64,000 bases of DNA. Source: Diplonema papillatum (taxonomy: Eukaryota > Euglenozoa > Diplonemea > Diplonemida > Diplonemidae). Location of the stretch: NCBI GenBank assembly GCA_030068145.1, contig JAPJBO010000103.1, positions 1-64,000 on the forward strand, in the 5' to 3' direction. Shown here piece after piece: positions 1-64,000 of the stretch. A program made the translations under genes and the position numbers. The notes under the pieces are model-generated. The model had not been told where the DNA came from, did no database searches, and worked only from the letters and a program-made list of their open reading frames with translations. The stretch's first letter is position 1; every line of letters starts with the position of its first letter.

Positions 1-235
1 TGCGTGGTGTGCATCTACATCCTATCCTCTGCATTTGGTACTGTACTCCTCTGCTACGTGGTGCTATGCATGTACGTGCTGTGGTACTCCTCTGCTACGT
101 GTGCCATGCATTTACGTGCTGTGGTACTCCTCTGCTACGTGGTGCTATGCATTCACGTGCTGTGGTACTCCTCTGCTACGTGGTGCTATGCATTTACGTG
201 CTGTGGTACTCCTCTGCTACGTGGTCTGCTGCTAC
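1..235. repeat. 41-bp tandem repeat, about 5.5 copies
   Basis: Units of about 41 bp built around GTGGTACTCCTCTGCTACG and TGCTATGCATTTACG repeat head to tail from the window edge. The array probably continues to the left. Small open frames across it are only the repeat translated and show no family resemblance. Confidence 0.85.
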
Positions 236-239
236 ATGT

Positions 240-370
240 AAGTGGTATGCGGTGTGGCGGTCCTGTCTGACACTCCAGCTTCCGCGCTGATGATGATGGT
301 CCGCCTTATGTGTTCGTGGCTTAGAGGACCTAAACATGGTGCAGATAGGACCGGTCAGCACATAAGCCCG
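240..370. repeat. Dispersed repeat R7 (copy 1)
   Basis: The stretch around GATGATGGTCCGCCTTATG and GGCTTAGAGGACC reappears in diverged form near 11570-11700 and 21040-21200. No coding potential is evident. The rest of 371-700 holds nothing I can identify. Confidence 0.55.
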
Positions 371-703
371 CCCCTCCACTCCCACGTCTGCGCCTTTCCA
401 GGTGACAGTCGACACAACCTGGCTTCCTTCTCTTGCCTCTCTCTCGTCCAAGTTCCCCAGAGCCGCGTCCAGAGGAGTTGGAGCTCATGACACCCCGCAG
501 CACGGTTACATTTGAAAGGTTGAAAGGGTCCTTCGCCTCTGCTAGTCGTGGCCCGACAAATCTGTGTCTCGTCGAAACAATGGTTGCTCCACCACGGATA
601 CATGTTCAAAGAATTCAACCCCGTGGCCTTAAAACAGTGGGATTGAGGTGGATACATTTGACCGAGATAAGAACGAACGCTAGCTGTTGGAACGTGTGCG
701 AAT

Positions 704-751
704 CGAGTCAAACAACTGTTATTATTCGGCCCCCTCCTTTACCCTGGTCAG
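704..751 (+). promoter_or_regulatory. MITE remnant forming a putative trans-splice acceptor for MDH
   Basis: This is the right-hand end of the MITE family seen complete at 12955-13113 and 57853-58018 (TCAAACAACTGTTATTATTCG followed by a C-rich tract). The C/T-rich tract ends in CAG at 749-751, 34 bases before the MDH start codon. In a euglenozoan this is what a spliced-leader addition site looks like. That it is used is inference. Confidence 0.45.
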
Positions 752-785
752 ACACAAAAAAAAACAACAACACAAAAAGCCCCAA

Positions 786-1479
786 ATGACGACCTTCAAC
801 GCCGCCGTCCTCGGAGCCGCCGGTGGCATCGGGCAGCCGCTGTCGCTGCTGCTGAAGATGAACCCGCTGGTGAAGAACCTGAACCTCTACGACGTGGTGA
901 ACACGCCGGGAGTCGCAGCGGACTTGGGCCACATCTGCACCGGGGCGAAGGTGTCCGGCTTCGTGGGGGACGCGCAACTCAGAGACGCGTTGAAGGACAG
1001 GGATGTGGTCATCATCCCGGCGGGCGTCCCGAGAAAGCCTGGCATGACCCGCGACGACCTGTTCAACGTCAATGCTGGGATCATCAAAACCTTGGCCACC
1101 GCGTGCGCCGAGGTGTGCCCGAAGGCGTGTTTTTTGATCATCTCGAACCCGGTCAATTCGACGGTTCCCATTTTCGCCGAGGTGCTCAAAAAGGCGGGCG
1201 TTTACAACCCCAAGAAGCTCTTCGGCGTCACCACGCTGGACCTCGTCCGCGCCCGCACGTTCGTCGCCGAAGCGAAGGGCGCCGACGTCACGAAGGTCAA
1301 CGTGCCCGTCATCGGAGGCCACAGCGGCGCCACCATCGTGCCGTTGCTCAGCCAGTCCGGCTTCGAGTTCTCGCAAGACGAGATCGACAAGCTCACGCAC
1401 CGCATCCAATTCGGCGGCGACGAAGTCGTGAAAGCGAAAGACGGGGCCGGCAGCGCGACCCTATCCATGGCCTACGCGG
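786..1479 (+). CDS. Malate dehydrogenase, exon 1 (residues 1-231)
   Basis: NAD-dependent malate dehydrogenase interconverts malate and oxaloacetate. Visible are the N-terminal dinucleotide fold (GAAGGIGQ, residues 9-16), substrate-binding Arg83 and Arg89 in [11 protein letters not shown], Asn121 in SNPVNST, Asp152/Arg155 in LDLVR, and catalytic His179 in IGGHSG. The open frame runs on past SATLSMAYA into 19 residues that do not fit the family, exactly where GTATGT begins at 1480. The missing C-terminus is found at 4988-5241 in the right phase. The joined protein is 315 aa, a normal length. ATG 786 is chosen because the family begins there; an upstream in-frame extension reads through repeat DNA. 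No N-terminal presequence is obvious and the C-terminus (ASK) is not a classical PTS1, so a cytosolic location is likeliest. GC3 is very high. Confidence 0.93.
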
Positions 1480-1874
1480 GTATGTCCAAAGACCTTCGCA
1501 ACACAACGCAAACTTTTACCCTTACGCGTACGGGGTAAAAGGCACTTACGCGCACCCCTCTACGGGAAGTTTCTCCAGGGGGGTGGTCCCGTGCACATCA
1601 CAGGACCGACACAAGCGTGTCTCCCCAGCACCCTACTCGACAAAATCGTTATGTCTTCCTTCTTGGTTTAGCAATGCTTCTGGTGTTCCCTTCTTTGACT
1701 GGATTACATGGTTTGAACATCTAGTGCGGAAATAAAGGAGGTCTGTTCCCGCTGAGCTTGACACCTGCGGTACTGTGTAACAGATGTGCCGTCCCCTCCA
1801 CAACCAACAACTCGCAAACGCTGGGGGATACTGCATGGCTGCCATATTTCGGTTAACGAGGTTGTTTGAGGGTC

Positions 1875-2160
1875 ACTTTCCAAGCGCCAGCTTGAAAGGA
1901 AATGCTCGACAATAGCTGCCAGACAAAGAACCGAAGGGATCCCAAGTGCTGTAACCATAGAACCACAACATGTTGAACGGACGTGAGGTCATGAGGGTCT
2001 ACCCCAACACGACAAATCACCAAACACGACAGGTCAAAAGTCCTGAGTGAGAAAGCAACACACGGTGATGTAAGCAAAGAACAAAAGGGATGCAATCGAG
2101 CAGGGTGTAAGCGAAGAACAAGTCCGATTGTGTTTGTATTGTATTTGCCCCTCAACCTCT
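1875..2160. repeat. Dispersed repeat R1 (copy in MDH intron)
   Basis: Begins with GCGCCAGCTTGAAAGGAAAT and runs through GGATCCCAAGTGCTGTAAC, GAACGGACGTGAGGTCATG and TTGTGTTTGTATTGTATTTG. A close second copy is at 10862-11110, shorter pieces at 12838-12890, and reverse-complement pieces at 40880-40960 and 42010-42055. No protein is encoded. It looks like a short non-autonomous element. Confidence 0.75.
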
Positions 2161-4164
2161 ATATTTCCTCCCTGTCCAAGCCCCATTGCACTGGCTGTTG
2201 CTTGATTCCGGAACCGGCTGCCCAGCTTGGCCTCCATTTGCAAATCAACGTCGGCTCCGCCGACGGACGGCGTTATCAAGCAAGCACCAGCATTATTGGA
2301 GCACCAACCCTTGCGCAATTCACGCTGTTGTGCTTACCAGCTCTGCAAAGCTCAACCAACCCCAAAGAGCGAAAACGAACGTACGAAAAGTGCGAGTTAA
2401 GTCACAGAAAACGTCGCTGCAAATACCACCCAACTGTCGAACTACACTGGGCACCAACCATACCCCACACCAACGAAAGAACTCCAACCCGTCTTTACTG
2501 TGTTGGCCGATCTGTTTGCGCGATTTGACCTGTACGCGTTCAGGTTAAACCGCTGCCAACGTTCCTTTTTAGCTGTAAACAAGTATGCTCTCTAAGGAGG
2601 TACTTATTGCTTAATACAGGGGGTTATGCACTGCAGCGGTTGGGTGAGGTAACTCACCCAAAAAAAAAAAAAAAATCGAAAATCAGGTGGGAGGTTGGGT
2701 TGATTTACACTACCTCGGATTGGGTTGGGCAGGAGTTTGGTGTCTGTAATCTTGGGTTGGGCAGAGGTTTTGGGTGTCTGTAGTGGGAATTATTTCTCCT
2801 ATTCTGGCTGTGCTACTGAAGAGGGGCGAGACCTTTCATCAGAACAATCATCAGTAGGCTAGGTGTCTTCTGGAGGACACGCTGCAGAAGGTCCTGCCTT
2901 AGCCAGGACATCAGATTCTGAGGCACCATGTACCATACCGTCTCCCAGGGGGCGGTGCCCCCTGGACCCCCCCTGCATTAAGACTCACCAGAGAAAATGG
3001 GCTTGGTGTCTAGTCTGAAGGAGAAAATGGGCTGCATAAGGTCCTGTTGCTTATCGCAAAAAAAAAAAAAACACCGGATCCGTAAAACTCGAAGAAGAAG
3101 CAAAGCAAAAGGAAAAGAAAAAGAAAAAGTCTACGGATAATTGAGCAAAGCGTCAGAATGGGCCACCTGGCTGAATTTCTATTTGCGAGAATATGCGAGA
3201 ATTTCATGCGAGAATGCGAGAATCATTCTCGCATACGAGTCGGATCGGATGTATGCCTAAGGGGGGGGGTTCAGGGCCCCGCGCAGCGGTTTTATTTCCC
3301 TTCACTGTGTTTGCGACGCAGCGGTCGAAGCGTTCGAATGGTCAGAGAAAAACAGCAAGAGGTAAGTTCTTGGGATTTTGTGTAGGGCGCAAGGCGAGCG
3401 CCGGGACCCGTGGATTCACACAGGCCACCTTGCTCCAGGGAGGGGCACGGGCTGCCTAAATTTTCACGAACTGTCCAGTTTCAGATCCGCTTTGGAGAGG
3501 ACGCGCCATATAACACGCAGCGACGAGGGGTACTCATTTTGCGTGGCGCCCTCTTCCGTGTGCAATCACGCGGAAGGAAAACATCAGACATATTAAGAAA
3601 AAACGATAAGCAGCTCCCCCCCCCCCTTTTTTCCTTGACCACGCATCCTCTCCTCTCAGTTCATCTGACCACTCAGCAACAGTACGTGAGCGTTTCACAA
3701 TGCGCATCCCCACGCGCAGATCACGACAGAAGCTAGAAGAAGCGGTGGGGGAAAAGAACGCGCTCAGGTTCTTTCTCTGGTGTCCACATCCGCCACCATT
3801 TTTGCGCTTGCCACCAGGTGAGTCTCGACCTGTGCCTCCCCAATGGCCCTGTGCATGTCAACCAGTAGCCGATTTTCTACGGGATGCGGTGACGCCAACT
3901 TACGGAACCGGCTCTCTGCGGTGCTGTTATCGTGGAAAACGCTAAACAGCACCCAGCCGTTCGTGATTCTCCTGGCAACCCGCAGCCCAATCACGGCACA
4001 TGCGAGCTCTCGGCGCCTGATCGGGACTGGAGGCGAAAGCTGAGCTAGCTTCATCGTCCATTTCCAGCTGCTTCGTACCAGAACGCATCTCTCCACCGGG
4101 TCCAGAGTGGCAATGGCACCCGGGTGGTGAGTGGGGATTGTCCCTGAGGAAGAAGTTTTGTTTT

Positions 4165-4310
4165 GTATAAGCACCTGCTTTGTAGGAAATGCTTGAGGAG
4201 ACTGCCAGTTGCGATAGACCAAAGGAGGTAAATGTGCTGTAGCCCACACGAAACCCAGGTAAATCTGCGGGCGTAAGCGTTCAACAAAAACTTGCACTCT
4301 AAAAAATGCC
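4165..4310. repeat. Dispersed repeat R3
   Basis: Starts TTGTATAAGCACCTGCTTTG and continues with GGAAATGCTTGAGGAGACTG, AATGTGCTGTAGCCCACACG and GGGCGTAAGCGTTCAACAAA. The same order occurs at 13114-13475; the head alone occurs at 19384-19435 and 40815-40862. Confidence 0.7.
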
Positions 4311-4614
4311 GAAGCAGCTCGATAGGTCGGATGCGGTGAGCTGGGTGAAGGTTGAAAGGAGGAAAGCAAAGGACCACAAGGAAAACAAAGCAAGCAAAGA
4401 AACAAAGTCGTCAGATATCAGAACGACGTATATCGTCGACTGCACAACAGAAAAACTTTATATTAGGGCGGAAACAACCCGCACCACGTGAAGCACCGCA
4501 AGTGTCGCGAAACCCAAGCACCACACTGCGAAAAAATACATATAAACGCGGACAACAGACCGGTACGGGCTACAAGGCAACCCCTGCTCAACTTAAAGAA
4601 CTCAATGCTCAACT

Positions 4615-4845
4615 TGTAGAACGTGGGGGGCCCAAGATTACACTCCACGAAGGAATGTACTTGGTGTCGGTCACAAACAGTCCCGGACATGGCTAGCCAT
4701 AACCCATAACGAAAGCGTGCACTAAATATACAACCCGTAACCACATAGCCCTTTCTTGCTCTAAGAGAACCCATTTCATGAACGGTCACACGGAGACCCT
4801 AAAACCCCGGAATTTCAAGCGAACTTTAACTCTAAAAAAATGCCG
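4615..4845. repeat. Dispersed repeat R4 (recent copy)
   Basis: About 230 bp (from GTAGAACGTGGGGGGCCCAA to the ACTTTAACTCTAAAAAA tail) are nearly identical to 22662-22885. The tail block (GGTCACACGGAGACC ... CTCTAAAAA) also occurs, more diverged, at 42315-42378 and 42585-42800 in the ankyrin-gene intron. High identity implies recent movement. Confidence 0.8.
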
Positions 4846-4987
4846 CCCTTACTGGGGACAGATGTCATCAGCAAGGACGTAGCAATCGTCGCAGAGGGGT
4901 GAAGTTAGGGTCCGTGCGCTTTTGATGCGGGTCCTTTCAAGCACTCTCGGAAGGAGCAAAACTCGAAACAGTGCCAAACCCACACAG

Positions 4988-5241
4988 CCGTGGAATTCGC
5001 GTCCGACGTGTTGAAGGCGCTGGCAGGCGAAGAGGTTGTCGTGTGCACGTACGTGGACGCGTCAGCGCAAGGCGGCAAGACCGCTTACTTCGCGCACCTC
5101 GTGAAGCTCGGCAAGGAGGGTGTCGCCGAAATTCTCCCCGTTCCGTCGCTGTCGGACCACGAGAAGAAGCTGCTCGAGACGGCCAACGCGCAGCTCATCA
5201 CAAACATCGAGTCAGCCACGACTTGGTTCGCTAGCAAGTAG
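4988..5241 (+). CDS. Malate dehydrogenase, exon 2 (residues 232-315)
   Basis: Encodes the C-terminal catalytic-domain end of MDH (AVEFASDVLKALAGEE, then a conserved-looking YFAHLVKLGKEGVAEILP core and a terminal helix LSDHEKKLLETANAQL). The frame is continuous with exon 1 after splicing and ends at TAG 5239-5241. GC3 matches exon 1. Its AG acceptor at 4986-4987 has a modest pyrimidine content. It could be mistaken for an independent 83-aa ORF starting at GTG 4990, but it lacks any first half on its own. Confidence 0.9.
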
Positions 5242-5477
5242 AGCTGCCGTTTGACCCTCCCTCCAAACCCCAAGCTCGAGTCCTCTGGATCCAAAACTGC
5301 TAGCGCATTTCTCAGCACCCGGCAGCATTCCCGTGCGCTATTGGTGCCCAGCACCAGACTTGGTCCCTGCAGTTGTGTCACCGCAGCTTCCGACATATAT
5401 CTCTTAACTGCCTCAGCAGCGTTGCTATTGGACAAAATTGGAGTCCCCGTGCCGTGCAGAGTGGTCACTACGCGTAT
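5242..5477 (+). other. 3' flank of MDH
   Basis: Non-coding sequence directly after the MDH stop. It is the presumptive 3' UTR, and part of it (CTGGATCCAAAACTGCTAGC through GTGCGCTATTGGTGCC) recurs in diverged form in the next block. Confidence 0.55.
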
Positions 5478-5665
5478 TAGCTAACCACAAACATCGAGTC
5501 GGAAACCCCGTACTTGCGAGCTGCTGCTACCCCAACAACCTTCGCGATCCGGATACCAAACTGCAAGCTTATTTTCTCAACATTCGGCAAGCATTACCGT
5601 GCACATATTTGGCGCCGGAGAAACGACGGGATGCCCAGTGCCAGATGTGTTCACTGACAGACTTT
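5478..5665 (+). pseudogene. Decayed tandem copy of MDH 3' end and 3' UTR
   Basis: ACAAACATCGAGTCGG at 5487-5502 corresponds to ACAAACATCGAGTCAG in exon 2. The sequence then follows the MDH 3' flank with many substitutions (CCGGATACCAAACTGCAAGC against CTGGATCCAAAACTGCTAGC). The reading frame is lost. It is an old 3'-end duplication, and the 82-bp satellite begins right after it. Confidence 0.6.
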
Positions 5666-5683
5666 CGACCGACTTCTTTATGG

Positions 5684-8600
5684 GGACACATCGGCGTGCT
5701 AATGAGCACCACACCATCGGTGTTCCACAGGTGTATCAAAGGTGCAGCACTGCAATTTCCGTACCGGACACATCGGCGTGCTAATGAGCACCACACCATC
5801 GGTGTTCCACAGGTGTATCAAAGGTGCAGCACTGCAATTTCCGTACCGGACACATCGGCGTGCTAATGAGCACCACACCATCGGTGTTCTACAGGTGTAT
5901 CAAAGGTGCAGCACTGCAATTTCCGTACCGGACACATCGGCGTGCTAATGAGCACCACACCATCGGTGTTCTACAGGTGTATCAAAGGTGCAGCACTGCA
6001 ATTTCCGTACCGGACACATCGGCGTGCTAATGAGCACCACACCATCGGTGTTCTACAGGTGTATCAAAGGTGCAGCACTGCAATTTCCGTACCGGACACA
6101 TCGGCGTGCTAATGAGCACCACACCATCGGTGTTCTACAGGTGTATCAAAGGTGCAGCACTGCAATTTCCGTACCGGACACATCGGCGTGCTAATGAGCA
6201 CCACACCATCGGTGTTCCACAGGTGTATCAAAGGTGCAGCACTGCAATTTCCGTACCGGACACATCGGCGTGCTAATGAGCACCACACCATCGGTGTTCT
6301 ACAGGTGTATCAAAGGTGCAGCACTGCAATTTCCGTACCGGACACATCGGCGTGCTAATGAGCACCACACCATCGGTGTTCTACAGGTGTATCAAAGGTG
6401 CAGCACTGCAATTTCCGTACCGGACACATCGGCGTGCTAATGAGCACCACACCATCGGTGTTCTACAGGTGTATCAAAGGTGCAGCACTGCAATTTCCGT
6501 ACCGGACACATCGGCGTGCTAATGAGCACCACACCATCGGTGTTCTACAGGTGTATCAAAGGTGCAGCACTGCAATTTCCGTACCGGACACATCGGCGTG
6601 CTAATGAGCACCACACCATCGGTGTTCTACAGGTGTATCAAAGGTGCAGCACTGCAATTTCCGTACCGGACACATCGGCGTGCTAATGAGCACCACACCA
6701 TCGGTGTTCTACAGGTGTATCAAAGGTGCAGCACTGCAATTTCCGTACCGGACACATCGGCGTGCTAATGAGCACCACACCATCGGTGTTCTACAGGTGT
6801 ATCAAAGGTGCAGCACTGCAATTTCCGTACCGGACACATCGGCGTGCTAATGAGCACCACACCATCGGTGTTCTACAGGTGTATCAAAGGTGCAGCACTG
6901 CAATTTCCGTACCGGACACATCGGCGTGCTAATGAGCACCACACCATCGGTGTTCCAGGTGTATCAAAGGTGCAGCACTGCAATTTCCGTACCGGACACA
7001 TCGGCGTGCTAATGAGCACCACACCATCGGTGTTCTACAGGTGTATCAAAGGTGCAGCACTGCAATTTCCGTACCGGACACATCGGCGTGCTAATGAGCA
7101 CCACACCATCGGTGTTCTACAGGTGTATCAAAGGTGCAGCACTGCAATTTCCGTACCGGACACATCGGCGTGCTAATGAGCACCACACCATCGGTGTTCT
7201 ACAGGTGTATCAAAGGTGCAGCACTGCAATTTCCGTACCGGACACATCGGCGTGCTAATGAGCACCACACCATCGGTGTTCTACAGGTGTATCAAAGGTG
7301 CAGCACTGCAATTTCCGTACCGGACACATCGGCGTGCTAATGAGCACCACACCATCGGTGTTCTACAGGTGTATCAAAGGTGCAGCACTGCAATTTCCGT
7401 ACCGGACACATCGGCGTGCTAATGAGCACCACACCATCGGTGTTCTACAGGTGTATCAAAGGTGCAGCACTGCAATTTCCGTACCGGACACATCGGCGTG
7501 CTAATGAGCACCACACCATCGGTGTTCTACAGGTGTATCAAAGGTGCAGCACTGCAATTTCCGTACCGGACACATCGGCGTGCTAATGAGCACCACACCA
7601 TCGGTGTTCCACAGGTGTCTCAAAGGTGCAGCACTGCAATTTCCGTACCGGACACATCGGCGTGCTAATGAGCACCACACCATCGGTGTTCCACAGGTGT
7701 ATCAAAGGTGCAGCACTGCAATTTCCGTACCGGACACATCGGCGTGCTAATGAGCACCACACCATCGGTGTTCTACAGGTGTATCAAAGGTGCAGCACTG
7801 CAATTTCCGTACCGGACACATCGGCGTGCTAATGAGCACCACACCATCGGTGTTCTACAGGTGTATCAAAGGTGCAGCACTGCAATTTCCGTACCGGACA
7901 CATCGGCGTGCTAATGAGCACCACACCATCGGTGTTCTACAGGTGTATCAAAGGTGCAGCACTGCAATTTCCGTACCGGACACATCGGCGTGCTAATGAG
8001 CACCACACCATCGGTGTTCTACAGGTGTATCAAAGGTGCAGCACTGCAATTTCCGTACCGGACACATCGGCGTGCTAATGAGCACCACACCATCGGTGTT
8101 CTACAGGTGTATCAAAGGTGCAGCACTGCAATTTCCGTACCGGACACATCGGCGTGCTAATGAGCACCACACCATCGGTGTTCTACAGGTGTATCAAAGG
8201 TGCAGCACTGCAATTTCCGTACCGGACACATCGGCGTGCTAATGAGCACCACACCATCGGTGTTCTACAGGTGTATCAAAGGTGCAGCACTGCAATTTCC
8301 GTACCGGACACATCGGCGTGCTAATGAGCACCACACCATCGGTGTTCCACAGGTGTATCAAAGGTGCAGCACTGCAATTTCCGTACCGGACACATCGGCG
8401 TGCTAATGAGCACCACACCATCGGTGTTCTACAGGTGTATCAAAGGTGCAGCACTGCAATTTCCGTACCGGACACATCGGCGTGCTAATGAGCACCACAC
8501 CATCGGTGTTCTACAGGTGTATCAAAGGTGCAGCACTGCAATTTCCGTACCGGACACATCGGCGTGCTAATGAGCACCACACCATCGGTGTTCTACAGGT

Positions 8601-8905
8601 GTATCAAAGGTGCAGCACTGCAATTTCCGTACCGGACACATCGGCGTGCTAATGAGCACCACACCATCGGTGTTCTACAGGTGTATCAAAGGTGCAGCAC
8701 TGCAATTTCCGTACCGGACACATCGGCGTGCTAATGAGCACCACACCATCGGTGTTCTACAGGTGTCTCAAAGGTGCAGCACTGCAATTTCCGTACCGGA
8801 CACATCGGCGTGCTAATGAGCACCACACCATCGGTGTTCCACAGGTGTATCAAAGGTGCAGCACTGCAATTTCCGTACCGGACACATCGGCGTGATAATG
8901 AGCAC
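5684..8905. repeat. 82-bp satellite, about 39 copies
   Basis: A highly homogeneous head-to-tail array; the unit contains GGTGTATCAAAGGTGCAGCA, TTTCCGTACCGGACACATCG and GTGCTAATGAGCACCACACC. Most units differ only at one T/C site (GGTGTTCTACAG or GGTGTTCCACAG) or TATC/TCTC. One unit near 6955 has a 2-bp deletion. Short ORFs step by 82 and stop in every unit, so it is not a protein repeat. The right end is the exact edge of the IQ-motif exon on the minus strand. Confidence 0.97.
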
Positions 8906-9149
8906 CGCGCCACACTTTTTGGATCGCCACCGCGAACCGCCACGAGTACGCGGCCAGCCACGCCGGCTCGGCCCGCGGGTGCCGCAGGCGGCACGCCCGC
9001 CGCCGGTCCCGCATCCCTCGGAACGCGGCTTGGATCCGGGTCGCCACCGTCCGCCGGGTGTCGGCGCGTTTCCGCTCCGACTTCTGCGCCCGCGCCCAGC
9101 ATAACCTACGGCGGTGAAGTAGCGGAGCTCGCTTGAGCGCCCGGGATGC
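8906..9149 (-). CDS. IQ-motif protein exon (fragment)
   Basis: Read on the minus strand, this stretch encodes a very basic segment with a textbook calmodulin-binding IQ motif (IQAAFRGMRDRRR) and a second partial one (IQKVWRGAHYH) about 33 residues later. AG lies just before the proposed exon start (GTCGACAG, then GCATCCC) and GT (GTGCTCATT) just after its end at 8905-8904, so it resembles an internal exon of 244 nt. An upstream ATG at about 9234 could begin a short leader reading MTTAAYDALLCP, but its link is unproven. The rest of the gene would lie across the satellite and is not recognisable. Function beyond calmodulin or light-chain binding cannot be said. Confidence 0.6.
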
Positions 9150-9254
9150 CTGTCGACAGTCCCAACGGCAGTGCGGCGCACAATTCCGGGCACGGGCACA
9201 GTAATGCGTCGTAAGCCGCGGTCGTCATCGTGTGTTCCCAACTAGAAATGCATT

Positions 9255-9312
9255 GATACAGCTGCGGTACGGAATTTTCAGTGCTGCACCTTTGATACAC
9301 CTGTGGAACATC
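9255..9312 (-). repeat. Isolated inverted fragment of the 82-bp unit
   Basis: The reverse complement contains GTTCCACAGGTGTATCAAAG followed by GTGCAGCACTG and CCGTAC, i.e. about 55 bp of the 82-bp unit, diverged, beyond the IQ exon and in inverted orientation. Confidence 0.8.
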
Positions 9313-10271
9313 TCATCTGCCCCGGAAGGCTCCCTGGTGGGCTGTTCTCGGCTCGGTATTTTCGTGTCGGCGTTCCGCGTCTGTGTGTGTGGCTTTGTTC
9401 GTGTGTTCGTGCCCTGGCGAGCCGCAGCCCCCGCAGTAGGCACCGCGTAAAGTCGCTACACGGGAGCAAAGGCCTCGCGTGTGTGTCGATTTAAGGAAGA
9501 ACGGACGGACCTCCACCAGGGTTCGCATCGCCCTCCCACCTAGGCGCAGTTCACTAACGTGGCGTCCCAACAACTGCACACCCTTCCCGCAAGCCATGAT
9601 CGGGCTGTGCCGCGTCTTCAAGGACTAGCACATTTTCCTCTTTGCGGGGTTGTGTTCGACTCCTTGGTCCGTGTTATTTTCACGACGGGTAGTCGACCGA
9701 TTTTCATTTGGCAAAACCGTTCTTGTCTGCCATCCGTCTATCGTGCAGCCTATCCTACCACCAGCCGCCTGATTCTGCAGCCCAGTCCGGCATTAACTCG
9801 AGTGCGCTGTGTTTCTGTGTATCGTGGGTAGTTATTGCGAGGGGCTGGTGTCTCCAAACGAGGATTCGCGAGCCGAAGCCCGTTTGTCGCTGGAAACGGA
9901 TAAGCTACGGATCCGAAGACCCTAACCCCACATGGGAGCAGCTGCCGTCTTCCCATCATTGGATAAGTAAAGCGACAACAAGAGTAGTGGTATTTCATTG
10001 TTGCGGCCTCCCACCTATTCTACACCTCTCGTGTCACTGCACAAGGTCAGACTAGAGTCAAACTCAACCGATAATTCCAAGTGTAACGAGCAGCGAACTG
10101 CCACCAGCATGTTCCGGTCTGTAGGCGTTCGAATTCCACACGGAGATCCGCGTGAAGTGCCCGTGTGTAGTGAAGGCCGAATAAAAGCAGGTGGACGCAG
10201 GCAGACACGCACGCACAGACAATACGCCTCCCCCCCTCACACCCCCCCTCGGCCTTGCAAGCCTCAGAACG
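9313..10271. other. No gene recognised
   Basis: Mixed-composition DNA with only short open frames lacking codon bias or family resemblance. The last part (10205-10265) becomes pyrimidine-rich. Confidence 0.5.
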
Positions 10272-10379
10272 ATGCCCGAACAACGTCCTTCTCTCCCTCT
10301 GCGCTCCGCCGCGTTAAGTGCCCCACCGATCCCGATTTTCTTCACAAAACTAGCACAGCGGACAAGGGGCACGGCGAAG
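10272..10379 (+). CDS. Candidate first exon, unknown protein
   Basis: An ATG follows a long C/T-rich tract ending in CTCAG at 10266, and 36 codons later comes a plausible donor (AAG|GTAAAC at 10380). The peptide (MPEQRPSLPLRSAALSAPPI..., ending RTRGTAK) is rich in Ser, Leu, Arg and Ala and would suit an organelle-targeting leader. The arrangement resembles the PH-protein first exon at 63590. No downstream exon is identified, so this may be chance. Confidence 0.3.
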
Positions 10380-10714
10380 GTAAACATCTCCCCTCCCCCC
10401 ACCGCGGTGCGCACAGCACCGCGGCGGCAGAAACACCACATAGACCTCCCCAGCCTTCTCGTGGGTTCATTCCCTGCTTGCGGTGTCCTGCACTCCCTTT
10501 CCCCCCCCTTTTACATGCATGGAAGGCAGACCGTACTGTCTGAACATTGAAGCTAAACCCGGGAAACCCTCCTTTTCAGCTCCAGAGAAGAAGCATGATG
10601 CTTACCCTGTGTAAATGTGCCCTCCCCGGTGTTCACCGTTTCCGCGCTGGAAACGACTCTCGGCAGGACCTCAGCCTGCATAGCATGCAGGGTCTAAACC
10701 TTGTGTCTTTTTTT

Positions 10715-10820
10715 TTGTGTTAACAATGCATTGTTGGTACTAAAAATTAGTAGTTGGCAGCGTACTAAAAGCAACTCACCAAATCAGGTGAAAAGCCGCT
10801 AGTGCGCACAAACAAACAGG
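10715..10820. repeat. Dispersed repeat R6
   Basis: AACAATGCATTGTTGGTACT, AAAAATTAGTAGTTGGCAGC and CGCTAGTGCGCACAAACAAA recur at 44155-44255, and a reverse-complement version lies at 23630-23690. Confidence 0.7.
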
Positions 10821-10861
10821 GGTTTAGACCCAAAACAAATGGCCACCCATTTCCCCAAGTT

Positions 10862-11110
10862 TTTTTACATAAGCGCCAGCTTGAAAGGAAATGCTCGACG
10901 ATGCTGCCCGACAAAGAACAGAAGGGATCCCAAGTGCTGTAACTACCGAACCACGTGTTGAACGGACGTGAGGTCATGCGGGTCTACCCCTACACGACAA
11001 ATCACACAAACACAACAGGTCAAAAAATCCTGAGTGAGAAAACAACACACGGTGGTGTAAGCGAAGAACAAATCAGATTGTGTTTGTATTGTATTTGCCC
11101 CTTACCTCTA
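10862..11110. repeat. Dispersed repeat R1 (second full copy)
   Basis: Same order of blocks as 1875-2160, with few differences; starts ACATAAGCGCCAGCTTGAAA and ends near TTGTGTTTGTATTGTATTTG. The flanking DNA (11110-11570) has no recognisable gene. Confidence 0.75.
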
Positions 11111-11734
11111 TATTTCCCCCCTTCCATTCGGAGTCGAAGCAGCTACGTCGAGTATTTTCTTGGGGGCCGTCGGCCCCGCGGCAGCGTTTACCAAAAAGAC
11201 ACAAGGTTTTGACCCTGCATGATAGAGTGACCGCCGGCCAGAAACCCGTAGACGATTGCGACGGGTTCGGAAAGCGGTGACAACCGGTGGCCATTCAAAA
11301 CCGCACGCCGGAGAGTACGAGCAAGAAGACATTCATTAAAAAGAAATTCCCACCCGGCCAACCGGTGTATTCCTGGAGAGCCTTCGTTTGCCTTTGTGGA
11401 ATTCCCACGGTGGATCGTGGTTGGCCGCACCGCCCTGAACCGACTGGTTTCAGGTGGCAAAATTGGTCAAATGATCATGATCAGAAGGTCCTACCCGGCG
11501 GTTCATTGTCCCCACACAGCAGAAACGGTCGTGCCAGACCAACCGGCTGGATACCTCTGATGAGCTACGAACGATCGCCTGAGAAACCAGACTCACACCG
11601 CTGTCCTGTCTTCGAAAATTCAGGTTCCGCGCAGATGATGGCTCGCCTCATGTCCGTAAAACCGAACCACAGGAACCACGGTGACGATACACGGTGTGCT
11701 CCAGCACCGGGCGGGAGAGTTAACCTTTGCGGTC

Positions 11735-12090
11735 CGTTTTGCGGGTGTGGCACACCCGCAAATCCGGTGTGACACCCGCAAATCCAGTGCGATCACCTGT
11801 TTTTGCGGCTGTCACACTGGATTTCACACTGGATTTGCGGGTGTCACACTGGATTTCACACTGGATCTGCGGGTGTCACACTGGATTTGCGGGTGTCACA
11901 CTGGATTTCACACTGGATCTGCGGGTGTCACACTGGATTTCACACTGGATCTGCGGGTGTCACACTGGATTTCACACTGGATCTGCGGGTGTCACACTGG
12001 ATTTGCGGGTGTCACACTGGATTTCACACTGGATCTGCGGGTGTCACACTGGATTTCACTGGGTGTGCGGGTGTGCCCACACCCGACAGT
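11735..12090. repeat. Tandem repeats of CACACTGGATTTGCGGGTGT type
   Basis: The array alternates TTTCACACTGGATCTGCGGG and GTGTCACACTGGATTTGCGG. It is entered through the palindrome GCGGGTGTGGCACACCCGC (11740-11758) and leaves through GTGCGGGTGTGCCCACACCC. The palindrome family also occurs at 21450-21485 and 33095-33215. Confidence 0.85.
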
Positions 12091-12469
12091 TTGACCGTAC
12101 CGGTAACCGCAATAGGTCTCCTAGGCTAAAAGCCTCCGGCCGACAGAACAATGTGTAGGTAAGGGAAGGCGGCAAAACTGGATCCGTAACTTCAGGGATT
12201 GTCAGTGCGGGTTCAGGTTGAAGGCGCGGTGAGTGGCGCTCTCGGTTTGCTACCCGCGGCTCCCGATTTCTTCCAGGCCTTCTTGCATGTTGTGCCCGCA
12301 ATGCAGTGTCAGCTTGGAACTGTCACGAACACTTAACTCCCTGACCCGGTGTTGGAGTGCACCGTGTAGGACCAGTACGGCGGTAGGCAGAGAACCAGTC
12401 CACGCACGTTCTTGCAGCCCTTACGCTCCACGTGGAAGTGGAACGTGTGGATTTCCACATGTTAACTTT

Positions 12470-12640
12470 TTTTAGTACTAACAATCTTGCGGGTTGCCCT
12501 TCAATGTATTGTGCAGGCTAAAAAGACGCAGGCAGCGTGTTTTGGTGGTTGATCAGAATTCCTTACCTGAATATACACAGGGTAAATGCAAGTGGGAAAA
12601 CGATCACCCGGCACGCACAAACAAAACGAAGCAACACCTG
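12470..12640. repeat. Dispersed repeat R2 (copy 1)
   Basis: Contains GGGTTGCCCTTCAATGTATT, GGCAGCGTGTTTTGGTGGTT, GATCAGAATTCCTTACCTGA and AACGATCACCCGGCACGCAC. Further copies: 40640-40815, 43965-44130 and, diverged, 63225-63350. No ORF; probably a short interspersed element. Confidence 0.8.
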
Positions 12641-12954
12641 TCTTTTTTGGACTTTTTTCCCCCACGTGTGCTTCCACATGTGGATCCACAGGTACCACGT
12701 GTGGATTTTGATATATTTTCCCCCCCACATGTGCTTGCCACAGGTTGGTCCACATGCAGGGGAGTCCAGGCCCACAAGTCGCCAAGGCCGCACAGCTTTT
12801 TCCCCGCCGCACATAGGGGGGAAAGGTTTTTTTTTTTTACATAAGCGCCAGCTTGAAAGGAAATGCTCGACGCTGCCCGACAACTTGCTGCCGAGCCGAA
12901 GCCCCGTGAACCGTCAGCAGAAGTTGTCGTTTCCCTCTCTCACTCTTCTTTTGT

Positions 12955-13113
12955 AAAGGGGGGGGTCAAATAATAACACCTGTGTTATGATTCGATTTGT
13001 CGAATACTAAAAAAAGTTTCGGGTAACCGAACAGTAGGATCAAATAGTGGTAGTGGTTTTAGACAACCAGCCGCGTGTCAAATAACTGTTATTATTCGAC
13101 CCCCCCCCCTTTA
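12955..13113. mobile_element. MITE with poly-G/poly-C termini
   Basis: About 155 bp. The left end is GGGGGGG-TCAAATAATAACACC and the right end GTTATTATTCGA-CCCCCCCC, forming inverted termini. The left end also holds an internal palindrome (AATAACAC-CT-GTGTTATT). Another complete copy is at 57853-58018, a left-end copy at 28073-28190 and a right-end copy at 704-751. No transposase inside. Confidence 0.8.
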
Positions 13114-13475
13114 CAGGCACCTGCATTGTAGGAAATACTCGAGGAGGCTGCCAGCTGCAAAAGATCAAACGACGATCGCACACCCCTGCATCTCGCCGTG
13201 CCGCTCGCCGGAAGCGAGAGAACGAGGACTCCGATTCCGGATCTGACTGCGAACTTGTCACAAGCTACCACGACGGAAGCGCGCCAAGAGTGACCCATCC
13301 GGTGTCACGTAGCGAAAGGCAGGCATAGTGTGGTACTCATCGGCATGCCGATGACTCCCCGCTATCGCAACAATATTCCAAGTATCAAAGGAGGCAATGT
13401 GCTGTAGCCCACACGAAACACAGGTGAATCTGGGTTCAGTGGCGGGCGTAAGCGTTCAACAAAAAAGACCCACTT
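13114..13475. repeat. Dispersed repeat R3 (interrupted copy)
   Basis: The R3 head (GGCACCTGCATTGTAGGAAA, GAGGAGGCTGCCAGCTG) follows the MITE directly. After about 220 bp of unrelated DNA the R3 tail resumes (GTGCTGTAGCCCACACGAAA, GGGCGTAAGCGTTCAACAAA), suggesting an insertion inside R3. Confidence 0.65.
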
Positions 13476-14114
13476 AACATGTTGTATTGTTTGTAGGCAC
13501 GCTCCAAAAGGCAATACACAATTCCATCTCGATGGAATGCTGACCCGGCGAGCTACGAGGGTAATGAAGACAACAGTATTTATTACTATGTTTACTTCAC
13601 AGAAGGACGGTGCCACGGTGCGACTCGGCAGCCCCTGCTAAACGAGCGCCACGTGGGGGGTGAAGTGAACGGATTCATCCCTTCCTTCAGCACCAAAAGT
13701 CCAGGAATACCGGTATTCCCAGCAATAGAGAGCAAAAGACGCATAAAAGGAGAGAATAGCCGTAAAAGGAACAAAAAGAAAGTTTACCACGATTACCATT
13801 TCTTCCCCTCTAGCCTCCTTCGAAGTGAGCACACGGCAGCCCCTCGAGTATATCAGGGGGTGACGTTAGGGGTTCCTCCTCCAAGCTCTATCCCTGGGCT
13901 TCCCGGTTTTTGCTGCTTGATCCACTACCTCTTCGTAGAGTGAAAGTTGCTGCACTGAACGCTTGAAATTCCGGGGGTTTTGGCCCAATACCGTTTTTTT
14001 TTTGTAGGAAAAGAAACTTGTTTCTTTGAAGACTAATAATAATCCGAACGACAGGTTTGCCGCTCCAATCCGTCCGGAGGAACAAAGTAGCTTGCTTGCA
14101 CCACTTCATGTGGT
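13476..14114. other. No gene recognised
   Basis: Short open frames only. CTAGCCTCCTTCGAAGTGAGC at 13811 recurs near 57465, marking another low-copy repeat. Confidence 0.45.
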
Positions 14115-14245
14115 CAGCAGCAAGATTAGCAGCTTTCTGGCTTCACCTTTTACTCCGACCATACGGCGCGCGGCAAGCAGAGCAGGAGCGGTGGACAAGA
14201 GTGACAGACACAAGCATAGGAGTGAGAATTTTATTATTGGAAACT
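14115..14245. repeat. Inverted partner of 28500-28625
   Basis: CAGCAGCAAGATTAGCAGCT through ACAAGCATAGGAGTGAG is the near-perfect reverse complement of DNA at 28500-28625, 14 kb away. It is a dispersed repeat in the opposite orientation. Confidence 0.75.
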
Positions 14246-15034
14246 GGAAACCCGGCCCTAACTTAAACCCTCGACGAAACGTAGCAGCGTGCAGAACGCC
14301 GCATACGCGGCCGCCTCGCCTGACGGCTCGCGTCCAAAAGCTCTGCCAACCAGTTAAAGGAAGTGAAACCAGTTGGCAGGAACCCCTGTTTGGGAGAACG
14401 GGAGTCTGCCATAAAGCATAGGTTAAATTGACATGAGCCCCTCAAAGACAGATATGCTGATGTGATGATTTCACCGTCGTGTCTTCCCGATCACCTCGGC
14501 CATTATGATCTCGAGCTGTTTTTTTGTGGCTGCGGTTTGGTTTAATGTTTTTCCTTCAGGAATTGCCTGGGAATTGGCTTGTGGGGGTGACTTGGCCTTG
14601 TTTTCGCATTCAGGCCTGTCACCCGGCAGCACGGCCCGGTGGCAACCGGGTTTCCGAACCAAATCACCAAGCGCCTTTGATCCTTGGCGCCTGCACTCAA
14701 CACAAGCGCGGAGACGGTCAGCCACAGGGCAGAACAGAGAAATCGCCCAAATTCTTTCTTGCCCCCAACTAAGTTTTCCCCCCCAGTTTCTTTTTTAGCC
14801 ACATGCAATGTGTGAGGAAACTGAACCGCCCAAGTAGAACCTTCTGATCATGATCATTTGCCAATTTGCCACCTGAAAACACGTCCAGGATTTGGGCTCA
14901 GGGTAGTGCGGTCAACGAAAACTCTAGTTTCCCTTTCTACTTCTCCTTCTCTCGCGGTGTACGGGTTTCCCACTCCCCGCGACATTGCAATATTTTCCGA
15001 AGAATGTAAGCGCGCAATGACAGCGGACCAACAC

Positions 15035-15215
15035 CATACTTAAGCCGGTCCATCCCTATCTCCTGGGACTGCATCGAATTGCCTGCCGCTGTTCATTGTA
15101 GCGAATCGAGGTCCACCGTCTATCGGGTACATCCCTATCCCCTGGAGCTGCATAGAATTGCCTGGAGCTGCTTTCTGTCTATCACAGTCTATCAGGAGGG
15201 GATGGACCGGCTTAA
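15035..15215. repeat. Short inverted-terminal element
   Basis: TTAAGCCGGTCCATCCCTAT at the left and ATCAGGAGGGGATGGACCGG-CTTAA at the right are inverted repeats. The right-end motif recurs, degenerate, several times at 19488-20125. Looks like a small MITE. The DNA on either side (14246-16120) has only weak ORFs. Confidence 0.6.
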
Positions 15216-16127
15216 TACCGAAGATCATGTCACTCTTACAATTTATATGTTCCGTGCTCAAGACATACCTGGCGAAAAGGAAAAACCTACCCGCAGAGAG
15301 GGCCCAAACTTGGCCTGCTCAAAAAAGGAAAGCGTGCACGCGTCAACGCAAAAAGCTATTGATACGAATAGCGAAAGGGCGAAGACACTTCTCCCCTCCC
15401 TTTTTTTTTTTGCGCAGCGGTTGGGCCGTTACACTATTGTCCCTTCTTATGTTTCTCCTTTTTCTTCTTTTTCTTCTTCTTTTTTCTTCCTTCTCGGCAC
15501 GCTTTGCTATTGCTACCCGGTCGGTCGCCCTTTAGGGTCTGTGGGTTCCAGCATTTCGTGCATCGACGAGACGCGAGTTCAATAGATGCCACATCTCCTC
15601 CAAGATGGGCAGCCGGAAGGCACTCACTATAAACCCGTGCAGGCGGAAAAGACGGCGGGAACGTGCGCCCCAGGTCGATACCCCCGCTGAGTTTTGCCGG
15701 CGTGTCTCTTTCATCGAGACCACTAGCGACAAAAAAGAAAATGCTAAATCAGTGGGTGGAGCGTCAAAAGTTGAGCCTCGAAATCTTGTTGAAATACCAC
15801 TTGCGCAAGCCGGGACAATTCCATGCCCAGCGGGATCTTCAGACGGGGTGGTATAAGTGTGTGTATGCTGGTGGCATCCGGTGGGGGTGCAGAACGTAGA
15901 CTAGCCGTGATCAGGGGTTGCATGGGGATTTTCAATATCATGCCAAGTACGTCCTTGCGATACCCGCCCCTTCCGCAAGGGTTTTATGCGCCAGTCAAGG
16001 AATCGATGCGGGGGGACTCCTTCTGTTGGTTCGGCTTCGAAGGAGGCAGCAGCTGGATCTGGCTGAGTCCACTTCAGGACGGACCTGGCAGGTGGGCGGC
16101 GACGCCTCTCCTTATTGCGAGCACAAG

Positions 16128-16345
16128 TGCACCGGGGAAAGCCTGCCACACAGTCACGTGTTCGGCGGTGCTGCAGAGCTGCGGGCCTACGGGTCAAGTG
16201 TGGCTACCGATTTTCCAAACTAAAGCATCAAGGCGTGGCGCACCTTGGGGCTTGGCGCTTGCGCTGAACACAAGCTCGTAGAGACGGTCAGCCACAGGAC
16301 AGAGCGGACGGGGTTGTGGCACGGCGCTGCCTTCGACTCAAGCTT
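16128..16345. repeat. Dispersed repeat R10
   Basis: GGGAAAGCCTGCCACAC, TTCGGCGGTGCTGCAGAGC, AAAGCATCAAGGCGTGGCGC and GACGGTCAGCCACAGG recur in order at 18325-18540, with a poorer piece at 14690-14745. Short ORFs here are repeat-derived. Confidence 0.7.
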
Positions 16346-16826
16346 TGCAAGCCGACTGTCACGTTCCTGGACTCTGAGCAGCCTGTTTCTTCTTTTTCGG
16401 CTCCAACGTCACCGCCTCGCACGTTGCTCTCTCGCTCCCCCTTCCCCCGCACTGCCGAAAGGGAAAGAAACAGTGCTTTTCCTTTGGGTTGCCGCCCGTC
16501 TTTTTTCCACACACTTCCGCTGCCCCCCTGCATCCTGCGTCGGACACATTTTACTTGTTCGTTATCCCGTTCGCCCGATTGCGGTGACTGTTCCCGCGAC
16601 AAAGAAGGCTGTGTCGATAAACAACGCGGGTCTACCGCAAGGTAGCGGCGCAGTGCAAAACAGCACCGCCTTTTTAGATCGTTTTTTGATCGTCTCTGTA
16701 GACCAGAGGGAGAAACAAGGTGGACAAAATGCAACGTTCAAGAAGTCTCGGTTCTTTTTGTTGGTCTCTTAACCCGAGAAGGAGTCCTAAAAAGCGAATT
16801 TCTTAGCAGTTCTCTCACGTGTTCAG

Positions 16827-16940
16827 GTTGAAGGGAGGAGTCTAGCGGGCATGGAGTCGATCAGAGGCAGGAGACGTCCTTCGGCCGGGCACAGCAGCGG
16901 GCCGACGGCGTGGCCCTTCAACGGCAGGAGCAGCGCCTTG
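16827..16940 (+). pseudogene. Truncated copy 1 of the 17.8-kb exon
   Basis: GTTCAGGTTGAAGGGAGGAG, then an ATG reading MESIR and a stretch matching the 17800 exon (GCACAGCAGCGGGCCGACGG), with about 200 bp missing between. It breaks off into TGTGCAGTCTATCGTCACAG. Its ATG keeps the same upstream CAG acceptor-like site as the full exon. Confidence 0.7.
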
Positions 16941-17198
16941 TGCAGTCTATCGTCACAGATTTTTGCTGCGTATCACGTTCAAAACGACCCCTACCACTAA
17001 CACGCTCCGTAGAGCTGTGTGCATCTCGCTGGCCGTGTCTGATTTCGCTGGTGATCTCCGGAGCACAGAGGAGGGGGGGGGGAACAGAGTGGACAAATGG
17101 ACAAATTGCAACATTCAAGCAATCGATTCTCTCGACTCTTTTTAGAGCGCACATTTTTTGTTGGTCTCTAAAAACGTAGTATTTACTGGTTCCCTCAC

Positions 17199-17505
17199 GT
17201 GTTCAGGTTGAAGGGAGGAGTCAAGAGGGCATGGAGTCGATCAGCATCTCGAAGTGCATTAACCCGCAGCACAACGACGGGGTGTGGAAGGCGCCGTTGC
17301 TGCGGCCGACGAGGCGCAGCGCGATGCCGCCGAGGAGACCGAACCCGTTGGCGAATTCCCCGCCGCCGAAAGCGTCGCCGGCGGCGAGCAGCCGGAAGCG
17401 CTCGGCGCCGTCCGCGAGGCAGGAGACGTCCTTCGGCTGCCCAGCCGGGCACAGCAGCGGGCCGACGGCGTGGCCCTTCAACGGCAGGAGCAGCGCGTGT
17501 GCAGT
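17199..17505 (+). pseudogene. Truncated copy 2 of the 17.8-kb exon
   Basis: From the acceptor-like GTTCAG through about 90 codons, nearly identical to the 17800 exon (MESISISKCINPQHNDGV...). It ends after GGCCCTTCAACGGCAGGAGC by running into TGTGCAGTCTATCGTCACAG. The frame is still open, so a short chimeric protein could be made. The downstream element tail (to 17710) also follows copy 1. Confidence 0.8.
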
Positions 17506-17799
17506 CTATCGTCACAGATTGTTGTATCACGTTCAAAAAGACCCCTACGCCCCGTCAAGCTGAGTGCATCTCGCTGGCCGTGTCTGATTTCGCTGGTGAT
17601 CTCCGGAGCACAGGGGGGAGAACAACGTGGACATTTGGACTAATTGCAACATTCAATACATCGATTCTCTCGACTCTTTTAGAGTGCACATTTTTTGTTG
17701 GTCTAATTTGACTCTAAAAAGTTTAATATAAAACGTAGATAAAAAACCTTTTTACTGGTTCCCTCACGCGTTCAGGTTGAAGGGAGGAGTCAAGAGGGC

Positions 17800-18246
17800 A
17801 TGGAGTCGATCAGCATCTCGAAGTGCATTAACCCGCAGCACAACGACGGGGTGTGGAAGGCGCCGTTGCTGCGACCGACGAGGCGCAGCGCGACGCCGCC
17901 GAGGAGACCGAACCCGTTGGTGAATTCCCCGCCGCCGGAAGCGTCGCCGGCGGCGAGCAGCCGGAAGCGCTCGGCGCCGTCCGCGAGGCAGGAGACGTCC
18001 TTCGGCTGCCCTGCCGGGCACAGCAGCGGGCCGACGGCGTGGCCCTTCGACAGCAAGCGGATCAGCAGGGCCCGCAGCACGTCGCCGGCGCCGCCCGCTG
18101 CGCGCCTGCGGCACGGCGACCTCTCGGGGGTCCCGGAGTGCTTCACGCCGCACTACCCGTCGCGCTTCACCGAACACGACATCAAAACCCGGAAGGGCAA
18201 GCGCACCGTTTCCGAGCCGCGGCGCGGGTGCGTGCGGGACCTCCAG
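17800..18246 (+). CDS. Basic Ser/Pro-rich protein, exon 1 (uncharacterised)
   Basis: The frame from ATG 17800 has near-uniform G/C third positions, unlike the opposite strand or other frames, so I read it as the true coding frame. It begins MESISISKCINPQHNDGVWK, has a Pro/Ser/Arg-rich centre and a more ordered-looking end (LSGVPECFTPHYPSRFTEHD). After CTC CAG a GTGTGC donor is proposed at 18247; codon bias collapses beyond it. A phase-0 acceptor at 20166 would join it to the coiled-coil exon 20167-20937, giving about 405 aa. A CAG at about 17775, after TTCCCTCACGCGTT, could accept a spliced leader. I do not recognise a family; the two-exon link is inference. Confidence 0.55.
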
Positions 18247-18324
18247 GTGTGCAGACCAGCGGGAAGAATTCTGCAGGAGCAGTTTGTTCTTTGTTTTTCT
18301 TCTTGTATAAGCGGTAGGTACCAG

Positions 18325-18540
18325 GGAAAGCCTGCTACACGGGACCCAACCTTCACGTGTTCGGCGGTGCTGCAGAGCCACGGGCCTACGGGTCAAGTGT
18401 CTACCGATTTCCCAAACTAAAGCATCAAGGCGTGGCGCACCTTGGGGCTTGGCGCTTGCGCTGAACACAAGCTCGTCGAGGCGGTCAGCCACAGGGCAAA
18501 GCGGACGGGGTTGTGGCACTGTGCTGCCTCCGACTCAAGC
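18325..18540. repeat. Dispersed repeat R10 (second copy)
   Basis: Matches 16128-16345 over its length (GCATCAAGGCGTGGCGCACC, GGCTTGGCGCTTGCGCTGAA). It lies inside the proposed intron of the 17.8-kb gene. Confidence 0.7.
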
Positions 18541-19197
18541 AAGACGGCGGCGGCGTGCTGCCGCAGCGGGCATCATGCCTGCCGCACGCATGGCAGAGGA
18601 ACCTGCCAGGAATGCAGGAGGCTCCCTACGTTGGCGCAGAGGAGACCGGCAGCGTGCTGCCGCCGCGGCCACCACCAACCCAACGAACCGAACGCCCCGG
18701 CAACCCCCGGACACAGCAAAAAGAAGAAGAGACCCCTCTCACCCACCCAGGTGGGCGTACAACGAGAAACACCGGCGGGAAAGCGCGCGGCGCAGGCACC
18801 GCCCGCCGTGGTGAAGCAGAAGACGGCGACGACCGGACGGGCGGCCAAGAGGCCGCCACCAACGCCAGGGACCGGCGAACGACCAGCGTTGAAGAAGAGG
18901 GTGCTCGGCACCCCGAAGGAGAGCCCGATCGCCGGCCGCAAGCGGAAGAAGGCGAAGGCGACCACACCCGAGTCAGGGGTGCAACGAAAAAAGAGGAAGG
19001 CCCTTAAAGCAAGCGGCTACCAGAAACGTCCGACGTCCCCAAGCACTCCAGTGCCCTCGAGAGTGAAAAACGTGCAAGCCTGTCCGCACCTGTGCCCCCC
19101 CACGCAATCTCCAGAACCGCAAGAAAGCCCAGCGCCCCTGGCGCCACAAGTACTCGACCTTGACGACGCAATGACAGGTGACGACGTCATAAAGTAA
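18541..19197 (+). CDS. Lys/Arg/Pro-rich ORF, possible exon
   Basis: An open frame of about 215 codons without an early ATG. It contains a Cys/His cluster (CRTHGRGTCQECRR) and then a very basic stretch (KRVLGTPKES, GRKRKKAKATTPES, RKKRKALKASGYQKR) ending in an acidic tail (LDLDDAMTGDDVIK). It lies between the two proposed exons of the 17.8-kb gene and is in the same frame as exon 1, so it could be a middle exon, a mobile-element gag remnant, or chance in GC-rich DNA. Confidence 0.3.
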   Translation, partial: KTAAACCRSGHHACRTHGRGTCQECRRLPTLAQRRPAACCRRGHHQPNEPNAPATPGHSKKKKRPLSPTQVGVQRETPAGKRAAQAPPAVVKQKTATTGRAAKRPPPTPGTGERPALKKRVLGTPKESPIAGRKRKKAKATTPESGVQRKKRKALKASGYQKRPTSPSTPVPSRVKNVQACPHLCPPTQSPEPQESPAPLAPQVLDLDDAMTGDDVIK

Positions 19198-19383
19198 CCT
19201 TAAGCGGCGACACAGTGCATGCTAATCCATGTGGTTCATGTACTTAAAAGAACTCAATGCTTAACAAAATTTGACGTGGGCGGCTTTAGATTTACATCTG
19301 AATGACACCTCAACACAAAACAAGTTGTCGACAACTAACAAGTAAAAGAATAAAACAAAACTACGCACTTCTTTCTTCTTTCT

Positions 19384-20125
19384 TTGTATAAGCACCTGCT
19401 TTGAAGGAAATACTTGAGGACGCTGCCGGTTGCGAGTGGCAGTACATCACGGTAGCAGGAGGAAATGGACCGACTTCCTGTTTGGCGAAAGTCATCCCCT
19501 ATCAAGGGATGGTCCGGCTTATCTATCTAGCCGCCGCCATAGGGCGGGCTATTGCCAAAAGGAGGAGAGCCCGCGAAACAACGTGTCGACACACGCCTGC
19601 CAGGCGGTCTCGTCCGCCAGTCAGAACGCCCCCGGCTGCGCCACCATCGGTGCAACAATCATCTTTGACAGGGCCACGGCTCGCTCCGCGCCCACGGCGC
19701 AACGACTTGCGCCCGCCGTAGTAGTACGGGGTAGTAGTGGGGCGACCGGATACTCCTCGGAGAGATGGTCCCTGCACTCTAACTCGTCTCTCTCTCTCTC
19801 TATCTCTGTTTCAGGCCAATGTCATCCTTATGCGGAGGGGATGAACAGGCTTAACCATTCCTGTTTATCAGGAGGGGATGGTCCGGCTTAAGTATTCCTG
19901 TTTGACGCAGGTTATCCCCTATCAGGAGGGGATGGCCCCGGCTTAACTAGAAAGTCATAGCTATTCCTGTTGGGCGAAAGCCATCCCCTATCAGCCTGAT
20001 ATGATACGTCACGCGCGAAGAGATTCCCGCGATGCCGACGATGCAGATTATTATCGCCACAGATTATTTGCATTTTAACCCAAACTACCAGCCTCTATCA
20101 GGAGGAGATGGACTGGCTTATCTAC
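19384..20125. repeat. R3 head, R8, and degenerate GGAGGGGATGG repeats
   Basis: The R3 head is at 19384-19435. R8 at about 19535-19790 (GAGAGCCCGCGAA ... TACTCCTCGGAGAGATGGTC) is shared with 45636-45835. Around it, CTATCAGGAGGGGATGG-CCGGCTTA occurs five or six times in degenerate form, relatives of the terminal motif at 15035-15215. No gene. Confidence 0.65.
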
Positions 20126-20166
20126 CTCCGTTTCAGGCTAAATCATCTAACCACCCCAAACCGAAG

Positions 20167-20937
20167 GTACCCCGCTGTCGCGTTCCGAGTGCGACCCGAA
20201 ACCCGCTGATGGGAGACGCCGCCGCCGGCGTGTTTACGTCCGGCGACAACCCCGTCGTGGTCTCCGGCAAGGCGTACGTGACCCCGCCGACGTCGAACCT
20301 CGACACCCGGCTGCGGCCGGCGGACGCCATCGCCACCGAGGAAGCGAAGCCGATCCGGAAGAAGTGCGGCTACGCTCCGACGGCCATCTCCGAAGCCTGG
20401 CCGACCCCCCGCGACAGCACGCCGACACGGCGCAGGCAAGGCCTGCGGCTGGTCGCGGAGCCGAGAAGCGGGTTGGAGTCGCCGTTCCAGCTCCCGTCGC
20501 CGGGCCGTGCGCAGCGGTTCAACGCTGTGGCGCAGGTGGCGTCGTCGCGGCGCGTGGCGGGCGGGTGCAACGTCAACGACGTGGTCTTCTCGACCGCGGC
20601 GCACCGGGCGCCCCCTCCGACGAGCCCGCTGCAGAACCAGATGCTGCTGGCGCAGTTCCAGGCGAGTCGGGCGCCGCAGGGCATCCGGTGCTCGCGCAAG
20701 TCGTCGTCGGGCTGCCGCACTTTGTCGCAAGGAGGCAGTGCGGACCTCCGCATCGACCCACGGGGGAGGGCTTCCAGCGACTTGGGGTCCGCCGCCGGTT
20801 CCTCCGGGCCGAGCTCAGCTGTCGTCGCGTCCGTCGCTTCGCGCCGCAGCGACGACACGCGGGCGGACGAGATCCGGCACCTCCGGCTCGAGAACAGCAA
20901 CCTCATCGAACGGCTCCGCAGGCTGAGGGCCATGTAG
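20167..20937 (+). CDS. Low-complexity protein with C-terminal coiled coil (exon or gene)
   Basis: Strong GC3 bias starts near 20163. The protein is Ser/Pro/Arg-rich and ends in a short leucine heptad segment (EIRHLRLENSNLIERLRRLR) before TAG 20935-20937. An in-frame ATG at 20032 lies in repeat DNA and is unlikely. Two readings: (a) 3' exon of the 17.8-kb gene with acceptor CCGAAG|GTA at 20166, phase 0; (b) independent gene starting at ATG 20209 (MGDAAAGVFTSGDN...), with an acceptor-like TTTCAG at 20128-20133. The motif IRKKCGY and scattered TP/SP sites suggest a cytoskeletal or scaffold protein but no family is recognised. Confidence 0.65.
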   Translation, partial: VPRCRVPSATRNPLMGDAAAGVFTSGDNPVVVSGKAYVTPPTSNLDTRLRPADAIATEEAKPIRKKCGYAPTAISEAWPTPRDSTPTRRRQGLRLVAEPRSGLESPFQLPSPGRAQRFNAVAQVASSRRVAGGCNVNDVVFSTAAHRAPPPTSPLQNQMLLAQFQASRAPQGIRCSRKSSSGCRTLSQGGSADLRIDPRGRASSDLGSAAGSSGPSSAVVASVASRRSDDTRADEIRHLRLENSNLIERLRRLRAM

Positions 20938-21386
20938 CCACCTCGCTAACTCAATCTAGACACTGTGTTAGATCCGGCACCTCTCAACCGGCAGCTTCAC
21001 AACATACATGATGCAAGTGTCTGTCCAGACACTAAACTTTCCCACAAACCAGACTCGCACCGCTGTGCTGTCTGCAGACACTCAGCACCGATGATGGTCC
21101 GCCTTGCGTGTCCGTGGCTTAAAGGACCGAAACACGGTGCAACCAGGTGCGCGCTCACCGGCCACGCACGTTCTTGCATCCCGGTAGAGGCGCACCAAGA
21201 TCTGACCGGCTGGCCTGAGTCCAAGCGCCAGCTCCCAGCAGCTCCATTAAAATGCCCCTAAACCCCTACTGGAGAGGTCATGTATCACCTTGCGAAAGCG
21301 AGCCAGCCAAGCTAGCCAGCCACATCAAGCTAGCGAAGCCAGCAAACAAACCAACGCCGGCTTCGTGCAGATTCCCTGCACGGCAA
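20938..21386. repeat. Intergenic with R7 copy
   Basis: R7 at 21040-21200 (GATGATGGTCCGCCTTGCGT, GGCTTAAAGGACCGAAACAC, ACGCACGTTCTTGCA). No gene is seen. Confidence 0.5.
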
Positions 21387-21522
21387 GGTCCAGCCTCAGG
21401 AGCTGGAGAAAAAAGAGGATGCGCCCGAGTCAGTTTGTCGGGTGCGCTACGCCGCCCGAAAAGCGGGTGTGACGCCCGCTTTTTGTACTCGAGCTTTAAC
21501 TCCAGCTTCTGAGGCTGGACCC
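21387..21522. mobile_element. 136-bp inverted-repeat element
   Basis: GGTCCAGCCTCAGGAGCTGG (21387-) and CCAGCTTCTGAGGCTGGACC (ending 21522) are 22-bp inverted termini with one mismatch. Inside is the CCCGAAAAGCGGGTGTGACG palindrome family. The same terminus opens the related block at 33058. MITE-like; no ORF. Confidence 0.75.
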
Positions 21523-21584
21523 CCACCACGTGTACGTGCGCACAAACAAGCCGACCCCCCCTTCTCCTCAACCGTCCGTCCGGC

Positions 21585-22065
21585 AGATTCTTAACAAAGT
21601 CCCAGCAAGCTGCGGCAGGTTTTGAGCTAGCGGCAGCAAGCTGCGACAGGTTCCGAGCTAGCGGCAGCAACCTGCGGCAGGTTTTGAGCTAGCGGCAGCA
21701 AGCTGCGGCAGGTTCCGAGCTAGCGGCAGCAACCGGCGGCAGGTGTTGAGCTAGCGGCAGCAAGCTGCGGCAGGTTCCGAGCTAGCGGCAGCAACCTGCG
21801 GCAGGTTCCGAGCTAGCGGCAGCAACCGGCGGCAGTTGTTGAGCTAGCGGCAGCAAGCTGCGGCAGGTTCCGAGCTAGCGGCAGCAACCTGCGGCAGGTT
21901 TTGAGCTAGCGGCAGCAAGCTGCGGCAGGTTCTGAGCCAGCGGCAGCAAGCTGCGGCAGGTTCCGAGCTAGCGGCAGCAACCGGCGGCAGGTGTTGAGCT
22001 AGCGGCAGCAAGCTGCGGCAGGTTCTGAGCCAGCGGCAGCACGCGGCAGGTTCCGAGCTCCCTTC
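21585..22065. repeat. 31-bp tandem repeat, about 15 copies
   Basis: Unit GAGCTAGCGGCAGCAAGCTG-CGGCAGGTTCC with variant sites (AAGCTG/AACCTG/AACCGG, TTCC/TTTT/TGTT) that alternate as higher-order pairs. Confidence 0.93.
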
Positions 22066-22661
22066 CCTGTTTTCCTTCGTAAAAGATGAACACGGACAAC
22101 AAAAGAAACACTGTATTGTACACCATTTCTGGCTTTTTCTTCTTCCAGCTTTGTCCCCCCCGCCTCCCGTCCCACCAGCGCGCCGCCTTTCGCCGCTCCG
22201 TTTTGTGTACTACCAGCCAGTGGATCGGCGAGGTTCTGATTGGGACCACACCACCTGTGTGCAGGGAAATCTTGATGCACCACATCTGGCTGTATTTTTC
22301 ACGCGCAGAAGTTCGGATGCTTCTTTGACCACCTCTCTCTCTCTCTCACTCCCCTCCCACCAGCCGACATGAATTTAGTCGTGCCTTGTCCAGCTAGCCC
22401 CCAGTCATTCAATCTCTGACGTGCTGCTTTTTCCCTTCGCATTTCGGCCTTCGGCGTGACAACCAACCCTCCACCTCTAGGTGGCTCGTCTGAAACTTGC
22501 TATCGTCAGGAAACAGGAGAAATAGCAGCCCCCCAGAGGTAAGAACCTGCTGGTCTAGAACCCCTTCCCTCGGCGGAGAGCTATCGCTGCAACGTGCTGG
22601 CCGAACTCTTGCGGTGCAACGACGCGGATTGAAGAAGGATAAGAGTGCAAGAAAGTGGTTG

Positions 22662-22885
22662 TAGAACGTGGGGGGCCCAAGACTACACTCACGAAGGAAT
22701 GTACTTGGTGTCGGTCACAAACAGTCCCGGACATGGCTAGCCATAACCCATAACGAAAGCGTGCACTAAATATACAACCCGTAACCATATAGCCCTTTCT
22801 TGCTCGATGAGAACCCATTCATGAACGGTCACACGGAGACCCTAAACCCCCGGAATTTCAAGCGAACTTTAAATCTAAAAAAAGA
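22662..22885. repeat. Dispersed repeat R4 (second copy)
   Basis: Nearly identical to 4615-4845 apart from a few small gaps. Surrounding DNA (22066-22661, 22886-23040) shows no gene. Confidence 0.8.
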
Positions 22886-23049
22886 GCGAGCTAGCTAGCT
22901 GCTGGCATTATACTCCCTTCAATTCATCGGATTTTATGTGTTACGTTAAGACTTAAGTTGTCCACAAATAGCAAGTATTCTGCTGAACACGGTACCCTCT
23001 TTAAAGGCCTCAAAAAACGCTACAAAACCCCCAAGAAACTCGTCAACTC

Positions 23050-23547
23050 TAAAATCCTTAGGGAAGGGGAAGGGGGAGAAAGAGAAGATGCGGGGCGGGG
23101 CTGCGCCTGCGCCCGAGCGGCACCGGCAGCCGAGCCCCCCGCCGAGGAAGGTGCGGGCGGGGTTGGAGGTGTACCAAGCGGGCAGCGTGCAGCCCTCGGA
23201 AATGTCTGCCCCGGGGTTCGGGCCCAGCGACGTGCCCGTGACAGCCGCCGGAGGCTGGGTGGCGGGCGGTCTTGCCGTCGACGGCTCCTTCGTCGTCGGA
23301 CGACGACTCCGGGTTGCGGCGGCGGTCGTGCTCGAAGACAGGGGAGTACGACGGGACCCTGCTGCCCAGGCACGCGACGCCGCACGTTTCGTACAACAGC
23401 AGCAGCAACAACGACAACAACACCAACACCGGCCCGGGAGGATTCGCATCCGTCGGACCCGGGTCGAGCATCCACGCAGCCAAGCCGTACAACTTGATGT
23501 CTTCGTCTTCGTACACCGCGACACCCGCGACCAACCTTGACCACTAA
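23050..23547 (+). pseudogene. Rearranged 5' copy of the 807-aa gene
   Basis: Starts with the same leader (GGGAAGGGGAAGGGGGAGAA, ATG 23088, MRGGAAPAPERHRQ...) and follows the 23771 gene for about 53 codons. Then about 130 bp (23247-23380) are the reverse complement of the corresponding gene segment 23931-24066, after which colinearity resumes (TACAACAGCAGCAGCAAC ... GGGTCGAGCATCCACGCAGC). It ends at a stop soon after the region matching gene position 24240. Confidence 0.85.
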
Positions 23548-23770
23548 CTCTCTCTCTCTCTCGGCGACCCGAAGAATGCTGCAGAACCCCAACAAAACTG
23601 TTTACTTTGTTTGTGGCACCAGCGTAACTCACCTGCTTTGGAAAGTTTCATGTAGTAGTAATTTTTAGCATCAACAATGCATCGTCGACACAAAAACGCA
23701 ACAAACCCCCCAACGAATTCGTTAACTCTACAATCTTCTTCAGGGAAGGGGAAGGGGGAGAAGAGAGAAG

Positions 23771-26194
23771 ATGCGGGGCGGGGCTGCGCCTGCGCCCGAG
23801 CGGCACCGGCAGTCGAGCCCCCCGCCGAGGAAGGTGCGGGCGGGGTTGGAGGTGTACCAAGGGGGCAGCGTGCAGCCCTCGGAAATGTCCGTCCCGGGGT
23901 TCGGGCCCAGCGACGTGCCCGTGACAGCCGCCGGCGTCGCGTGCCTGGGCAGCAGGGTCCCGTCGTACTCCCCTGTCTTCGAGCACGACCGCCGCCGCAA
24001 CCCGGAGTCGTCGTCCGACGACGAAGGAGCCGTCGACGGCATAACCGCCCGCCACCCAGCCTCCGGCGCCGCACGGCACAACCCCACTCGCGCTTCTCCG
24101 TTTTCGTACAACAGCAGCAGCAACAACGACCACAACACCAACACCGGCCCGGGAGGATTCGCATCCGTCGGACCCGGGTCGAGCATCCACGCAGCCAAGC
24201 CGTACTACTTGATGTCCTCGTCTTCGTACGCCGCGACGCCGGCGAACGGTCCCGACCACCAGCTCTCCCGGCGGCCGTCTCACGACGGCGGCGGCGCGTT
24301 CCGCGGTTTTTCGCCGTCGCCGTTCGCGTCGTCTTCGCGGGCCTTCGGGGCGGGTGGTCGCGTCGTGATCTCGGAGGGCGAGTGCCTGGTGAGCCACACG
24401 CTGCGCCCGGCGCTGAAGACGCCCGTCGGAATGATCGCCGCCGGCGCCGACACACCCGCCGCGACGGCGCCCCGTGACTGGCGCGGAGCCGTCGCGAGCG
24501 ATGACTACGGCGGCGGGAAGCCGAAGGCTGTTGTAGACCGCACGCGGGACAGGCGGGAGGGGTGGCAAGGGGTCGGGTCCCCCCCCGGGAAGCCGCAGGG
24601 CATCGCCCTCGACGACTTCGCCGGCGCCGGGAGCAAGCAAAGAAGCGGCGACGACCGCGTGACTCTCTACGACAGTTCGACCGAGAGCACCGTCCGCGGG
24701 TTCAGCAGGAGGCGTTCCCGGTACGGGTCGAGCCTGTCGCGCGCCCTGCGAGACCTGGCGGAGCTGCACCGGAACAGCGAGCTCTCCGACGCCGAATACG
24801 CCGACGCGAAGCGGCTGGTGATCGCCGGGGACCGAGACCCGGGGAAGCTGGACCCCTCGCTGTCCGCGCTGCTCGACCAGGCGGCGCGGGAGTCGGCCGA
24901 AAAAAGCCTCGTCGCGCGCGGCGCGGCGGCCGCCGCCGCGTCCGACGACGAAGGCGTCGGCAGCGACTGGGCGTACCACCACCAGCTGCTGGCGAGCCAG
25001 GAGAACCAGGTAGCCGCGCTGCTCGACGAGAACACCGGGCTCCGCTTGGTCGCCGAACAGCTGCAGGAGCAGCTGCGGGAGACCAGCAGGAAGGACGCCG
25101 GCGCGCGCGACGCATCAGCGATTCCGGGCGGGGCGGCGGCTGGTGGTGCTGGACCAGGTGGGCACGCAGCAGCGCAGCTGCATGATACGGGATACAGGCG
25201 TCGTGACGGGCATGGACCGACCGACGATCAGGCGGGGGGGTACGTCGCGACGACTGGCCGACCAATTCGCGACGGGGAGTACAGACGCCATGGACCCACG
25301 GACGATCACACGGGGTCCGTTGCAACGGGTGGCCACACGGCGCAGCCGCGGGTGGAGTACAGACGCCCGCCTTCCGTTCGTCACGGGCATGGACCCACCG
25401 ACGACCAGCAGACGGGGTGCGGTGCGACGAGCACCATAACGAGTGCCCACGGCGGCGGGGCGCTCGGAGCGTCGGCGTTTTCGACGGGCGGCTCGAGCGC
25501 GTCTTCGCTGAGAGCGCCGCACGAAGGGCAGAATCCCTTCCGTAGCCTCGCAGACCCTGCCGGACCCTCGCCGGGATCGCCGCGGAAGGGGGAGGCTACC
25601 GGCGACCGCAACCCGGCGGACACGACGACGAGCACGACTGTCCGGGACCATGGGATGCCCGCAGTAGGCGGCGGGTCGTCGAACTCGCTGGATCCGGCGT
25701 CTCCCAGGGGGTCGGTTCTGTCGAAGCAGTCGTCGCCGGCGGGGCGGCACCGCGTGCCGGGGGCGCAGGGGGACCACCAGGTGTCGATGTCCCGGCAGAG
25801 CTCGCCGTACTTCGCGGCCGGCGCGGCGGGCGGAGACGGGTTCCCGCTGACCTACCCGAGCATTCCGTCCGAGCACGGGGAGAGCAGCGAGCCGCCGCTG
25901 CGGGCGGCGGAGGAGTTGTACCACCGGCAGCAGTCGGTGCCGGGCCGGCAGTTCCGGTCCGCGACGGCGGCGCGCTCCGAGGCGTCTACACCTGTCACAC
26001 CGGGTAACACGCGGCTGGCGGACCTCCTCGACGACCAGCCGAACACGGGGGGGGCGAGCGTGTCGAACATGTCGCCTACTGCGTCCTCTGCTCGGGCTGC
26101 GCTCCGTCCAAGCCCGCAGAGGAATAGCTTCGTCAGTCCGGACACAACTGGCGGCGGCGGATGGTCTTTGCACACGCTGAAGTCACCCATTTAG
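23771..26194 (+). CDS. 807-aa low-complexity protein with SHOCT-like and coiled-coil segments
   Basis: Single open frame with strong GC3. An acceptor-like TCTTCTTCAG lies at about 23743, 28 bases before the ATG. The N-terminal third is Ser/Gly/Pro-rich and disordered. Around residues 325-360, LSRALRDLAELHRNSELSDA resembles the SHOCT short-helix motif (helix, then -LS-EY--AK-L). Residues about 405-445 (LLASQENQVAALLDENTGLR) form a coiled coil. Around residues 475-545, GHGPTDDQ is imperfectly repeated three times. The rest is disordered. No enzyme motif, signal peptide or membrane segment. A 5' copy lies upstream and two 3' copies downstream. Probably a scaffold or cytoskeleton-associated protein; function unknown. 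Confidence 0.75.
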   Translation: MRGGAAPAPERHRQSSPPPRKVRAGLEVYQGGSVQPSEMSVPGFGPSDVPVTAAGVACLGSRVPSYSPVFEHDRRRNPESSSDDEGAVDGITARHPASGAARHNPTRASPFSYNSSSNNDHNTNTGPGGFASVGPGSSIHAAKPYYLMSSSSYAATPANGPDHQLSRRPSHDGGGAFRGFSPSPFASSSRAFGAGGRVVISEGECLVSHTLRPALKTPVGMIAAGADTPAATAPRDWRGAVASDDYGGGKPKAVVDRTRDRREGWQGVGSPPGKPQGIALDDFAGAGSKQRSGDDRVTLYDSSTESTVRGFSRRRSRYGSSLSRALRDLAELHRNSELSDAEYADAKRLVIAGDRDPGKLDPSLSALLDQAARESAEKSLVARGAAAAAASDDEGVGSDWAYHHQLLASQENQVAALLDENTGLRLVAEQLQEQLRETSRKDAGARDASAIPGGAAAGGAGPGGHAAAQLHDTGYRRRDGHGPTDDQAGGYVATTGRPIRDGEYRRHGPTDDHTGSVATGGHTAQPRVEYRRPPSVRHGHGPTDDQQTGCGATSTITSAHGGGALGASAFSTGGSSASSLRAPHEGQNPFRSLADPAGPSPGSPRKGEATGDRNPADTTTSTTVRDHGMPAVGGGSSNSLDPASPRGSVLSKQSSPAGRHRVPGAQGDHQVSMSRQSSPYFAAGAAGGDGFPLTYPSIPSEHGESSEPPLRAAEELYHRQQSVPGRQFRSATAARSEASTPVTPGNTRLADLLDDQPNTGGASVSNMSPTASSARAALRPSPQRNSFVSPDTTGGGGWSLHTLKSPI

Positions 26195-26239
26195 GACTCA
26201 TGCCTCAGTCCCCGTTTGGCATATCCCTTGTGTCCACAA

Positions 26240-26745
26240 CAGGAGTAGCGAGAGCTGCAGCTGCAGGATGCGGAGGAGTTGTCTCATTGGCAGCACTCAG
26301 TGCCTGGCAGTTCCGCCGGCAGGGCGGCACTGCGTGCCGGGGGCGCAGGGGGACCACCAGGTGTCGATGTCCCGGCAGAGCTCGCCTTACTTCGCGGCCG
26401 GCGCGGCGGGCGGAGACGGTTTCCCGCTGACCTACCCGAGCATTCCGTCCGAGCACGGGGAGAGCAGCGAGCCGCCGCTGCGGGCTGCGGAGGAGTTGTA
26501 CCACCGGCAGCAGTCGGTGCCGGGCCAACAGTTTCGGTCCGCGACGGCAGCGCGCTCCGAGGCGTCTACGCCTGTCGCACCGGGCAACACGCGGCTGGCG
26601 GACCTCCTCGACGACCAGCCGAACACGGGGGGCGCGAGCGTGTCGCACATGTCGCCTACTGCGTCCTCTGCCGGGCTGCGCTCCGTCCAAGCCCGCAGAG
26701 GAATAGCTTCGTCCAACTGGCTGGCGACACGCTGAAGTCACTCAT
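26240..26745 (+). pseudogene. 3' copy 1 of the 807-aa gene
   Basis: From about 26310 it repeats the last ~150 codons of the gene (GTGTCGATGTCCCGGCAGAG, ACCTACCCGAGCATTCCGTC, AACACGCGGCTGGCGGACCT) at high identity, then loses the C-terminal frame by small deletions (CTGCCGGGCTGCGC against CTGCTCGGGCTGCGC), and ends with the shared ACGCTGAAGTCA-CTCAT tail. Confidence 0.85.
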
Positions 26746-26799
26746 TTTTTAGGACTCAATGCCTCAGGCCCCGTTTGACCTAGCCGGTCATCCCGTGCA

Positions 26800-27110
26800 C
26801 AGCAGGAGTAGCGAGAGCTGTTGGAGCTGGATAGATGTTGTACCGCCGGCAGCATGGCCGGCGGTTCCGCGGCGACGGCGGCATGCTCGCACGACGTCTA
26901 CACCTGTCACGCCGGGCAACACGCGGCTGGCGACCTCTTCGACGACCAGCCGAACACGGCGGAGGCGGCGTCGTCGAGCGTGTCGAACATGACACCTTCC
27001 GCGTCCTCCGCTCGGCCTGCGTTCGCAGAGGTATAGCTTCGTCAGTTCCGACGCAACTGACGGCGGCGGGTAATCTCTGCACACACTGAAGTCTCCCATT
27101 TAGGACTCGT
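26800..27110 (+). pseudogene. 3' copy 2 of the 807-aa gene
   Basis: A more diverged and shorter repeat of the same end: ACACCTGTCACGCCGGGCAA, GACGACCAGCCGAACACGG, then CACACACTGAAGTCTCCCAT before the stop region. Frameshifted relative to the parent. The 3' flank (TTAGGACTC-CTCAGTCCC) is shared as well, so the duplicated unit extends past the stop codon. Confidence 0.8.
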
Positions 27111-28072
27111 TCCTCAGTCCCGTCGACATTCCCAGCTCCCCAATACATGGACTTGAATGGTCAAGCTTCTCGATGCCATGTGGTCGAGCGTGGGTCACCC
27201 CCTTCTTGTTTCCGACTCGTAGATCATCTGTAAAGTTCTTCTTTCTCTTTTTCTTGGGGGTCCGCTGGACCTCCCTTGGAACCCCCTAGAGTAAACCCTG
27301 ATTGAAGTCAGGCAAATGTTGCAGGGAATAGTTGTCACGTGCTGCTCACGATTGCGGAAGTCGAAACACAACATGTGTAACCTACCGCTCCGCTTCGTGA
27401 GACAAAGCGAAGAACAGCAGCACGTTCTCGTTTCTATCTGTTTTGTCGAGAGCTGCGACTCAACTACTCGTTGCGTGCTGTGATTTGCCTCATCATCGTT
27501 CATCATGACTGGTAAGCCGATGCTGCTCGTCCGTTACTTCGGTACGATCCAGCCCGTGTTCAGAGCTGGTGATGGGAAAACCCTCAACAACAAAGCCCCC
27601 GCGTCGGCCACGACAAGGTTCGTACACGGGTTCGACAAAGGACGAATAAAATGAAAGAAATGTCAGTATTCCCCGAAATCGAAATAAATGAAACGTCAGG
27701 CACCATTTAACCGAGAGATCGCGGTGGTCCACTTTCAGCGAGTCTGTGTCTTGTTAACTCACAGTTAGTCTGCCTGTACAGTGAACGAGACCATTCTCAG
27801 TGCGCTTGAGAGTCGTAGCAACGCTACATTGAGCAATTCTTTCGTGGTTTTCATAGCCCGTTTCCGTGTCAATCGACACCATGCTACTACTACACCAGTC
27901 CGACGGAAATGCCACCTCATTTCTCCTCTTGTGGAGTCGCAGTCACGAACAGATAGGCGGGCGCCCCGTGTTTTCAACTGATCGCTCAGGATGATCTGGG
28001 CTCGGACCCACCTCCAGCCCGAACGGTCAACCGGAGACTCTGAAACACCGATCCTATAAAACTCGCAGGGGG
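27111..28072. other. No gene recognised
   Basis: AT-richer DNA with short ORFs lacking codon bias. Nothing assignable. Confidence 0.5.
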
Positions 28073-28190
28073 GGGTCGAATAATAACACCTGTGTCATTA
28101 TTCGATTTGTCGAATACTGAAAGATTTCCGGTAGCCGAACAGTGGCAGGATCAAATAGTGGTAGTGTTTGAACGGCCGCGAGGCGGCATG
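28073..28190. mobile_element. MITE, left-end copy
   Basis: GGGGGGGTCGAATAATAACA and the internal palindrome, then TTTCCGGTAGCCGAACAGTG, as in the complete copies at 12955 and 57853; the poly-C right end is missing. Confidence 0.75.
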
Positions 28191-28499
28191 TCGATAAAGA
28201 TTGATACAAAACCAGCCAAAAAACAAAGCGGCAGCAAAAGCACACGCGCACCTGCCTTTTTGCACCTGCCTTTCTGGTCTCGTCGTACAAAGCGAACATA
28301 CGCAGGTTGTATGCCCCTTCGCGTGATTCCCCGTTTTTGTGACTGACCTCGAGACGGCGAGAGACGCTTTTCAATTGGCGTCAAACACGAACCCTGCTGA
28401 GAGACAGTTTCGTTGACGCAAGTAGAAGGGACAGGTGAAAGCTGAAGGCTTACGGATAATACTGCAGGCTCAGCGACGGACTGACATTCGTCGTCGGAG

Positions 28500-28625
28500 G
28501 CATAATAAATCCTCACTCCTATGCTTGTGTCTGTCACTCTCGTCCACCGCTCCTGCTCTGCTTGCCGCGCGCCGTATGGTTGGAGTAAAAGGTGAAGCCA
28601 GAAAGCTGCTAATCTTGCTGCTGAA
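28500..28625. repeat. Inverted partner of 14115-14245
   Basis: CTCACTCCTATGCTTGTGTC through AGCTGCTAATCTTGCTGCTG, reverse complement of 14115-14245. Confidence 0.75.
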
Positions 28626-28732
28626 TAGAATGATCATGCATCAATCTAGGCTTGACACGATACAATCTCTGGTATCGGGGAATCTCTGATTCGTCAGATT
28701 TTCCTCGGTCCAGTCTGGTTTGAGTGACAAGA

Positions 28733-28960
28733 AACGTGGTTGATCCTGCCAGTAGTCATATGCTTGTTTCAAGGATTAAGCCATGCAAGTCTCAGAGTAA
28801 ATGGATTAACAGTGGGTCTGCAGACGGCTCATTAAATCGGTGGCAATCTACGCGGGGAAGGTGCCTTTTGGGCCCAGTTGGATAACAATGGTAACTCCAT
28901 TGCTAATACACCACATGAAGTAGTGCAGCAAGTTTCTTGGAAGCTGCTTTTCCTACCAAA
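28733..28960 (+). rRNA. Orphan 5' fragment of 18S (SSU) rRNA gene
   Basis: GGTTGATCCTGCCAGTAGTC, ATATGCTTGTTTCAAGGATT, AAGCCATGCAAGTCTCAGAG, GACGGCTCATTAAATCGGTG and TGGATAACAATGGTAACTCC are the unmistakable SSU rRNA 5' domain start, in a divergent form with a euglenozoan flavour. Recognisable SSU ends by about 28960, where the sequence moves into the flank of the ART gene. The central and 3' SSU domains, 5.8S and LSU are absent, so this is a displaced fragment, not a working rDNA unit. About 50 bp of upstream sequence may be external spacer carried along. Confidence 0.9.
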
Positions 28961-29059
28961 AAAAGATCCGAACCCAGAGAACCTTATGCGCATGCAAACG
29001 GTTACGCAATCCCGAGCTTAGCGGGTAAGGCAGTGGAGTGGGCAACCTGGCGGAATCAC

Positions 29060-29225
29060 GCACCACACACAAAGCTGAACCCCACAAGCACAAAAACACC
29101 GATCTGCACACCCATACGGGATCGTTGGAAACACAAATACCGGACCAAAGCGAACACCAACTTGTTGACGGCATCGCTGCAGCCGGGAACGCGACCGACA
29201 CCGAGCTGCCGCCGCAGTTCTGCAG
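29060..29225 (+). pseudogene. Internally deleted 5' copy of the ART-domain gene
   Basis: 29060-29163 resembles the 5' flank of the gene at 29290-29420 (CACCACACACAAAGCTGAAC, ATACGGGATCGTTGGA, CGGACCAAAGCGAACAC). It then jumps to GACGGCATCGCTGCAGCCGG, ACCGACACCGAGCTGCCGCC, matching coding positions 29819-29873. About 390 bp, including the start codon, are missing. Confidence 0.75.
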
Positions 29226-29472
29226 TTCCATCATCAGTTAAAGTCTAGCCCGATCCAGTAAAAGCTTCCCCCCCCAATCTCCCTCCCACTGACACACACC
29301 ACAAACGAAGCCGAACCTCGCAAACACAACGGCCGAAGACACCAATCTGTATACCAATACGGGATCGTCGGAGAATCACAACACAAATCCCGGACCCACA
29401 AGCGAACACAAACTCCAAAAACAAAGGTACCTACAGAAACGGGTTCACCACCCCCTGAAGGGGTGGGTGTGC

Positions 29473-32400
29473 ATGGGCCCCCGGGATGAGTGCGTCCGAG
29501 AAGCGTTGGAGGCCCAGGTGCGGGTCCTCGGGCGGCAGGTGGACACATGGCGGCGGCTGGCGGAGAACCGTGCGGACCAGGTGGCCGCGCTGCGGTCTGC
29601 GGGGGCCGGGTTCGACGCCCGCGCGAAGCGCGACGGCGAGCAGCAGCTGAAGGCCGCGCTGGCGGAGCTGGCCGAGAGCACGCCGCTGCACGAGGCGGCG
29701 GTGGTCATCGTCCGGCTCCTGGTCGCCAGCGGCGAGGCGTGGCCGAAGGTCGTCGACGCCTTCCGCTCCGCGGTCTCCAAGCAGGAACCCCTCAAGCCCG
29801 CCGCGAAGCGCTTCGCCGACGGCATCGCTGAAGCCGGAAACGCGACCGACACCGAGCTCCCACCGCAGTTCTACCGACCCGCTTGGCGGCCTCTCCTAGA
29901 CCACTGGGGCACAGCCGACGAGATCAAGTCATGGATGGACCCATTGGGCAACAAGCTCTGGGACGCGCAGGTTGTCCGTGGCATGCTCAAGGACGTGCGA
30001 CTTATCGCCCGGCACCACGCCTTTGGGCAACCCCCCGAGGTGGTCGTGCCGCTCGCGATCTACACGGAGCAGCTCTCGGTGCCGGACATGCACGTCTGCT
30101 GGATGAAGGGCGACGCCGGAAAAGAAGGCCACTGGGAAGTCCTGAAGGAGAGCCCCTTCGAGCCCGGCGAGCCGCCGACGAAGTGGGCGCGGCCACCCCG
30201 CGAGACGGGGGGCGGGGTGCGGTTGACGGCGCGCGCGGCCGCCGCGCTCGCGGCGGCGGCGCCGGACGCGACGGTGAACGACCTGCTGCGGGTTGCGTTC
30301 GCGCCGGCGCCCGGCGTCTGGGACGTCCCGGGGCTCCGGTTCTTCCGAGCGCCTGAGCATCCGGCGGCAGAGGAGCTCGTCCTCGCGTCGTACCGGAACG
30401 AGACCCAAGGTGACCCTTCCCTCTCGCCCTACCAGGACACCGTCCTCTGGCTGCCACCATGGCCAGACCTCGACCCCACCCTCCACCGCACCCCCGCCGT
30501 CTCCCCCACTACTCCGAACGGCCCGTTCACCCAAGACGGGTCTCCACTGGGCGCGAAATCCCCGTGGCCCCCCCGCTCGGTCACACTGCGTTCCTCCCGC
30601 CGTTGCGGGGCGCGGACGCGTTTCCGGATCCCGTCAGGGGTCCTCGAGTACATCTTCTCGCGGAACGTCGAAGAGCGGCTGAGCAGCGAGCAGTTCGGCG
30701 CCGCGGAGTACGACTCGTACTGGGCGGTGCAGCCGTACGGGGGAGAGGATCCGCGCGTGGCGCGGGTGCTCGCGATGATCGGCGGCCGGTCGAACCCACT
30801 CGAAAACAGCGCCGAGGTGGCCGCGGCCGTGCGGGACCTTGCCGAGACCGGGCCGCCGGCCTTGCGGAAGGTCCTGCGGCTGCGGCTGAACCTCGGCGCG
30901 GCCGACGGCGGCGACGTGACGCCGCAGAGCGTTGCGAACGTGCTCCAGCTGCAGGAGCTGGTGTACGACGGGGACTCCTACCTGCTGTCGATCTCGCCGT
31001 CAGTCTCCGGGCGAGGCGCCGTGTGCACGGAAGACGGGCGGTGGGTCACGTCGGTCAGCCGGCTAACGAGGTCGTGCGACGACCAAATCTTCAAGCTGGT
31101 CAACCACACCATGCGCAGCATCCAAGCCCGCGAGATGCGCCCCGTCCTCACCCTCTCCGAGCTCGGCGAGATCACCGGCGAATACGCCGGCGGCGGCGCC
31201 GTCGACCCCTTCCACCGCACGACCCCCCCCCACGCCCGCGCGCAGTGGCACGCGAAGTCCGGATTCGCTGTGTACCTCAACTATTCCGACAAGCCGGCCG
31301 CCATCGTGTCCACCGCGTGGGCCCTGCAACCAAAAGGCTCGCTCATCCACCAGATAAAAGGCCTGGTCTACTACCTCCGTAAGGCTCTCACCCAGGTCCC
31401 CGAGAGCTACACGGACGACTCCCCGGCGAGATGCTACAGGGGGCTCGAGGGAACAGCCGTCCCGCAGTATAAAAACGGAGCCGTGCTGTTGTGGAGTGCG
31501 TTTTCGTCGGCGTCGCTGGACTCGTCGACGGCGTGCATGTTCGCGGCCGAGGCGGGTGCGGTGTTCTCGGTGACGTCGACGCACGGCAAAGCGATCGGAA
31601 ACTGGTCGCGGTACGCTAGAGAGCGAGAGCTGCTGTTCGCGCCGAACACGTGGCTGCGGGTGGGCAACGCGCTGACCAGCGAGATGAAGGAGCTCTCTGG
31701 TGCCCTCGCCCGATCCCAGCTCTTCGAGCTGAGCACCGTGTCCCAGACCGCGGTGCACTGCGCGAGGGTCCGCGGGCTGCTGCCGCGCGTCCGCAGCGGC
31801 GCCGGTGCGTCGGTGCTGTTCCACGTCGAGGAATCCCTCCGCAACGCGGACGGCATCGTCGACCTCACCCTGCCCGAGTCCTCCATCGGAGAGTGCCCAC
31901 CCCGGTGGCACATGCTCGTCACCCTCCCCGGCGACGCCACGGGGGCTTGCCCGGTGCGGGAGCGCATGGAGTGGGAGCCGGTCCCTGGCAACCTCACCGA
32001 AACGCTGGCGTTCGTCGCCGAAAAAGCGGGCGCCCTCGAGCCGTTGCCGGTCGACGCGGCGATGGAGCTGGCGTCTGCGAAGCACCGCCTCGAAGCCGCC
32101 GTGCGCGCTGCGACCACGTTCTCGTCCCGAACGGACACCCACGCCCCAACCACGACGCACAACATCCCCAGCGACGTGCGGGGGGAAGCCGGGAAGGCGG
32201 TGCTGCTCGCGGTCTGCCGGCTGCTGGGGGTCGACGAAGCGTGCGTGACGGACGTGTCGCTCGCGCCGCCCATCGGCCTGTTCGACGAGCGGAAGGGGTT
32301 CTCCCTTGTCGTGCGCGGCAGGTCCGGGGCGCCGCCGCTGACGCGGGCGTGGAACGCGACCGCACAGCTGCGGAAGACAGGCGGGCGGCAGGGCATGGCG

Positions 32401-33015
32401 GCCGGGATGGAGGGCGCCGTGCTCATCGCCGCGGCCCTCGCGCTGAAGGTGCCGCTGAAGCGGATTTCGCTGCGGAACAACCGAGTACCGAGCCAGGGCG
32501 TTGCGCTGCTGCTAGAGGCAGTTCGGGAGAACAGCCACGTGATCGAAATCGCGGTCGACGAGATGCGCGCGGCCGACGACTCTCAGCCTGATGCGCAGGC
32601 TTGGTCGGTCCTTCGATCGTCGTTGCCGCGGCTGGTGAAGGCGAACCGGTACAAATGGCACAACCCGTTAGCCATTCCGGCCATCAAGCTCCGCTGCCTG
32701 CTCCACCGAGAGGGCGCGGTGACCCTCCGCCAGCTGCTCTCGTACGGCGCCGACTGGCTCTCGGTCGCGGTGGCCGCGTTCTGGGACCTGCCGGACGTCT
32801 TGGACACGCTCCCCACGCAGGCCCTCGTCGCCCACTCCGCGGCCGTGTACGACAGCCTCGTCCTCGCCCTCGCGCGCGAGTGGTCCGCCCGCCGCGCGCC
32901 CGAAACGCCGGCGCACCTGCTCTTCGGCGCCACGAAGCTGGGCCGCGTCGACCTCGTCGTACTTCTGGTGCGCCGCTTTGTTTTCTTACCTACCCCCCCC
33001 CCGAAGAAGACTTGA
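29473..33015 (+). CDS. Large protein with mono-ADP-ribosyltransferase-type domain and leucine-rich repeat
   Basis: First ATG at 29473 gives 1180 aa; the frame opens six bases earlier at a GTG. The N-terminus has a short coiled coil (LEAQVRVLGRQVDTWRRLAE). The middle carries an ART-like R-S-E signature: Arg656 in CYRGLE, Ser678-Ser679 in FSSASLD, and Glu717-x-Glu719 in ARERELLF, in the order and spacing of R-S-E-type arginine ADP-ribosyltransferases, which move ADP-ribose from NAD to protein. Residues about 995-1030 form a leucine-rich repeat (LKRISLRNNRVPSQGVALLL). The end (ETPAHLLFGATKLGRVDLVV) resembles the start of an ankyrin repeat, and its frame then runs into odd Pro/Lys codons over a poly-C tract. 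The true gene may therefore be spliced near 32967 to exons not found here. No signal peptide, so probably intracellular. GC3 is very high. Confidence 0.75.
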   Translation: MGPRDECVREALEAQVRVLGRQVDTWRRLAENRADQVAALRSAGAGFDARAKRDGEQQLKAALAELAESTPLHEAAVVIVRLLVASGEAWPKVVDAFRSAVSKQEPLKPAAKRFADGIAEAGNATDTELPPQFYRPAWRPLLDHWGTADEIKSWMDPLGNKLWDAQVVRGMLKDVRLIARHHAFGQPPEVVVPLAIYTEQLSVPDMHVCWMKGDAGKEGHWEVLKESPFEPGEPPTKWARPPRETGGGVRLTARAAAALAAAAPDATVNDLLRVAFAPAPGVWDVPGLRFFRAPEHPAAEELVLASYRNETQGDPSLSPYQDTVLWLPPWPDLDPTLHRTPAVSPTTPNGPFTQDGSPLGAKSPWPPRSVTLRSSRRCGARTRFRIPSGVLEYIFSRNVEERLSSEQFGAAEYDSYWAVQPYGGEDPRVARVLAMIGGRSNPLENSAEVAAAVRDLAETGPPALRKVLRLRLNLGAADGGDVTPQSVANVLQLQELVYDGDSYLLSISPSVSGRGAVCTEDGRWVTSVSRLTRSCDDQIFKLVNHTMRSIQAREMRPVLTLSELGEITGEYAGGGAVDPFHRTTPPHARAQWHAKSGFAVYLNYSDKPAAIVSTAWALQPKGSLIHQIKGLVYYLRKALTQVPESYTDDSPARCYRGLEGTAVPQYKNGAVLLWSAFSSASLDSSTACMFAAEAGAVFSVTSTHGKAIGNWSRYARERELLFAPNTWLRVGNALTSEMKELSGALARSQLFELSTVSQTAVHCARVRGLLPRVRSGAGASVLFHVEESLRNADGIVDLTLPESSIGECPPRWHMLVTLPGDATGACPVRERMEWEPVPGNLTETLAFVAEKAGALEPLPVDAAMELASAKHRLEAAVRAATTFSSRTDTHAPTTTHNIPSDVRGEAGKAVLLAVCRLLGVDEACVTDVSLAPPIGLFDERKGFSLVVRGRSGAPPLTRAWNATAQLRKTGGRQGMAAGMEGAVLIAAALALKVPLKRISLRNNRVPSQGVALLLEAVRENSHVIEIAVDEMRAADDSQPDAQAWSVLRSSLPRLVKANRYKWHNPLAIPAIKLRCLLHREGAVTLRQLLSYGADWLSVAVAAFWDLPDVLDTLPTQALVAHSAAVYDSLVLALAREWSARRAPETPAHLLFGATKLGRVDLVVLLVRRFVFLPTPPPKKT

Positions 33016-33057
33016 TGCTAGCATCAAACACATGAGAGGCAAGCGCCTGCACGGTGA

Positions 33058-33220
33058 GGTCCAGCCTCAGAAGCTGGAGTTAAAGCGGGAGTCTTGAAAA
33101 GCGGGTGTGCCACACCCGAAAAGCGGGTGTGCCACACCCGAAAAGCGGGTGTGGCACACCCGAAAAGCGGGTGTGGACTCCCGCTTTTCGGGTGTGGAAC
33201 CCGGTTTTACGTTGGGGTTT
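33058..33220. repeat. Palindromic AAAGCGGGTGTG-CACACCCG array
   Basis: Opens with GGTCCAGCCTCAGAAGCTGG, the terminus of the 21387 element, then has four to five repeats of CCCGAAAAGCGGGTGTGCCA, each able to fold back on itself, ending CCCGCTTTTCGGGTGTGG. Related to 11735-11760 and 21450-21485. Confidence 0.8.
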
Positions 33221-33422
33221 TGGGGTTTTCTTGCGTTCTTTTTACCTGCGTTCTTTTTACCCGATTTTACGTTGGGGGTTTGGGGAGGTTTTGCGTTCTC
33301 TAAGCCCATTGAACCCCAAAAACAGATTTTTTGGCTCGAAATATTTGTCTTCAGTAGGTATTTTATTATCTTCCCCACAGCCTTCAGGTGGGGCCACTCA
33401 CTCTTCAACACACACTTGCACC

Positions 33423-34409
33423 ATGTCGTCCGTCGCAAGTCTGCCACGAACACCTGAAGACGCGAACAGAAAGCGGAAGCGCGCTGACAACGGCAATGAC
33501 AGCGACAACGAAGACGAACAAGCGGTGTCAACGGTTGTGTCAGAGTTCATCGAGACCTACCTGGTCAAAAAGGTAGGTGTAGCACTGCGACTCAGCAGCC
33601 TCCGCCTCCTCATTGAAGAAGTGATGTCGACGAAGCTTCACAAACAGTCGCCGATCCTCATGCGCTGTATCAACGAGCATGTCACGGCGTCAAAACTGAG
33701 CGCTGGGGAGGTCAAGATGATGGCAAAAAATAAGACCCTCCCCGCCCAGTACCGCGTGGAAAGTAAATCACGCGGGACACAGGATGTTAAGGTGTTCGGA
33801 GTCACCCTGCGCAACAAGGCCATCGCTGCATGGAAGCAGGAGGGGCACGCGAAGTACGCCCTCTACAACAGGGTGCGTCAAGCAACAAAACCCACGTTCA
33901 GGGACGCAGACCTCCAAACGGTACTTGCTTCAATCACCCAAGACCAGAGCACGGACGCCTCCCAAATCGAAGAGCAGAAGCCAGCCCGCGTCACCTTCCC
34001 TGTTACGACGCCGGGCGCGCCAGACGAAGGGTTCCATGTCACCCTCATTGAAGGACTGTTCACAAGGGTGAACTACAGGGTGAGCTGTACAACTGTAGAT
34101 CTGGAGTGCATCCGGGTTGTCCCGGAAGGCAGCAGTGTGCCATCAGGAGTGTACCCGCTGACGTATGTTCTCGAGGGGACTATCGACGACCAGAAGCCCG
34201 TGCAGTGCAGACAGCTGCAGCTTGGCGTATGGCAAGTCAAGGTCCCCCTTGCGCGGCCTGCAGCAGTTGCTGGGGAGGGCGTAGCGGGAAACGACATGGA
34301 CGAGGAGTACCGGAAGATCATGGGTATCATCCTCAAACCCGATGTTGAAGAACCCCAGCAGACGGCATTGCAAGCACTGCTGGTCGAAGATGGCATTGAA
34401 GACCTCTAG
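33423..34409 (+). CDS. Putative DNA-transposon protein, N-terminal part
   Basis: 328 codons from ATG 33423. Lower GC3 and different codon use from the host genes suggest mobile-element origin. It starts with a basic nuclear-localisation-like stretch (NRKRKRAD) followed by acidic residues, then helical sequence (VVSEFIETYLVKKVGVALRL) and a beta-rich second half. No known domain is recognised. The stop at 34407-34409 abuts the transposase-like fragment in another frame, so I infer one protein broken by a deletion that removed the first catalytic region. Confidence 0.5.
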   Translation: MSSVASLPRTPEDANRKRKRADNGNDSDNEDEQAVSTVVSEFIETYLVKKVGVALRLSSLRLLIEEVMSTKLHKQSPILMRCINEHVTASKLSAGEVKMMAKNKTLPAQYRVESKSRGTQDVKVFGVTLRNKAIAAWKQEGHAKYALYNRVRQATKPTFRDADLQTVLASITQDQSTDASQIEEQKPARVTFPVTTPGAPDEGFHVTLIEGLFTRVNYRVSCTTVDLECIRVVPEGSSVPSGVYPLTYVLEGTIDDQKPVQCRQLQLGVWQVKVPLARPAAVAGEGVAGNDMDEEYRKIMGIILKPDVEEPQQTALQALLVEDGIEDL

Positions 34410-35236
34410 GGGATCACTTCGACAGGTGGCTGAGGCTCGTCGGCTGCGGTGGAACGGGCCACCGATGCGCAACATGCGCTGTCCCGATATCCAAATGGAG
34501 CTTACACATGCACCGGTTTCCGCACCTCACCCTGTCTGAAATGGCCCAATCTGGGTACATGTCGTTGCTGAGCTCAGTGGTACCCTTTGCACGTTATGTT
34601 TCTCCAGCGCTGCATGACATCAAGGGCATGGGGTTGTCATTGTTCAAACACCTAGATGTTGAAAGCATGTCAGTGTTGCAAGCTCTGTGCAGCAGCATGA
34701 ACATCGACGTCAGTCAGAACGCCACTGGAGCACATGTGAGAACAATTGTGCGCATGATGGCGGAGAAAGAGCTTCCGACAACATATCGTTGGCTATTTGT
34801 TTGCTTGTCCGAACTTGTCGCCTTCCGGTATTCGGACGTGCCGTGGCGTTACTGGGGTCGAAAAGAATCTGCCGCCGGTGTCCCCTTCCTCCGTGCCCGT
34901 TTGTCGGCGCACATCTTCCTCCACCTTTTCGAGAGAGTACGCAAGGGAGCAACAAGAAATGCGTACTGCCACAGCCTCAACCACTGGTGGGATCCCATGG
35001 ATGCACTTCCGCTTCAGTGTTCGGATGAAGCTGAAGAAGCTGAAAACGGAGAGCGGAAAGCTGATGTACCCACGATAACCAGTCCAAGAAGCTGCGAGGT
35101 TGATCTGGCATTGGCGGAAGAAAAACGGAGAACCCGACGACCTGAGTGGAAGGTTTCTGAGCTGTCCCAGACCGGAATACTGGGAAGAAGTAAATCTTGC
35201 CCGTTTTATTATTTTCGCGATTTTTGCATACTTTGA
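34409..35236 (+). pseudogene. Transposase C-terminal fragment related to the 38-kb element
   Basis: From 34409 the frame reads GDHFDRWLRLVGCGGTGHRC ATC..., then LHMHRFPHLTLSEMAQSG and VSPALHDIKGM. The 38-kb transposase has GGDHAELWSLFRGVGGGGHR, FCATC, LHRCKRLSIQEMHAQG and ITPALHDVKGM in the same order, so the two are homologous. There is no start codon or first catalytic block upstream. The end after about 34790 reads less like protein. Confidence 0.6.
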
Positions 35237-35424
35237 GGCCCTTGCGGGTGTCGTTCGCCCGCAAAATCGGTTCAGATGAGGTTGTCGAGGGCGCGCGCGC
35301 CAGAAACTGATCAGAATGTCACCCAAAAGTGCGAAAAGAAGGGGTAGCATGTTGCAAAATGGAGGTTTCGGCCACCTCGACAAGATGTCCGAAATTAACC
35401 GATTTCTAAAACCTTTACAAAACG

Positions 35425-36165
35425 AGTCTCAAATCTGGATGAAAAATAGTGTAGAGAAATTTTTGGAGCATTCCGGGGCACAAATGACCACATCCTGAGT
35501 CATTCCTGTCACAGTCTGACCCTGCTGCCGTCGTTTGTGGCTGCTTTTTGGTGTTTGGATGCCCCTAGACCATACCCGGATCAGCCCGGACCATACCCGG
35601 ATCAGCCCGGATCAACCCGCATCACCCCAGACCAACCCGGACTGGGCCCGGTTCAAGGTCAAATGCTGGCGAAACCACCACAGGGAGCACTCCACAACGC
35701 CCAAATTTTGAAATTTATACGAAAAAAGCCACAAGGAAATCATCATGAAAGCTGCGGCAACCGGGCGAAGCTTCTTGGAGAAGATTGAGAACAGAGCCAA
35801 GTCTAGAATTGCTACAAGCGGGTCCCAAATCTGGAGGAAAAACAGACCGGAGAAAACATTTTGAGCATCCCTGGGCACAAAAAACTGCATCTTGAGTCAT
35901 TCCAGGCATAGTCTGACCCTGCTACCGTCTTTTGAGGCTGCTTCCTGGTGTAGATGACCCTGGACCAAACCCGGATCAGCCCGGACCAACCCGGATCACC
36001 CCAGACCAAACCGGACTGGCCCGGTTCAAGGTCAAATGCTGGCGAAACCCCCAGGGGGCACACCACAACGCCCAAATTTCCGAATTTATACTCGAAAAAA
36101 GCTACAGAAAAACATAATGGAAGCTGCGACAACTGAGGCGAAGCGGTTCTTGCAGAAGATAAAAG
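35425..36165. repeat. Tandem duplication of a ~380-bp non-coding unit
   Basis: CAAATCTGGATGAAAAATAG..., GTCATTCCTGTCACAGTCTG, the CCCGGATCAGCCCGGACCA cluster and GGTCAAATGCTGGCGAAACC occur twice, at about 35425-35795 and 35822-36165, with moderate divergence. No ORF is conserved between the two. Confidence 0.8.
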
Positions 36166-36289
36166 AAGTCATCGGGTGTGGCACGTGACCGCGGAAGCAG
36201 AAGGTGCGCCGGGAACCGAGGCAACAAGGTCCCCCGCGTGTAGGAATCCGCCAACTGTCCGTCGGACGGCACCCGCGGGCTCTGGGCAA

Positions 36290-36445
36290 GGGAGATTCTG
36301 GGCCAGGAATGGTGGATTCTGGACCAGGGAGGGTGAACTCCTGACCAGGGAGGGTGAATCCTGGATCAGGGAGGGTGATTTCTGGACCAGGGAGGGTGGA
36401 TTCTGGACCACAGAGGTGGATTCTGGACCCGGGTGACAGGGATCT
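36290..36445. repeat. ~20-bp tandem repeat (GATTCTGGACCAGGGAGGGT)
   Basis: Seven to eight imperfect copies; the motif decays toward 36500. DNA from 36500 to 36985 contains no gene and includes poly-T, poly-A and poly-G runs. Confidence 0.8.
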
Positions 36446-36999
36446 GAGCCGCAGAGGTTGAAATAAGGCCAGAGGGGGTGAATTCTGGACCAAAAAGGCG
36501 AATTCCGGGCCATGCATGGCAGTTTCTGGTCGACGAAGGGAAGATTATCTCTTTGCCAACACGGACAGGTCCCTCTATTTTTCACAATATTTTCATCATT
36601 TCTGCCTTTTTGGGCGAGATTCTGATCGATTCCTGGGTTGAGGACCCACAAAAGCCTCGTGAACACATACTTTTAGGGCTCAAAGTACCCGGAGGTTCCT
36701 CCGAAGCATGCAAAAATGGCAAAAATAATAAAACGGACAAATTTACAATGGGAGTCGCACCCCCTACCCCCCCTCCTGGTGCAACCCACTGTGGACCTAC
36801 TGTGGGACCCACCTTAGCTAAATTCTCTAAGGTGAAATGGTGGAAAAAGTGGGTCAAATTTCTTTTTTTCGAGTGCTTTTTTGGGAGGATTTGGGCCAAA
36901 AAAAAAATTTTTTTTTTCTTGGTCGCTGCTGAGGAAACCACCTTAGAGCGGTCACCACCCTGCTGCACACAGGCCCTGCAGGAGGGGGGGGGGGGGGGT

Positions 37000-37330
37000 A
37001 CCGGTGCACTAGTAAGGCCAATCACTAGTCATTTTAAAGTGAACTTACTAGTAAGAAATCTTACTAGTAATATGACTAGTGCCACTAGTCATTCTTACTA
37101 GTGCCACTAGTAAGAATGACTAGTGCACTAGTAAGAATGACTAGTGCACTAGTAAGAATGACTAGTGCACTAGTAAGAATGACTAGTGCACTAGTCATGT
37201 AGTTGTTTGCTAGTGTTTTACACAGTAAAGTCCATTTTTAGGCGGTGGATATGGCGCGGGTGTCCGACCCACGCTCGAATACTGTTCCGCAGGTTCGTCC
37301 TGCCGATGTTGTGCACGCAGAAACATGACT
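37000..37330. repeat. Left terminal inverted repeat of the 38-kb transposon
   Basis: Outer part: repeated CACTAGTAAGAATGACTAG. Inner part: GGCGGTGGATATGG, CCCACGCTCGAATACTGTTC, CGTCCTGCCGATGTTGTGCA. The right end mirrors this order with a few mismatches. Confidence 0.85.
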
Positions 37331-38150
37331 GGTGAACACTAGGTTGCCAAGCCACCTGCCGTAAGTGCGCACAACATTTCCAGTCGCCTGGCAGAGGAGT
37401 TTCCCAAGAACCTTTTGTGTTGTGAGGCAATGTTGCAGCGGAAGCCCTCCGTGCAGCAAAGATGTTGTGGAGGACAGCCCCGTGGTCGGGCCAAGCTCGC
37501 CATTCACTGCTGTAGAGAGCCAGCTGGGCACACTGATGCATAGACATGCCGAATCGCATTATGTTCCCTGCAATGATGGCGCCGATAGCGCGCGCTGTCG
37601 GTGCATGGTATGCATCCATTGTTGTTTTCCCCTGCGGTGTTTCGTGAGTGATAAGGCTGGCGATGCGGGACCGTACGAGAATCATACTACACAAAGTTAC
37701 GTACGAACTATTGCAACGCGCCCCACCCTCTGGCCCAAGTGCACTCGCTGGTGAACAATGTGGAACCACCAGGATACTTTATGAACCACCAGGCCCCGAC
37801 TCCTGTCCATCAGGGCTGCCATTGTCTTCGTCAACTGTCATCGTCATCGTCAACAGGACTACTCCCAACAAAAACAAAATGAGCATGTGTTGACGATGTC
37901 AGCCCTGATGGACAGGAGTCGGGGTCTCGGCCAGAGAGGAGGGCGCGTTGCAATAGTTCTTACGTAGTACGATTCTCGTACGGTCCAGCCTTGAAACACC
38001 GCAGGGGGAAGACAACAATGGATGCATACCATGCACCGACAGCGCGCGCTATCGGTGGCATCATTGCAGAGAACAGAATGCGATTCGGCATGTCTATGCG
38101 TCAGTGTGCCCAGCTGGGCTCGCTAATTAATAGCGAACTTGGCCTGGACC

Positions 38151-38828
38151 ATGGGGCTGTCCTACAACACCCTTGCTGCACGCGAAGCAGGGTTCAAGGC
38201 GATGGCCGACGAGTTGGTCGGGGATACCCCGAAGGCAATTTCGTTCCTGCTGTCCAAGTTTCCACTGGAGCAGGGTGGCTGCCCACCCGCAGTGGTTGTG
38301 ACAATGGACGCGTACAAACCAGGCAACGCCTTCCGTGGGGCAACAGGGAGGCAGCGTCTTGCTGTTGGACTGTCCGGGGACCTCAAGGCGACGCGGTTTC
38401 TTACTGAGTGCGATAAGCGGAAGCCTGCCTTCCACTCATGGTGGATCTTCAGCTGCCTGCCGCATCTGAGCGCTATTCAGGAAAGTACGTTCCGCAAGAA
38501 CAATGCAATCATTCCTCTGAGTCGATTTGTGTTTGGTGGTGACCACGCAGAATTGTGGTCGCTCTTTCGAGGCGTGGGCGGTGGCGGGCACCGAAGTGCC
38601 TTTTGTGCAACCTGCATTGAGACGCGGTTGGCACACCTGCACAGATGCAAACGGCTTAGCATCCAGGAAATGCATGCGCAGGGCTTCCACTGCAACATTG
38701 CCGCCCGTATCACGGAACCAGCGCATGCCATCACACCAGCCTTGCACGATGTGAAGGGCATGCTATGGCTCGTGATCCGGACACTTCCGGATGCTAGTCG
38801 GGTAGAAGAGGATGCAGATGAACGGTGA
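38151..38828 (+). CDS. Putative transposase, central part
   Basis: First ATG in an open frame that begins upstream at 38139. Candidate catalytic acids lie in VVVTMDAYK and FVFGGDHAELW, the latter followed by a Cys-x-x-Cys (FCATC), an LH-rich stretch and ITPALHDVKGM. This D...GGD...CxxC...LHD layout resembles large eukaryotic DDE-type transposases I have seen in protists and invertebrates, but I cannot name the family. The homologous N-terminal segment (TTMDAYHAPTARAIGGIIAE, 38019-38150) is in another frame, and the C-terminus continues in a third frame at 38812, so the copy appears frameshifted and inactive. Confidence 0.55.
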   Translation: MGLSYNTLAAREAGFKAMADELVGDTPKAISFLLSKFPLEQGGCPPAVVVTMDAYKPGNAFRGATGRQRLAVGLSGDLKATRFLTECDKRKPAFHSWWIFSCLPHLSAIQESTFRKNNAIIPLSRFVFGGDHAELWSLFRGVGGGGHRSAFCATCIETRLAHLHRCKRLSIQEMHAQGFHCNIAARITEPAHAITPALHDVKGMLWLVIRTLPDASRVEEDADER

Positions 38829-39561
38829 GCGCAAAAGGTGGTCCGCCTGCACGTCCCAGAAGACAATGGAACGAGACTTCCAGGAAATCGAGCTGCAGAC
38901 AAAGCACCTCAAGAGCCTGGACACGAAGCGAAGCGCGCCGCGAGGGTTTGCGCCTGACCTCGCGCCCGCGTGTCGCAATCCCCTCCCACACCTGTACCAG
39001 TACGACACCATATTTCTTTGCAAGTGCATCACTGCACGAAGTACGGTGTGGAAGCAAGCCGCAGAAAACCTGGAGGCCCGCCTCCGAAGGGCTGGTTTGG
39101 GTGCCCACGTATGCCGGAGAACTGAACGATGGGGACAGAAGTTTCGTAGCAGTCCTGCTCGTGAAGGTGTTCTTCTCAAGATTTGCATTTGCAACGAGAA
39201 GCCGTGGCACAACAACCCGACTTCCGATGAGGAGGAGGATGACGATGCGGACAGCAGCACAACCGACCCTGAAAACGAGAGCAGCGAGCACGGGTGTATT
39301 ATCAGCCAGAAGAGCTACACGCGAATCCACGGCCTCTTCGCACACTACGACGCACACCACCGCCCTACAGTCACCTGCGAATGCACAACGCAATGTCCAT
39401 CGTGCAAAAAGACAGTTCGCAAGGGCGGGCTGACCCAACACCTGCTGTACGTTCATGCTGAGAAGCTTGACAAGAAGACCTGCCCCCTGTGCATGCAAAG
39501 GTTCGCCGATGCACGCAGAAGGGATGCCCACATGCGCGATGCCCACACGGGTGGAAGGTAG
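38812..39561 (+). CDS. Transposon ORF with two C2H2 zinc fingers
   Basis: 249 codons from ATG 38812, overlapping the previous ORF by 17 bases; it is likely the C-terminal part of the same protein after a frameshift. Basic first half, then an acidic linker (SDEEEDDDADSS) and two C2H2 fingers at the end: CPSCKKTVRKGGLTQHLLYVH and CPLCMQRFADARRRDAHMRDAH. The fingers would bind DNA, plausibly the ACTAGT arrays. Stop TAG at 39559-39561. Confidence 0.6.
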   Translation: MQMNGERKRWSACTSQKTMERDFQEIELQTKHLKSLDTKRSAPRGFAPDLAPACRNPLPHLYQYDTIFLCKCITARSTVWKQAAENLEARLRRAGLGAHVCRRTERWGQKFRSSPAREGVLLKICICNEKPWHNNPTSDEEEDDDADSSTTDPENESSEHGCIISQKSYTRIHGLFAHYDAHHRPTVTCECTTQCPSCKKTVRKGGLTQHLLYVHAEKLDKKTCPLCMQRFADARRRDAHMRDAHTGGR

Positions 39562-39764
39562 TCTTACCTCCTCTGAATTCAGCACTCTATGCCACATGGC
39601 CCTTTCTTCCGTTGTTCCCCCCTCCCCCACCCATCACACCCTGAGCACATACCCATTCCAAACACGTGTTCTTGCAATTCCCCACCCATCACACCCCAGA
39701 CTTCGGGCCATGCTTATCCCATTCACTTGTTCTTCTCGGCAACCTGTTGTGTTCACCATTCATG

Positions 39765-40040
39765 TTGCTGCGTGCACAACAGCGGCAGGACGAACCCGCG
39801 GAACAGTATTCGAGCGTGGGTCGTACACCCACACCATATCCACCGCCTAAAAATGGACTTTACTGTGTAAAACACTAGCAAAAATGACAAGTGCACTAGT
39901 CATTCTTACTAGTGCACTAGTCATTCTTACTAGTGCACTAGTCATTCTTACTAGTGCCACTAGTAAGAATGACTAGTGGCACTAGTAAGACATTTTCACT
40001 AGTAATTTTACTAGTAATTCCTAATGACTAGTGCCCGTGG
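39765..40040. repeat. Right terminal inverted repeat of the 38-kb transposon
   Basis: TGCACAACAGCGGCAGGACG, GAACAGTATTCGAGCGTGGG and AAATGGACTTTACTGTGT mirror the left end, then the ACTAGT palindrome array to about 40035. Confidence 0.85.
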
Positions 40041-40386
40041 GAGGGGGGGGTGTTAGGGGGGGGGGTACCCACCCACCCCTCGTTGCCGTCCGGCTGACAA
40101 CGATGCCGAGTTTAGGGGCCTTAGCATCAGCACTGGGGGGGGGGGTCCCTTGCAAAGTCGTTGGGGGCTCTCAGGGTAGTGTCAGCACTGCCCCCCCCCC
40201 CCAAAAAAAAAAAAAAAACGAAACATGAGACGAAGAACGAGGTGCACACAACACCGCGGTGAAAAAAAACACAGGGGGCTAGTCCCCCAAGGTTTCATAC
40301 CCCACTTTGGGAGCCGTCCACTTTTTCGTTGACTTCGTTTTCTCTTTCATGTGCAACTCTTGTTCCGGAAATGTTCCCGTCAGTAC

Positions 40387-40640
40387 AGATGGGTAGCGCC
40401 ACCTCCCCGATGCGAGCTGGTTGCCGGATGGGATGCGGGCAACTGCACCTTTGTACCACCGACACCCTCTGGGTGCTTCCAGGTTACGCGCAATCGGGGG
40501 GTTGAAACATGATGATTACACACAAATAACGCTAGATTAATATCGAAAGCCCGCACCCACGCGGCGTTGACTGTGGCTGGTCTTTGTAAGGGCTGCCTTG
40601 ATGTTACTTCGATCAAGCTCACGCTAAGCTGAAACTTTTT
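40387..40640. repeat. R9 followed by element E 3' end
   Basis: GGGTAGCGCCACCTCCCCGA, GCAACTGCACCTTTGTACCA and TCTGGGTGCTTCCAGG match 58238-58345. GGCGTTGACTGTGGCTGG and GATGTTACTTCGATCAAGCT-CACGCTAAGCTGAAAC match the E-element ends at 46310-46385, 46737-46810 and 58347-58392. The stretch 40076-40386 has only homopolymer-rich DNA. Confidence 0.7.
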
Positions 40641-40960
40641 AGTACAACTACAATCTTGCGGGTTGCCCTTCAATGTATTGTGCAGGCTGAAAAGACGTAG
40701 GCAGCGTGTTTTGGTGGTTGATCAGAATTCCTTACCTGAACATGACACAAGGTAAATACAAGTGGGAAAACGATCAACTGGCACGCACGAACAAAACGAA
40801 GCGCCTGTATTTTTTGTATAAGCACCTGCTTTGTAGGAATTACTCGAGAAGGCTGCCAGTTGCATTGTTCTTCGCTTCGTGTGAGCATGATCTCACATCG
40901 GTTCAACACGGGGTTCGGTAGTTACAGCACTTGGATCCTTTCGGGTTTTTTGTCTGGCAG
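40640..40960. repeat. R2, R3 head and inverted R1 piece
   Basis: R2 (GGGTTGCCCTTCAATGTATT ...) at 40640-40815, R3 head TTGTATAAGCACCTGCTTTG at 40815-40862, then TTCAACACGGGGTTCGGTAG and TTACAGCACTTGGATCC, the reverse complement of R1. The same elements are nested in different orders elsewhere. Confidence 0.7.
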
Positions 40961-41144
40961 CTTTTATCCGAGTCTAGAGGTTTGGTAAATTTGAAATTCT
41001 CAAGTTTAGCTCTCTAGCGAGCTATCCCACTCTTCTGGGGCAGGCCACGGGGTACCCCCATCCCGGACATTTCTCTACCGTTTTTGTTTGGCCTTTTTGG
41101 GAATTCACAGTTCGTCGAAAAATTTTCTTGCGGCGTTTTAGGGG

Positions 41145-41411
41145 GGCTCCTGGTCTAGTGGTTAGGACGTCGGACTATTATCCCATTTATCCCATTCGTC
41201 CACGGTTCGATTCCTCCTCAACCACTATTTCAGGTGTTCAGGGATTGGCTCCTGAGTGCAACTCCTAGCCCATTCTCTGTAAAAAACGGCTGCACAGGTT
41301 GACCGTGTGGGTGCCAAAGTGGCCCGAATACGATCCAGGGAGAGGCGACTACCATAGAAAATGGGGTACCCTGAGACGTTTACCCCAAAAAAAAAAAGAA
41401 AAAAAAAAATT
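41145..41411 (+). mobile_element. tRNA-derived SINE-like element
   Basis: CTGGTCTAGTGGTTAGGACG fits a polymerase III A box and GGTTCGATTCC (41209-41219) a B box, at tRNA-like spacing slightly lengthened by a TTATCCCATT duplication. The T stem does not pair well, so this is not a working tRNA. An unrelated body and an A-rich tail (41387-41411) follow, the layout of a SINE. Confidence 0.6.
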
Positions 41412-41564
41412 ATGGTCCTTCGGGATCGACGGTAACACAAAAAAAAGACGTTAACCCAAACAACTTCCGCCGGTAGAGAAATCTTGCCTAAAGGAATCAA
41501 CTGCCTTCGGGTAGGCTAGTCTGACACTAGTTGTCGTCGGGAACAAAAAAAAAAAAAAAAAATG

Positions 41565-41645
41565 CGGCGGACAACGGCGTGGCACAGTCGTCAGTGGACG
41601 ACATTCCTGGTCTACGGGTGGGAGGTTCGGTTCCCGCCGGTGGAC
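41565..41645 (+). other. Second tRNA-like sequence
   Basis: GGCACAGTCGTCAGTGGACG and GGAGGTTCGGTTCCCGCC resemble A and B boxes. It follows a poly-A run at 41546-41562. Pairing is incomplete; could be a second SINE head. Confidence 0.4.
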
Positions 41646-41699
41646 TTTTTTCCGGGTCCGCACTCAGCACCAAAGGCGGCGGTCCGGGGGGGCCCTCTT

Positions 41700-41985
41700 C
41701 CCCGGGTACGCGCCCCGAACTTGCTATCATCCCGAACTCAGCACCAGGTCCCCGAACTTGCCATCATCCCGAACTTAGCACCAGGTCCCCGAACTTGCCA
41801 TCATCCCGAACTTAGCACCAGGTCCCCGAACTTGCCACCAAACGCCGAGCTTGGCATCAGGCAGAAGGTTCGGGGTTGCACAAACGCCGGACTGGACAAA
41901 AAGGTTCGGGTTTGCACAAACGCCGGACTGGGCAAAAGGTTCGGGTTTGCACAAACGCCGGACTGAGCAAAAGGTTACCTCGAGA
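41700..41985. repeat. Two adjacent tandem repeats (37 bp and 35 bp)
   Basis: TTAGCACCAGGTCCCCGAAC-TTGCCATCATCCCGAAC repeats about four times (41720-41850). Then GGTTCGGGTTTGCACAAACG-CCGGACTGGGCAAAA repeats three times (41868-41980). Confidence 0.88.
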
Positions 41986-42064
41986 CTCGCTAAGGGTGGT
42001 CCTATCACCCATGTACTCGAGCATTTCCTTCCAACCTGGCGCTTATGCAAAACCACGCCAACAG

Positions 42065-42269
42065 CTAAAAGAGTTTCGGTTCGACATTGACGCGATATCG
42101 GACGAGGACCACCAGTCGGTGCTCCACTACGCATGCAAACAGAAGGCTTTCGACTCCCCGGCAGCCGTGCCGGTCTTGCAGCAGCTCACGTCGGCCCGAT
42201 GCCTGAAACTGCAGTCCCGCAGCAACGGCTGGACGCCCCTGCATGTCGCTGTCCACTTCTACCATCCCG
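42065..42269 (+). CDS. Ankyrin-repeat/IQ protein, internal exon A
   Basis: Opens after CCAACAG (AG 42063-42064) and ends before GTATGC at 42270. It encodes the start of an ankyrin domain: LKEFRFDIDAISDEDHQSVL HYACKQ..., then NGWTPLHVAVHFYHP, where the repeat's second helix is cut. Joining to exon B at 42812 restores HP-EVVSYLLACHADADVPDREGRTPL, a complete ankyrin repeat, in frame. Upstream exons carrying the start codon are not identified; the DNA before the acceptor is an inverted R1 piece that supplies its pyrimidine tract. Confidence 0.75.
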
Positions 42270-42811
42270 GTATGCCGGCGTCTTCTGCAGAAAGATACTT
42301 TAAAGAAACCCCTTTCGACGATGGTCACGGAGACTTTAAACCCCCGGATCTCTAAGTGAACTTGCACTCTAAAAAGCGCAGAAGTCGTTTCGTACCTGCT
42401 GGCGTGCCACGCGGACGCAGACGTCCCGGATCGGGAGGGCCGGACGCCTCTTGGCGAGGGACAGAGCCTGGGTCGAAATCCTAGGGACGCAGCCGACGGG
42501 TCCCGTTCGGCAATGTGCAACAAATATACTCACAAGCACACGTACTGCTGCTACCACAGATGCGGTACGCACATTATACTACAACCCCTTTCGACGATGG
42601 TCACCCGGAGACCTTAAACCCCCGGATCCCCAAGTCCTCTTTGTCCCATAGCTTAGCGGGCCAGCTACGGGCCGTAATCGCAGCAGACCTGTTTGTCGGA
42701 AGCCTCGACGGAACTTCACGGAAGGCGAAAAAAAAAAAAAAAAAAAACGTTAAAATCGCGAAAATGAGTTGGGGGAGGTAGTTAAACTTGCACTCTAAAA
42801 ATATTCCGCAG
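42270..42811 (+). other. Intron of the ankyrin/IQ gene carrying a partial copy of exon B
   Basis: GT 42270-42271, AG 42810-42811. It holds two copies of the R4 tail (42315-42378 and 42585-42800). Between them, 42377-42500 duplicates the acceptor and start of exon B (GCAGAAGTCGTTTCGTACCT), then drifts out of frame after GGCCGGACGCCTCTTGGCGA. A poly-A run is at 42729-42748. Confidence 0.75.
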
Positions 42812-43290
42812 AAGTCGTTTCGTACCTGCTGGCGTGCCACGCGGACGCAGACGTCCCCGATCGGGAGGGCCGGACGCCTCTTTGCCTGGCGAGGGAGAAC
42901 CGGTACCAGAGCCTGGTCGAAATCCTGGAGCCGGTGGCGACACAGCCTGCGGGTCCCGGGTACCTCTCGGTGCGGGAACCCCGTTTGTCGCGGAGAGAGC
43001 GCTCCGCGAAGAGCCTGAGCAGCTTTCTGCAGTCAGATGAGCTGCCCAGCAACGACATTGTGGTCGAGCACAACGCGGCCGTGTACTTGCAGCTCAAGTG
43101 GAAGCGGTACAAGGCGAGGACGGCGGCCGCCCAGTTGGCGACGAAAGGAGTGGTGACGGAAGAGGACAGGAGGAGGCTGCAAACCTTCGAGCAGACCCAC
43201 GACGCGGCGTTCATCGTGGCGAACATCTGGTCGGGCCCGCAGCTCCGAAAGGGTGCCCTGCTGTCCACGCGGAACTCGTCTGACGCCTGA
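42812..43290 (+). CDS. Ankyrin-repeat/IQ protein, terminal exon B
   Basis: Completes the ankyrin repeat (EVVSYLLACHADADVPDREG, RTPLCLARENRYQSLVEIL), then a linker rich in Arg/Ser, an IQ-like motif (LQLKWKRYKAR) and a short C-terminal segment ending at TGA 43288-43290. Exons A and B together give about 227 aa. The protein probably binds a partner through ankyrin repeats and calmodulin or a myosin light chain through the IQ site. GC3 is high. A 3' copy of this exon follows at 43500. Confidence 0.75.
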
Positions 43291-43369
43291 CGAGCCTCCC
43301 GTCGCATTCGGCCTGCGAAAGGGGAATGGAAATGCTAATGACCCAGGACAAGGTCACCGAGCCTCGTAG

Positions 43370-43500
43370 ATGATGATTCGGCTATTTCTGGGAGTGCATT
43401 CACCTTGCAGACGCATGATACAGTCACCAAGCCTCGTAGATGACGATTCGGTCATTTCTGGGAGAATATTCGTCTCGCAGACACACGACATGGTCACCGA
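43370..43500. repeat. ~66-70-bp repeat between exon B and its copy
   Basis: GTCACCGAGCCTCGTAGATG, ATTCGG-ATTTCTGGGAG and TTGCAGACGCATGATACA recur about 2.5 times in 43350-43500. The unit's end runs directly into the copied exon segment. Confidence 0.75.
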
Positions 43501-43835
43501 ACCTCTCGGTGCGGGAGCCCCGTTGGTCGCGGAGAGAGCGCTCCGCGAAGAGCCTGAGCAGCTGTTTGCAGTCAGACGAGCTGCCCGGCAACGACATTGT
43601 GGTCGAGTACAACGCGGCCGTGTACTTGCAGCTCAAGTGGAAGCGGTACAAGGCGAGGACGGCGGCCGCCCAGTTGGCGACGAAAGGAGTGATGACGGAC
43701 GAGGACAGGAGGAGACTGCAAACCTTCGAGCAGACCCACGACGCGGCGTTCATCGTGGCGAACATCTGGTCGGGCCCGCAGCTCCGAAAGGGTGCCCTGC
43801 TGTCCACGCGGAACTCGCCTGACACCTGACGAGCC
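43500..43835 (+). pseudogene. 3' copy of ankyrin/IQ exon B
   Basis: From ACCTCTCGGTGCGGGA it repeats exon B positions 42960-43290 and some 3' flank (GAGCCTCCCGTCGCATTC) with about a dozen substitutions and an intact frame to TGA. It lacks the ankyrin part and any obvious start, so it is a partial copy. Open frame and few changes indicate youth or selection. Confidence 0.85.
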
Positions 43836-43964
43836 TCCCGTCGCATTCAGCCAGCGAAAAAGGGACGGAAATGCTGGCGGTTCTGTATTATTTTGGCCAA
43901 CAAATGCATTTTGTTCAAAGAACAGAAACCGATCGATGGTACCAGGAAATGCGCACAAACAATC

Positions 43965-44255
43965 TTTCGGGTTGCCCTTTATTGTACGGCTAAAAAGACG
44001 TAGACAGCGTGTTTTGGTGGTTGATCAGAATTCCTTACCTGAAAATGACTCAGGGAAATAACGCTGGAAAACGATGGCTTTCCCTGAGTCCAAACCGGCA
44101 CGCACAAACAAAACGAAGCGCCTGTCTTTCCCTCCCCGACCGAACCGGAAAATTTGTCAACAATGCATTGTTGGTACTAAAAATTAGTAGTTGGCAGCGC
44201 ACTACATGAAACTTACCAAAAGCAGGTGAGTTCCGCTAGTGCGCGCAAACAAAAG
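43965..44255. repeat. R2 and R6 copies
   Basis: R2 at 43965-44130 (GTTTTGGTGGTTGATCAGAA) and R6 at 44155-44255 (CAATGCATTGTTGGTACTAA). Confidence 0.75.
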
Positions 44256-44434
44256 GAAATGAGAAGCTCGCCACCGCAAACCATGGCGCTTTCACCTGCG
44301 TCCTGAGTCTAGCTCAACGCGAAAATGATCAAGCGCTGCGTTCAACGAGGAACGACGCGCCGTGCACTGACGTTGAGGTTGTTGGGGGTCTGATGGAATC
44401 TCTCCCGGCATCAACCAAGCAGATCCCTATGGGA

Positions 44435-44510
44435 GCTGGCATGCTAGCATCAACCGTGCATGAGAGGTAGTGCTCTGCCTAAACATTAAACTAAGATTTT
44501 CCTTCCTACG
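44435..44510. repeat. Dispersed repeat R5
   Basis: GCTAGCATCAACCGTGCATG, AGAGGTAGTGCTCTGCCTAA and ACATTAAACTAAGATTTTCC. Related copies: 33012-33045 (head), 56758-56830, 61995-62060 and 63774-63825. Confidence 0.75.
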
Positions 44511-44699
44511 GGAGGATAGGTAGGACCAGAAAAAGGCCAGCATCAATCTCGCGTCACAGTGCCACAGTACCCCGTTCTCCGTTTGGTGTCTATTCTGCAG
44601 AAGAAAAGTCGGCCACATGAGGTCCTGGCCAAAATCTTCCACCGCGAGAGTAGGAGAACGATGAAAGGGAAACTATGGTTTTCGTTGACCGCACTACCC

Positions 44700-44945
44700 T
44701 GAACCCAAAAGTGCCAGAAAAGTTGGCCCACATCAAGGCTTCTAAGGGCCAGTGCCTCCAGAAAAGTTGGCCCACATCAAAGCTTCTAAAGGCCAGCGCC
44801 TCCAGAAAAGTTGGCCCACATCAAGGCTTCTAAAGGCCAGTGCCTTCAGAAAAGTTGGCCCTCAGAAAAGTTGGCCACATCAAGGCTTCTAAAGGCCAGT
44901 GCCTTCAGAAAAGTTGGCCCTCAGAAAAGTTGGCCCGTGGACGTG
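44700..44945. repeat. ~48-bp tandem repeat (AAAAGTTGGCCCACATCAAG)
   Basis: About five units with GCTTCTAAAGGCCAGTGCCT in the centre; the last two carry an extra CAGAAAAGTTGGCCCT piece. The flanking open frame of about 180 codons is repeat-driven and not credible. Confidence 0.88.
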
Positions 44946-45635
44946 ATTCAGGTGGCAAATGATCATGAGATCCGACCGAACGACACCAATCTGCACGCCG
45001 CGGGATTGTCGGAAACACACAACAAACAGTCCGCATCGCAGAAGCTTGAGACTGTGGTCCTCTTCTGCTTAGCTGATTACTTCTGTCTCAAAATGTGGTG
45101 TGTGAGACGGTGCGAGTCAGAATGCGCGCAAGCAACGAAAGGCTTATCAGCTAGAAGTCGTCTGAAGGTTCTGACATCTGTTACTTTTGGGCGGCACGGC
45201 ACACACGTGCGGTTTATTCATGACTGGAACACGCTTGTATGCAGCCACAAACTGCACACGCATCCGTGTCCTATCGCTTCTGAGCAGCAGGATGCAGCAA
45301 CGCAACAAGAAAAACGAATGGGTGAGACTCGCATGCGTGCACACGCGACATGACAGAGGTTTATCGGATACCGTACTGCGCCCCAGCGCCCTCCCCCCTT
45401 GTAGAGCGCACGAGCCTCGCGGCGGCGATCCTCCTCCCCCACGCGCAATCTCAACTGTATACCTCAAGTCTTGCCTGAAGGGCATCCAACCTTTGCAGCA
45501 CCGTTTGGTTCCCTTTTCTGCGCACCAGTAGTCGACCGGGCTTAACTTTACGGACGAAATACATGTATTCATGTCGAAAATGCCAGGACCCGAGCTGGAG
45601 TTCGGACACTGTGCTTCCAGAATAATTATTAAGGA

Positions 45636-45835
45636 AGAAGAGAGCCCGCGACGCGTCAAGACGGTGCTCCCCGGTTGTGTCAACACCGACGCCGTCACCT
45701 TCGGTGACGGGGCCGCGGCCCGCACCGCGCCTCCGACGGACCGACCTACGCCCGCCTGAGAAGTACGTGGTAGTAGTGAGGCGACCGGAAACTCCTCGGA
45801 GAGATGGTCCCTGCACTCCAACTCGTCTTCTCTCC
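45636..45835. repeat. Dispersed repeat R8 (second copy)
   Basis: GAGAGCCCGCGA..., GTAGTAGTGAGGCGACCGGA and ACTCCTCGGAGAGATGGTCC match 19535-19790. The rest of 44946-46255 has no recognisable gene. Confidence 0.65.
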
Positions 45836-46259
45836 CTTAAGGTTTCCGACGGTTAGCTAATAGAAGCAACCCACCACCTGTGTTGTTCGTACGTGCACTG
45901 CCGCACCTCATCTGTACACAAATACCCTCAGTGAGGTACTGCAAACGTCTAGCAGTAAATGAGGTAAAATGCCATACGAAGTGAGACCAGCCATGGGAAT
46001 TAGTCGGGTACGGCGATGTCGTGCAGAATACCATGCAAGCCACAGATGAGTAGAGTGTATATTGATCAGAGAATTCTCTGGACGCATCGGCGGGTTGAAT
46101 CCGCCGTGCCCATCAGCAGTCTGCGTTCGACCCTCGATTCGACTATGTTTGGCTTGCTGACCACGATCGTGTGAAAATAAATCCCTCTCTGCTGCGTATG
46201 CGGGGCAAGAAGCGACCGAAGCACGACACGACGCGTGCAAAAAGGCAGTCGGTAGCGAC

Positions 46260-46440
46260 CTGTGCAGTCTATCGTCGCAAATTGTCTCTAAATCGTATCT
46301 AAAGCCCGCGGCGTTGACTGTGGCTGGTCCTTGAAAGGGCTGCCTTGATGTTACTTTGATCAAACGCACACTGAGCTGAAAAACTACTACTTAGGCAGTC
46401 GGTGGCGACTTTGTGCAGTCTATCGTTACAGATTGTTGCC
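46260..46440. repeat. Element E copies upstream of the GH5 5' copy
   Basis: TGTGCAGTCTATCGTCGCAA, then GGCGTTGACTGTGGCTGG, GATGTTACTTTGATCAAACG and CACACTGAGCTGAAAAACTACTACT, after which a new head GTGCAGTCTATCGTTACAG begins. The element has a fixed head and tail; the tail ends in ACTACTA. Confidence 0.75.
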
Positions 46441-46464
46441 GCCTCCAATACGTTCGATTGCTGC

Positions 46465-46689
46465 AGAAATCAGCGGGTGGGAGGGCCGAGCGGAAACAGA
46501 GAAGGAAGGCAAACCATGGAAAGCTTCACACTCGTCGGCGGCGCGTTGGCGGCCGCCGTCTGGCTCGCCGGCGCCGCCGACGACTGCGACTACCCGACGG
46601 TGCGCATCTCGGGCACGCGCTTCGTCGACCGGCACAGCAGGATCACAACCCTCCGCAGCGTGAACACAGCGGGGAACTCGAAGGTGCCG
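46465..46689 (+). pseudogene. 5' copy of the GH5 gene
   Basis: Matches GH5 positions 51909-52170 from the leader (AGAAATCAGCGGGTGGGAGG) through the signal peptide (MESFTLVGGALAAAVWLAGA) to GAACTCGAAGGTGCCGCC. A 36-base stretch present in the parent (GCGGCGCCGGTGCTC... region) is missing. It breaks into TGTGCAGTCTATTGTCACAA at 46690. Confidence 0.88.
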
Positions 46690-46870
46690 CCTGTGCAGTC
46701 TATTGTCACAAATTGTCTCTAAATCGTATCTCATGCGGCGTTGACTGTAGCTTGGTCTTTTGAAAGGGCTGCCTCGATGTTACTTTGATCAAACGCACAC
46801 TGAGCTGAAAAACTACTACTAAGAGACTCGTGCACTTTATCGTCACCGATTGTTGCTCCGCACAAGTTCA
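46690..46870. repeat. Element E with tail leading into (CTA)n
   Basis: Head TGTGCAGTCTATTGTCACAA, tail TTGATCAAACGCACACTGAG-CTGAAA, followed by a further partial head (ATCGTCACCGATTGTTGC) and CAAGTTCAAACTACTACTA. Confidence 0.75.
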
Positions 46871-47659
<789 letters not shown>

Positions 47660-47763
47660 GGCGCAGTCGGCCGCAGTTCAAGGCGCTTGGGGAGTTGCTG
47701 CTGCGCGAGCTGCGCATAGAGTTCTTGTGTGCGCAGGGGGGGTTCTCGCGCGAAGAGTTCCGG

Positions 47764-50649
47764 ATGCACATGCAGCTGGAGAGCGAGGACCCCCTGGACA
47801 GAGCGGTGGCCAAGCTGTGGCTAGAACGCCGGGGATTCGACGGCGGATGTTCCTCTGGTACCGGAGGCGGTGTTCGCGGACGGAAGAGGCGCATTCCCCC
47901 CGCGGTCCGACGCCGGCGCAAGCGCGATCAGCGCCAGTCGATGCCGCCGACTACCGTCTCACCTCCCCAGTCATCCGACGGCCCGTTGCCCCGCTCCCAC
48001 GTCCGCTACCACGACCCCCAAGCCGCCCCGGTGCAGGCGCGGTGTGCCCGGCTGGTGCCCCTCTTGCCCGCTCGGTGCACCGCCCCGAGGGGAGATGCGT
48101 CGGGAGACGACACGCTGCAGCTTCCCCCCCAATCAATCGGCAATCCCCCACATTCAATCAACTTTGCGGGAGTGTCTCTCGTTGGACACCATCCGGGCAC
48201 CGCCCGGTCGCCTGACTCCCGTGAATCCCATTCTTCCCCGATTGCAGGGGAACCCCCTGCGCAGCGACTCGGTGCGGCTTCAGACCCGCAGAGTGACGCA
48301 GCGCGTGACCCCGCAGGCGCGACGACTTGCGGTTACGCAGCGCATGACATCGGCCACGGCGGCGGTGTCGGGTTGGGCAGCACATGCCCTGATGCGCAGC
48401 GACTCGGTCCGGTAGAAGGTTCCCTGGTGGGACACGACGTGGCGTGCTCAGGCGGCGCGCTACGACCCGGTCCGGTTGAGGTTTTTGGGGAGGCGACATG
48501 TTTCGCGACAGGTGAATGGGAACCTGCCCTTGGGATGGCTCCCGGGGCGGTTAGCGGGTTTGACCCGTCATGTTTTACAGGATTCGCTCCGTCTGGTTTG
48601 AATCAAACCATTGTTCCATTTCTGTATCCTTGGGGTTCTCCGCAAGGACCGTTTTTCATGGGTGGTTCTGCACCTCCAGGGTGGTTACCACCAGTTGGTA
48701 CCGCGTTTTCGCGGTCTCTTCCTCAACCTGGCGTTGTAGGGGGAACAGCTACACCAGGTGGGCCTGAAAGCTCCGGTGCAGCGGCGCCTGTGCACCACAT
48801 CTCGGGAGTTTCTCCAGGGGGGTTTTCCCCCATGGCTTCCGCGCTTCAGAGCGTTCCGGAGTTCAAGGTTGCTGATCTGCTGCCTGCCGAAGAGTTACCC
48901 GCTCCGTCAGCCATGCCCGGCACTGAGTTTACTGCATTGCCGCCGCACGTAGGGGATTATCTGGCTCCGCTGAGCGACGTTGTGGGCCGTCGGGTCCACG
49001 GCTTTACCAGACGCGCGCACAACACGCGTCTTCCACAGTCGCAGGCGGAAAAGGAGGCACCTCTCCACGTGGCGGCGGTGCCGGCCATGGACACGGCGGC
49101 GCTCCGGCTCAGGATGAAACCTGACGTACGCGCGAGATTTGACTCGGTCTGCAATGCCACGTTTTTCCCCGTTCGTGACGATCAAGAAGGAGACTCGTCC
49201 GGGGGCCAGCAGAGGAGGAGTCACCTCAGGTGCTCCCACGCTTCCGAGCTCGTGAGGCTTGGCATTGCGTCGCCTTCCGACACGCCGGGCACTTTCCGCA
49301 ACGTGCCTTTTACGGTCGTGGAGGACAAGGCGGGCCGCCTGCGTCAACGGTTCATTCTGTGGACGCAGGAGGCTAACGATGTGCTAAGCCGCCAAGGCTA
49401 CGTGGCTCAGGTACCATTGGGCCATGTCTCGGAGTACCTCGATGTCGTAGAGTCCGAGTGCGCCACAACGCGTGATTTGCGTTGTGGCTTTTATCAAGTA
49501 AAAGTCCCTGAGGAGGCTCGAAAGAACTTCGGTTTTCTCGATGAAGATGGCAATGCCTACGTCCTAAATAGGCTGCCGATGGGACACTCGTGTGCACCAG
49601 AGCTGATGCACACGCTAACAGCTGTGTTAGCAAGCCACCCGGACTTCGTTGGGCCTGAATTCACGGCCGACGGGGTAACAGTCCATGCCTGGGTGGATAA
49701 TATTCGTATTTGTGGATCCCGTGCCGCAGTGCTCTGCCAGACCGAGAAGCTTGATCGGCTGGCCGCACGGGTCCACGCTTCTTGGAAGCCCGAGGATAGC
49801 AACGACGCTTCCTTGGGCTATGATTTTATAGGGGTCAGTTTTGACCACGGTCGGAAGACCGTCTCTCCGGCGGCTCGCCTGATCGAAAAGATCCGGGCCG
49901 TCGATCTCTCTAGCCCAACCGCCGGCGATTTAGAATCGCTCGGCGGTCGTCTGCTCCATGCGAGCTCAGTCGTGAACGCGTTCCCCGGCTCGTTCTGGTT
50001 CGCCGTCAAGTTCTTGCGACGGATAACGAACAGCCTCAACAAGGGAACCCGCACGCAGTCAGAGACTGTGCGTGTGCCGGCCTCCATACGGAGGGATTTG
50101 CGATCATGGATCGATTCTGTCGATGTGAACAGAAAGTTCACGCGTCCGTCCACGAACCGCCCGTACGCGGTCTACGTGGACGCTTCCTTGCTGGGGTGGG
50201 GTGCTGTCCTGGTTGACCGGCAGACAGCAGAACTGACTGTGTTGGGTGGCGCGTGGACCGAGCAGGAGACTCGGCACCACATAAACACGCTTGAAGCACT
50301 GGCTCTGAAGAGAGCCGTAGATGCGCTACCCCCGTCAGTGGCAGGGAGCGCGGTCGACATCCATGTCGACAATACGACCGTGGTCGGGGTGGCGCGGAAG
50401 AAAAACTGCATGCTCAACAAGGCGTTGAATGACGCAGTTGTGCACGCGTTGACCCGACTACGCGATTTGAAATGTTCCTGGTCCATCTCGTGGATCAGCA
50501 CGAAGGAAAACCCGGCCGATGTCCCTTCGAGAGTTGCCCTTGCCGCTGACGCCTCGGAAGAGGATCGACAGCGACTTTTACTTGCGGTGAGGGCATTCTT
50601 TACTCGCGAGGGGGCTGGTGGCGTGACGTCGTCCCAGCGGCGATCATAG
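47764..50649 (+). CDS. Retroelement polyprotein: reverse transcriptase and RNase H
   Basis: From the first ATG (47764) 961 aa; the frame is also open upstream into the (CTA)n, so the start is uncertain. The N-terminal ~450 residues are Pro/Gly-rich and gag-like without a zinc knuckle. The RT palm follows: Asp571 in TRDLRCGFYQVKVP, then LNRLPMGHSCAPELM, and Asp645 in AWVDNIR, where the usual DD is DN. RNase H has Asp806 (VYVDAS), Glu844 (TLEAL), Asp869 (HVDNTT) and a KENPADVPSR end. This architecture and the xxDN site resemble VIPER/TATE/DIRS-like elements. No protease, integrase or tyrosine recombinase is visible, so autonomy is doubtful. Confidence 0.85.
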   Translation: MHMQLESEDPLDRAVAKLWLERRGFDGGCSSGTGGGVRGRKRRIPPAVRRRRKRDQRQSMPPTTVSPPQSSDGPLPRSHVRYHDPQAAPVQARCARLVPLLPARCTAPRGDASGDDTLQLPPQSIGNPPHSINFAGVSLVGHHPGTARSPDSRESHSSPIAGEPPAQRLGAASDPQSDAARDPAGATTCGYAAHDIGHGGGVGLGSTCPDAQRLGPVEGSLVGHDVACSGGALRPGPVEVFGEATCFATGEWEPALGMAPGAVSGFDPSCFTGFAPSGLNQTIVPFLYPWGSPQGPFFMGGSAPPGWLPPVGTAFSRSLPQPGVVGGTATPGGPESSGAAAPVHHISGVSPGGFSPMASALQSVPEFKVADLLPAEELPAPSAMPGTEFTALPPHVGDYLAPLSDVVGRRVHGFTRRAHNTRLPQSQAEKEAPLHVAAVPAMDTAALRLRMKPDVRARFDSVCNATFFPVRDDQEGDSSGGQQRRSHLRCSHASELVRLGIASPSDTPGTFRNVPFTVVEDKAGRLRQRFILWTQEANDVLSRQGYVAQVPLGHVSEYLDVVESECATTRDLRCGFYQVKVPEEARKNFGFLDEDGNAYVLNRLPMGHSCAPELMHTLTAVLASHPDFVGPEFTADGVTVHAWVDNIRICGSRAAVLCQTEKLDRLAARVHASWKPEDSNDASLGYDFIGVSFDHGRKTVSPAARLIEKIRAVDLSSPTAGDLESLGGRLLHASSVVNAFPGSFWFAVKFLRRITNSLNKGTRTQSETVRVPASIRRDLRSWIDSVDVNRKFTRPSTNRPYAVYVDASLLGWGAVLVDRQTAELTVLGGAWTEQETRHHINTLEALALKRAVDALPPSVAGSAVDIHVDNTTVVGVARKKNCMLNKALNDAVVHALTRLRDLKCSWSISWISTKENPADVPSRVALAADASEEDRQRLLLAVRAFFTREGAGGVTSSQRRS

Positions 50650-50816
50650 CTTGCCTCATGGTCGGTGTTCTTCCCCTTCGTTTGTTTGTAAGTATCCGCT
50701 TTGGTTTCACCCTTTGTTTTCAGATGGAGTTGCACGAGCCGACCGGAGGAAGGGGTCAGCACAAGCCCCAGGAAGCCAAGCCAGTGCGAGAGGCCAGAAG
50801 ACGCCAGCTCCAATTC
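50621..50816 (+). repeat. 196-bp direct repeat, copy 1 (3' end of retroelement)
   Basis: GCGTGACGTCGTCCCAGCGG through AGACGCCAGCTCCAATTC is identical to 51025-51220 as far as I can read. It includes the last codons and stop of the RT ORF, and a GTAAGT (50688) ... TTTTCAG (50723) pair that looks like a 36-nt intron or a trans-splice acceptor. Confidence 0.93.
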
Positions 50817-51024
50817 TTGCAGTTTACTGAGGGAACTGGAGCAAGACGCATGGCTAGACGAGCACGACCACCTCGAATCGACACCAGAAGAATTCGGGGT
50901 GGGGCTGGCTTCGACGACTAGTAATATCCCGGTAAATGGTAGCACTCCTGAACAAGCCTGAACCAACAGGATCAAAGAATGTCAGTCACACCTTCCCGAT
51001 TCTTTTTCCCACCCTCCATCCCCC
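50817..51024 (+). other. Spacer between the direct repeats
   Basis: About 208 bp. One frame reads an acidic peptide (LLRELEQDAWLDEHDHLEST PEEFG...) ending in TGA; another encodes a basic peptide. Either could be a vestige of a second retroelement ORF. No clear assignment. Confidence 0.4.
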
Positions 51025-51220
51025 GCGTGACGTCGTCCCAGCGGCGATCATAGCTTGCCTCATGGTCGGTGTTCTTCCCCTTCGTTTGTTTGTAAGTATC
51101 CGCTTTGGTTTCACCCTTTGTTTTCAGATGGAGTTGCACGAGCCGACCGGAGGAAGGGGTCAGCACAAGCCCCAGGAAGCCAAGCCAGTGCGAGAGGCCA
51201 GAAGACGCCAGCTCCAATTC
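51025..51220 (+). repeat. 196-bp direct repeat, copy 2
   Basis: Same sequence as 50621-50816; its last base is followed immediately by (CTA)n, whereas copy 1 is followed by TTGCAGTTTACTG. Confidence 0.93.
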
Positions 51221-51890
<670 letters not shown>

Positions 51891-51963
51891 CGCAATGCGT
51901 TCAACTGCTGCAGAAATCAGCGGGTGGGAGGGCCGAGCGCGAAACAGAGAAGGAAGGCAAACC

Positions 51964-53841
51964 ATGAAAAGCTTCGCACTCGTCGGCGGCGCGCTGGCGG
52001 CCGCCATCTGGCTCGCCGGCGCCGCCGACGACTGCGACTACCCGACGGCGGCGCCGGTGCTCAGGACCGACCCGCCCGTGCGCATCTCGGGCACGCGCTT
52101 CGTCGACCGGCACGGCAGGATCATAACCCTCCGCGGTGTGAACACAGCGGGGAACTCGAAGGTGCCGCCCTTCACACCCGTTCGGAACGGCACGCTCGAC
52201 CCCCTCCCCGGGTGGGGGCTGAACTACGTCCGCTTGCTCTTCACGTGGGAGGCGTTCGAGCCGGAAAGGTGCCAGTACAACGCCTCGTACTTGGACTACT
52301 ACAAAAACGCGGTCCGAAACGCAGCGGACCTCGGGTTGCTGGTTATGGTCGACTTCCACCAAGACGCCTACTCACGGTTCACCAACGGCGGGTGTGGGGA
52401 GGGCGCGCCGTATTGGGCGGTGCACTCCAGCATCGAAAGGGACGTGCCCGACAATGGGCCGGACTGCGAGCATTGGGGGATCACGATGATCGGCGACCCG
52501 AAGACGATCACCGCGTGGGATGAGTTCCACAAGGACAGCGAGGGAGCGAGAGACCGGTACCTGAAGATGACTGCCCGCGTGGCCGCGGAGCTGGCGGGCG
52601 AGCCGAACGTCTTCTCGTACCACTTGCTCAACGAGCCGTGGGGGTCGGACGCCGACCTCTTCGATTTGTACTACCTGGTGCAGGAGAGCATCCGGCGCTA
52701 CGATCCGAACGCCACCGTCATCGTCCCTCCCCACGCTTTGCTGTCGGGCGCGGGGCCCAACAAGATACCGGCGTCGAATTTCACGAACTACGCGTACGGT
52801 CCGAACTACTACAGCGTGTTCGCGTTTGCCGGAGTCGGCGACCCGTCGCCCCGGAGGAGGCTGCTCGAGCACCAAGCGCACGCGGACGGGCTTGGCGTGC
52901 CGTTGATCTTCGGGGAGTTCGGCATCCAGCCGACGCAGGACATCGCCGTGACGCTGATCCGCGAGATTTACGACTACCTCGATGAGTCCGCCGGCTCCGG
53001 CGCGTACTGGAGCTACACGCCAGACTGGACCCCCGGTGAGAAGGACGGGTGGAACGCGGAGGACTTCAGCATCGTCGACGACAAAGGAGAGCTGCGAGGC
53101 CCGTTCGTCCCGCGGCCGTACGCCGTATCCATCGCCGGCGAGCCGGCCGAGCAGACGGCCGCCGCGTACTCGTACCGGTTCGCGTGGGTGAACGACGCGG
53201 CGAAGGGCGCGACCGAGTTTTACGTCCCGGCGGGGTTTCTCGACGACGCCGCCGTCTCCGTGACCGCCGAGGCCGGAGGGGCTCTGCCGGCCGACACCTG
53301 CGCTTTCGCGTCGGCGTTTGTGTACTCGTGCTCCGTCGCTGGCAGTGGGCGGGTCGAGCTGTTGGTCGAAAAGCCGTTTGCCACGAGCGCGCCGCCGACC
53401 GCGGCGCCGCGCACGCAGGCACCCCCCACCTCAGCCCCCACGCAGGCCCCCGCCACAGGGCACCCGGAGACGGCTGCACCGCCGTCGGCGGCGCCTGCGA
53501 CGCATGCACCCCCCACGCAGGCTCCGGCCACTGGTCACCCGGAGACGGCTGCTCCGCCGTTGGCGGCGCAGACGCAGGCGCCCCCCACTGTGGCACCCAC
53601 CAGGCACCCGGAGACGGCTGCTCCGCCGTTGGCGGAGCCGACGCAGGCACCCCCCACTGTGGCGCCCCTGGTTCCGACGGAGGCGCCGGGTGCCACTGGC
53701 TCTCCGACCACCCTAGCCCCGCCCACCCCCGGGCCGCCTGTCACCAAGGTCCCGTCTGCCCCCGAGGCGGCTGTTGGCGTCCGGCCGCCGCCCCTCGTCG
53801 CCGTCGCGCTCGCCTGCGTGTGCCTGGTCCTGTGGCTGTGA
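51964..53841 (+). CDS. Secreted GH5 endoglycoceramidase-like glycosidase with stalk and membrane anchor
   Basis: 625 aa. Signal peptide at 1-20 (MKSFALVGGALAAAIWLAGA). The catalytic (beta/alpha)8 domain spans about 37-430: GVNTAG near the start, NYVRLLFTWEAFEP, VDFHQD (about 128-133), LLNEPWG with acid/base Glu224, and FGEFG with nucleophile Glu318. The DFHQD and NEPWG surroundings match endo-type glycoceramidases of GH5, which release the glycan of glycosphingolipids. A beta-sandwich-like region follows, then a Thr/Ala/Pro-rich stalk with repeated QAPPTVAP and GHPETAAPP units (about 475-600), and a C-terminal hydrophobic end (PPPLVAVALACVCLVLWL) that is either a membrane segment or a GPI signal. 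Predicted cell-surface digestion of lipid-linked glycans. An acceptor-like CTGCTGCAG lies 50 bp upstream. GC3 is high. Confidence 0.9.
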   Translation: MKSFALVGGALAAAIWLAGAADDCDYPTAAPVLRTDPPVRISGTRFVDRHGRIITLRGVNTAGNSKVPPFTPVRNGTLDPLPGWGLNYVRLLFTWEAFEPERCQYNASYLDYYKNAVRNAADLGLLVMVDFHQDAYSRFTNGGCGEGAPYWAVHSSIERDVPDNGPDCEHWGITMIGDPKTITAWDEFHKDSEGARDRYLKMTARVAAELAGEPNVFSYHLLNEPWGSDADLFDLYYLVQESIRRYDPNATVIVPPHALLSGAGPNKIPASNFTNYAYGPNYYSVFAFAGVGDPSPRRRLLEHQAHADGLGVPLIFGEFGIQPTQDIAVTLIREIYDYLDESAGSGAYWSYTPDWTPGEKDGWNAEDFSIVDDKGELRGPFVPRPYAVSIAGEPAEQTAAAYSYRFAWVNDAAKGATEFYVPAGFLDDAAVSVTAEAGGALPADTCAFASAFVYSCSVAGSGRVELLVEKPFATSAPPTAAPRTQAPPTSAPTQAPATGHPETAAPPSAAPATHAPPTQAPATGHPETAAPPLAAQTQAPPTVAPTRHPETAAPPLAEPTQAPPTVAPLVPTEAPGATGSPTTLAPPTPGPPVTKVPSAPEAAVGVRPPPLVAVALACVCLVLWL

Positions 53842-54029
53842 TTGACCAACCGGGTACAGGCGGCTGTCATCCTGTGGAACTGCATTGAGTTTCCTGCTAC
53901 AGTGTATCAGCAGTGTGCCAGCAGTCAATCACAGGCTACCACACGAAGCATGACACAGTACGATCGAAGAGGTAGTCACCTGGTGGCTAATGCAGGCCAT
54001 CGCTACAAATATTCTGCGTTCTAGCCTCA

Positions 54030-54770
54030 ACCGGCAGCCTATCAGCAGAACTCAGCCCTTTGTGCTCGCGCACCGTCGCTGGCAGTGGGCGGGTCGAGCT
54101 GTTGGTCGAAAAGCCGTTTGCCACGAGCGCGCCGCCGACCGCGGCGCCGCGCACGCAGGCACCACCTCAGCCCCCACGCAGGCCCCCGCCACAGGGCACC
54201 CGGAGACGGCTGCACCGCCGTCGGCGGCGGCTGCGACGCATGCACCCCCCACGCAGGCTCCGGCCACTGGTCACCCGGAGACGGCTGCTCCGCCGTTGGC
54301 GGCGCAGACGCAGGCGCCCCCCACTGTGGCGCCCACCAGGCACCCGGAGACGGCTGGTCCGCCGTCGGCGACGCCGACGCAGGCACCCCCCACTGTGGCG
54401 CCCCTGGTTCCGACAGAGGCGCCGGGTGCCACTGGCTCTCCGACCACCCTAGCCCCGCCCACTGCCGGGCCCACCCCCGGGCTGCCTGTCACCAAGGTCC
54501 CGTCTGCCCCCGAGGCGGCTGTTGGCGTCCGGCCGCCGCCCCTCGTCGCCGTCGCGCTCGCCTGCGTGTGCCTGGTCCTGTGGCTGTGATTGACCAATCG
54601 GGTACAGGCGGCTGTCATCCCGTGGAACTGCATTGAGTTTCCTGCTACAGTGTATCAGCAGTGTGTCAGCAGTCAATCACAGGCTACCACACGAAGCATG
54701 ACACAGTACGATCGAAGAGGTTGTCACCTGGTGACTAATGCAGGCCATCGCTACAAATATTGTGCGTTCT
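54030..54770 (+). pseudogene. GH5 3' cassette copy 1 (stalk + anchor + 3' flank)
   Basis: From CCGTCGCTGGCAGTGGGCGG (54073) it repeats parent positions from 53333 on, including the whole stalk, the hydrophobic anchor and the stop at 54589, plus the flank TGACCAATCGGGTACAGGCG. The frame is open from 53990. Offset from the parent is 740 bp. It differs by small in-frame indels (an added TAGPTPG segment). Confidence 0.9.
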
Positions 54771-55510
54771 AGCCTCAACCGGCAGCCTATCAGCAGGGGG
54801 TGAACCAACTCAGCCCTTTGTGCTCGTGCACCGTCGCTGGCAGTGGGCGGGTCGAGCTGTTGGTCGAAAAGCCGTTTGCCACGAGCGCGCCGCCGACCGT
54901 GGCCGCACACGCAGGCACCCCCTACCTTACGCCTACGGAGGCCCCCGCCACAGGGCACCCGGAGACGGCTGCACCGCCGTCGGCGGCGCCTGCGACGCAT
55001 GCACCCCCCACGCAGGCTCCGGCCACTGGTCACCCGGAGACGGCTGCTCCGCCGTTGGCGGCGCAGACGCAGGCGCCCCCCACTGTGGCACCCACCAGGC
55101 ACCCGGAGACGGCTGCTCCGCCGTTGGCGGAGCCGACGCAGGCACCCCCGACTGTGGCGCCCCTGGTTCCGACGGAGGCGCCGGGTGCCACTGGCTCTCC
55201 GACCACCCTAGCCCCGCCCACCCCCGGGCCGCCTGTCACCAAGGTCCCGTCTGCCCCCGAGGCGGCTGTTGGCGTCCGGCCGCCGCCCCTCGTCGCCGTC
55301 GCGCTGCGTGTGCCTGGTCCTGTGGCTGTGATTGACCAACCGGGTACAGGCGGCTGTCATCCTGTGGAACTGCATTGAGTTTCCTGCTACAGTGTATCAG
55401 CAGTGTGCCAGCAGTCAATCACAGGCTACCACACGAAGCATGACACAGTACGATCGAAGAGGTAGTCACCTGGTGGCTAATGCAGGCCATCGCTACAAAT
55501 ATTCTGCGTT
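54771..55510 (+). pseudogene. GH5 3' cassette copy 2 (frameshifted anchor)
   Basis: Same unit, offset 758 bp from copy 1. A 5-bp deletion near 55304 (GCGCTGCGTGTGCC against GCGCTCGCCTGCGTGTGCC) replaces the hydrophobic anchor by RVPGPVAVIDQ..., so this copy could not anchor. Confidence 0.88.
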
Positions 55511-56130
55511 CTAGCCTCAACCGGCAGCCTATCAGCAGAACTCAGCCCTTTGTGCTCGCGCACCGTCGCTGGCAGTGGGCGGGTCGAGCTGTTGGTCGAA
55601 AAGCCGTTTGCCACGAGCGCGCCGCCGACCGCGGCGCCGCGCACGCAGGCACCCCCCACCTTAGCCCCCACGCAGGCCCCCGCCACAGGGCACCCGGAGA
55701 CGGCTGCACCGCCGTCGGCGGCGCCTGCGACGCATGCACCCCCCACGCAGGCTCCGGCCACTGGTCACCCGGAGACGGCTGCTCCGCCGTTGGCGGCGCA
55801 GACGCAGGCGCCCCCCACTGTGGCGCCCACCAGGCACCCGGAGACGGCTGGTCCGCCGTTGGCGGCGCCGACGCAGGCACCCCCCACTGTGGCGCCCCTG
55901 GTTCCGACAGAGGCGCCGGGTGCCACTGGCTCTCCGACCACCCTAGCCCCGCCCACTGCCGGGCCCACCCCCGGGCCGCCTGTCACCAAGGTCCCGTCTG
56001 CCCCCGAGGCGGCTGTTGGCGTCCGGCCGCCGCCCCTCGTCGCCGTCGCGCTCGCCTGCGTGTGCCTGGTCCTGTGGCTGTGATTGGCCAACCGGGTACA
56101 GACGGTTGTCATCCCGTGGATCTGCATTGA
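55511..56130 (+). pseudogene. GH5 3' cassette copy 3 (intact stalk and anchor)
   Basis: Offset 732 bp. Open frame from 55550 to the stop at 56083 with an intact ACVCLVLWL anchor. It combines the upstream flank of copy 1 (GAACTCAGCCCTTTGTGCTC) with the stalk. Confidence 0.88.
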
Positions 56131-56339
56131 GTTGCCTGCCGCTGTCTATTACAGTGTATCAGCAGTCAATGACAGGCTACCACACGAAGCACGACACGGC
56201 ACGATCGAAGAGGCAGTCACCTGTGACTAATGCAGGCCATGGCTACAGATATCCTGCGTTCCAGCCTCAATTACCCGCAGGCTATCACAGTCTACCGGCA
56301 GCCTACCAGCAGGCTCAGACCCCGGTCAGCACTCGCGCA

Positions 56340-56530
56340 AACCGCTTTTTTTTTCTCGCGTCGGCGTCTTTGTGCTCGTGCACCGTCGCTGGCAGTGGGC
56401 GGGTCGAGCTGTTGGTCGAAAAGCCGTTTGCCACCCGCGCGCCACCACACGAAGCATGGCACGGTGCGATCGGATAGATAGTCACCGAGGGACTAATGCG
56501 GGGCCGCCGCGAATATATTCTGCGTTCTAA
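56340..56530 (+). pseudogene. GH5 3' cassette copy 4 (remnant)
   Basis: CTCGCGTCGGCGTCTTTGTG, CCGTCGCTGGCAGTGGGCGG and TCGAAAAGCCGTTTGCCAC, then a jump straight to the 3' flank (CCACACGAAGCATGGCACGG, CGAATATATTCTGCGTTCTA). The whole stalk and anchor are deleted. Confidence 0.8.
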
Positions 56531-56639
56531 CCCCACCTAACCTCAACGACCGCAGCCTATCAATCCGGCCAGCACTCGCGCTCTGGTGTGTGAAAATCAC
56601 TTAGCCCGTGGCTCTCTGTAGTACCGCCGAACACGTGAA

Positions 56640-56745
56640 GCTTGGCTCCGTGTAGCAGGCCTCATTCGCAGGCCTCATTCACAGGCCTCATTACCAGGCC
56701 TCATTAGCAGGCCTCATTACCAGGCCTCATTAGCAGGCCTCCCCT
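56640..56745. repeat. ~14-bp tandem repeat (CAGGCCTCATTAGC)
   Basis: Six to seven units differing at the last bases (CATTCGC/CATTCAC/CATTACC/CATTAGC). An R5 copy follows at 56758-56830. Confidence 0.85.
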
Positions 56746-57084
56746 CCCTCTATAGAAGACTTGATGCCAGCATCAATGATGCATGAGAGGCACTGTTCTC
56801 GTCCAAACATCGTTTTAAAGATTTTTCTCCCCGGCGCACTCGCCGCTCAACCGTGCCAACGACGCTCCTCGAAGCATTTAGCGTCGACATATGTGCCTGA
56901 TGAATTAAGGAGCCCCCTTGACGGCAGTAGTAGATTCTCTTTTGTTTTTAGACTGCTTTTCTTTTGGTCGTCTCCGTTCGACGTGTCGCTGCTGCTAAGT
57001 ATGAGCTCGGAAATCAGCGGCCACCTAACGTCACTCGTTTGTTCGCAATGTTTGATCCGTTTTGTTTCCAGAGTTGTCGAACTG

Positions 57085-57370
57085 GCGGACAACTATGCGC
57101 AATCTATCGTCACAGATAGTTGCTGCACTTCAAGTTCAAACTACTACTGCTATTTTGATCAAACCCGCACTAAGCTGAAACTACTACTAGACCCGCGCCG
57201 AATCATCTGGTGATTCCTCGAGCTCGTCGTCAAACTGCACATCGGACGTGAAGCGCGCACCGGAGACAAACAGTACGCGGGGCAAGAAGCGACCGAAGCA
57301 TGACACGACGCGTGCAAAGAGGTAGTCTGTAGCGGCTTGTGCAGTCTACCGACACAGATTGTTGCTACTA
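57085..57370. repeat. Element E fragments
   Basis: GCGCAATCTATCGTCACAGA, then TTTGATCAAACCCGCACTAA-GCTGAAACTACTACTAG (57152-57190). A second head TGTGCAGTCTACCGACACAG-ATTGTTGC at 57339. The rest of 56831-57850 has no recognisable gene. Confidence 0.65.
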
Positions 57371-57852
57371 TTACGGAAATGCCAGTGTACCATGGCAGTC
57401 TACCTGACGTACTGGCTGTTACTGGCAGTTACTGGCAGCGCAGACCTGTCTTTCTCGCCCCCCTAGCCTCCTTCGAAGTAAGCACAAGACAGCTCCTCGA
57501 GTATTTTCAAAAAGAAACGAAACGAATAATTTCCTTCGCTGCGTTTTAAGTCGGAGAAGCACGATTGAAACGTCGGCGCCAGCCTTGCTTTTTTCGGACC
57601 CTGTCTCAACAGACCATTGCACCGCCGACCGACTGCCAAAGACCGAACGAGATCCATCTTCACTGTTTCCGAACTTCCTTCCCGTCAAGGAGGCGTTTGC
57701 TGTATGGGCACAAGTTCACCAAAAGGAGACCTGGGGGCTTTATCCTGCTGCGATGACTGTGGCTTGCTCCTACTACCAGCCAAAACTGTAAACTCAACCT
57801 GGCTGCACTAACTTAGCCTTTCCACTCGTCGCCCAGGATCCACCAAACGTGA

Positions 57853-58018
57853 ACGGGGGGGGTCGAATCATAACACCTGTGTTATTATTCGATTTGTCGA
57901 ATACTAAAAAGAAGTTCCGGGTAGCCGAACAGGAGCAGGATCAACTAGTGGTGGGTGTTTTTAGACAACCAGACGCGTGTCAAAGAACTGTTATTGTTCG
58001 ACCCCCCCCCCCGTTCAA
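57853..58018. mobile_element. MITE with poly-G/poly-C termini (complete copy)
   Basis: GGGGGG-TCGAATCATAACACC at the left, internal TAGCCGAACAGGAGCAGGAT, and ACTGTTATTGTTCGA-CCCCCCCC at the right. Same structure as 12955-13113. Confidence 0.82.
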
Positions 58019-58237
58019 TGGACCCCTTACGGACAGAAGGGGGAGGTTGTCCAGGGTGCAGAAAGCCTTCTGGGGAACGGACTCCAAAATGGGTAACCTG
58101 AGAGGCTCCGGGAAAGCTTCGTAGCACAACTATCCCCAGCAGCAACCAATGGTCCTTTCTGACTTGTCTTCACTCTCGAGGCGTGGTGTTCGTGGATAGT
58201 GCCCGCAAGCATGGTGCTACGTAGCACCAGCGCATCC

Positions 58238-58400
58238 CCTGTGGGTAGCGTCACCTCCCCGATGCGAGCTGATTGCCGGATGGATGCGGGCAACTGCACC
58301 TTTGTACCACCGACACCTTCTGGGTGCTTCCAGGATACGCGCAAGTGGGCTGCCTCGATGTTACTTTGATCAAACTCACACTAAGCTGAAACTATCACGG
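58238..58400. repeat. R9 followed by element E tail
   Basis: GGGTAGCGTCACCTCCCCGA ... TCTGGGTGCTTCCAGGATAC, then GGGCTGCCTCGATGTTACTT-TGATCAAACTCACACTAAGC. The stretch 58401-59220 has no recognisable gene. Confidence 0.7.
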
Positions 58401-59221
58401 TGCACCACGGTACACCACGGGGATGGCACCGACCTAGGGCCGACGGAGAAGTTCTGTGATAATTGTCGACTGCCTCTCTTTCCCTCTCACTCCCTCTCTC
58501 TTTTCCGTTGACACCTCTCATCCTGCACCAGGTATCTCGACCGACCCACGCACTTGAGAAGTATAGCCACTGTCCGTATTTTTGTCGAGCGCATGTACTT
58601 GTCTTTTGGCAAATAAGCCAGTTGCCACGGCACACCGGCAAGTACGGGTGTGAGCGGCGTGAATTGGTTGCTACGTGCAGAACTGGCCAAAAAGTGCGTG
58701 CCTCCTGCGGCACTTGCTTTAGACTTTCGTTTACCATGGCCATCACGTACTCAAGAGAATGGCAGCTCCAGCGGCCCCCCAGGGCGCAAGGTTTTACTTG
58801 GGGCGCGGAAAGCGCAAGGATGGGTGTCCTGATTCTGATTCTGGCTGAAATCGGCACCTGCTCGCAGCTTTTTTTGTGCCACCGATGCTAAAAAAAAGTA
58901 GTAGCTAGCGCTAGTGCGCACAAGCGTTGACGCTGCTATTCGTGTCTTGAAGCTGTTGGAGGTTTTGTTTCCTGGATGCCCACATTTCTTCCTCTCTTTT
59001 TGAGTATCAAGATACTCTCTTTTTCTCGAAAAGTACTTTTCAGAAAGCAGCGGAAAAAAGGAAAACAAAAAAAAAAACATCGGCTTCAGTCCATCATGTT
59101 GCGCTGCTCTGCGGGAGGGAGAACCTAATCAATCGTCGCGCCCTGCTGTATGAGCGGGCACCCTGTCAACGTTCGCTTCCCATATGTGTACTCACTTCGC
59201 CGTTTCGCTCTTCTTTTACTT

Positions 59222-59825
59222 AGCGAGTGCACGCACAGCATCCTGCAGTGGGCTCCAGCGAGCTACCTGTAAGGCTAAGCACGCACAGCATCCTGCAGTG
59301 GGCTCCAGCGAGCTACCTGTAAGGCTAAGCACGCACAGCATCCTGCAGTGGGCTCCAGCGAGCTCCCTGTAAGGCTAAGCACGCACAGCATCCTGCAGTC
59401 GGCTCCAGCGAGCTCCCTGTAAGGCTAAGCCTCCAGCGAGCTCCCTGTAAGGCTAAGCACGCACAGCATCCTGCAGTGGGCTCCAGCGAGCTCCCTGTAA
59501 GGCTAAGCACGCACAGCATCCTGCAGTGGGCTCCAGCGAGCTCCCTGTAAGGGGCTCCAGCGAGCTCCCTGTAAGGCTAAGCACGCACAGCATCCTGCAG
59601 TGGGCTCCAGCGAGCTCCCTGTAAGGCTAAGCACGCACAGCATCCTGCAGTCGGCTCCAGCGAGCTCCCTGTAAGGCTAAGCCTCCAGCGAGCTCCCTGT
59701 AAGGCTAAGCACGCACAGCATCCTGCAGTGGGCTCCAGCGAGCTCCCTGTAAGGCTAAGCACGCACAGCATCCTGCAGTGGGCTCCAGCGAGCTCCCTGT
59801 AAGGCTAAGCACGCACAGCATCCCG
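59222..59825. repeat. 50-bp tandem repeat, about 12 copies
   Basis: Unit GCACGCACAGCATCCTGCAG-TGGGCTCCAGCGAGCTCCCTG-TAAGGCTAA. Some units are shortened (CTCCAGCGAGCTCCCTG-TAAGG). The block order full-full-full(CGG)-short is itself repeated, pointing to higher-order duplication. It ends 77 bp before the next gene's start. Confidence 0.93.
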
Positions 59826-59901
59826 AGCAAACCGTGCACACGACCAGGATGGGGGAGGGGGAAACGCTGAGTGTTTGAGTATGTGCTGAAGCAGAGGGAA
59901 A

Positions 59902-61908
59902 ATGGCCACGAAGAGTGCGCTGGCGGAGATCCGCCTGGCGGCGAAGCGGGAGGCGCTCGAGTCGCTGGTCCCGGTGCTGCAAGGCGAGCGGCCGAGGCTG
60001 TCGGCCGCCCTGCAGACGCACGGCGTCGGCGAAAGCCGGCTCGAGCAGAAGCGGAACGACGCGAATGGGAAGTCCCTCCTGCACGACGCCGCCGCCATCG
60101 AGGCCACCCGGTCCCAGGCGAGAGCCGCGGCAGCCGAGCAGGAAGCAGCCGTTTTACTGGAAGAAGAGGCATCCCTTCACGCCCAGCGCGAGCAGCTCGA
60201 AGCGGAGCTCAAAACCCGGTACGAGGCCACCGCCGAAGCGGAGAAGCAGCTGATTGCCGCGTGCTCCGACGCTGAGCTCATCGAAGCAGACTTCGAGTTC
60301 CGCGAGTCGATGGTCCGGGCCGAAAAAAGGACCCTACGGGAGCAAGAGGCAGCCCTGCTGTCGGTCCTCCGTGACTTGGCCTCCCAGCGGGTGCTCGTGG
60401 AGCAGGAGCTGTCGGATGCGCTCGCGTACGAGCAGGGCGGCGGCTTCGTGGGATCAGACGGCGACCGCTCGGCGGAGGAGATCCTCGCCTCGCAGCGCAG
60501 CCGCCGAGGCATCCTCGAAAACGAGCTCGGAACCGCGGCCCGGCTCCTCGACGCTTCGCGGGCCGCGGCCCGGGCCGCGGCCGACGAGCGGGCGCGCGCG
60601 GAGGCGGCGCACGGGCGGCAGCTGCTGCTGTGCGAGGACACGCTCCGCGCGGCGCAGGCTTACGGGGGGCAGCCAGCGGCGCAGGCTTACGGGGGGCAGC
60701 CAGCGGCGCAGGCTTACGGGGGGCAGCCAGCGGCGCCGCTTCACGACGGCGCCCGGGAGCGGGATTCCGCTCTTCTGCGGCCGCGGGAGGCAGGGGAAAC
60801 CCAAGCTTCCGGAGGAAACCCCGCGCCGCCTGGGGACAGGTCGTTTCCGGTGAGGTTCCAGGAACGCGATTCCGCGCATTTGCGGCTGCGGGAGGAGACC
60901 CGCCGCGAGGCGCAAGCTCTCGGGCGACAACCCACGCCGCCTGGCGAAACCCGCAGGGGAGGGGTGTCTCCGGAGGGGTTGATCCGGGAGCGTGATTCCG
61001 CGCTCTTGCGGCTGCGGGAAAGGACCCACCGCGAAACGCAAGCTTTCGGAAGAAACCCCACGCCGGCTCGGGACACCCGCAGGGGGGTGTCTCCGGAGAG
61101 ATTGACCCAGGAGCGCGATTCCGCGCATTTGCACCGGCGGGAAGGGACCCACCACGAAACGCAAGCTTTCGGAGGAAACCCCACGCCGGCTGGGGAGACC
61201 CGCAGGGGGGTGTCTCCGGAGAGGTTGATCCAGGAGCGCGATTCCGCGCTTTTGCAGCTGCGCACGCTCCGGGAGGAAACCCGCGTCGCTGCCCCCGACG
61301 GAGGCGTTCTCCGCCGCGCCCGAGAGGCGGTGGAGCGGCCGAATACCACCACGGCCACCACCTCCACCACCACCACGGGGATCGCCGAGCTGAGGGCGCG
61401 GGTGTGTGGGCAAGGCAACTGGCCGCGGGCGTGTCCGTCGCCTGCGGGGGATCGGGCGGCGTTCGGCCTGGCTTCGAGCAGCCTGCGCAGTGCGACGATG
61501 GCGGCCGTCGGTCGGTATAAACCCGCGGACTTGGTATCACCGAGCCCTGTGGTTGTACGCGGCGGCGGCGGCGGTGCGGCGTCGGGGCGGTCGTTCCATT
61601 CGATCGTCTCGCCGGCTCCGGGAGGGGGTGCTTCGAACCAGCTCGTTTCCCCGAGCCCGTTCGCGGGGGGTCGTTCGGAGACGCTCACGGCGTCGCCGCC
61701 GTACGGGAAGGCGCCGGGGCTCGCGGGCAGCAACAACACCGGCACCAACCACAACTACAACACGCCTTCCGTCGCGCGGGACTTATTCTCGGCGGTTTCC
61801 ATGGGCACAGGCCGCATGTGGTCCATGGATGCGGACCACCTGCTCTCGCCGCCGCCTTTGACTCCGTTCGACCGCCGGCACCGCAGCAGGGCACCGCTTT
61901 GCGCGTGA
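59902..61908 (+). CDS. 668-aa coiled-coil protein with ERDSA-type repeats
   Basis: Uninterrupted GC3-rich frame from ATG 59902. Residues about 1-245 are strongly helical and coiled-coil (REQLEAELKTRYEATAEAEK, LASQRVLVEQELSDALAYE). Residues about 252-278 hold three AQAYGGQPA repeats. Residues about 285-460 hold five ~42-aa repeats containing (Q/R)ERDSA(L/H)L(R/H)LRE and PTP-ETRRGVSPE. A Thr-run follows (TTTATTSTTTTG), then a Ser/Gly/Pro-rich tail with several VSPSP sites. No enzyme motif, signal or membrane segment. Likely a cytoskeletal structural protein; I do not recognise a family. The preceding satellite may contain its promoter. Confidence 0.75.
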   Translation: MATKSALAEIRLAAKREALESLVPVLQGERPRLSAALQTHGVGESRLEQKRNDANGKSLLHDAAAIEATRSQARAAAAEQEAAVLLEEEASLHAQREQLEAELKTRYEATAEAEKQLIAACSDAELIEADFEFRESMVRAEKRTLREQEAALLSVLRDLASQRVLVEQELSDALAYEQGGGFVGSDGDRSAEEILASQRSRRGILENELGTAARLLDASRAAARAAADERARAEAAHGRQLLLCEDTLRAAQAYGGQPAAQAYGGQPAAQAYGGQPAAPLHDGARERDSALLRPREAGETQASGGNPAPPGDRSFPVRFQERDSAHLRLREETRREAQALGRQPTPPGETRRGGVSPEGLIRERDSALLRLRERTHRETQAFGRNPTPARDTRRGVSPERLTQERDSAHLHRREGTHHETQAFGGNPTPAGETRRGVSPERLIQERDSALLQLRTLREETRVAAPDGGVLRRAREAVERPNTTTATTSTTTTGIAELRARVCGQGNWPRACPSPAGDRAAFGLASSSLRSATMAAVGRYKPADLVSPSPVVVRGGGGGAASGRSFHSIVSPAPGGGASNQLVSPSPFAGGRSETLTASPPYGKAPGLAGSNNTGTNHNYNTPSVARDLFSAVSMGTGRMWSMDADHLLSPPPLTPFDRRHRSRAPLCA

Positions 61909-61994
61909 GCCAGCATAGGGACTGTAGGCCGGAGGACTTACGGGCCTGTGGCTGGTGTTGGTTCCGGGCCGTTGCCTTCGATCACCCCCTCCCC

Positions 61995-62060
61995 CTAGCA
62001 TCGACCATGCATGAGAGGCAGTGCTCTGCCTAAACATTAAACTAAGATTTTCCCCCCTGG
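61995..62060. repeat. R5 copy
   Basis: TAGCATCGACCATGCATGAG, AGGCAGTGCTCTGCCTAAAC and ATTAAACTAAGATTTTCCCC, the same as 44435-44510. Confidence 0.75.
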
Positions 62061-62089
62061 CTTGCTGCTGTTTGCGCACGATTAATGTC

Positions 62090-62325
62090 CATGGAAACCG
62101 CCGAGAATAAGTCCCGCGCGACGGAAGGCGTGTTGTAGTTGTGGTTGGTGCCGGTGTTGTTGCTGCCCGCGAGCCCCGGCGCCTTCCCGTACGGCGGCGA
62201 CGCGAACGACCCCCCGCGAACGGGCTCGGGGAAACGAGCTGGTTCGCTGTTCCCCTGCAGCAGCGGCAAGCGACTGCCACTCGCAAGACGACGGGCCGCA
62301 TGTGGCCCATGAACGCGTTGCCACC
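62090..62325 (-). pseudogene. Partly inverted 3' copy of the coiled-coil gene
   Basis: 62090-62250 is the reverse complement of gene positions about 61635-61803 (GAAACCGCCGAGAATAAGTC, CGCGAGCCCCGGCGCCTTCC). It is followed in direct orientation by GGGCCGCATGTGGCCCATGA (62293-62312), matching 61810-61829. A 20-bp block around ACGCTCAC is missing. The copy is not translatable as the parent. Confidence 0.8.
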
Positions 62326-62329
62326 CCGA

Positions 62330-63220
62330 TTAATGCATCTTGCGGGTGGCGGTCGCTTGCCGCTCGCTTCCAATCCATGCCCTTCGTGTTGGCGAGTCGC
62401 ATGTGCAGACTCTTAGGCTGAAGTTCCAAGGCCAAGGCAATTATTCCGTGTGTATTCATGTCGCGAAACCTCCGACGTATTGCGTAAACAGGCGTACCGC
62501 ACTCACACAGACGTAGTGGGCTCTTAATCACAACAAGCCAGACTTTCCAGCTACACACCTGGCACCTGACCCTTGGCGATTCCAACGCAATACGCCGGAG
62601 TCATTTCTCGCAATAGCTCTTTCTTCGTAGAGATCCCCCCCTTCTTGTTGATATACCCCCTTCATTGTAGTCGTTGTACCCGCTTGACGCCACTGCACCA
62701 CATTTGTCGCTGCTAGTGAGGTTCTTGCTGTCTGTTTTCGTTCAGCGGTTTGTGTTCATCGTTTCGCTTGCAAGGCGCGTCACGTCGATGTGGGGGCACC
62801 AAGCCCCCGCGAGAGAGATATTATCAACGTCTAACGCTGAAAAAGGTGAGGTGATTCACGAGATATCCTATCATGCAGCGGAATGCATGCCTTCATGAAA
62901 AGACATCCCAGCTCCACGAAAGGGATGCCTTGCAATGTCTAGTGCACACGTCTACAAAGGCGAGGTGCTGCACCACCCGTACCTCCCACGCATGGAGCGC
63001 ACGAAGAACAAGGGAATCTGGCCCAAGCGTTTCCATGCTGTGCTGTTGCCTGTTACGAATTTCTTCTTGGAGTACTCACAGTCTTGAGTTGCCCTGCTGT
63101 GTACTGGTGCTACCACGCAGGGAGCGCACGAAGAACAGGGGGAACAACACAATCTGACCCAAGCCTTTACATGCTGTGCTTGGCTGTTACGCCGGATGCG
63201 AACTTCTTCTTGTAGTACTC
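62330..63220. other. No gene recognised
   Basis: AT-balanced DNA without GC3-biased frames. GGAGCGCACGAAGAACAGGG occurs twice (62994 and 63120), a minor local duplication of about 130 bp. Confidence 0.5.
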
Positions 63221-63224
63221 AGTA

Positions 63225-63350
63225 CTGTGAAGGCTAAACAATTGTAGGCAGCGTTTTGGTGGTTGATCGGAGTCCCGAAACCTGAAAATGGAACAAGGTG
63301 TAAATACAAGCGGACACGATCAACCGGCACGCACAAAAAAACGCACCGGC
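63225..63350. repeat. Diverged R2 copy
   Basis: GGCAGCGTTTTGGTGGTTGA, CTGAAAATGGAACAAGGTGT and GATCAACCGGCACGCACAAA follow the R2 order. Confidence 0.65.
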
Positions 63351-63434
63351 TTCGTAGAAAACACTCGAGGCGCCAGTCACGCCGGAGGAAACTTCCTACA
63401 CCACACACACAACACAGGCAGCACCCCCCGTACA

Positions 63435-63545
63435 CACCGCCGCCACCCCACCCCCCCTCCCGAACCCCCCCCCCTCCCCAACCCCCCCCCCCCCCCACCC
63501 CCCCCCCCCCCCCCCCCCCCTTCTCGCTCGCTTCTACAACAGCTC
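63435..63545 (+). promoter_or_regulatory. Poly-C tract and acceptor-like AG before the PH gene
   Basis: An almost uninterrupted C tract (63440-63522) passes into TTCTCGCTCGCTTCTACAAC-AG, then 50 bp to the start codon. It is a strong candidate trans-splice acceptor. It could also form unusual DNA structure. Confidence 0.45.
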
Positions 63546-63589
63546 CTCAAGACAGCAACTCGCACCTCCTCCTCCCTTTGCCTGTCAAC

Positions 63590-63700
63590 ATGGGTGAGCC
63601 AGAATGCGCAGGAATGCTCAAGAAGTTCGGTGGAGGCGGCCTCAAACGTGACCAGGACAGATGGTTCGAACTAAGAAACAAGAGGCTTTACTACTACAAG
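63590..63700 (+). CDS. PH-domain protein, first exon
   Basis: 37 codons from ATG 63590: after MGEPE comes CAGMLKKFGGGGLKRDQDRW, then FELRNKRLYYYK, the first two strands of a pleckstrin-homology domain (G-L-K...W..R.F.L....L.YYK). A consensus donor AAG|GTACGTGA follows at 63701, and the frame stops soon after if unspliced. PH domains bind phosphoinositides or proteins at membranes. The remaining exons lie beyond the window. Here the PH domain starts almost at the N-terminus. Confidence 0.75.
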
Positions 63701-64000
63701 GTACGTGACTAAATTCTTCCCTTTGCAACAGTGCATCTGGCCCTGTGTTCCCAGTTGGAACCTTGGCGAGTCGCCAGGCATGAGAGGCACTGTTCTGTCT
63801 GAACATTGAACTAAGATTTCTCCCCCGCTCCCAGTTGCACTTGAGTTGCAGCGCTGGATGGATAATCTGCAATCATGCACTGCACCTGGCCACACTGCTC
63901 GAGTAGTTCAAAAAATACTGATGAGTGCCACCCTTTACTTCGAGATTTCGCATCTGGCAGTCTCCTCACGCTGTCGCGAATCCCACGTTGATTTTTCCGC
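63701..64000 (+). other. Start of the PH-gene intron, with R5 copy
   Basis: Contains R5 at 63774-63825 (CATGAGAGGCACTGTTCTGT, CTGAACATTGAACTAAGATT). No further exon is seen up to the window end. Confidence 0.6.

What the first reader, a model, noticed from the sequence alone, without database searches (positions are those of the whole stretch)
16827..62325. Nearly every gene is flanked by truncated copies of its own ends
MDH (3' copy 5478-5665), the 17.8-kb exon (two 5' copies), the 807-aa gene (one 5', two 3' copies), the ART gene (5' copy), the ankyrin/IQ gene (exon-start copy in the intron and a 3' copy), GH5 (one 5', four 3' copies) and the coiled-coil gene (3' copy) all show it. 5' copies are always upstream, 3' copies always downstream, same orientation except for internal blocks. 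The copies extend past presumed splice acceptors and stop codons, so they are DNA-level duplications, not retrocopies. Seven of seven scorable multi-hundred-codon loci is far beyond chance and suggests a genome-wide process (template-switching repair, re-replication, or a programmed one) that repeatedly copies gene ends.
Basis: partly seen in the sequence, partly recalled or inferred. Interest (0 to 1): 0.93.

Follow-up and report, generated by a model that had tools for sequence, protein, structure and literature searches.

The report
Tandem-duplicated scraps beside protist genes
In this marine protist a good share of genes have a decaying partial copy of one of their own ends lying next to them, which was already reported for this species and is best explained by ordinary short tandem duplications that strike without regard to genes and survive only where they leave the gene intact.

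Summary
The window is nuclear DNA of Diplonema papillatum: its malate dehydrogenase matches D. papillatum entries at 98-99%. Copies exist at all seven loci named, but three are weak: MDH is degenerate, ART rests on 55-115 bp pieces, and the coiled-coil copy is almost wholly inverted. An unlisted 310-codon frame at 20.0-20.9 kb shows only matches of 24-55 bp, so 'seven of seven' is selective. The phenomenon is in print for this genome as 'repeat-bounded gene structures', with PacBio support at one locus (Valach et al. 2023, PMC10161547). In 25 other 10-kb windows, local direct duplications cover 14.6% of non-dispersed DNA and inverted ones 1.3%. For 25 higher-scoring coding segments (6 in the window), real ends are straddled by an outward-pointing copy in 9 of 47 cases and sham points in flanking DNA in 22 of 162 (p=0.36); inward partners occur at 0 of 47 and 28 of 162 (p=0.001). 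The '5' upstream, 3' downstream' rule is what gene-blind tandem duplication plus purifying selection must give. A modest excess at ends is not excluded; a programmed gene-end process is not needed.

The parts
786..1490 (+). MDH exon 1 (parent gene)
   Evidence: Pfam Ldh_1_N/C; 98% to D. papillatum MDH P0001
4984..5241 (+). MDH last exon (parent)
   Evidence: 98% to P0002 residues 230-310
5479..5656 (+). degenerate 3' copy of MDH end (of about 5192-5369, across the stop codon)
   Evidence: three colinear pieces, 76-91%
16701..16934 (+). 5' copy 1 of the 17.8-kb exon
   Evidence: self-BLAST 70-83%
17082..17494 (+). 5' copy 2 of the 17.8-kb exon
   Evidence: self-BLAST, 86% over 674 columns in the pair 16864-17494/17416-18066
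17743..18420 (+). open frame of the 17.8-kb exon (parent)
   Evidence: open frame, coding score 42
23013..23552 (+). 5' copy of the 807-aa frame
   Evidence: flanks 94% and 92% to 23692-23934 and 24102-24267
23246..23382 (-). block inverted in place inside the 5' copy
   Evidence: 98.5% to reverse complement of 23932-24068
23771..26194 (+). 807-aa open frame (parent)
   Evidence: coding score 115; no homologue found
26314..26883 (+). 3' copy 1 of the 807-aa frame
   Evidence: 85.6% to 25734-26329, gap -16
26776..27121 (+). 3' copy 2 of the 807-aa frame
   Evidence: 75% to 25848-26212
29064..29221 (+). 5' copy at the ART gene (two pieces of different identity)
   Evidence: 73% over 115 and 93% over 55 columns
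29467..33015 (+). ART gene open frame (parent)
   Evidence: Pfam PF01129, E 8.8e-11
42359..42497 (+). upstream copy of an exon start at the ankyrin locus
   Evidence: 82% to 42785-42941; ankyrin match in frame 41876-42355; the IQ motif was not tested
43501..43875 (+). downstream copy of 42962-43336
   Evidence: 95.2%
46446..46691 (+). 5' copy of the GH5 gene, upstream of the inserted element
   Evidence: 84.8% to 51893-52169
47695..51220 (+). retroelement (RNase H-like domain; 3' part repeated 50621-50816/51025-51220) between the GH5 copy and GH5; outer limits approximate
   Evidence: its 3' end is multicopy: 48 matches listed, 23 of them 98-100% over query 1-621 or more, the window's own included (40 of 1320 candidates scored)
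51893..53841 (+). GH5 gene (parent)
   Evidence: Pfam PF00150, E 3.4e-20; start approximate
54061..56446 (+). tandem 3' copies of GH5, unit about 740 bp
   Evidence: 92-93%
62086..62317 (-). 3' copy of the coiled-coil frame: 62270-62086 inverted, then 27 bp direct
   Evidence: 88% over 200, 85% over 27 columns
20005..20937 (+). 310-codon frame without a comparable local copy (counter-example)
   Evidence: only matches of 24-55 bp

Best explanation
D. papillatum DNA continually gains short tandem duplications (repeat offsets from under 100 to about 800 bp; I counted those of 150 bp or more) at places that take little or no account of genes. A duplication that straddles a gene boundary leaves one intact gene plus a truncated copy, and geometry forces a truncated 5' copy upstream and a truncated 3' copy downstream, in the same orientation. 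Duplications lying wholly inside a coding region damage it and are removed by selection. Surviving copies are neutral and decay by substitution, deletion, small inversions and insertion of mobile elements, which gives the mix of 70-100% identity, spacers and inverted blocks. Shown on a small sample: abundance, direct-over-inverted bias, flat density across gene ends, nearly empty coding interiors, no inward events at higher-scoring genes. Inferred: selection as the filter, continuing birth, neutrality of the copies, and replication slippage, template switching or end joining as the birth mechanism.
For: At least one direct repeat pair in 21 of 25 other windows, an inverted one in 7 of 25. Clean local coverage 14.6% direct against 1.3% inverted of 221,087 bases. 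Sham-boundary test, score 60 or more: outward 9/47 real and 22/162 sham (p=0.36), inward 0/47 and 28/162 (p=0.001); score 45 or more: 11/51 and 22/174 (p=0.12), inward 0/51 and 28/174 (p=0.0006). Coverage inside coding in the sample falls 0.31, 0.20, 0.08, 0.04 and 0 of 21,395 bases with depth; a gene-blind simulation in which internal events are removed gives 1.20, 0.90, 0.63, 0.36, 0.14 relative to far flank. Of 60 families (window included, mobile elements not removed) 25 have no gap between copies. In 8 of 23 spaced pairs the spacer resembles DNA next to the pair, against 7 of 230 controls, so a part of the spaced pairs are decayed tandems. A young case: L029 1369-2190/2189-3010, 822 columns at 100%, 2-bp overlap, reaching 66 bp into an open frame with a weak GDSL-like match below Pfam's cut-off; about half of its unit is dispersed sequence, so it is not in the clean counts.
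Against: With the loose gene set (score 35 or more) outward copies at real ends exceed sham points (23/74 against 40/251, p=0.007; window alone 9/22 against 12/75, p=0.019) and inward partners occur (8/74 against 49/251). Dropping six segments that are copies or array units gives 13/62 against 27/218 (p=0.10) and inward 0/62 against 32/218 (p=0.0004). The rate at real ends stays the higher one in every pooled version, so an excess of about 1.5-fold is not excluded. A coordinate-shift control, which ignores that duplications lie near genes, gives 9/28 against a mean of 2.43 (0 of 2000 shifts) in the sample and 5/11 against 1.82 (P=0.0175) in the window. Coverage is about threefold higher within 500 bp of coding segments than beyond 5 kb (0.33-0.35 against 0.10, bootstrap intervals just overlapping). 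Coverage falls faster inside genes than simulated. 33 of 60 families have a gap over 50 bp, and 15 of 23 spaced pairs show no spacer evidence for tandem origin. Two copies carry inverted blocks. Sham points share duplications, so the Fisher values are approximate.
Confidence: 0.8

Rival explanations
1. A process aimed at gene ends (transcription- or processing-linked, such as R-loops, replication-transcription clashes or a programmed copier) makes the copies.
For: The loose gene set shows excess at ends (p=0.007); the shift control is exceeded; duplication coverage is higher near genes than far away.
Against: Higher-scoring genes show no significant excess (9/47 against 22/162), nor does the loose set without copies (p=0.10); density is flat across the boundary; 5' and 3' ends alike (5 and 4); many families touch no predicted coding segment.
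Confidence: 0.12
2. Assembly artefact: false tandem copies made by misjoined reads.
For: Contig C934 repeats window 3500-7020 at 99.9% over the 3523 bases compared, so the assembly may hold some redundancy; a few copies are 100% identical (L029, L015).
Against: Nine of ten identity deciles of the 60 families lie between 70% and 95%, which misassembly of a genome reported as haploid would not make; Valach et al. show PacBio reads across one such array (section 7 read).
Confidence: 0.03
3. Retrocopies or transposon-carried gene pieces.
For: Some repeat pairs are parts of mobile elements: 17 of 74 families recur in another sampled window, among them 9 of the 23 spaced ones, and 50621/51025 is an element's 3' end that this mask missed.
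Against: Copies lie beside the parent, mostly on the same strand, include DNA outside the coding segment and occur for 5' ends alone; 57 of 74 families do not recur in the other windows.
Confidence: 0.03
4. Chance or low-complexity similarity.
For: MDH and ART copies are short or degenerate.
Against: Direct far exceeds inverted coverage in the same sequence (14.6% against 1.3%); 23 of 60 families are over 300 columns at over 85%.
Confidence: 0.02

Closest known systems
Repeat-bounded gene structures of D. papillatum (Valach et al. 2023, BMC Biol 21:99, PMC10161547; abstract, sections 5 and 7 and search passages read)
   Same: Same species; [quoted passage not shown] an example with 12-13 upstream copies at 47-96% identity, confirmed by PacBio reads.
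   Different: Dozens of cases met during expert validation; the parts I read give no rate, mechanism, gene-end test or inverted blocks. The supplement was not read.
Partial gene copies made by tandem duplication, as in Drosophila yakuba (Rogers et al. 2017, PMC5460883, abstract read)
   Same: Tandem duplications that produce altered or chimeric gene structures.
   Different: There they are discussed as sources of new expression and genes; here units are a few hundred bp and the copies look like decaying remnants.
Segmental duplication by microhomology/microsatellite-induced replication in yeast (Payen et al. 2008, PMC2518615, abstract read)
   Same: Candidate birth mechanism: template switching without long homology.
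   Different: No genetic or junction evidence here ties D. papillatum to it.

Membership tests
Repeat-bounded gene structure (Valach 2023) | same genome | tested here: met
   MDH 98-99% to named D. papillatum entries; genome 271 Mb against 280 Mb published
Repeat-bounded gene structure (Valach 2023) | 5' part of gene with CDS repeated upstream, or 3' end repeated downstream | tested here: met
Repeat-bounded gene structure (Valach 2023) | long reads confirm the arrangement at this locus | not testable with these tools
   no reads held; published for one other locus
Repeat-bounded gene structure (Valach 2023) | repeats absent from mature mRNA | not testable with these tools
   no RNA data held
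Tandem duplication | copies in same orientation | tested here: met
   clean coverage direct 14.6%, inverted 1.3%; exceptions 23246-23382 and 62086-62270
Tandem duplication | copies adjacent | tested here: inconclusive
   25 of 60 families gap 0 or less, 2 within 50 bp, 33 larger; spacer evidence for tandem origin in 8 of 23
Tandem duplication | unit includes DNA beyond the gene boundary | tested here: met
   21 boundary-crossing pairs, some nested in one family, all with the partner outward; pairs whose partner lies in the same coding segment were left out of that list by design
Processed retrocopy | insertion away from parent and 3'-biased | tested here: not met
   copies local, 5' and 3' alike
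Processed retrocopy | poly(A) at the end, introns missing | not tested
   no RNA-based gene models; poly(A) not examined
Programmed gene-end copying | gene ends hit more than neighbouring DNA | tested here: inconclusive
   9/47 against 22/162, p=0.36; loose set p=0.007, p=0.10 without six copy or array segments

The most novel reading that the evidence does not exclude
D. papillatum has an unusually active short-range duplication process, perhaps a lineage-specific repair or replication habit and perhaps stronger near transcribed DNA, such that about one seventh of its non-dispersed DNA lies in recognisable local duplicates, with frequent small in-place inversions as a by-product.
Probability: 0.25. 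Interest if true: 0.5.

Novelty: already known. Interest (0 to 1): 0.3.

Why it matters
It turns a striking pattern into a testable mutation process that need not know where genes are. Gene annotation in diplonemids must expect false exons and split gene models beside real genes, as the genome paper itself warns. The decaying copies could serve as neutral clocks for duplication and deletion rates in a little-studied eukaryote.

Tried and rejected
A programmed gene-end copier: not needed, though not excluded as a modest bias. Early counts favoured it: 10 of 29 loose coding segments in the sample against 9.7-10.9% expected and 6 of 12 in the window against 15-17%; 9 of 28 against 2.43 and 5 of 11 against 1.82 after cleaning. 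Those controls move duplications or sham genes anywhere in the stretch and so ignore that duplications lie near genes. Only 2 of the 14 segments counted are themselves copies (26334-26654, L028 693-896). The sham-boundary test keeps the neighbourhood. In its loose version six segments are copies or array units (26334-26654, 43536-43817, L014 7897-8154, L018 4968-5180 and 9192-9410, L028 693-896); without them p goes from 0.007 to 0.10, and all 8 inward cases vanish.

Rows dropped: the CTA-repeat segment 47314-47817 from then on (still in the coding total); segment 51135-51941 (also mostly CTA repeat) and L025 7895-7921 (dispersed) from then on; pairs at least 30% dispersed from then on, which took the L029 example out of the counts. 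The GH5 5' pair lies just over 5 kb apart and so never entered the counts.

High-identity spaced pairs looked like a non-tandem copying mechanism; several proved to be parts of dispersed elements (50621/51025; L028 8296 and L030 2319, each recurring in 11 other windows).

Genome-wide domain searches gave little: Ras shows two likely truncated copies beside full genes (C292 upstream, C738 downstream with a stop), UQ_con a likely damaged copy upstream of a full gene on C36; not scored further. The 807-aa frame found no homologue at E 0.001 or better among the 7992 candidates scored. Rfam at gathering threshold gave one LSU rRNA fragment.

Limits: the gene set rests on my own codon model, trained on this window and sample, not on RNA. 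20 of the 25 windows are the first 20 of a sorted draw of 200, so they come from long contigs (466-765 kb); the other 5 I picked by hand from the same draw. They are not a full random sample. The mask for dispersed sequence sees only elements shared between sampled windows (12-13% of bases) where the paper gives 52% repeats. One higher-scoring coding segment (L031 4603-9009) is a LINE-type reverse transcriptase; without it the result is 9/45 against 21/155 and inward 0/45 against 27/155. Several tests were run on one small sample without correction. The simulation uses 53 of the 60 offsets and removes internal events by rule. A paper search on partial gene duplication returned nothing, a wider one 101 papers of which I opened two abstracts, one on close direct repeats one unrelated paper, one on diplonemids 59 of which 12 were listed.


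Full report
What it is. The window is contig C103 of a 271-Mb eukaryote assembly. The malate dehydrogenase at 786-1490 and 4984-5241 matches Diplonema papillatum entries at 98-99%. The genome paper for this species (Valach et al. 2023, PMC10161547; [quoted passage not shown] It calls them repeat-bounded gene structures and shows PacBio support for one array of 12-13 copies.

The observation. Self-alignment confirms copies at the seven loci (coordinates in the observation check and parts). MDH and ART are weak, and the coiled-coil copy is nearly all inverted. The GH5 5' copy lies 5.4 kb upstream because a multicopy retroelement, flanked by ACT-type repeats, sits between it and the gene. The 310-codon frame at 20005-20937 has no comparable copy, so 'seven of seven' leaves out a scorable locus. 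The 807-aa frame has no homologue in the protein search, and its gene status rests on its length and codon score.

Genome sample. Of 25 other 10-kb windows, 21 hold a direct repeat pair and 7 an inverted one. After masking sequence that recurs between windows, local direct duplications (offset 150-5000 bp, 80 columns or more) cover 14.6% and inverted ones 1.3% of 221,087 bases; in the window the figures are 26.2% and 3.6% of 55,666. This window is richer than the sample but not of another kind. Identities of the 60 families span 70-100%, which suggests a continuing process rather than a burst.

Are gene ends special? I built a codon model and took coding segments. With segments scoring 60 or more (25 segments, 47 usable ends, window included), 9 ends are straddled by a copy whose partner lies outward, against 22 of 162 sham points 300-2000 bp out in flanking DNA (p=0.36). 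Inward partners occur at 0 of 47 real ends and 28 of 162 sham points (p=0.001). In the sample without the window the counts are 6/35 against 15/118 (p=0.58) and 0/35 against 17/118 (p=0.013); in the window alone 3/12 against 7/44 (p=0.43) and 0/12 against 11/44 (p=0.097). At score 100 or more they are 6/31 against 16/107 (p=0.58) and 0/31 against 18/107 (p=0.013). With the loose set (score 35 or more) outward copies do exceed sham (23/74 against 40/251, p=0.007) and inward ones occur (8/74 against 49/251, p=0.12). When the six segments that are copies or array units are left out, this becomes 13/62 against 27/218 (p=0.10) and 0/62 against 32/218 (p=0.0004). Real ends have the higher rate in each pooled version, so a modest excess stays possible. 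A pair with one copy in a conserved gene should also stay recognisable longer than a pair in free DNA, which would by itself give up to a doubling (inference). Of 19 segments scoring 60 or more in the sample, 6 have an end copy; one of them is a calpain-type gene and one an EF-hand gene.

Profile. Coverage by clean direct duplications in the sample is 0.35 at 200-500 bp outside, 0.33 at 0-200 bp outside, 0.31 at 0-100 bp inside, then 0.20, 0.08, 0.04 and 0 of 21,395 bases deeper than 500 bp; in the window the deepest class holds 33 of 4617. A simulation with uniform duplications, observed unit sizes and removal of internal events gives a similar shape, though a slower fall. The remaining slope from near genes to beyond 5 kb (0.34 to 0.10) may be dilution by mobile elements missed by my mask, slower loss of copies anchored in a conserved gene, or a real preference; the bootstrap intervals just overlap.

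Mechanism. Tandem duplication of a segment running from outside a gene into it leaves the intact gene on the far side of the truncated copy: 5' pieces must lie upstream, 3' pieces downstream, same strand. Of 60 families 25 have no gap, 2 a gap up to 50 bp and 33 a larger one. Of 23 spaced pairs tested, 8 have a spacer resembling adjacent DNA against 7 of 230 controls, as expected for decayed tandems; 9 of the 23 recur in other windows and are likely mobile-element parts. The 5' copy of the 807-aa frame carries a 137-bp block inverted in place (98.5%) between direct flanks at 94% and 92%; a small later inversion or a template switch would do this. Birth by slippage, template switching or end joining cannot be told apart here.

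Verdict. Real, widespread in this genome, already described in this species; best read as short tandem duplication, blind or nearly blind to genes, seen through purifying selection. The addition here is the quantification and the sham-boundary test, on a small sample with a home-made gene set.

Noticed in passing
46872-51890: A multicopy retroelement (RNase H-like domain) lies between an (ACT)n array of about 790 bp and a (CTA)n array of about 670 bp; 9 of 48 listed genomic matches of its 3' end, the window's own included, run on into the CTA repeat, so target choice or a repeat tail is possible.
   Followed up: partly
786-5241 and proteins P0001/P0002: Two D. papillatum malate dehydrogenase records share about the first 230 residues (by eye), but the C-terminal part of P0001 is only 37% like the window exon at 4981-5226, which P0002 matches at 98%. 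Alternative last exons or a second locus; the genome search did not complete.
   Followed up: partly
5684-8906: 82-bp tandem array, 39 copies at 99%; contig C934 (L001) starts inside it and repeats window 3500-7020 at 99.9%, so assembly redundancy or a recent large duplication.
   Followed up: partly
9848-10044 (-): Fragment of large-subunit rRNA; the genome paper reports about 3600 such 28S pieces scattered in this genome.
   Followed up: no
23246-23382 and 62086-62270: Copies with inverted blocks next to direct flanks, hinting at small inversions as a by-product of the duplication process.
   Followed up: partly
L029 1369-3010: 820-bp unit in perfect tandem (100% over 822 columns, 2-bp overlap) that holds dispersed repeat sequence and reaches 66 bp into an open frame with a weak GDSL-like match.
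   Followed up: partly
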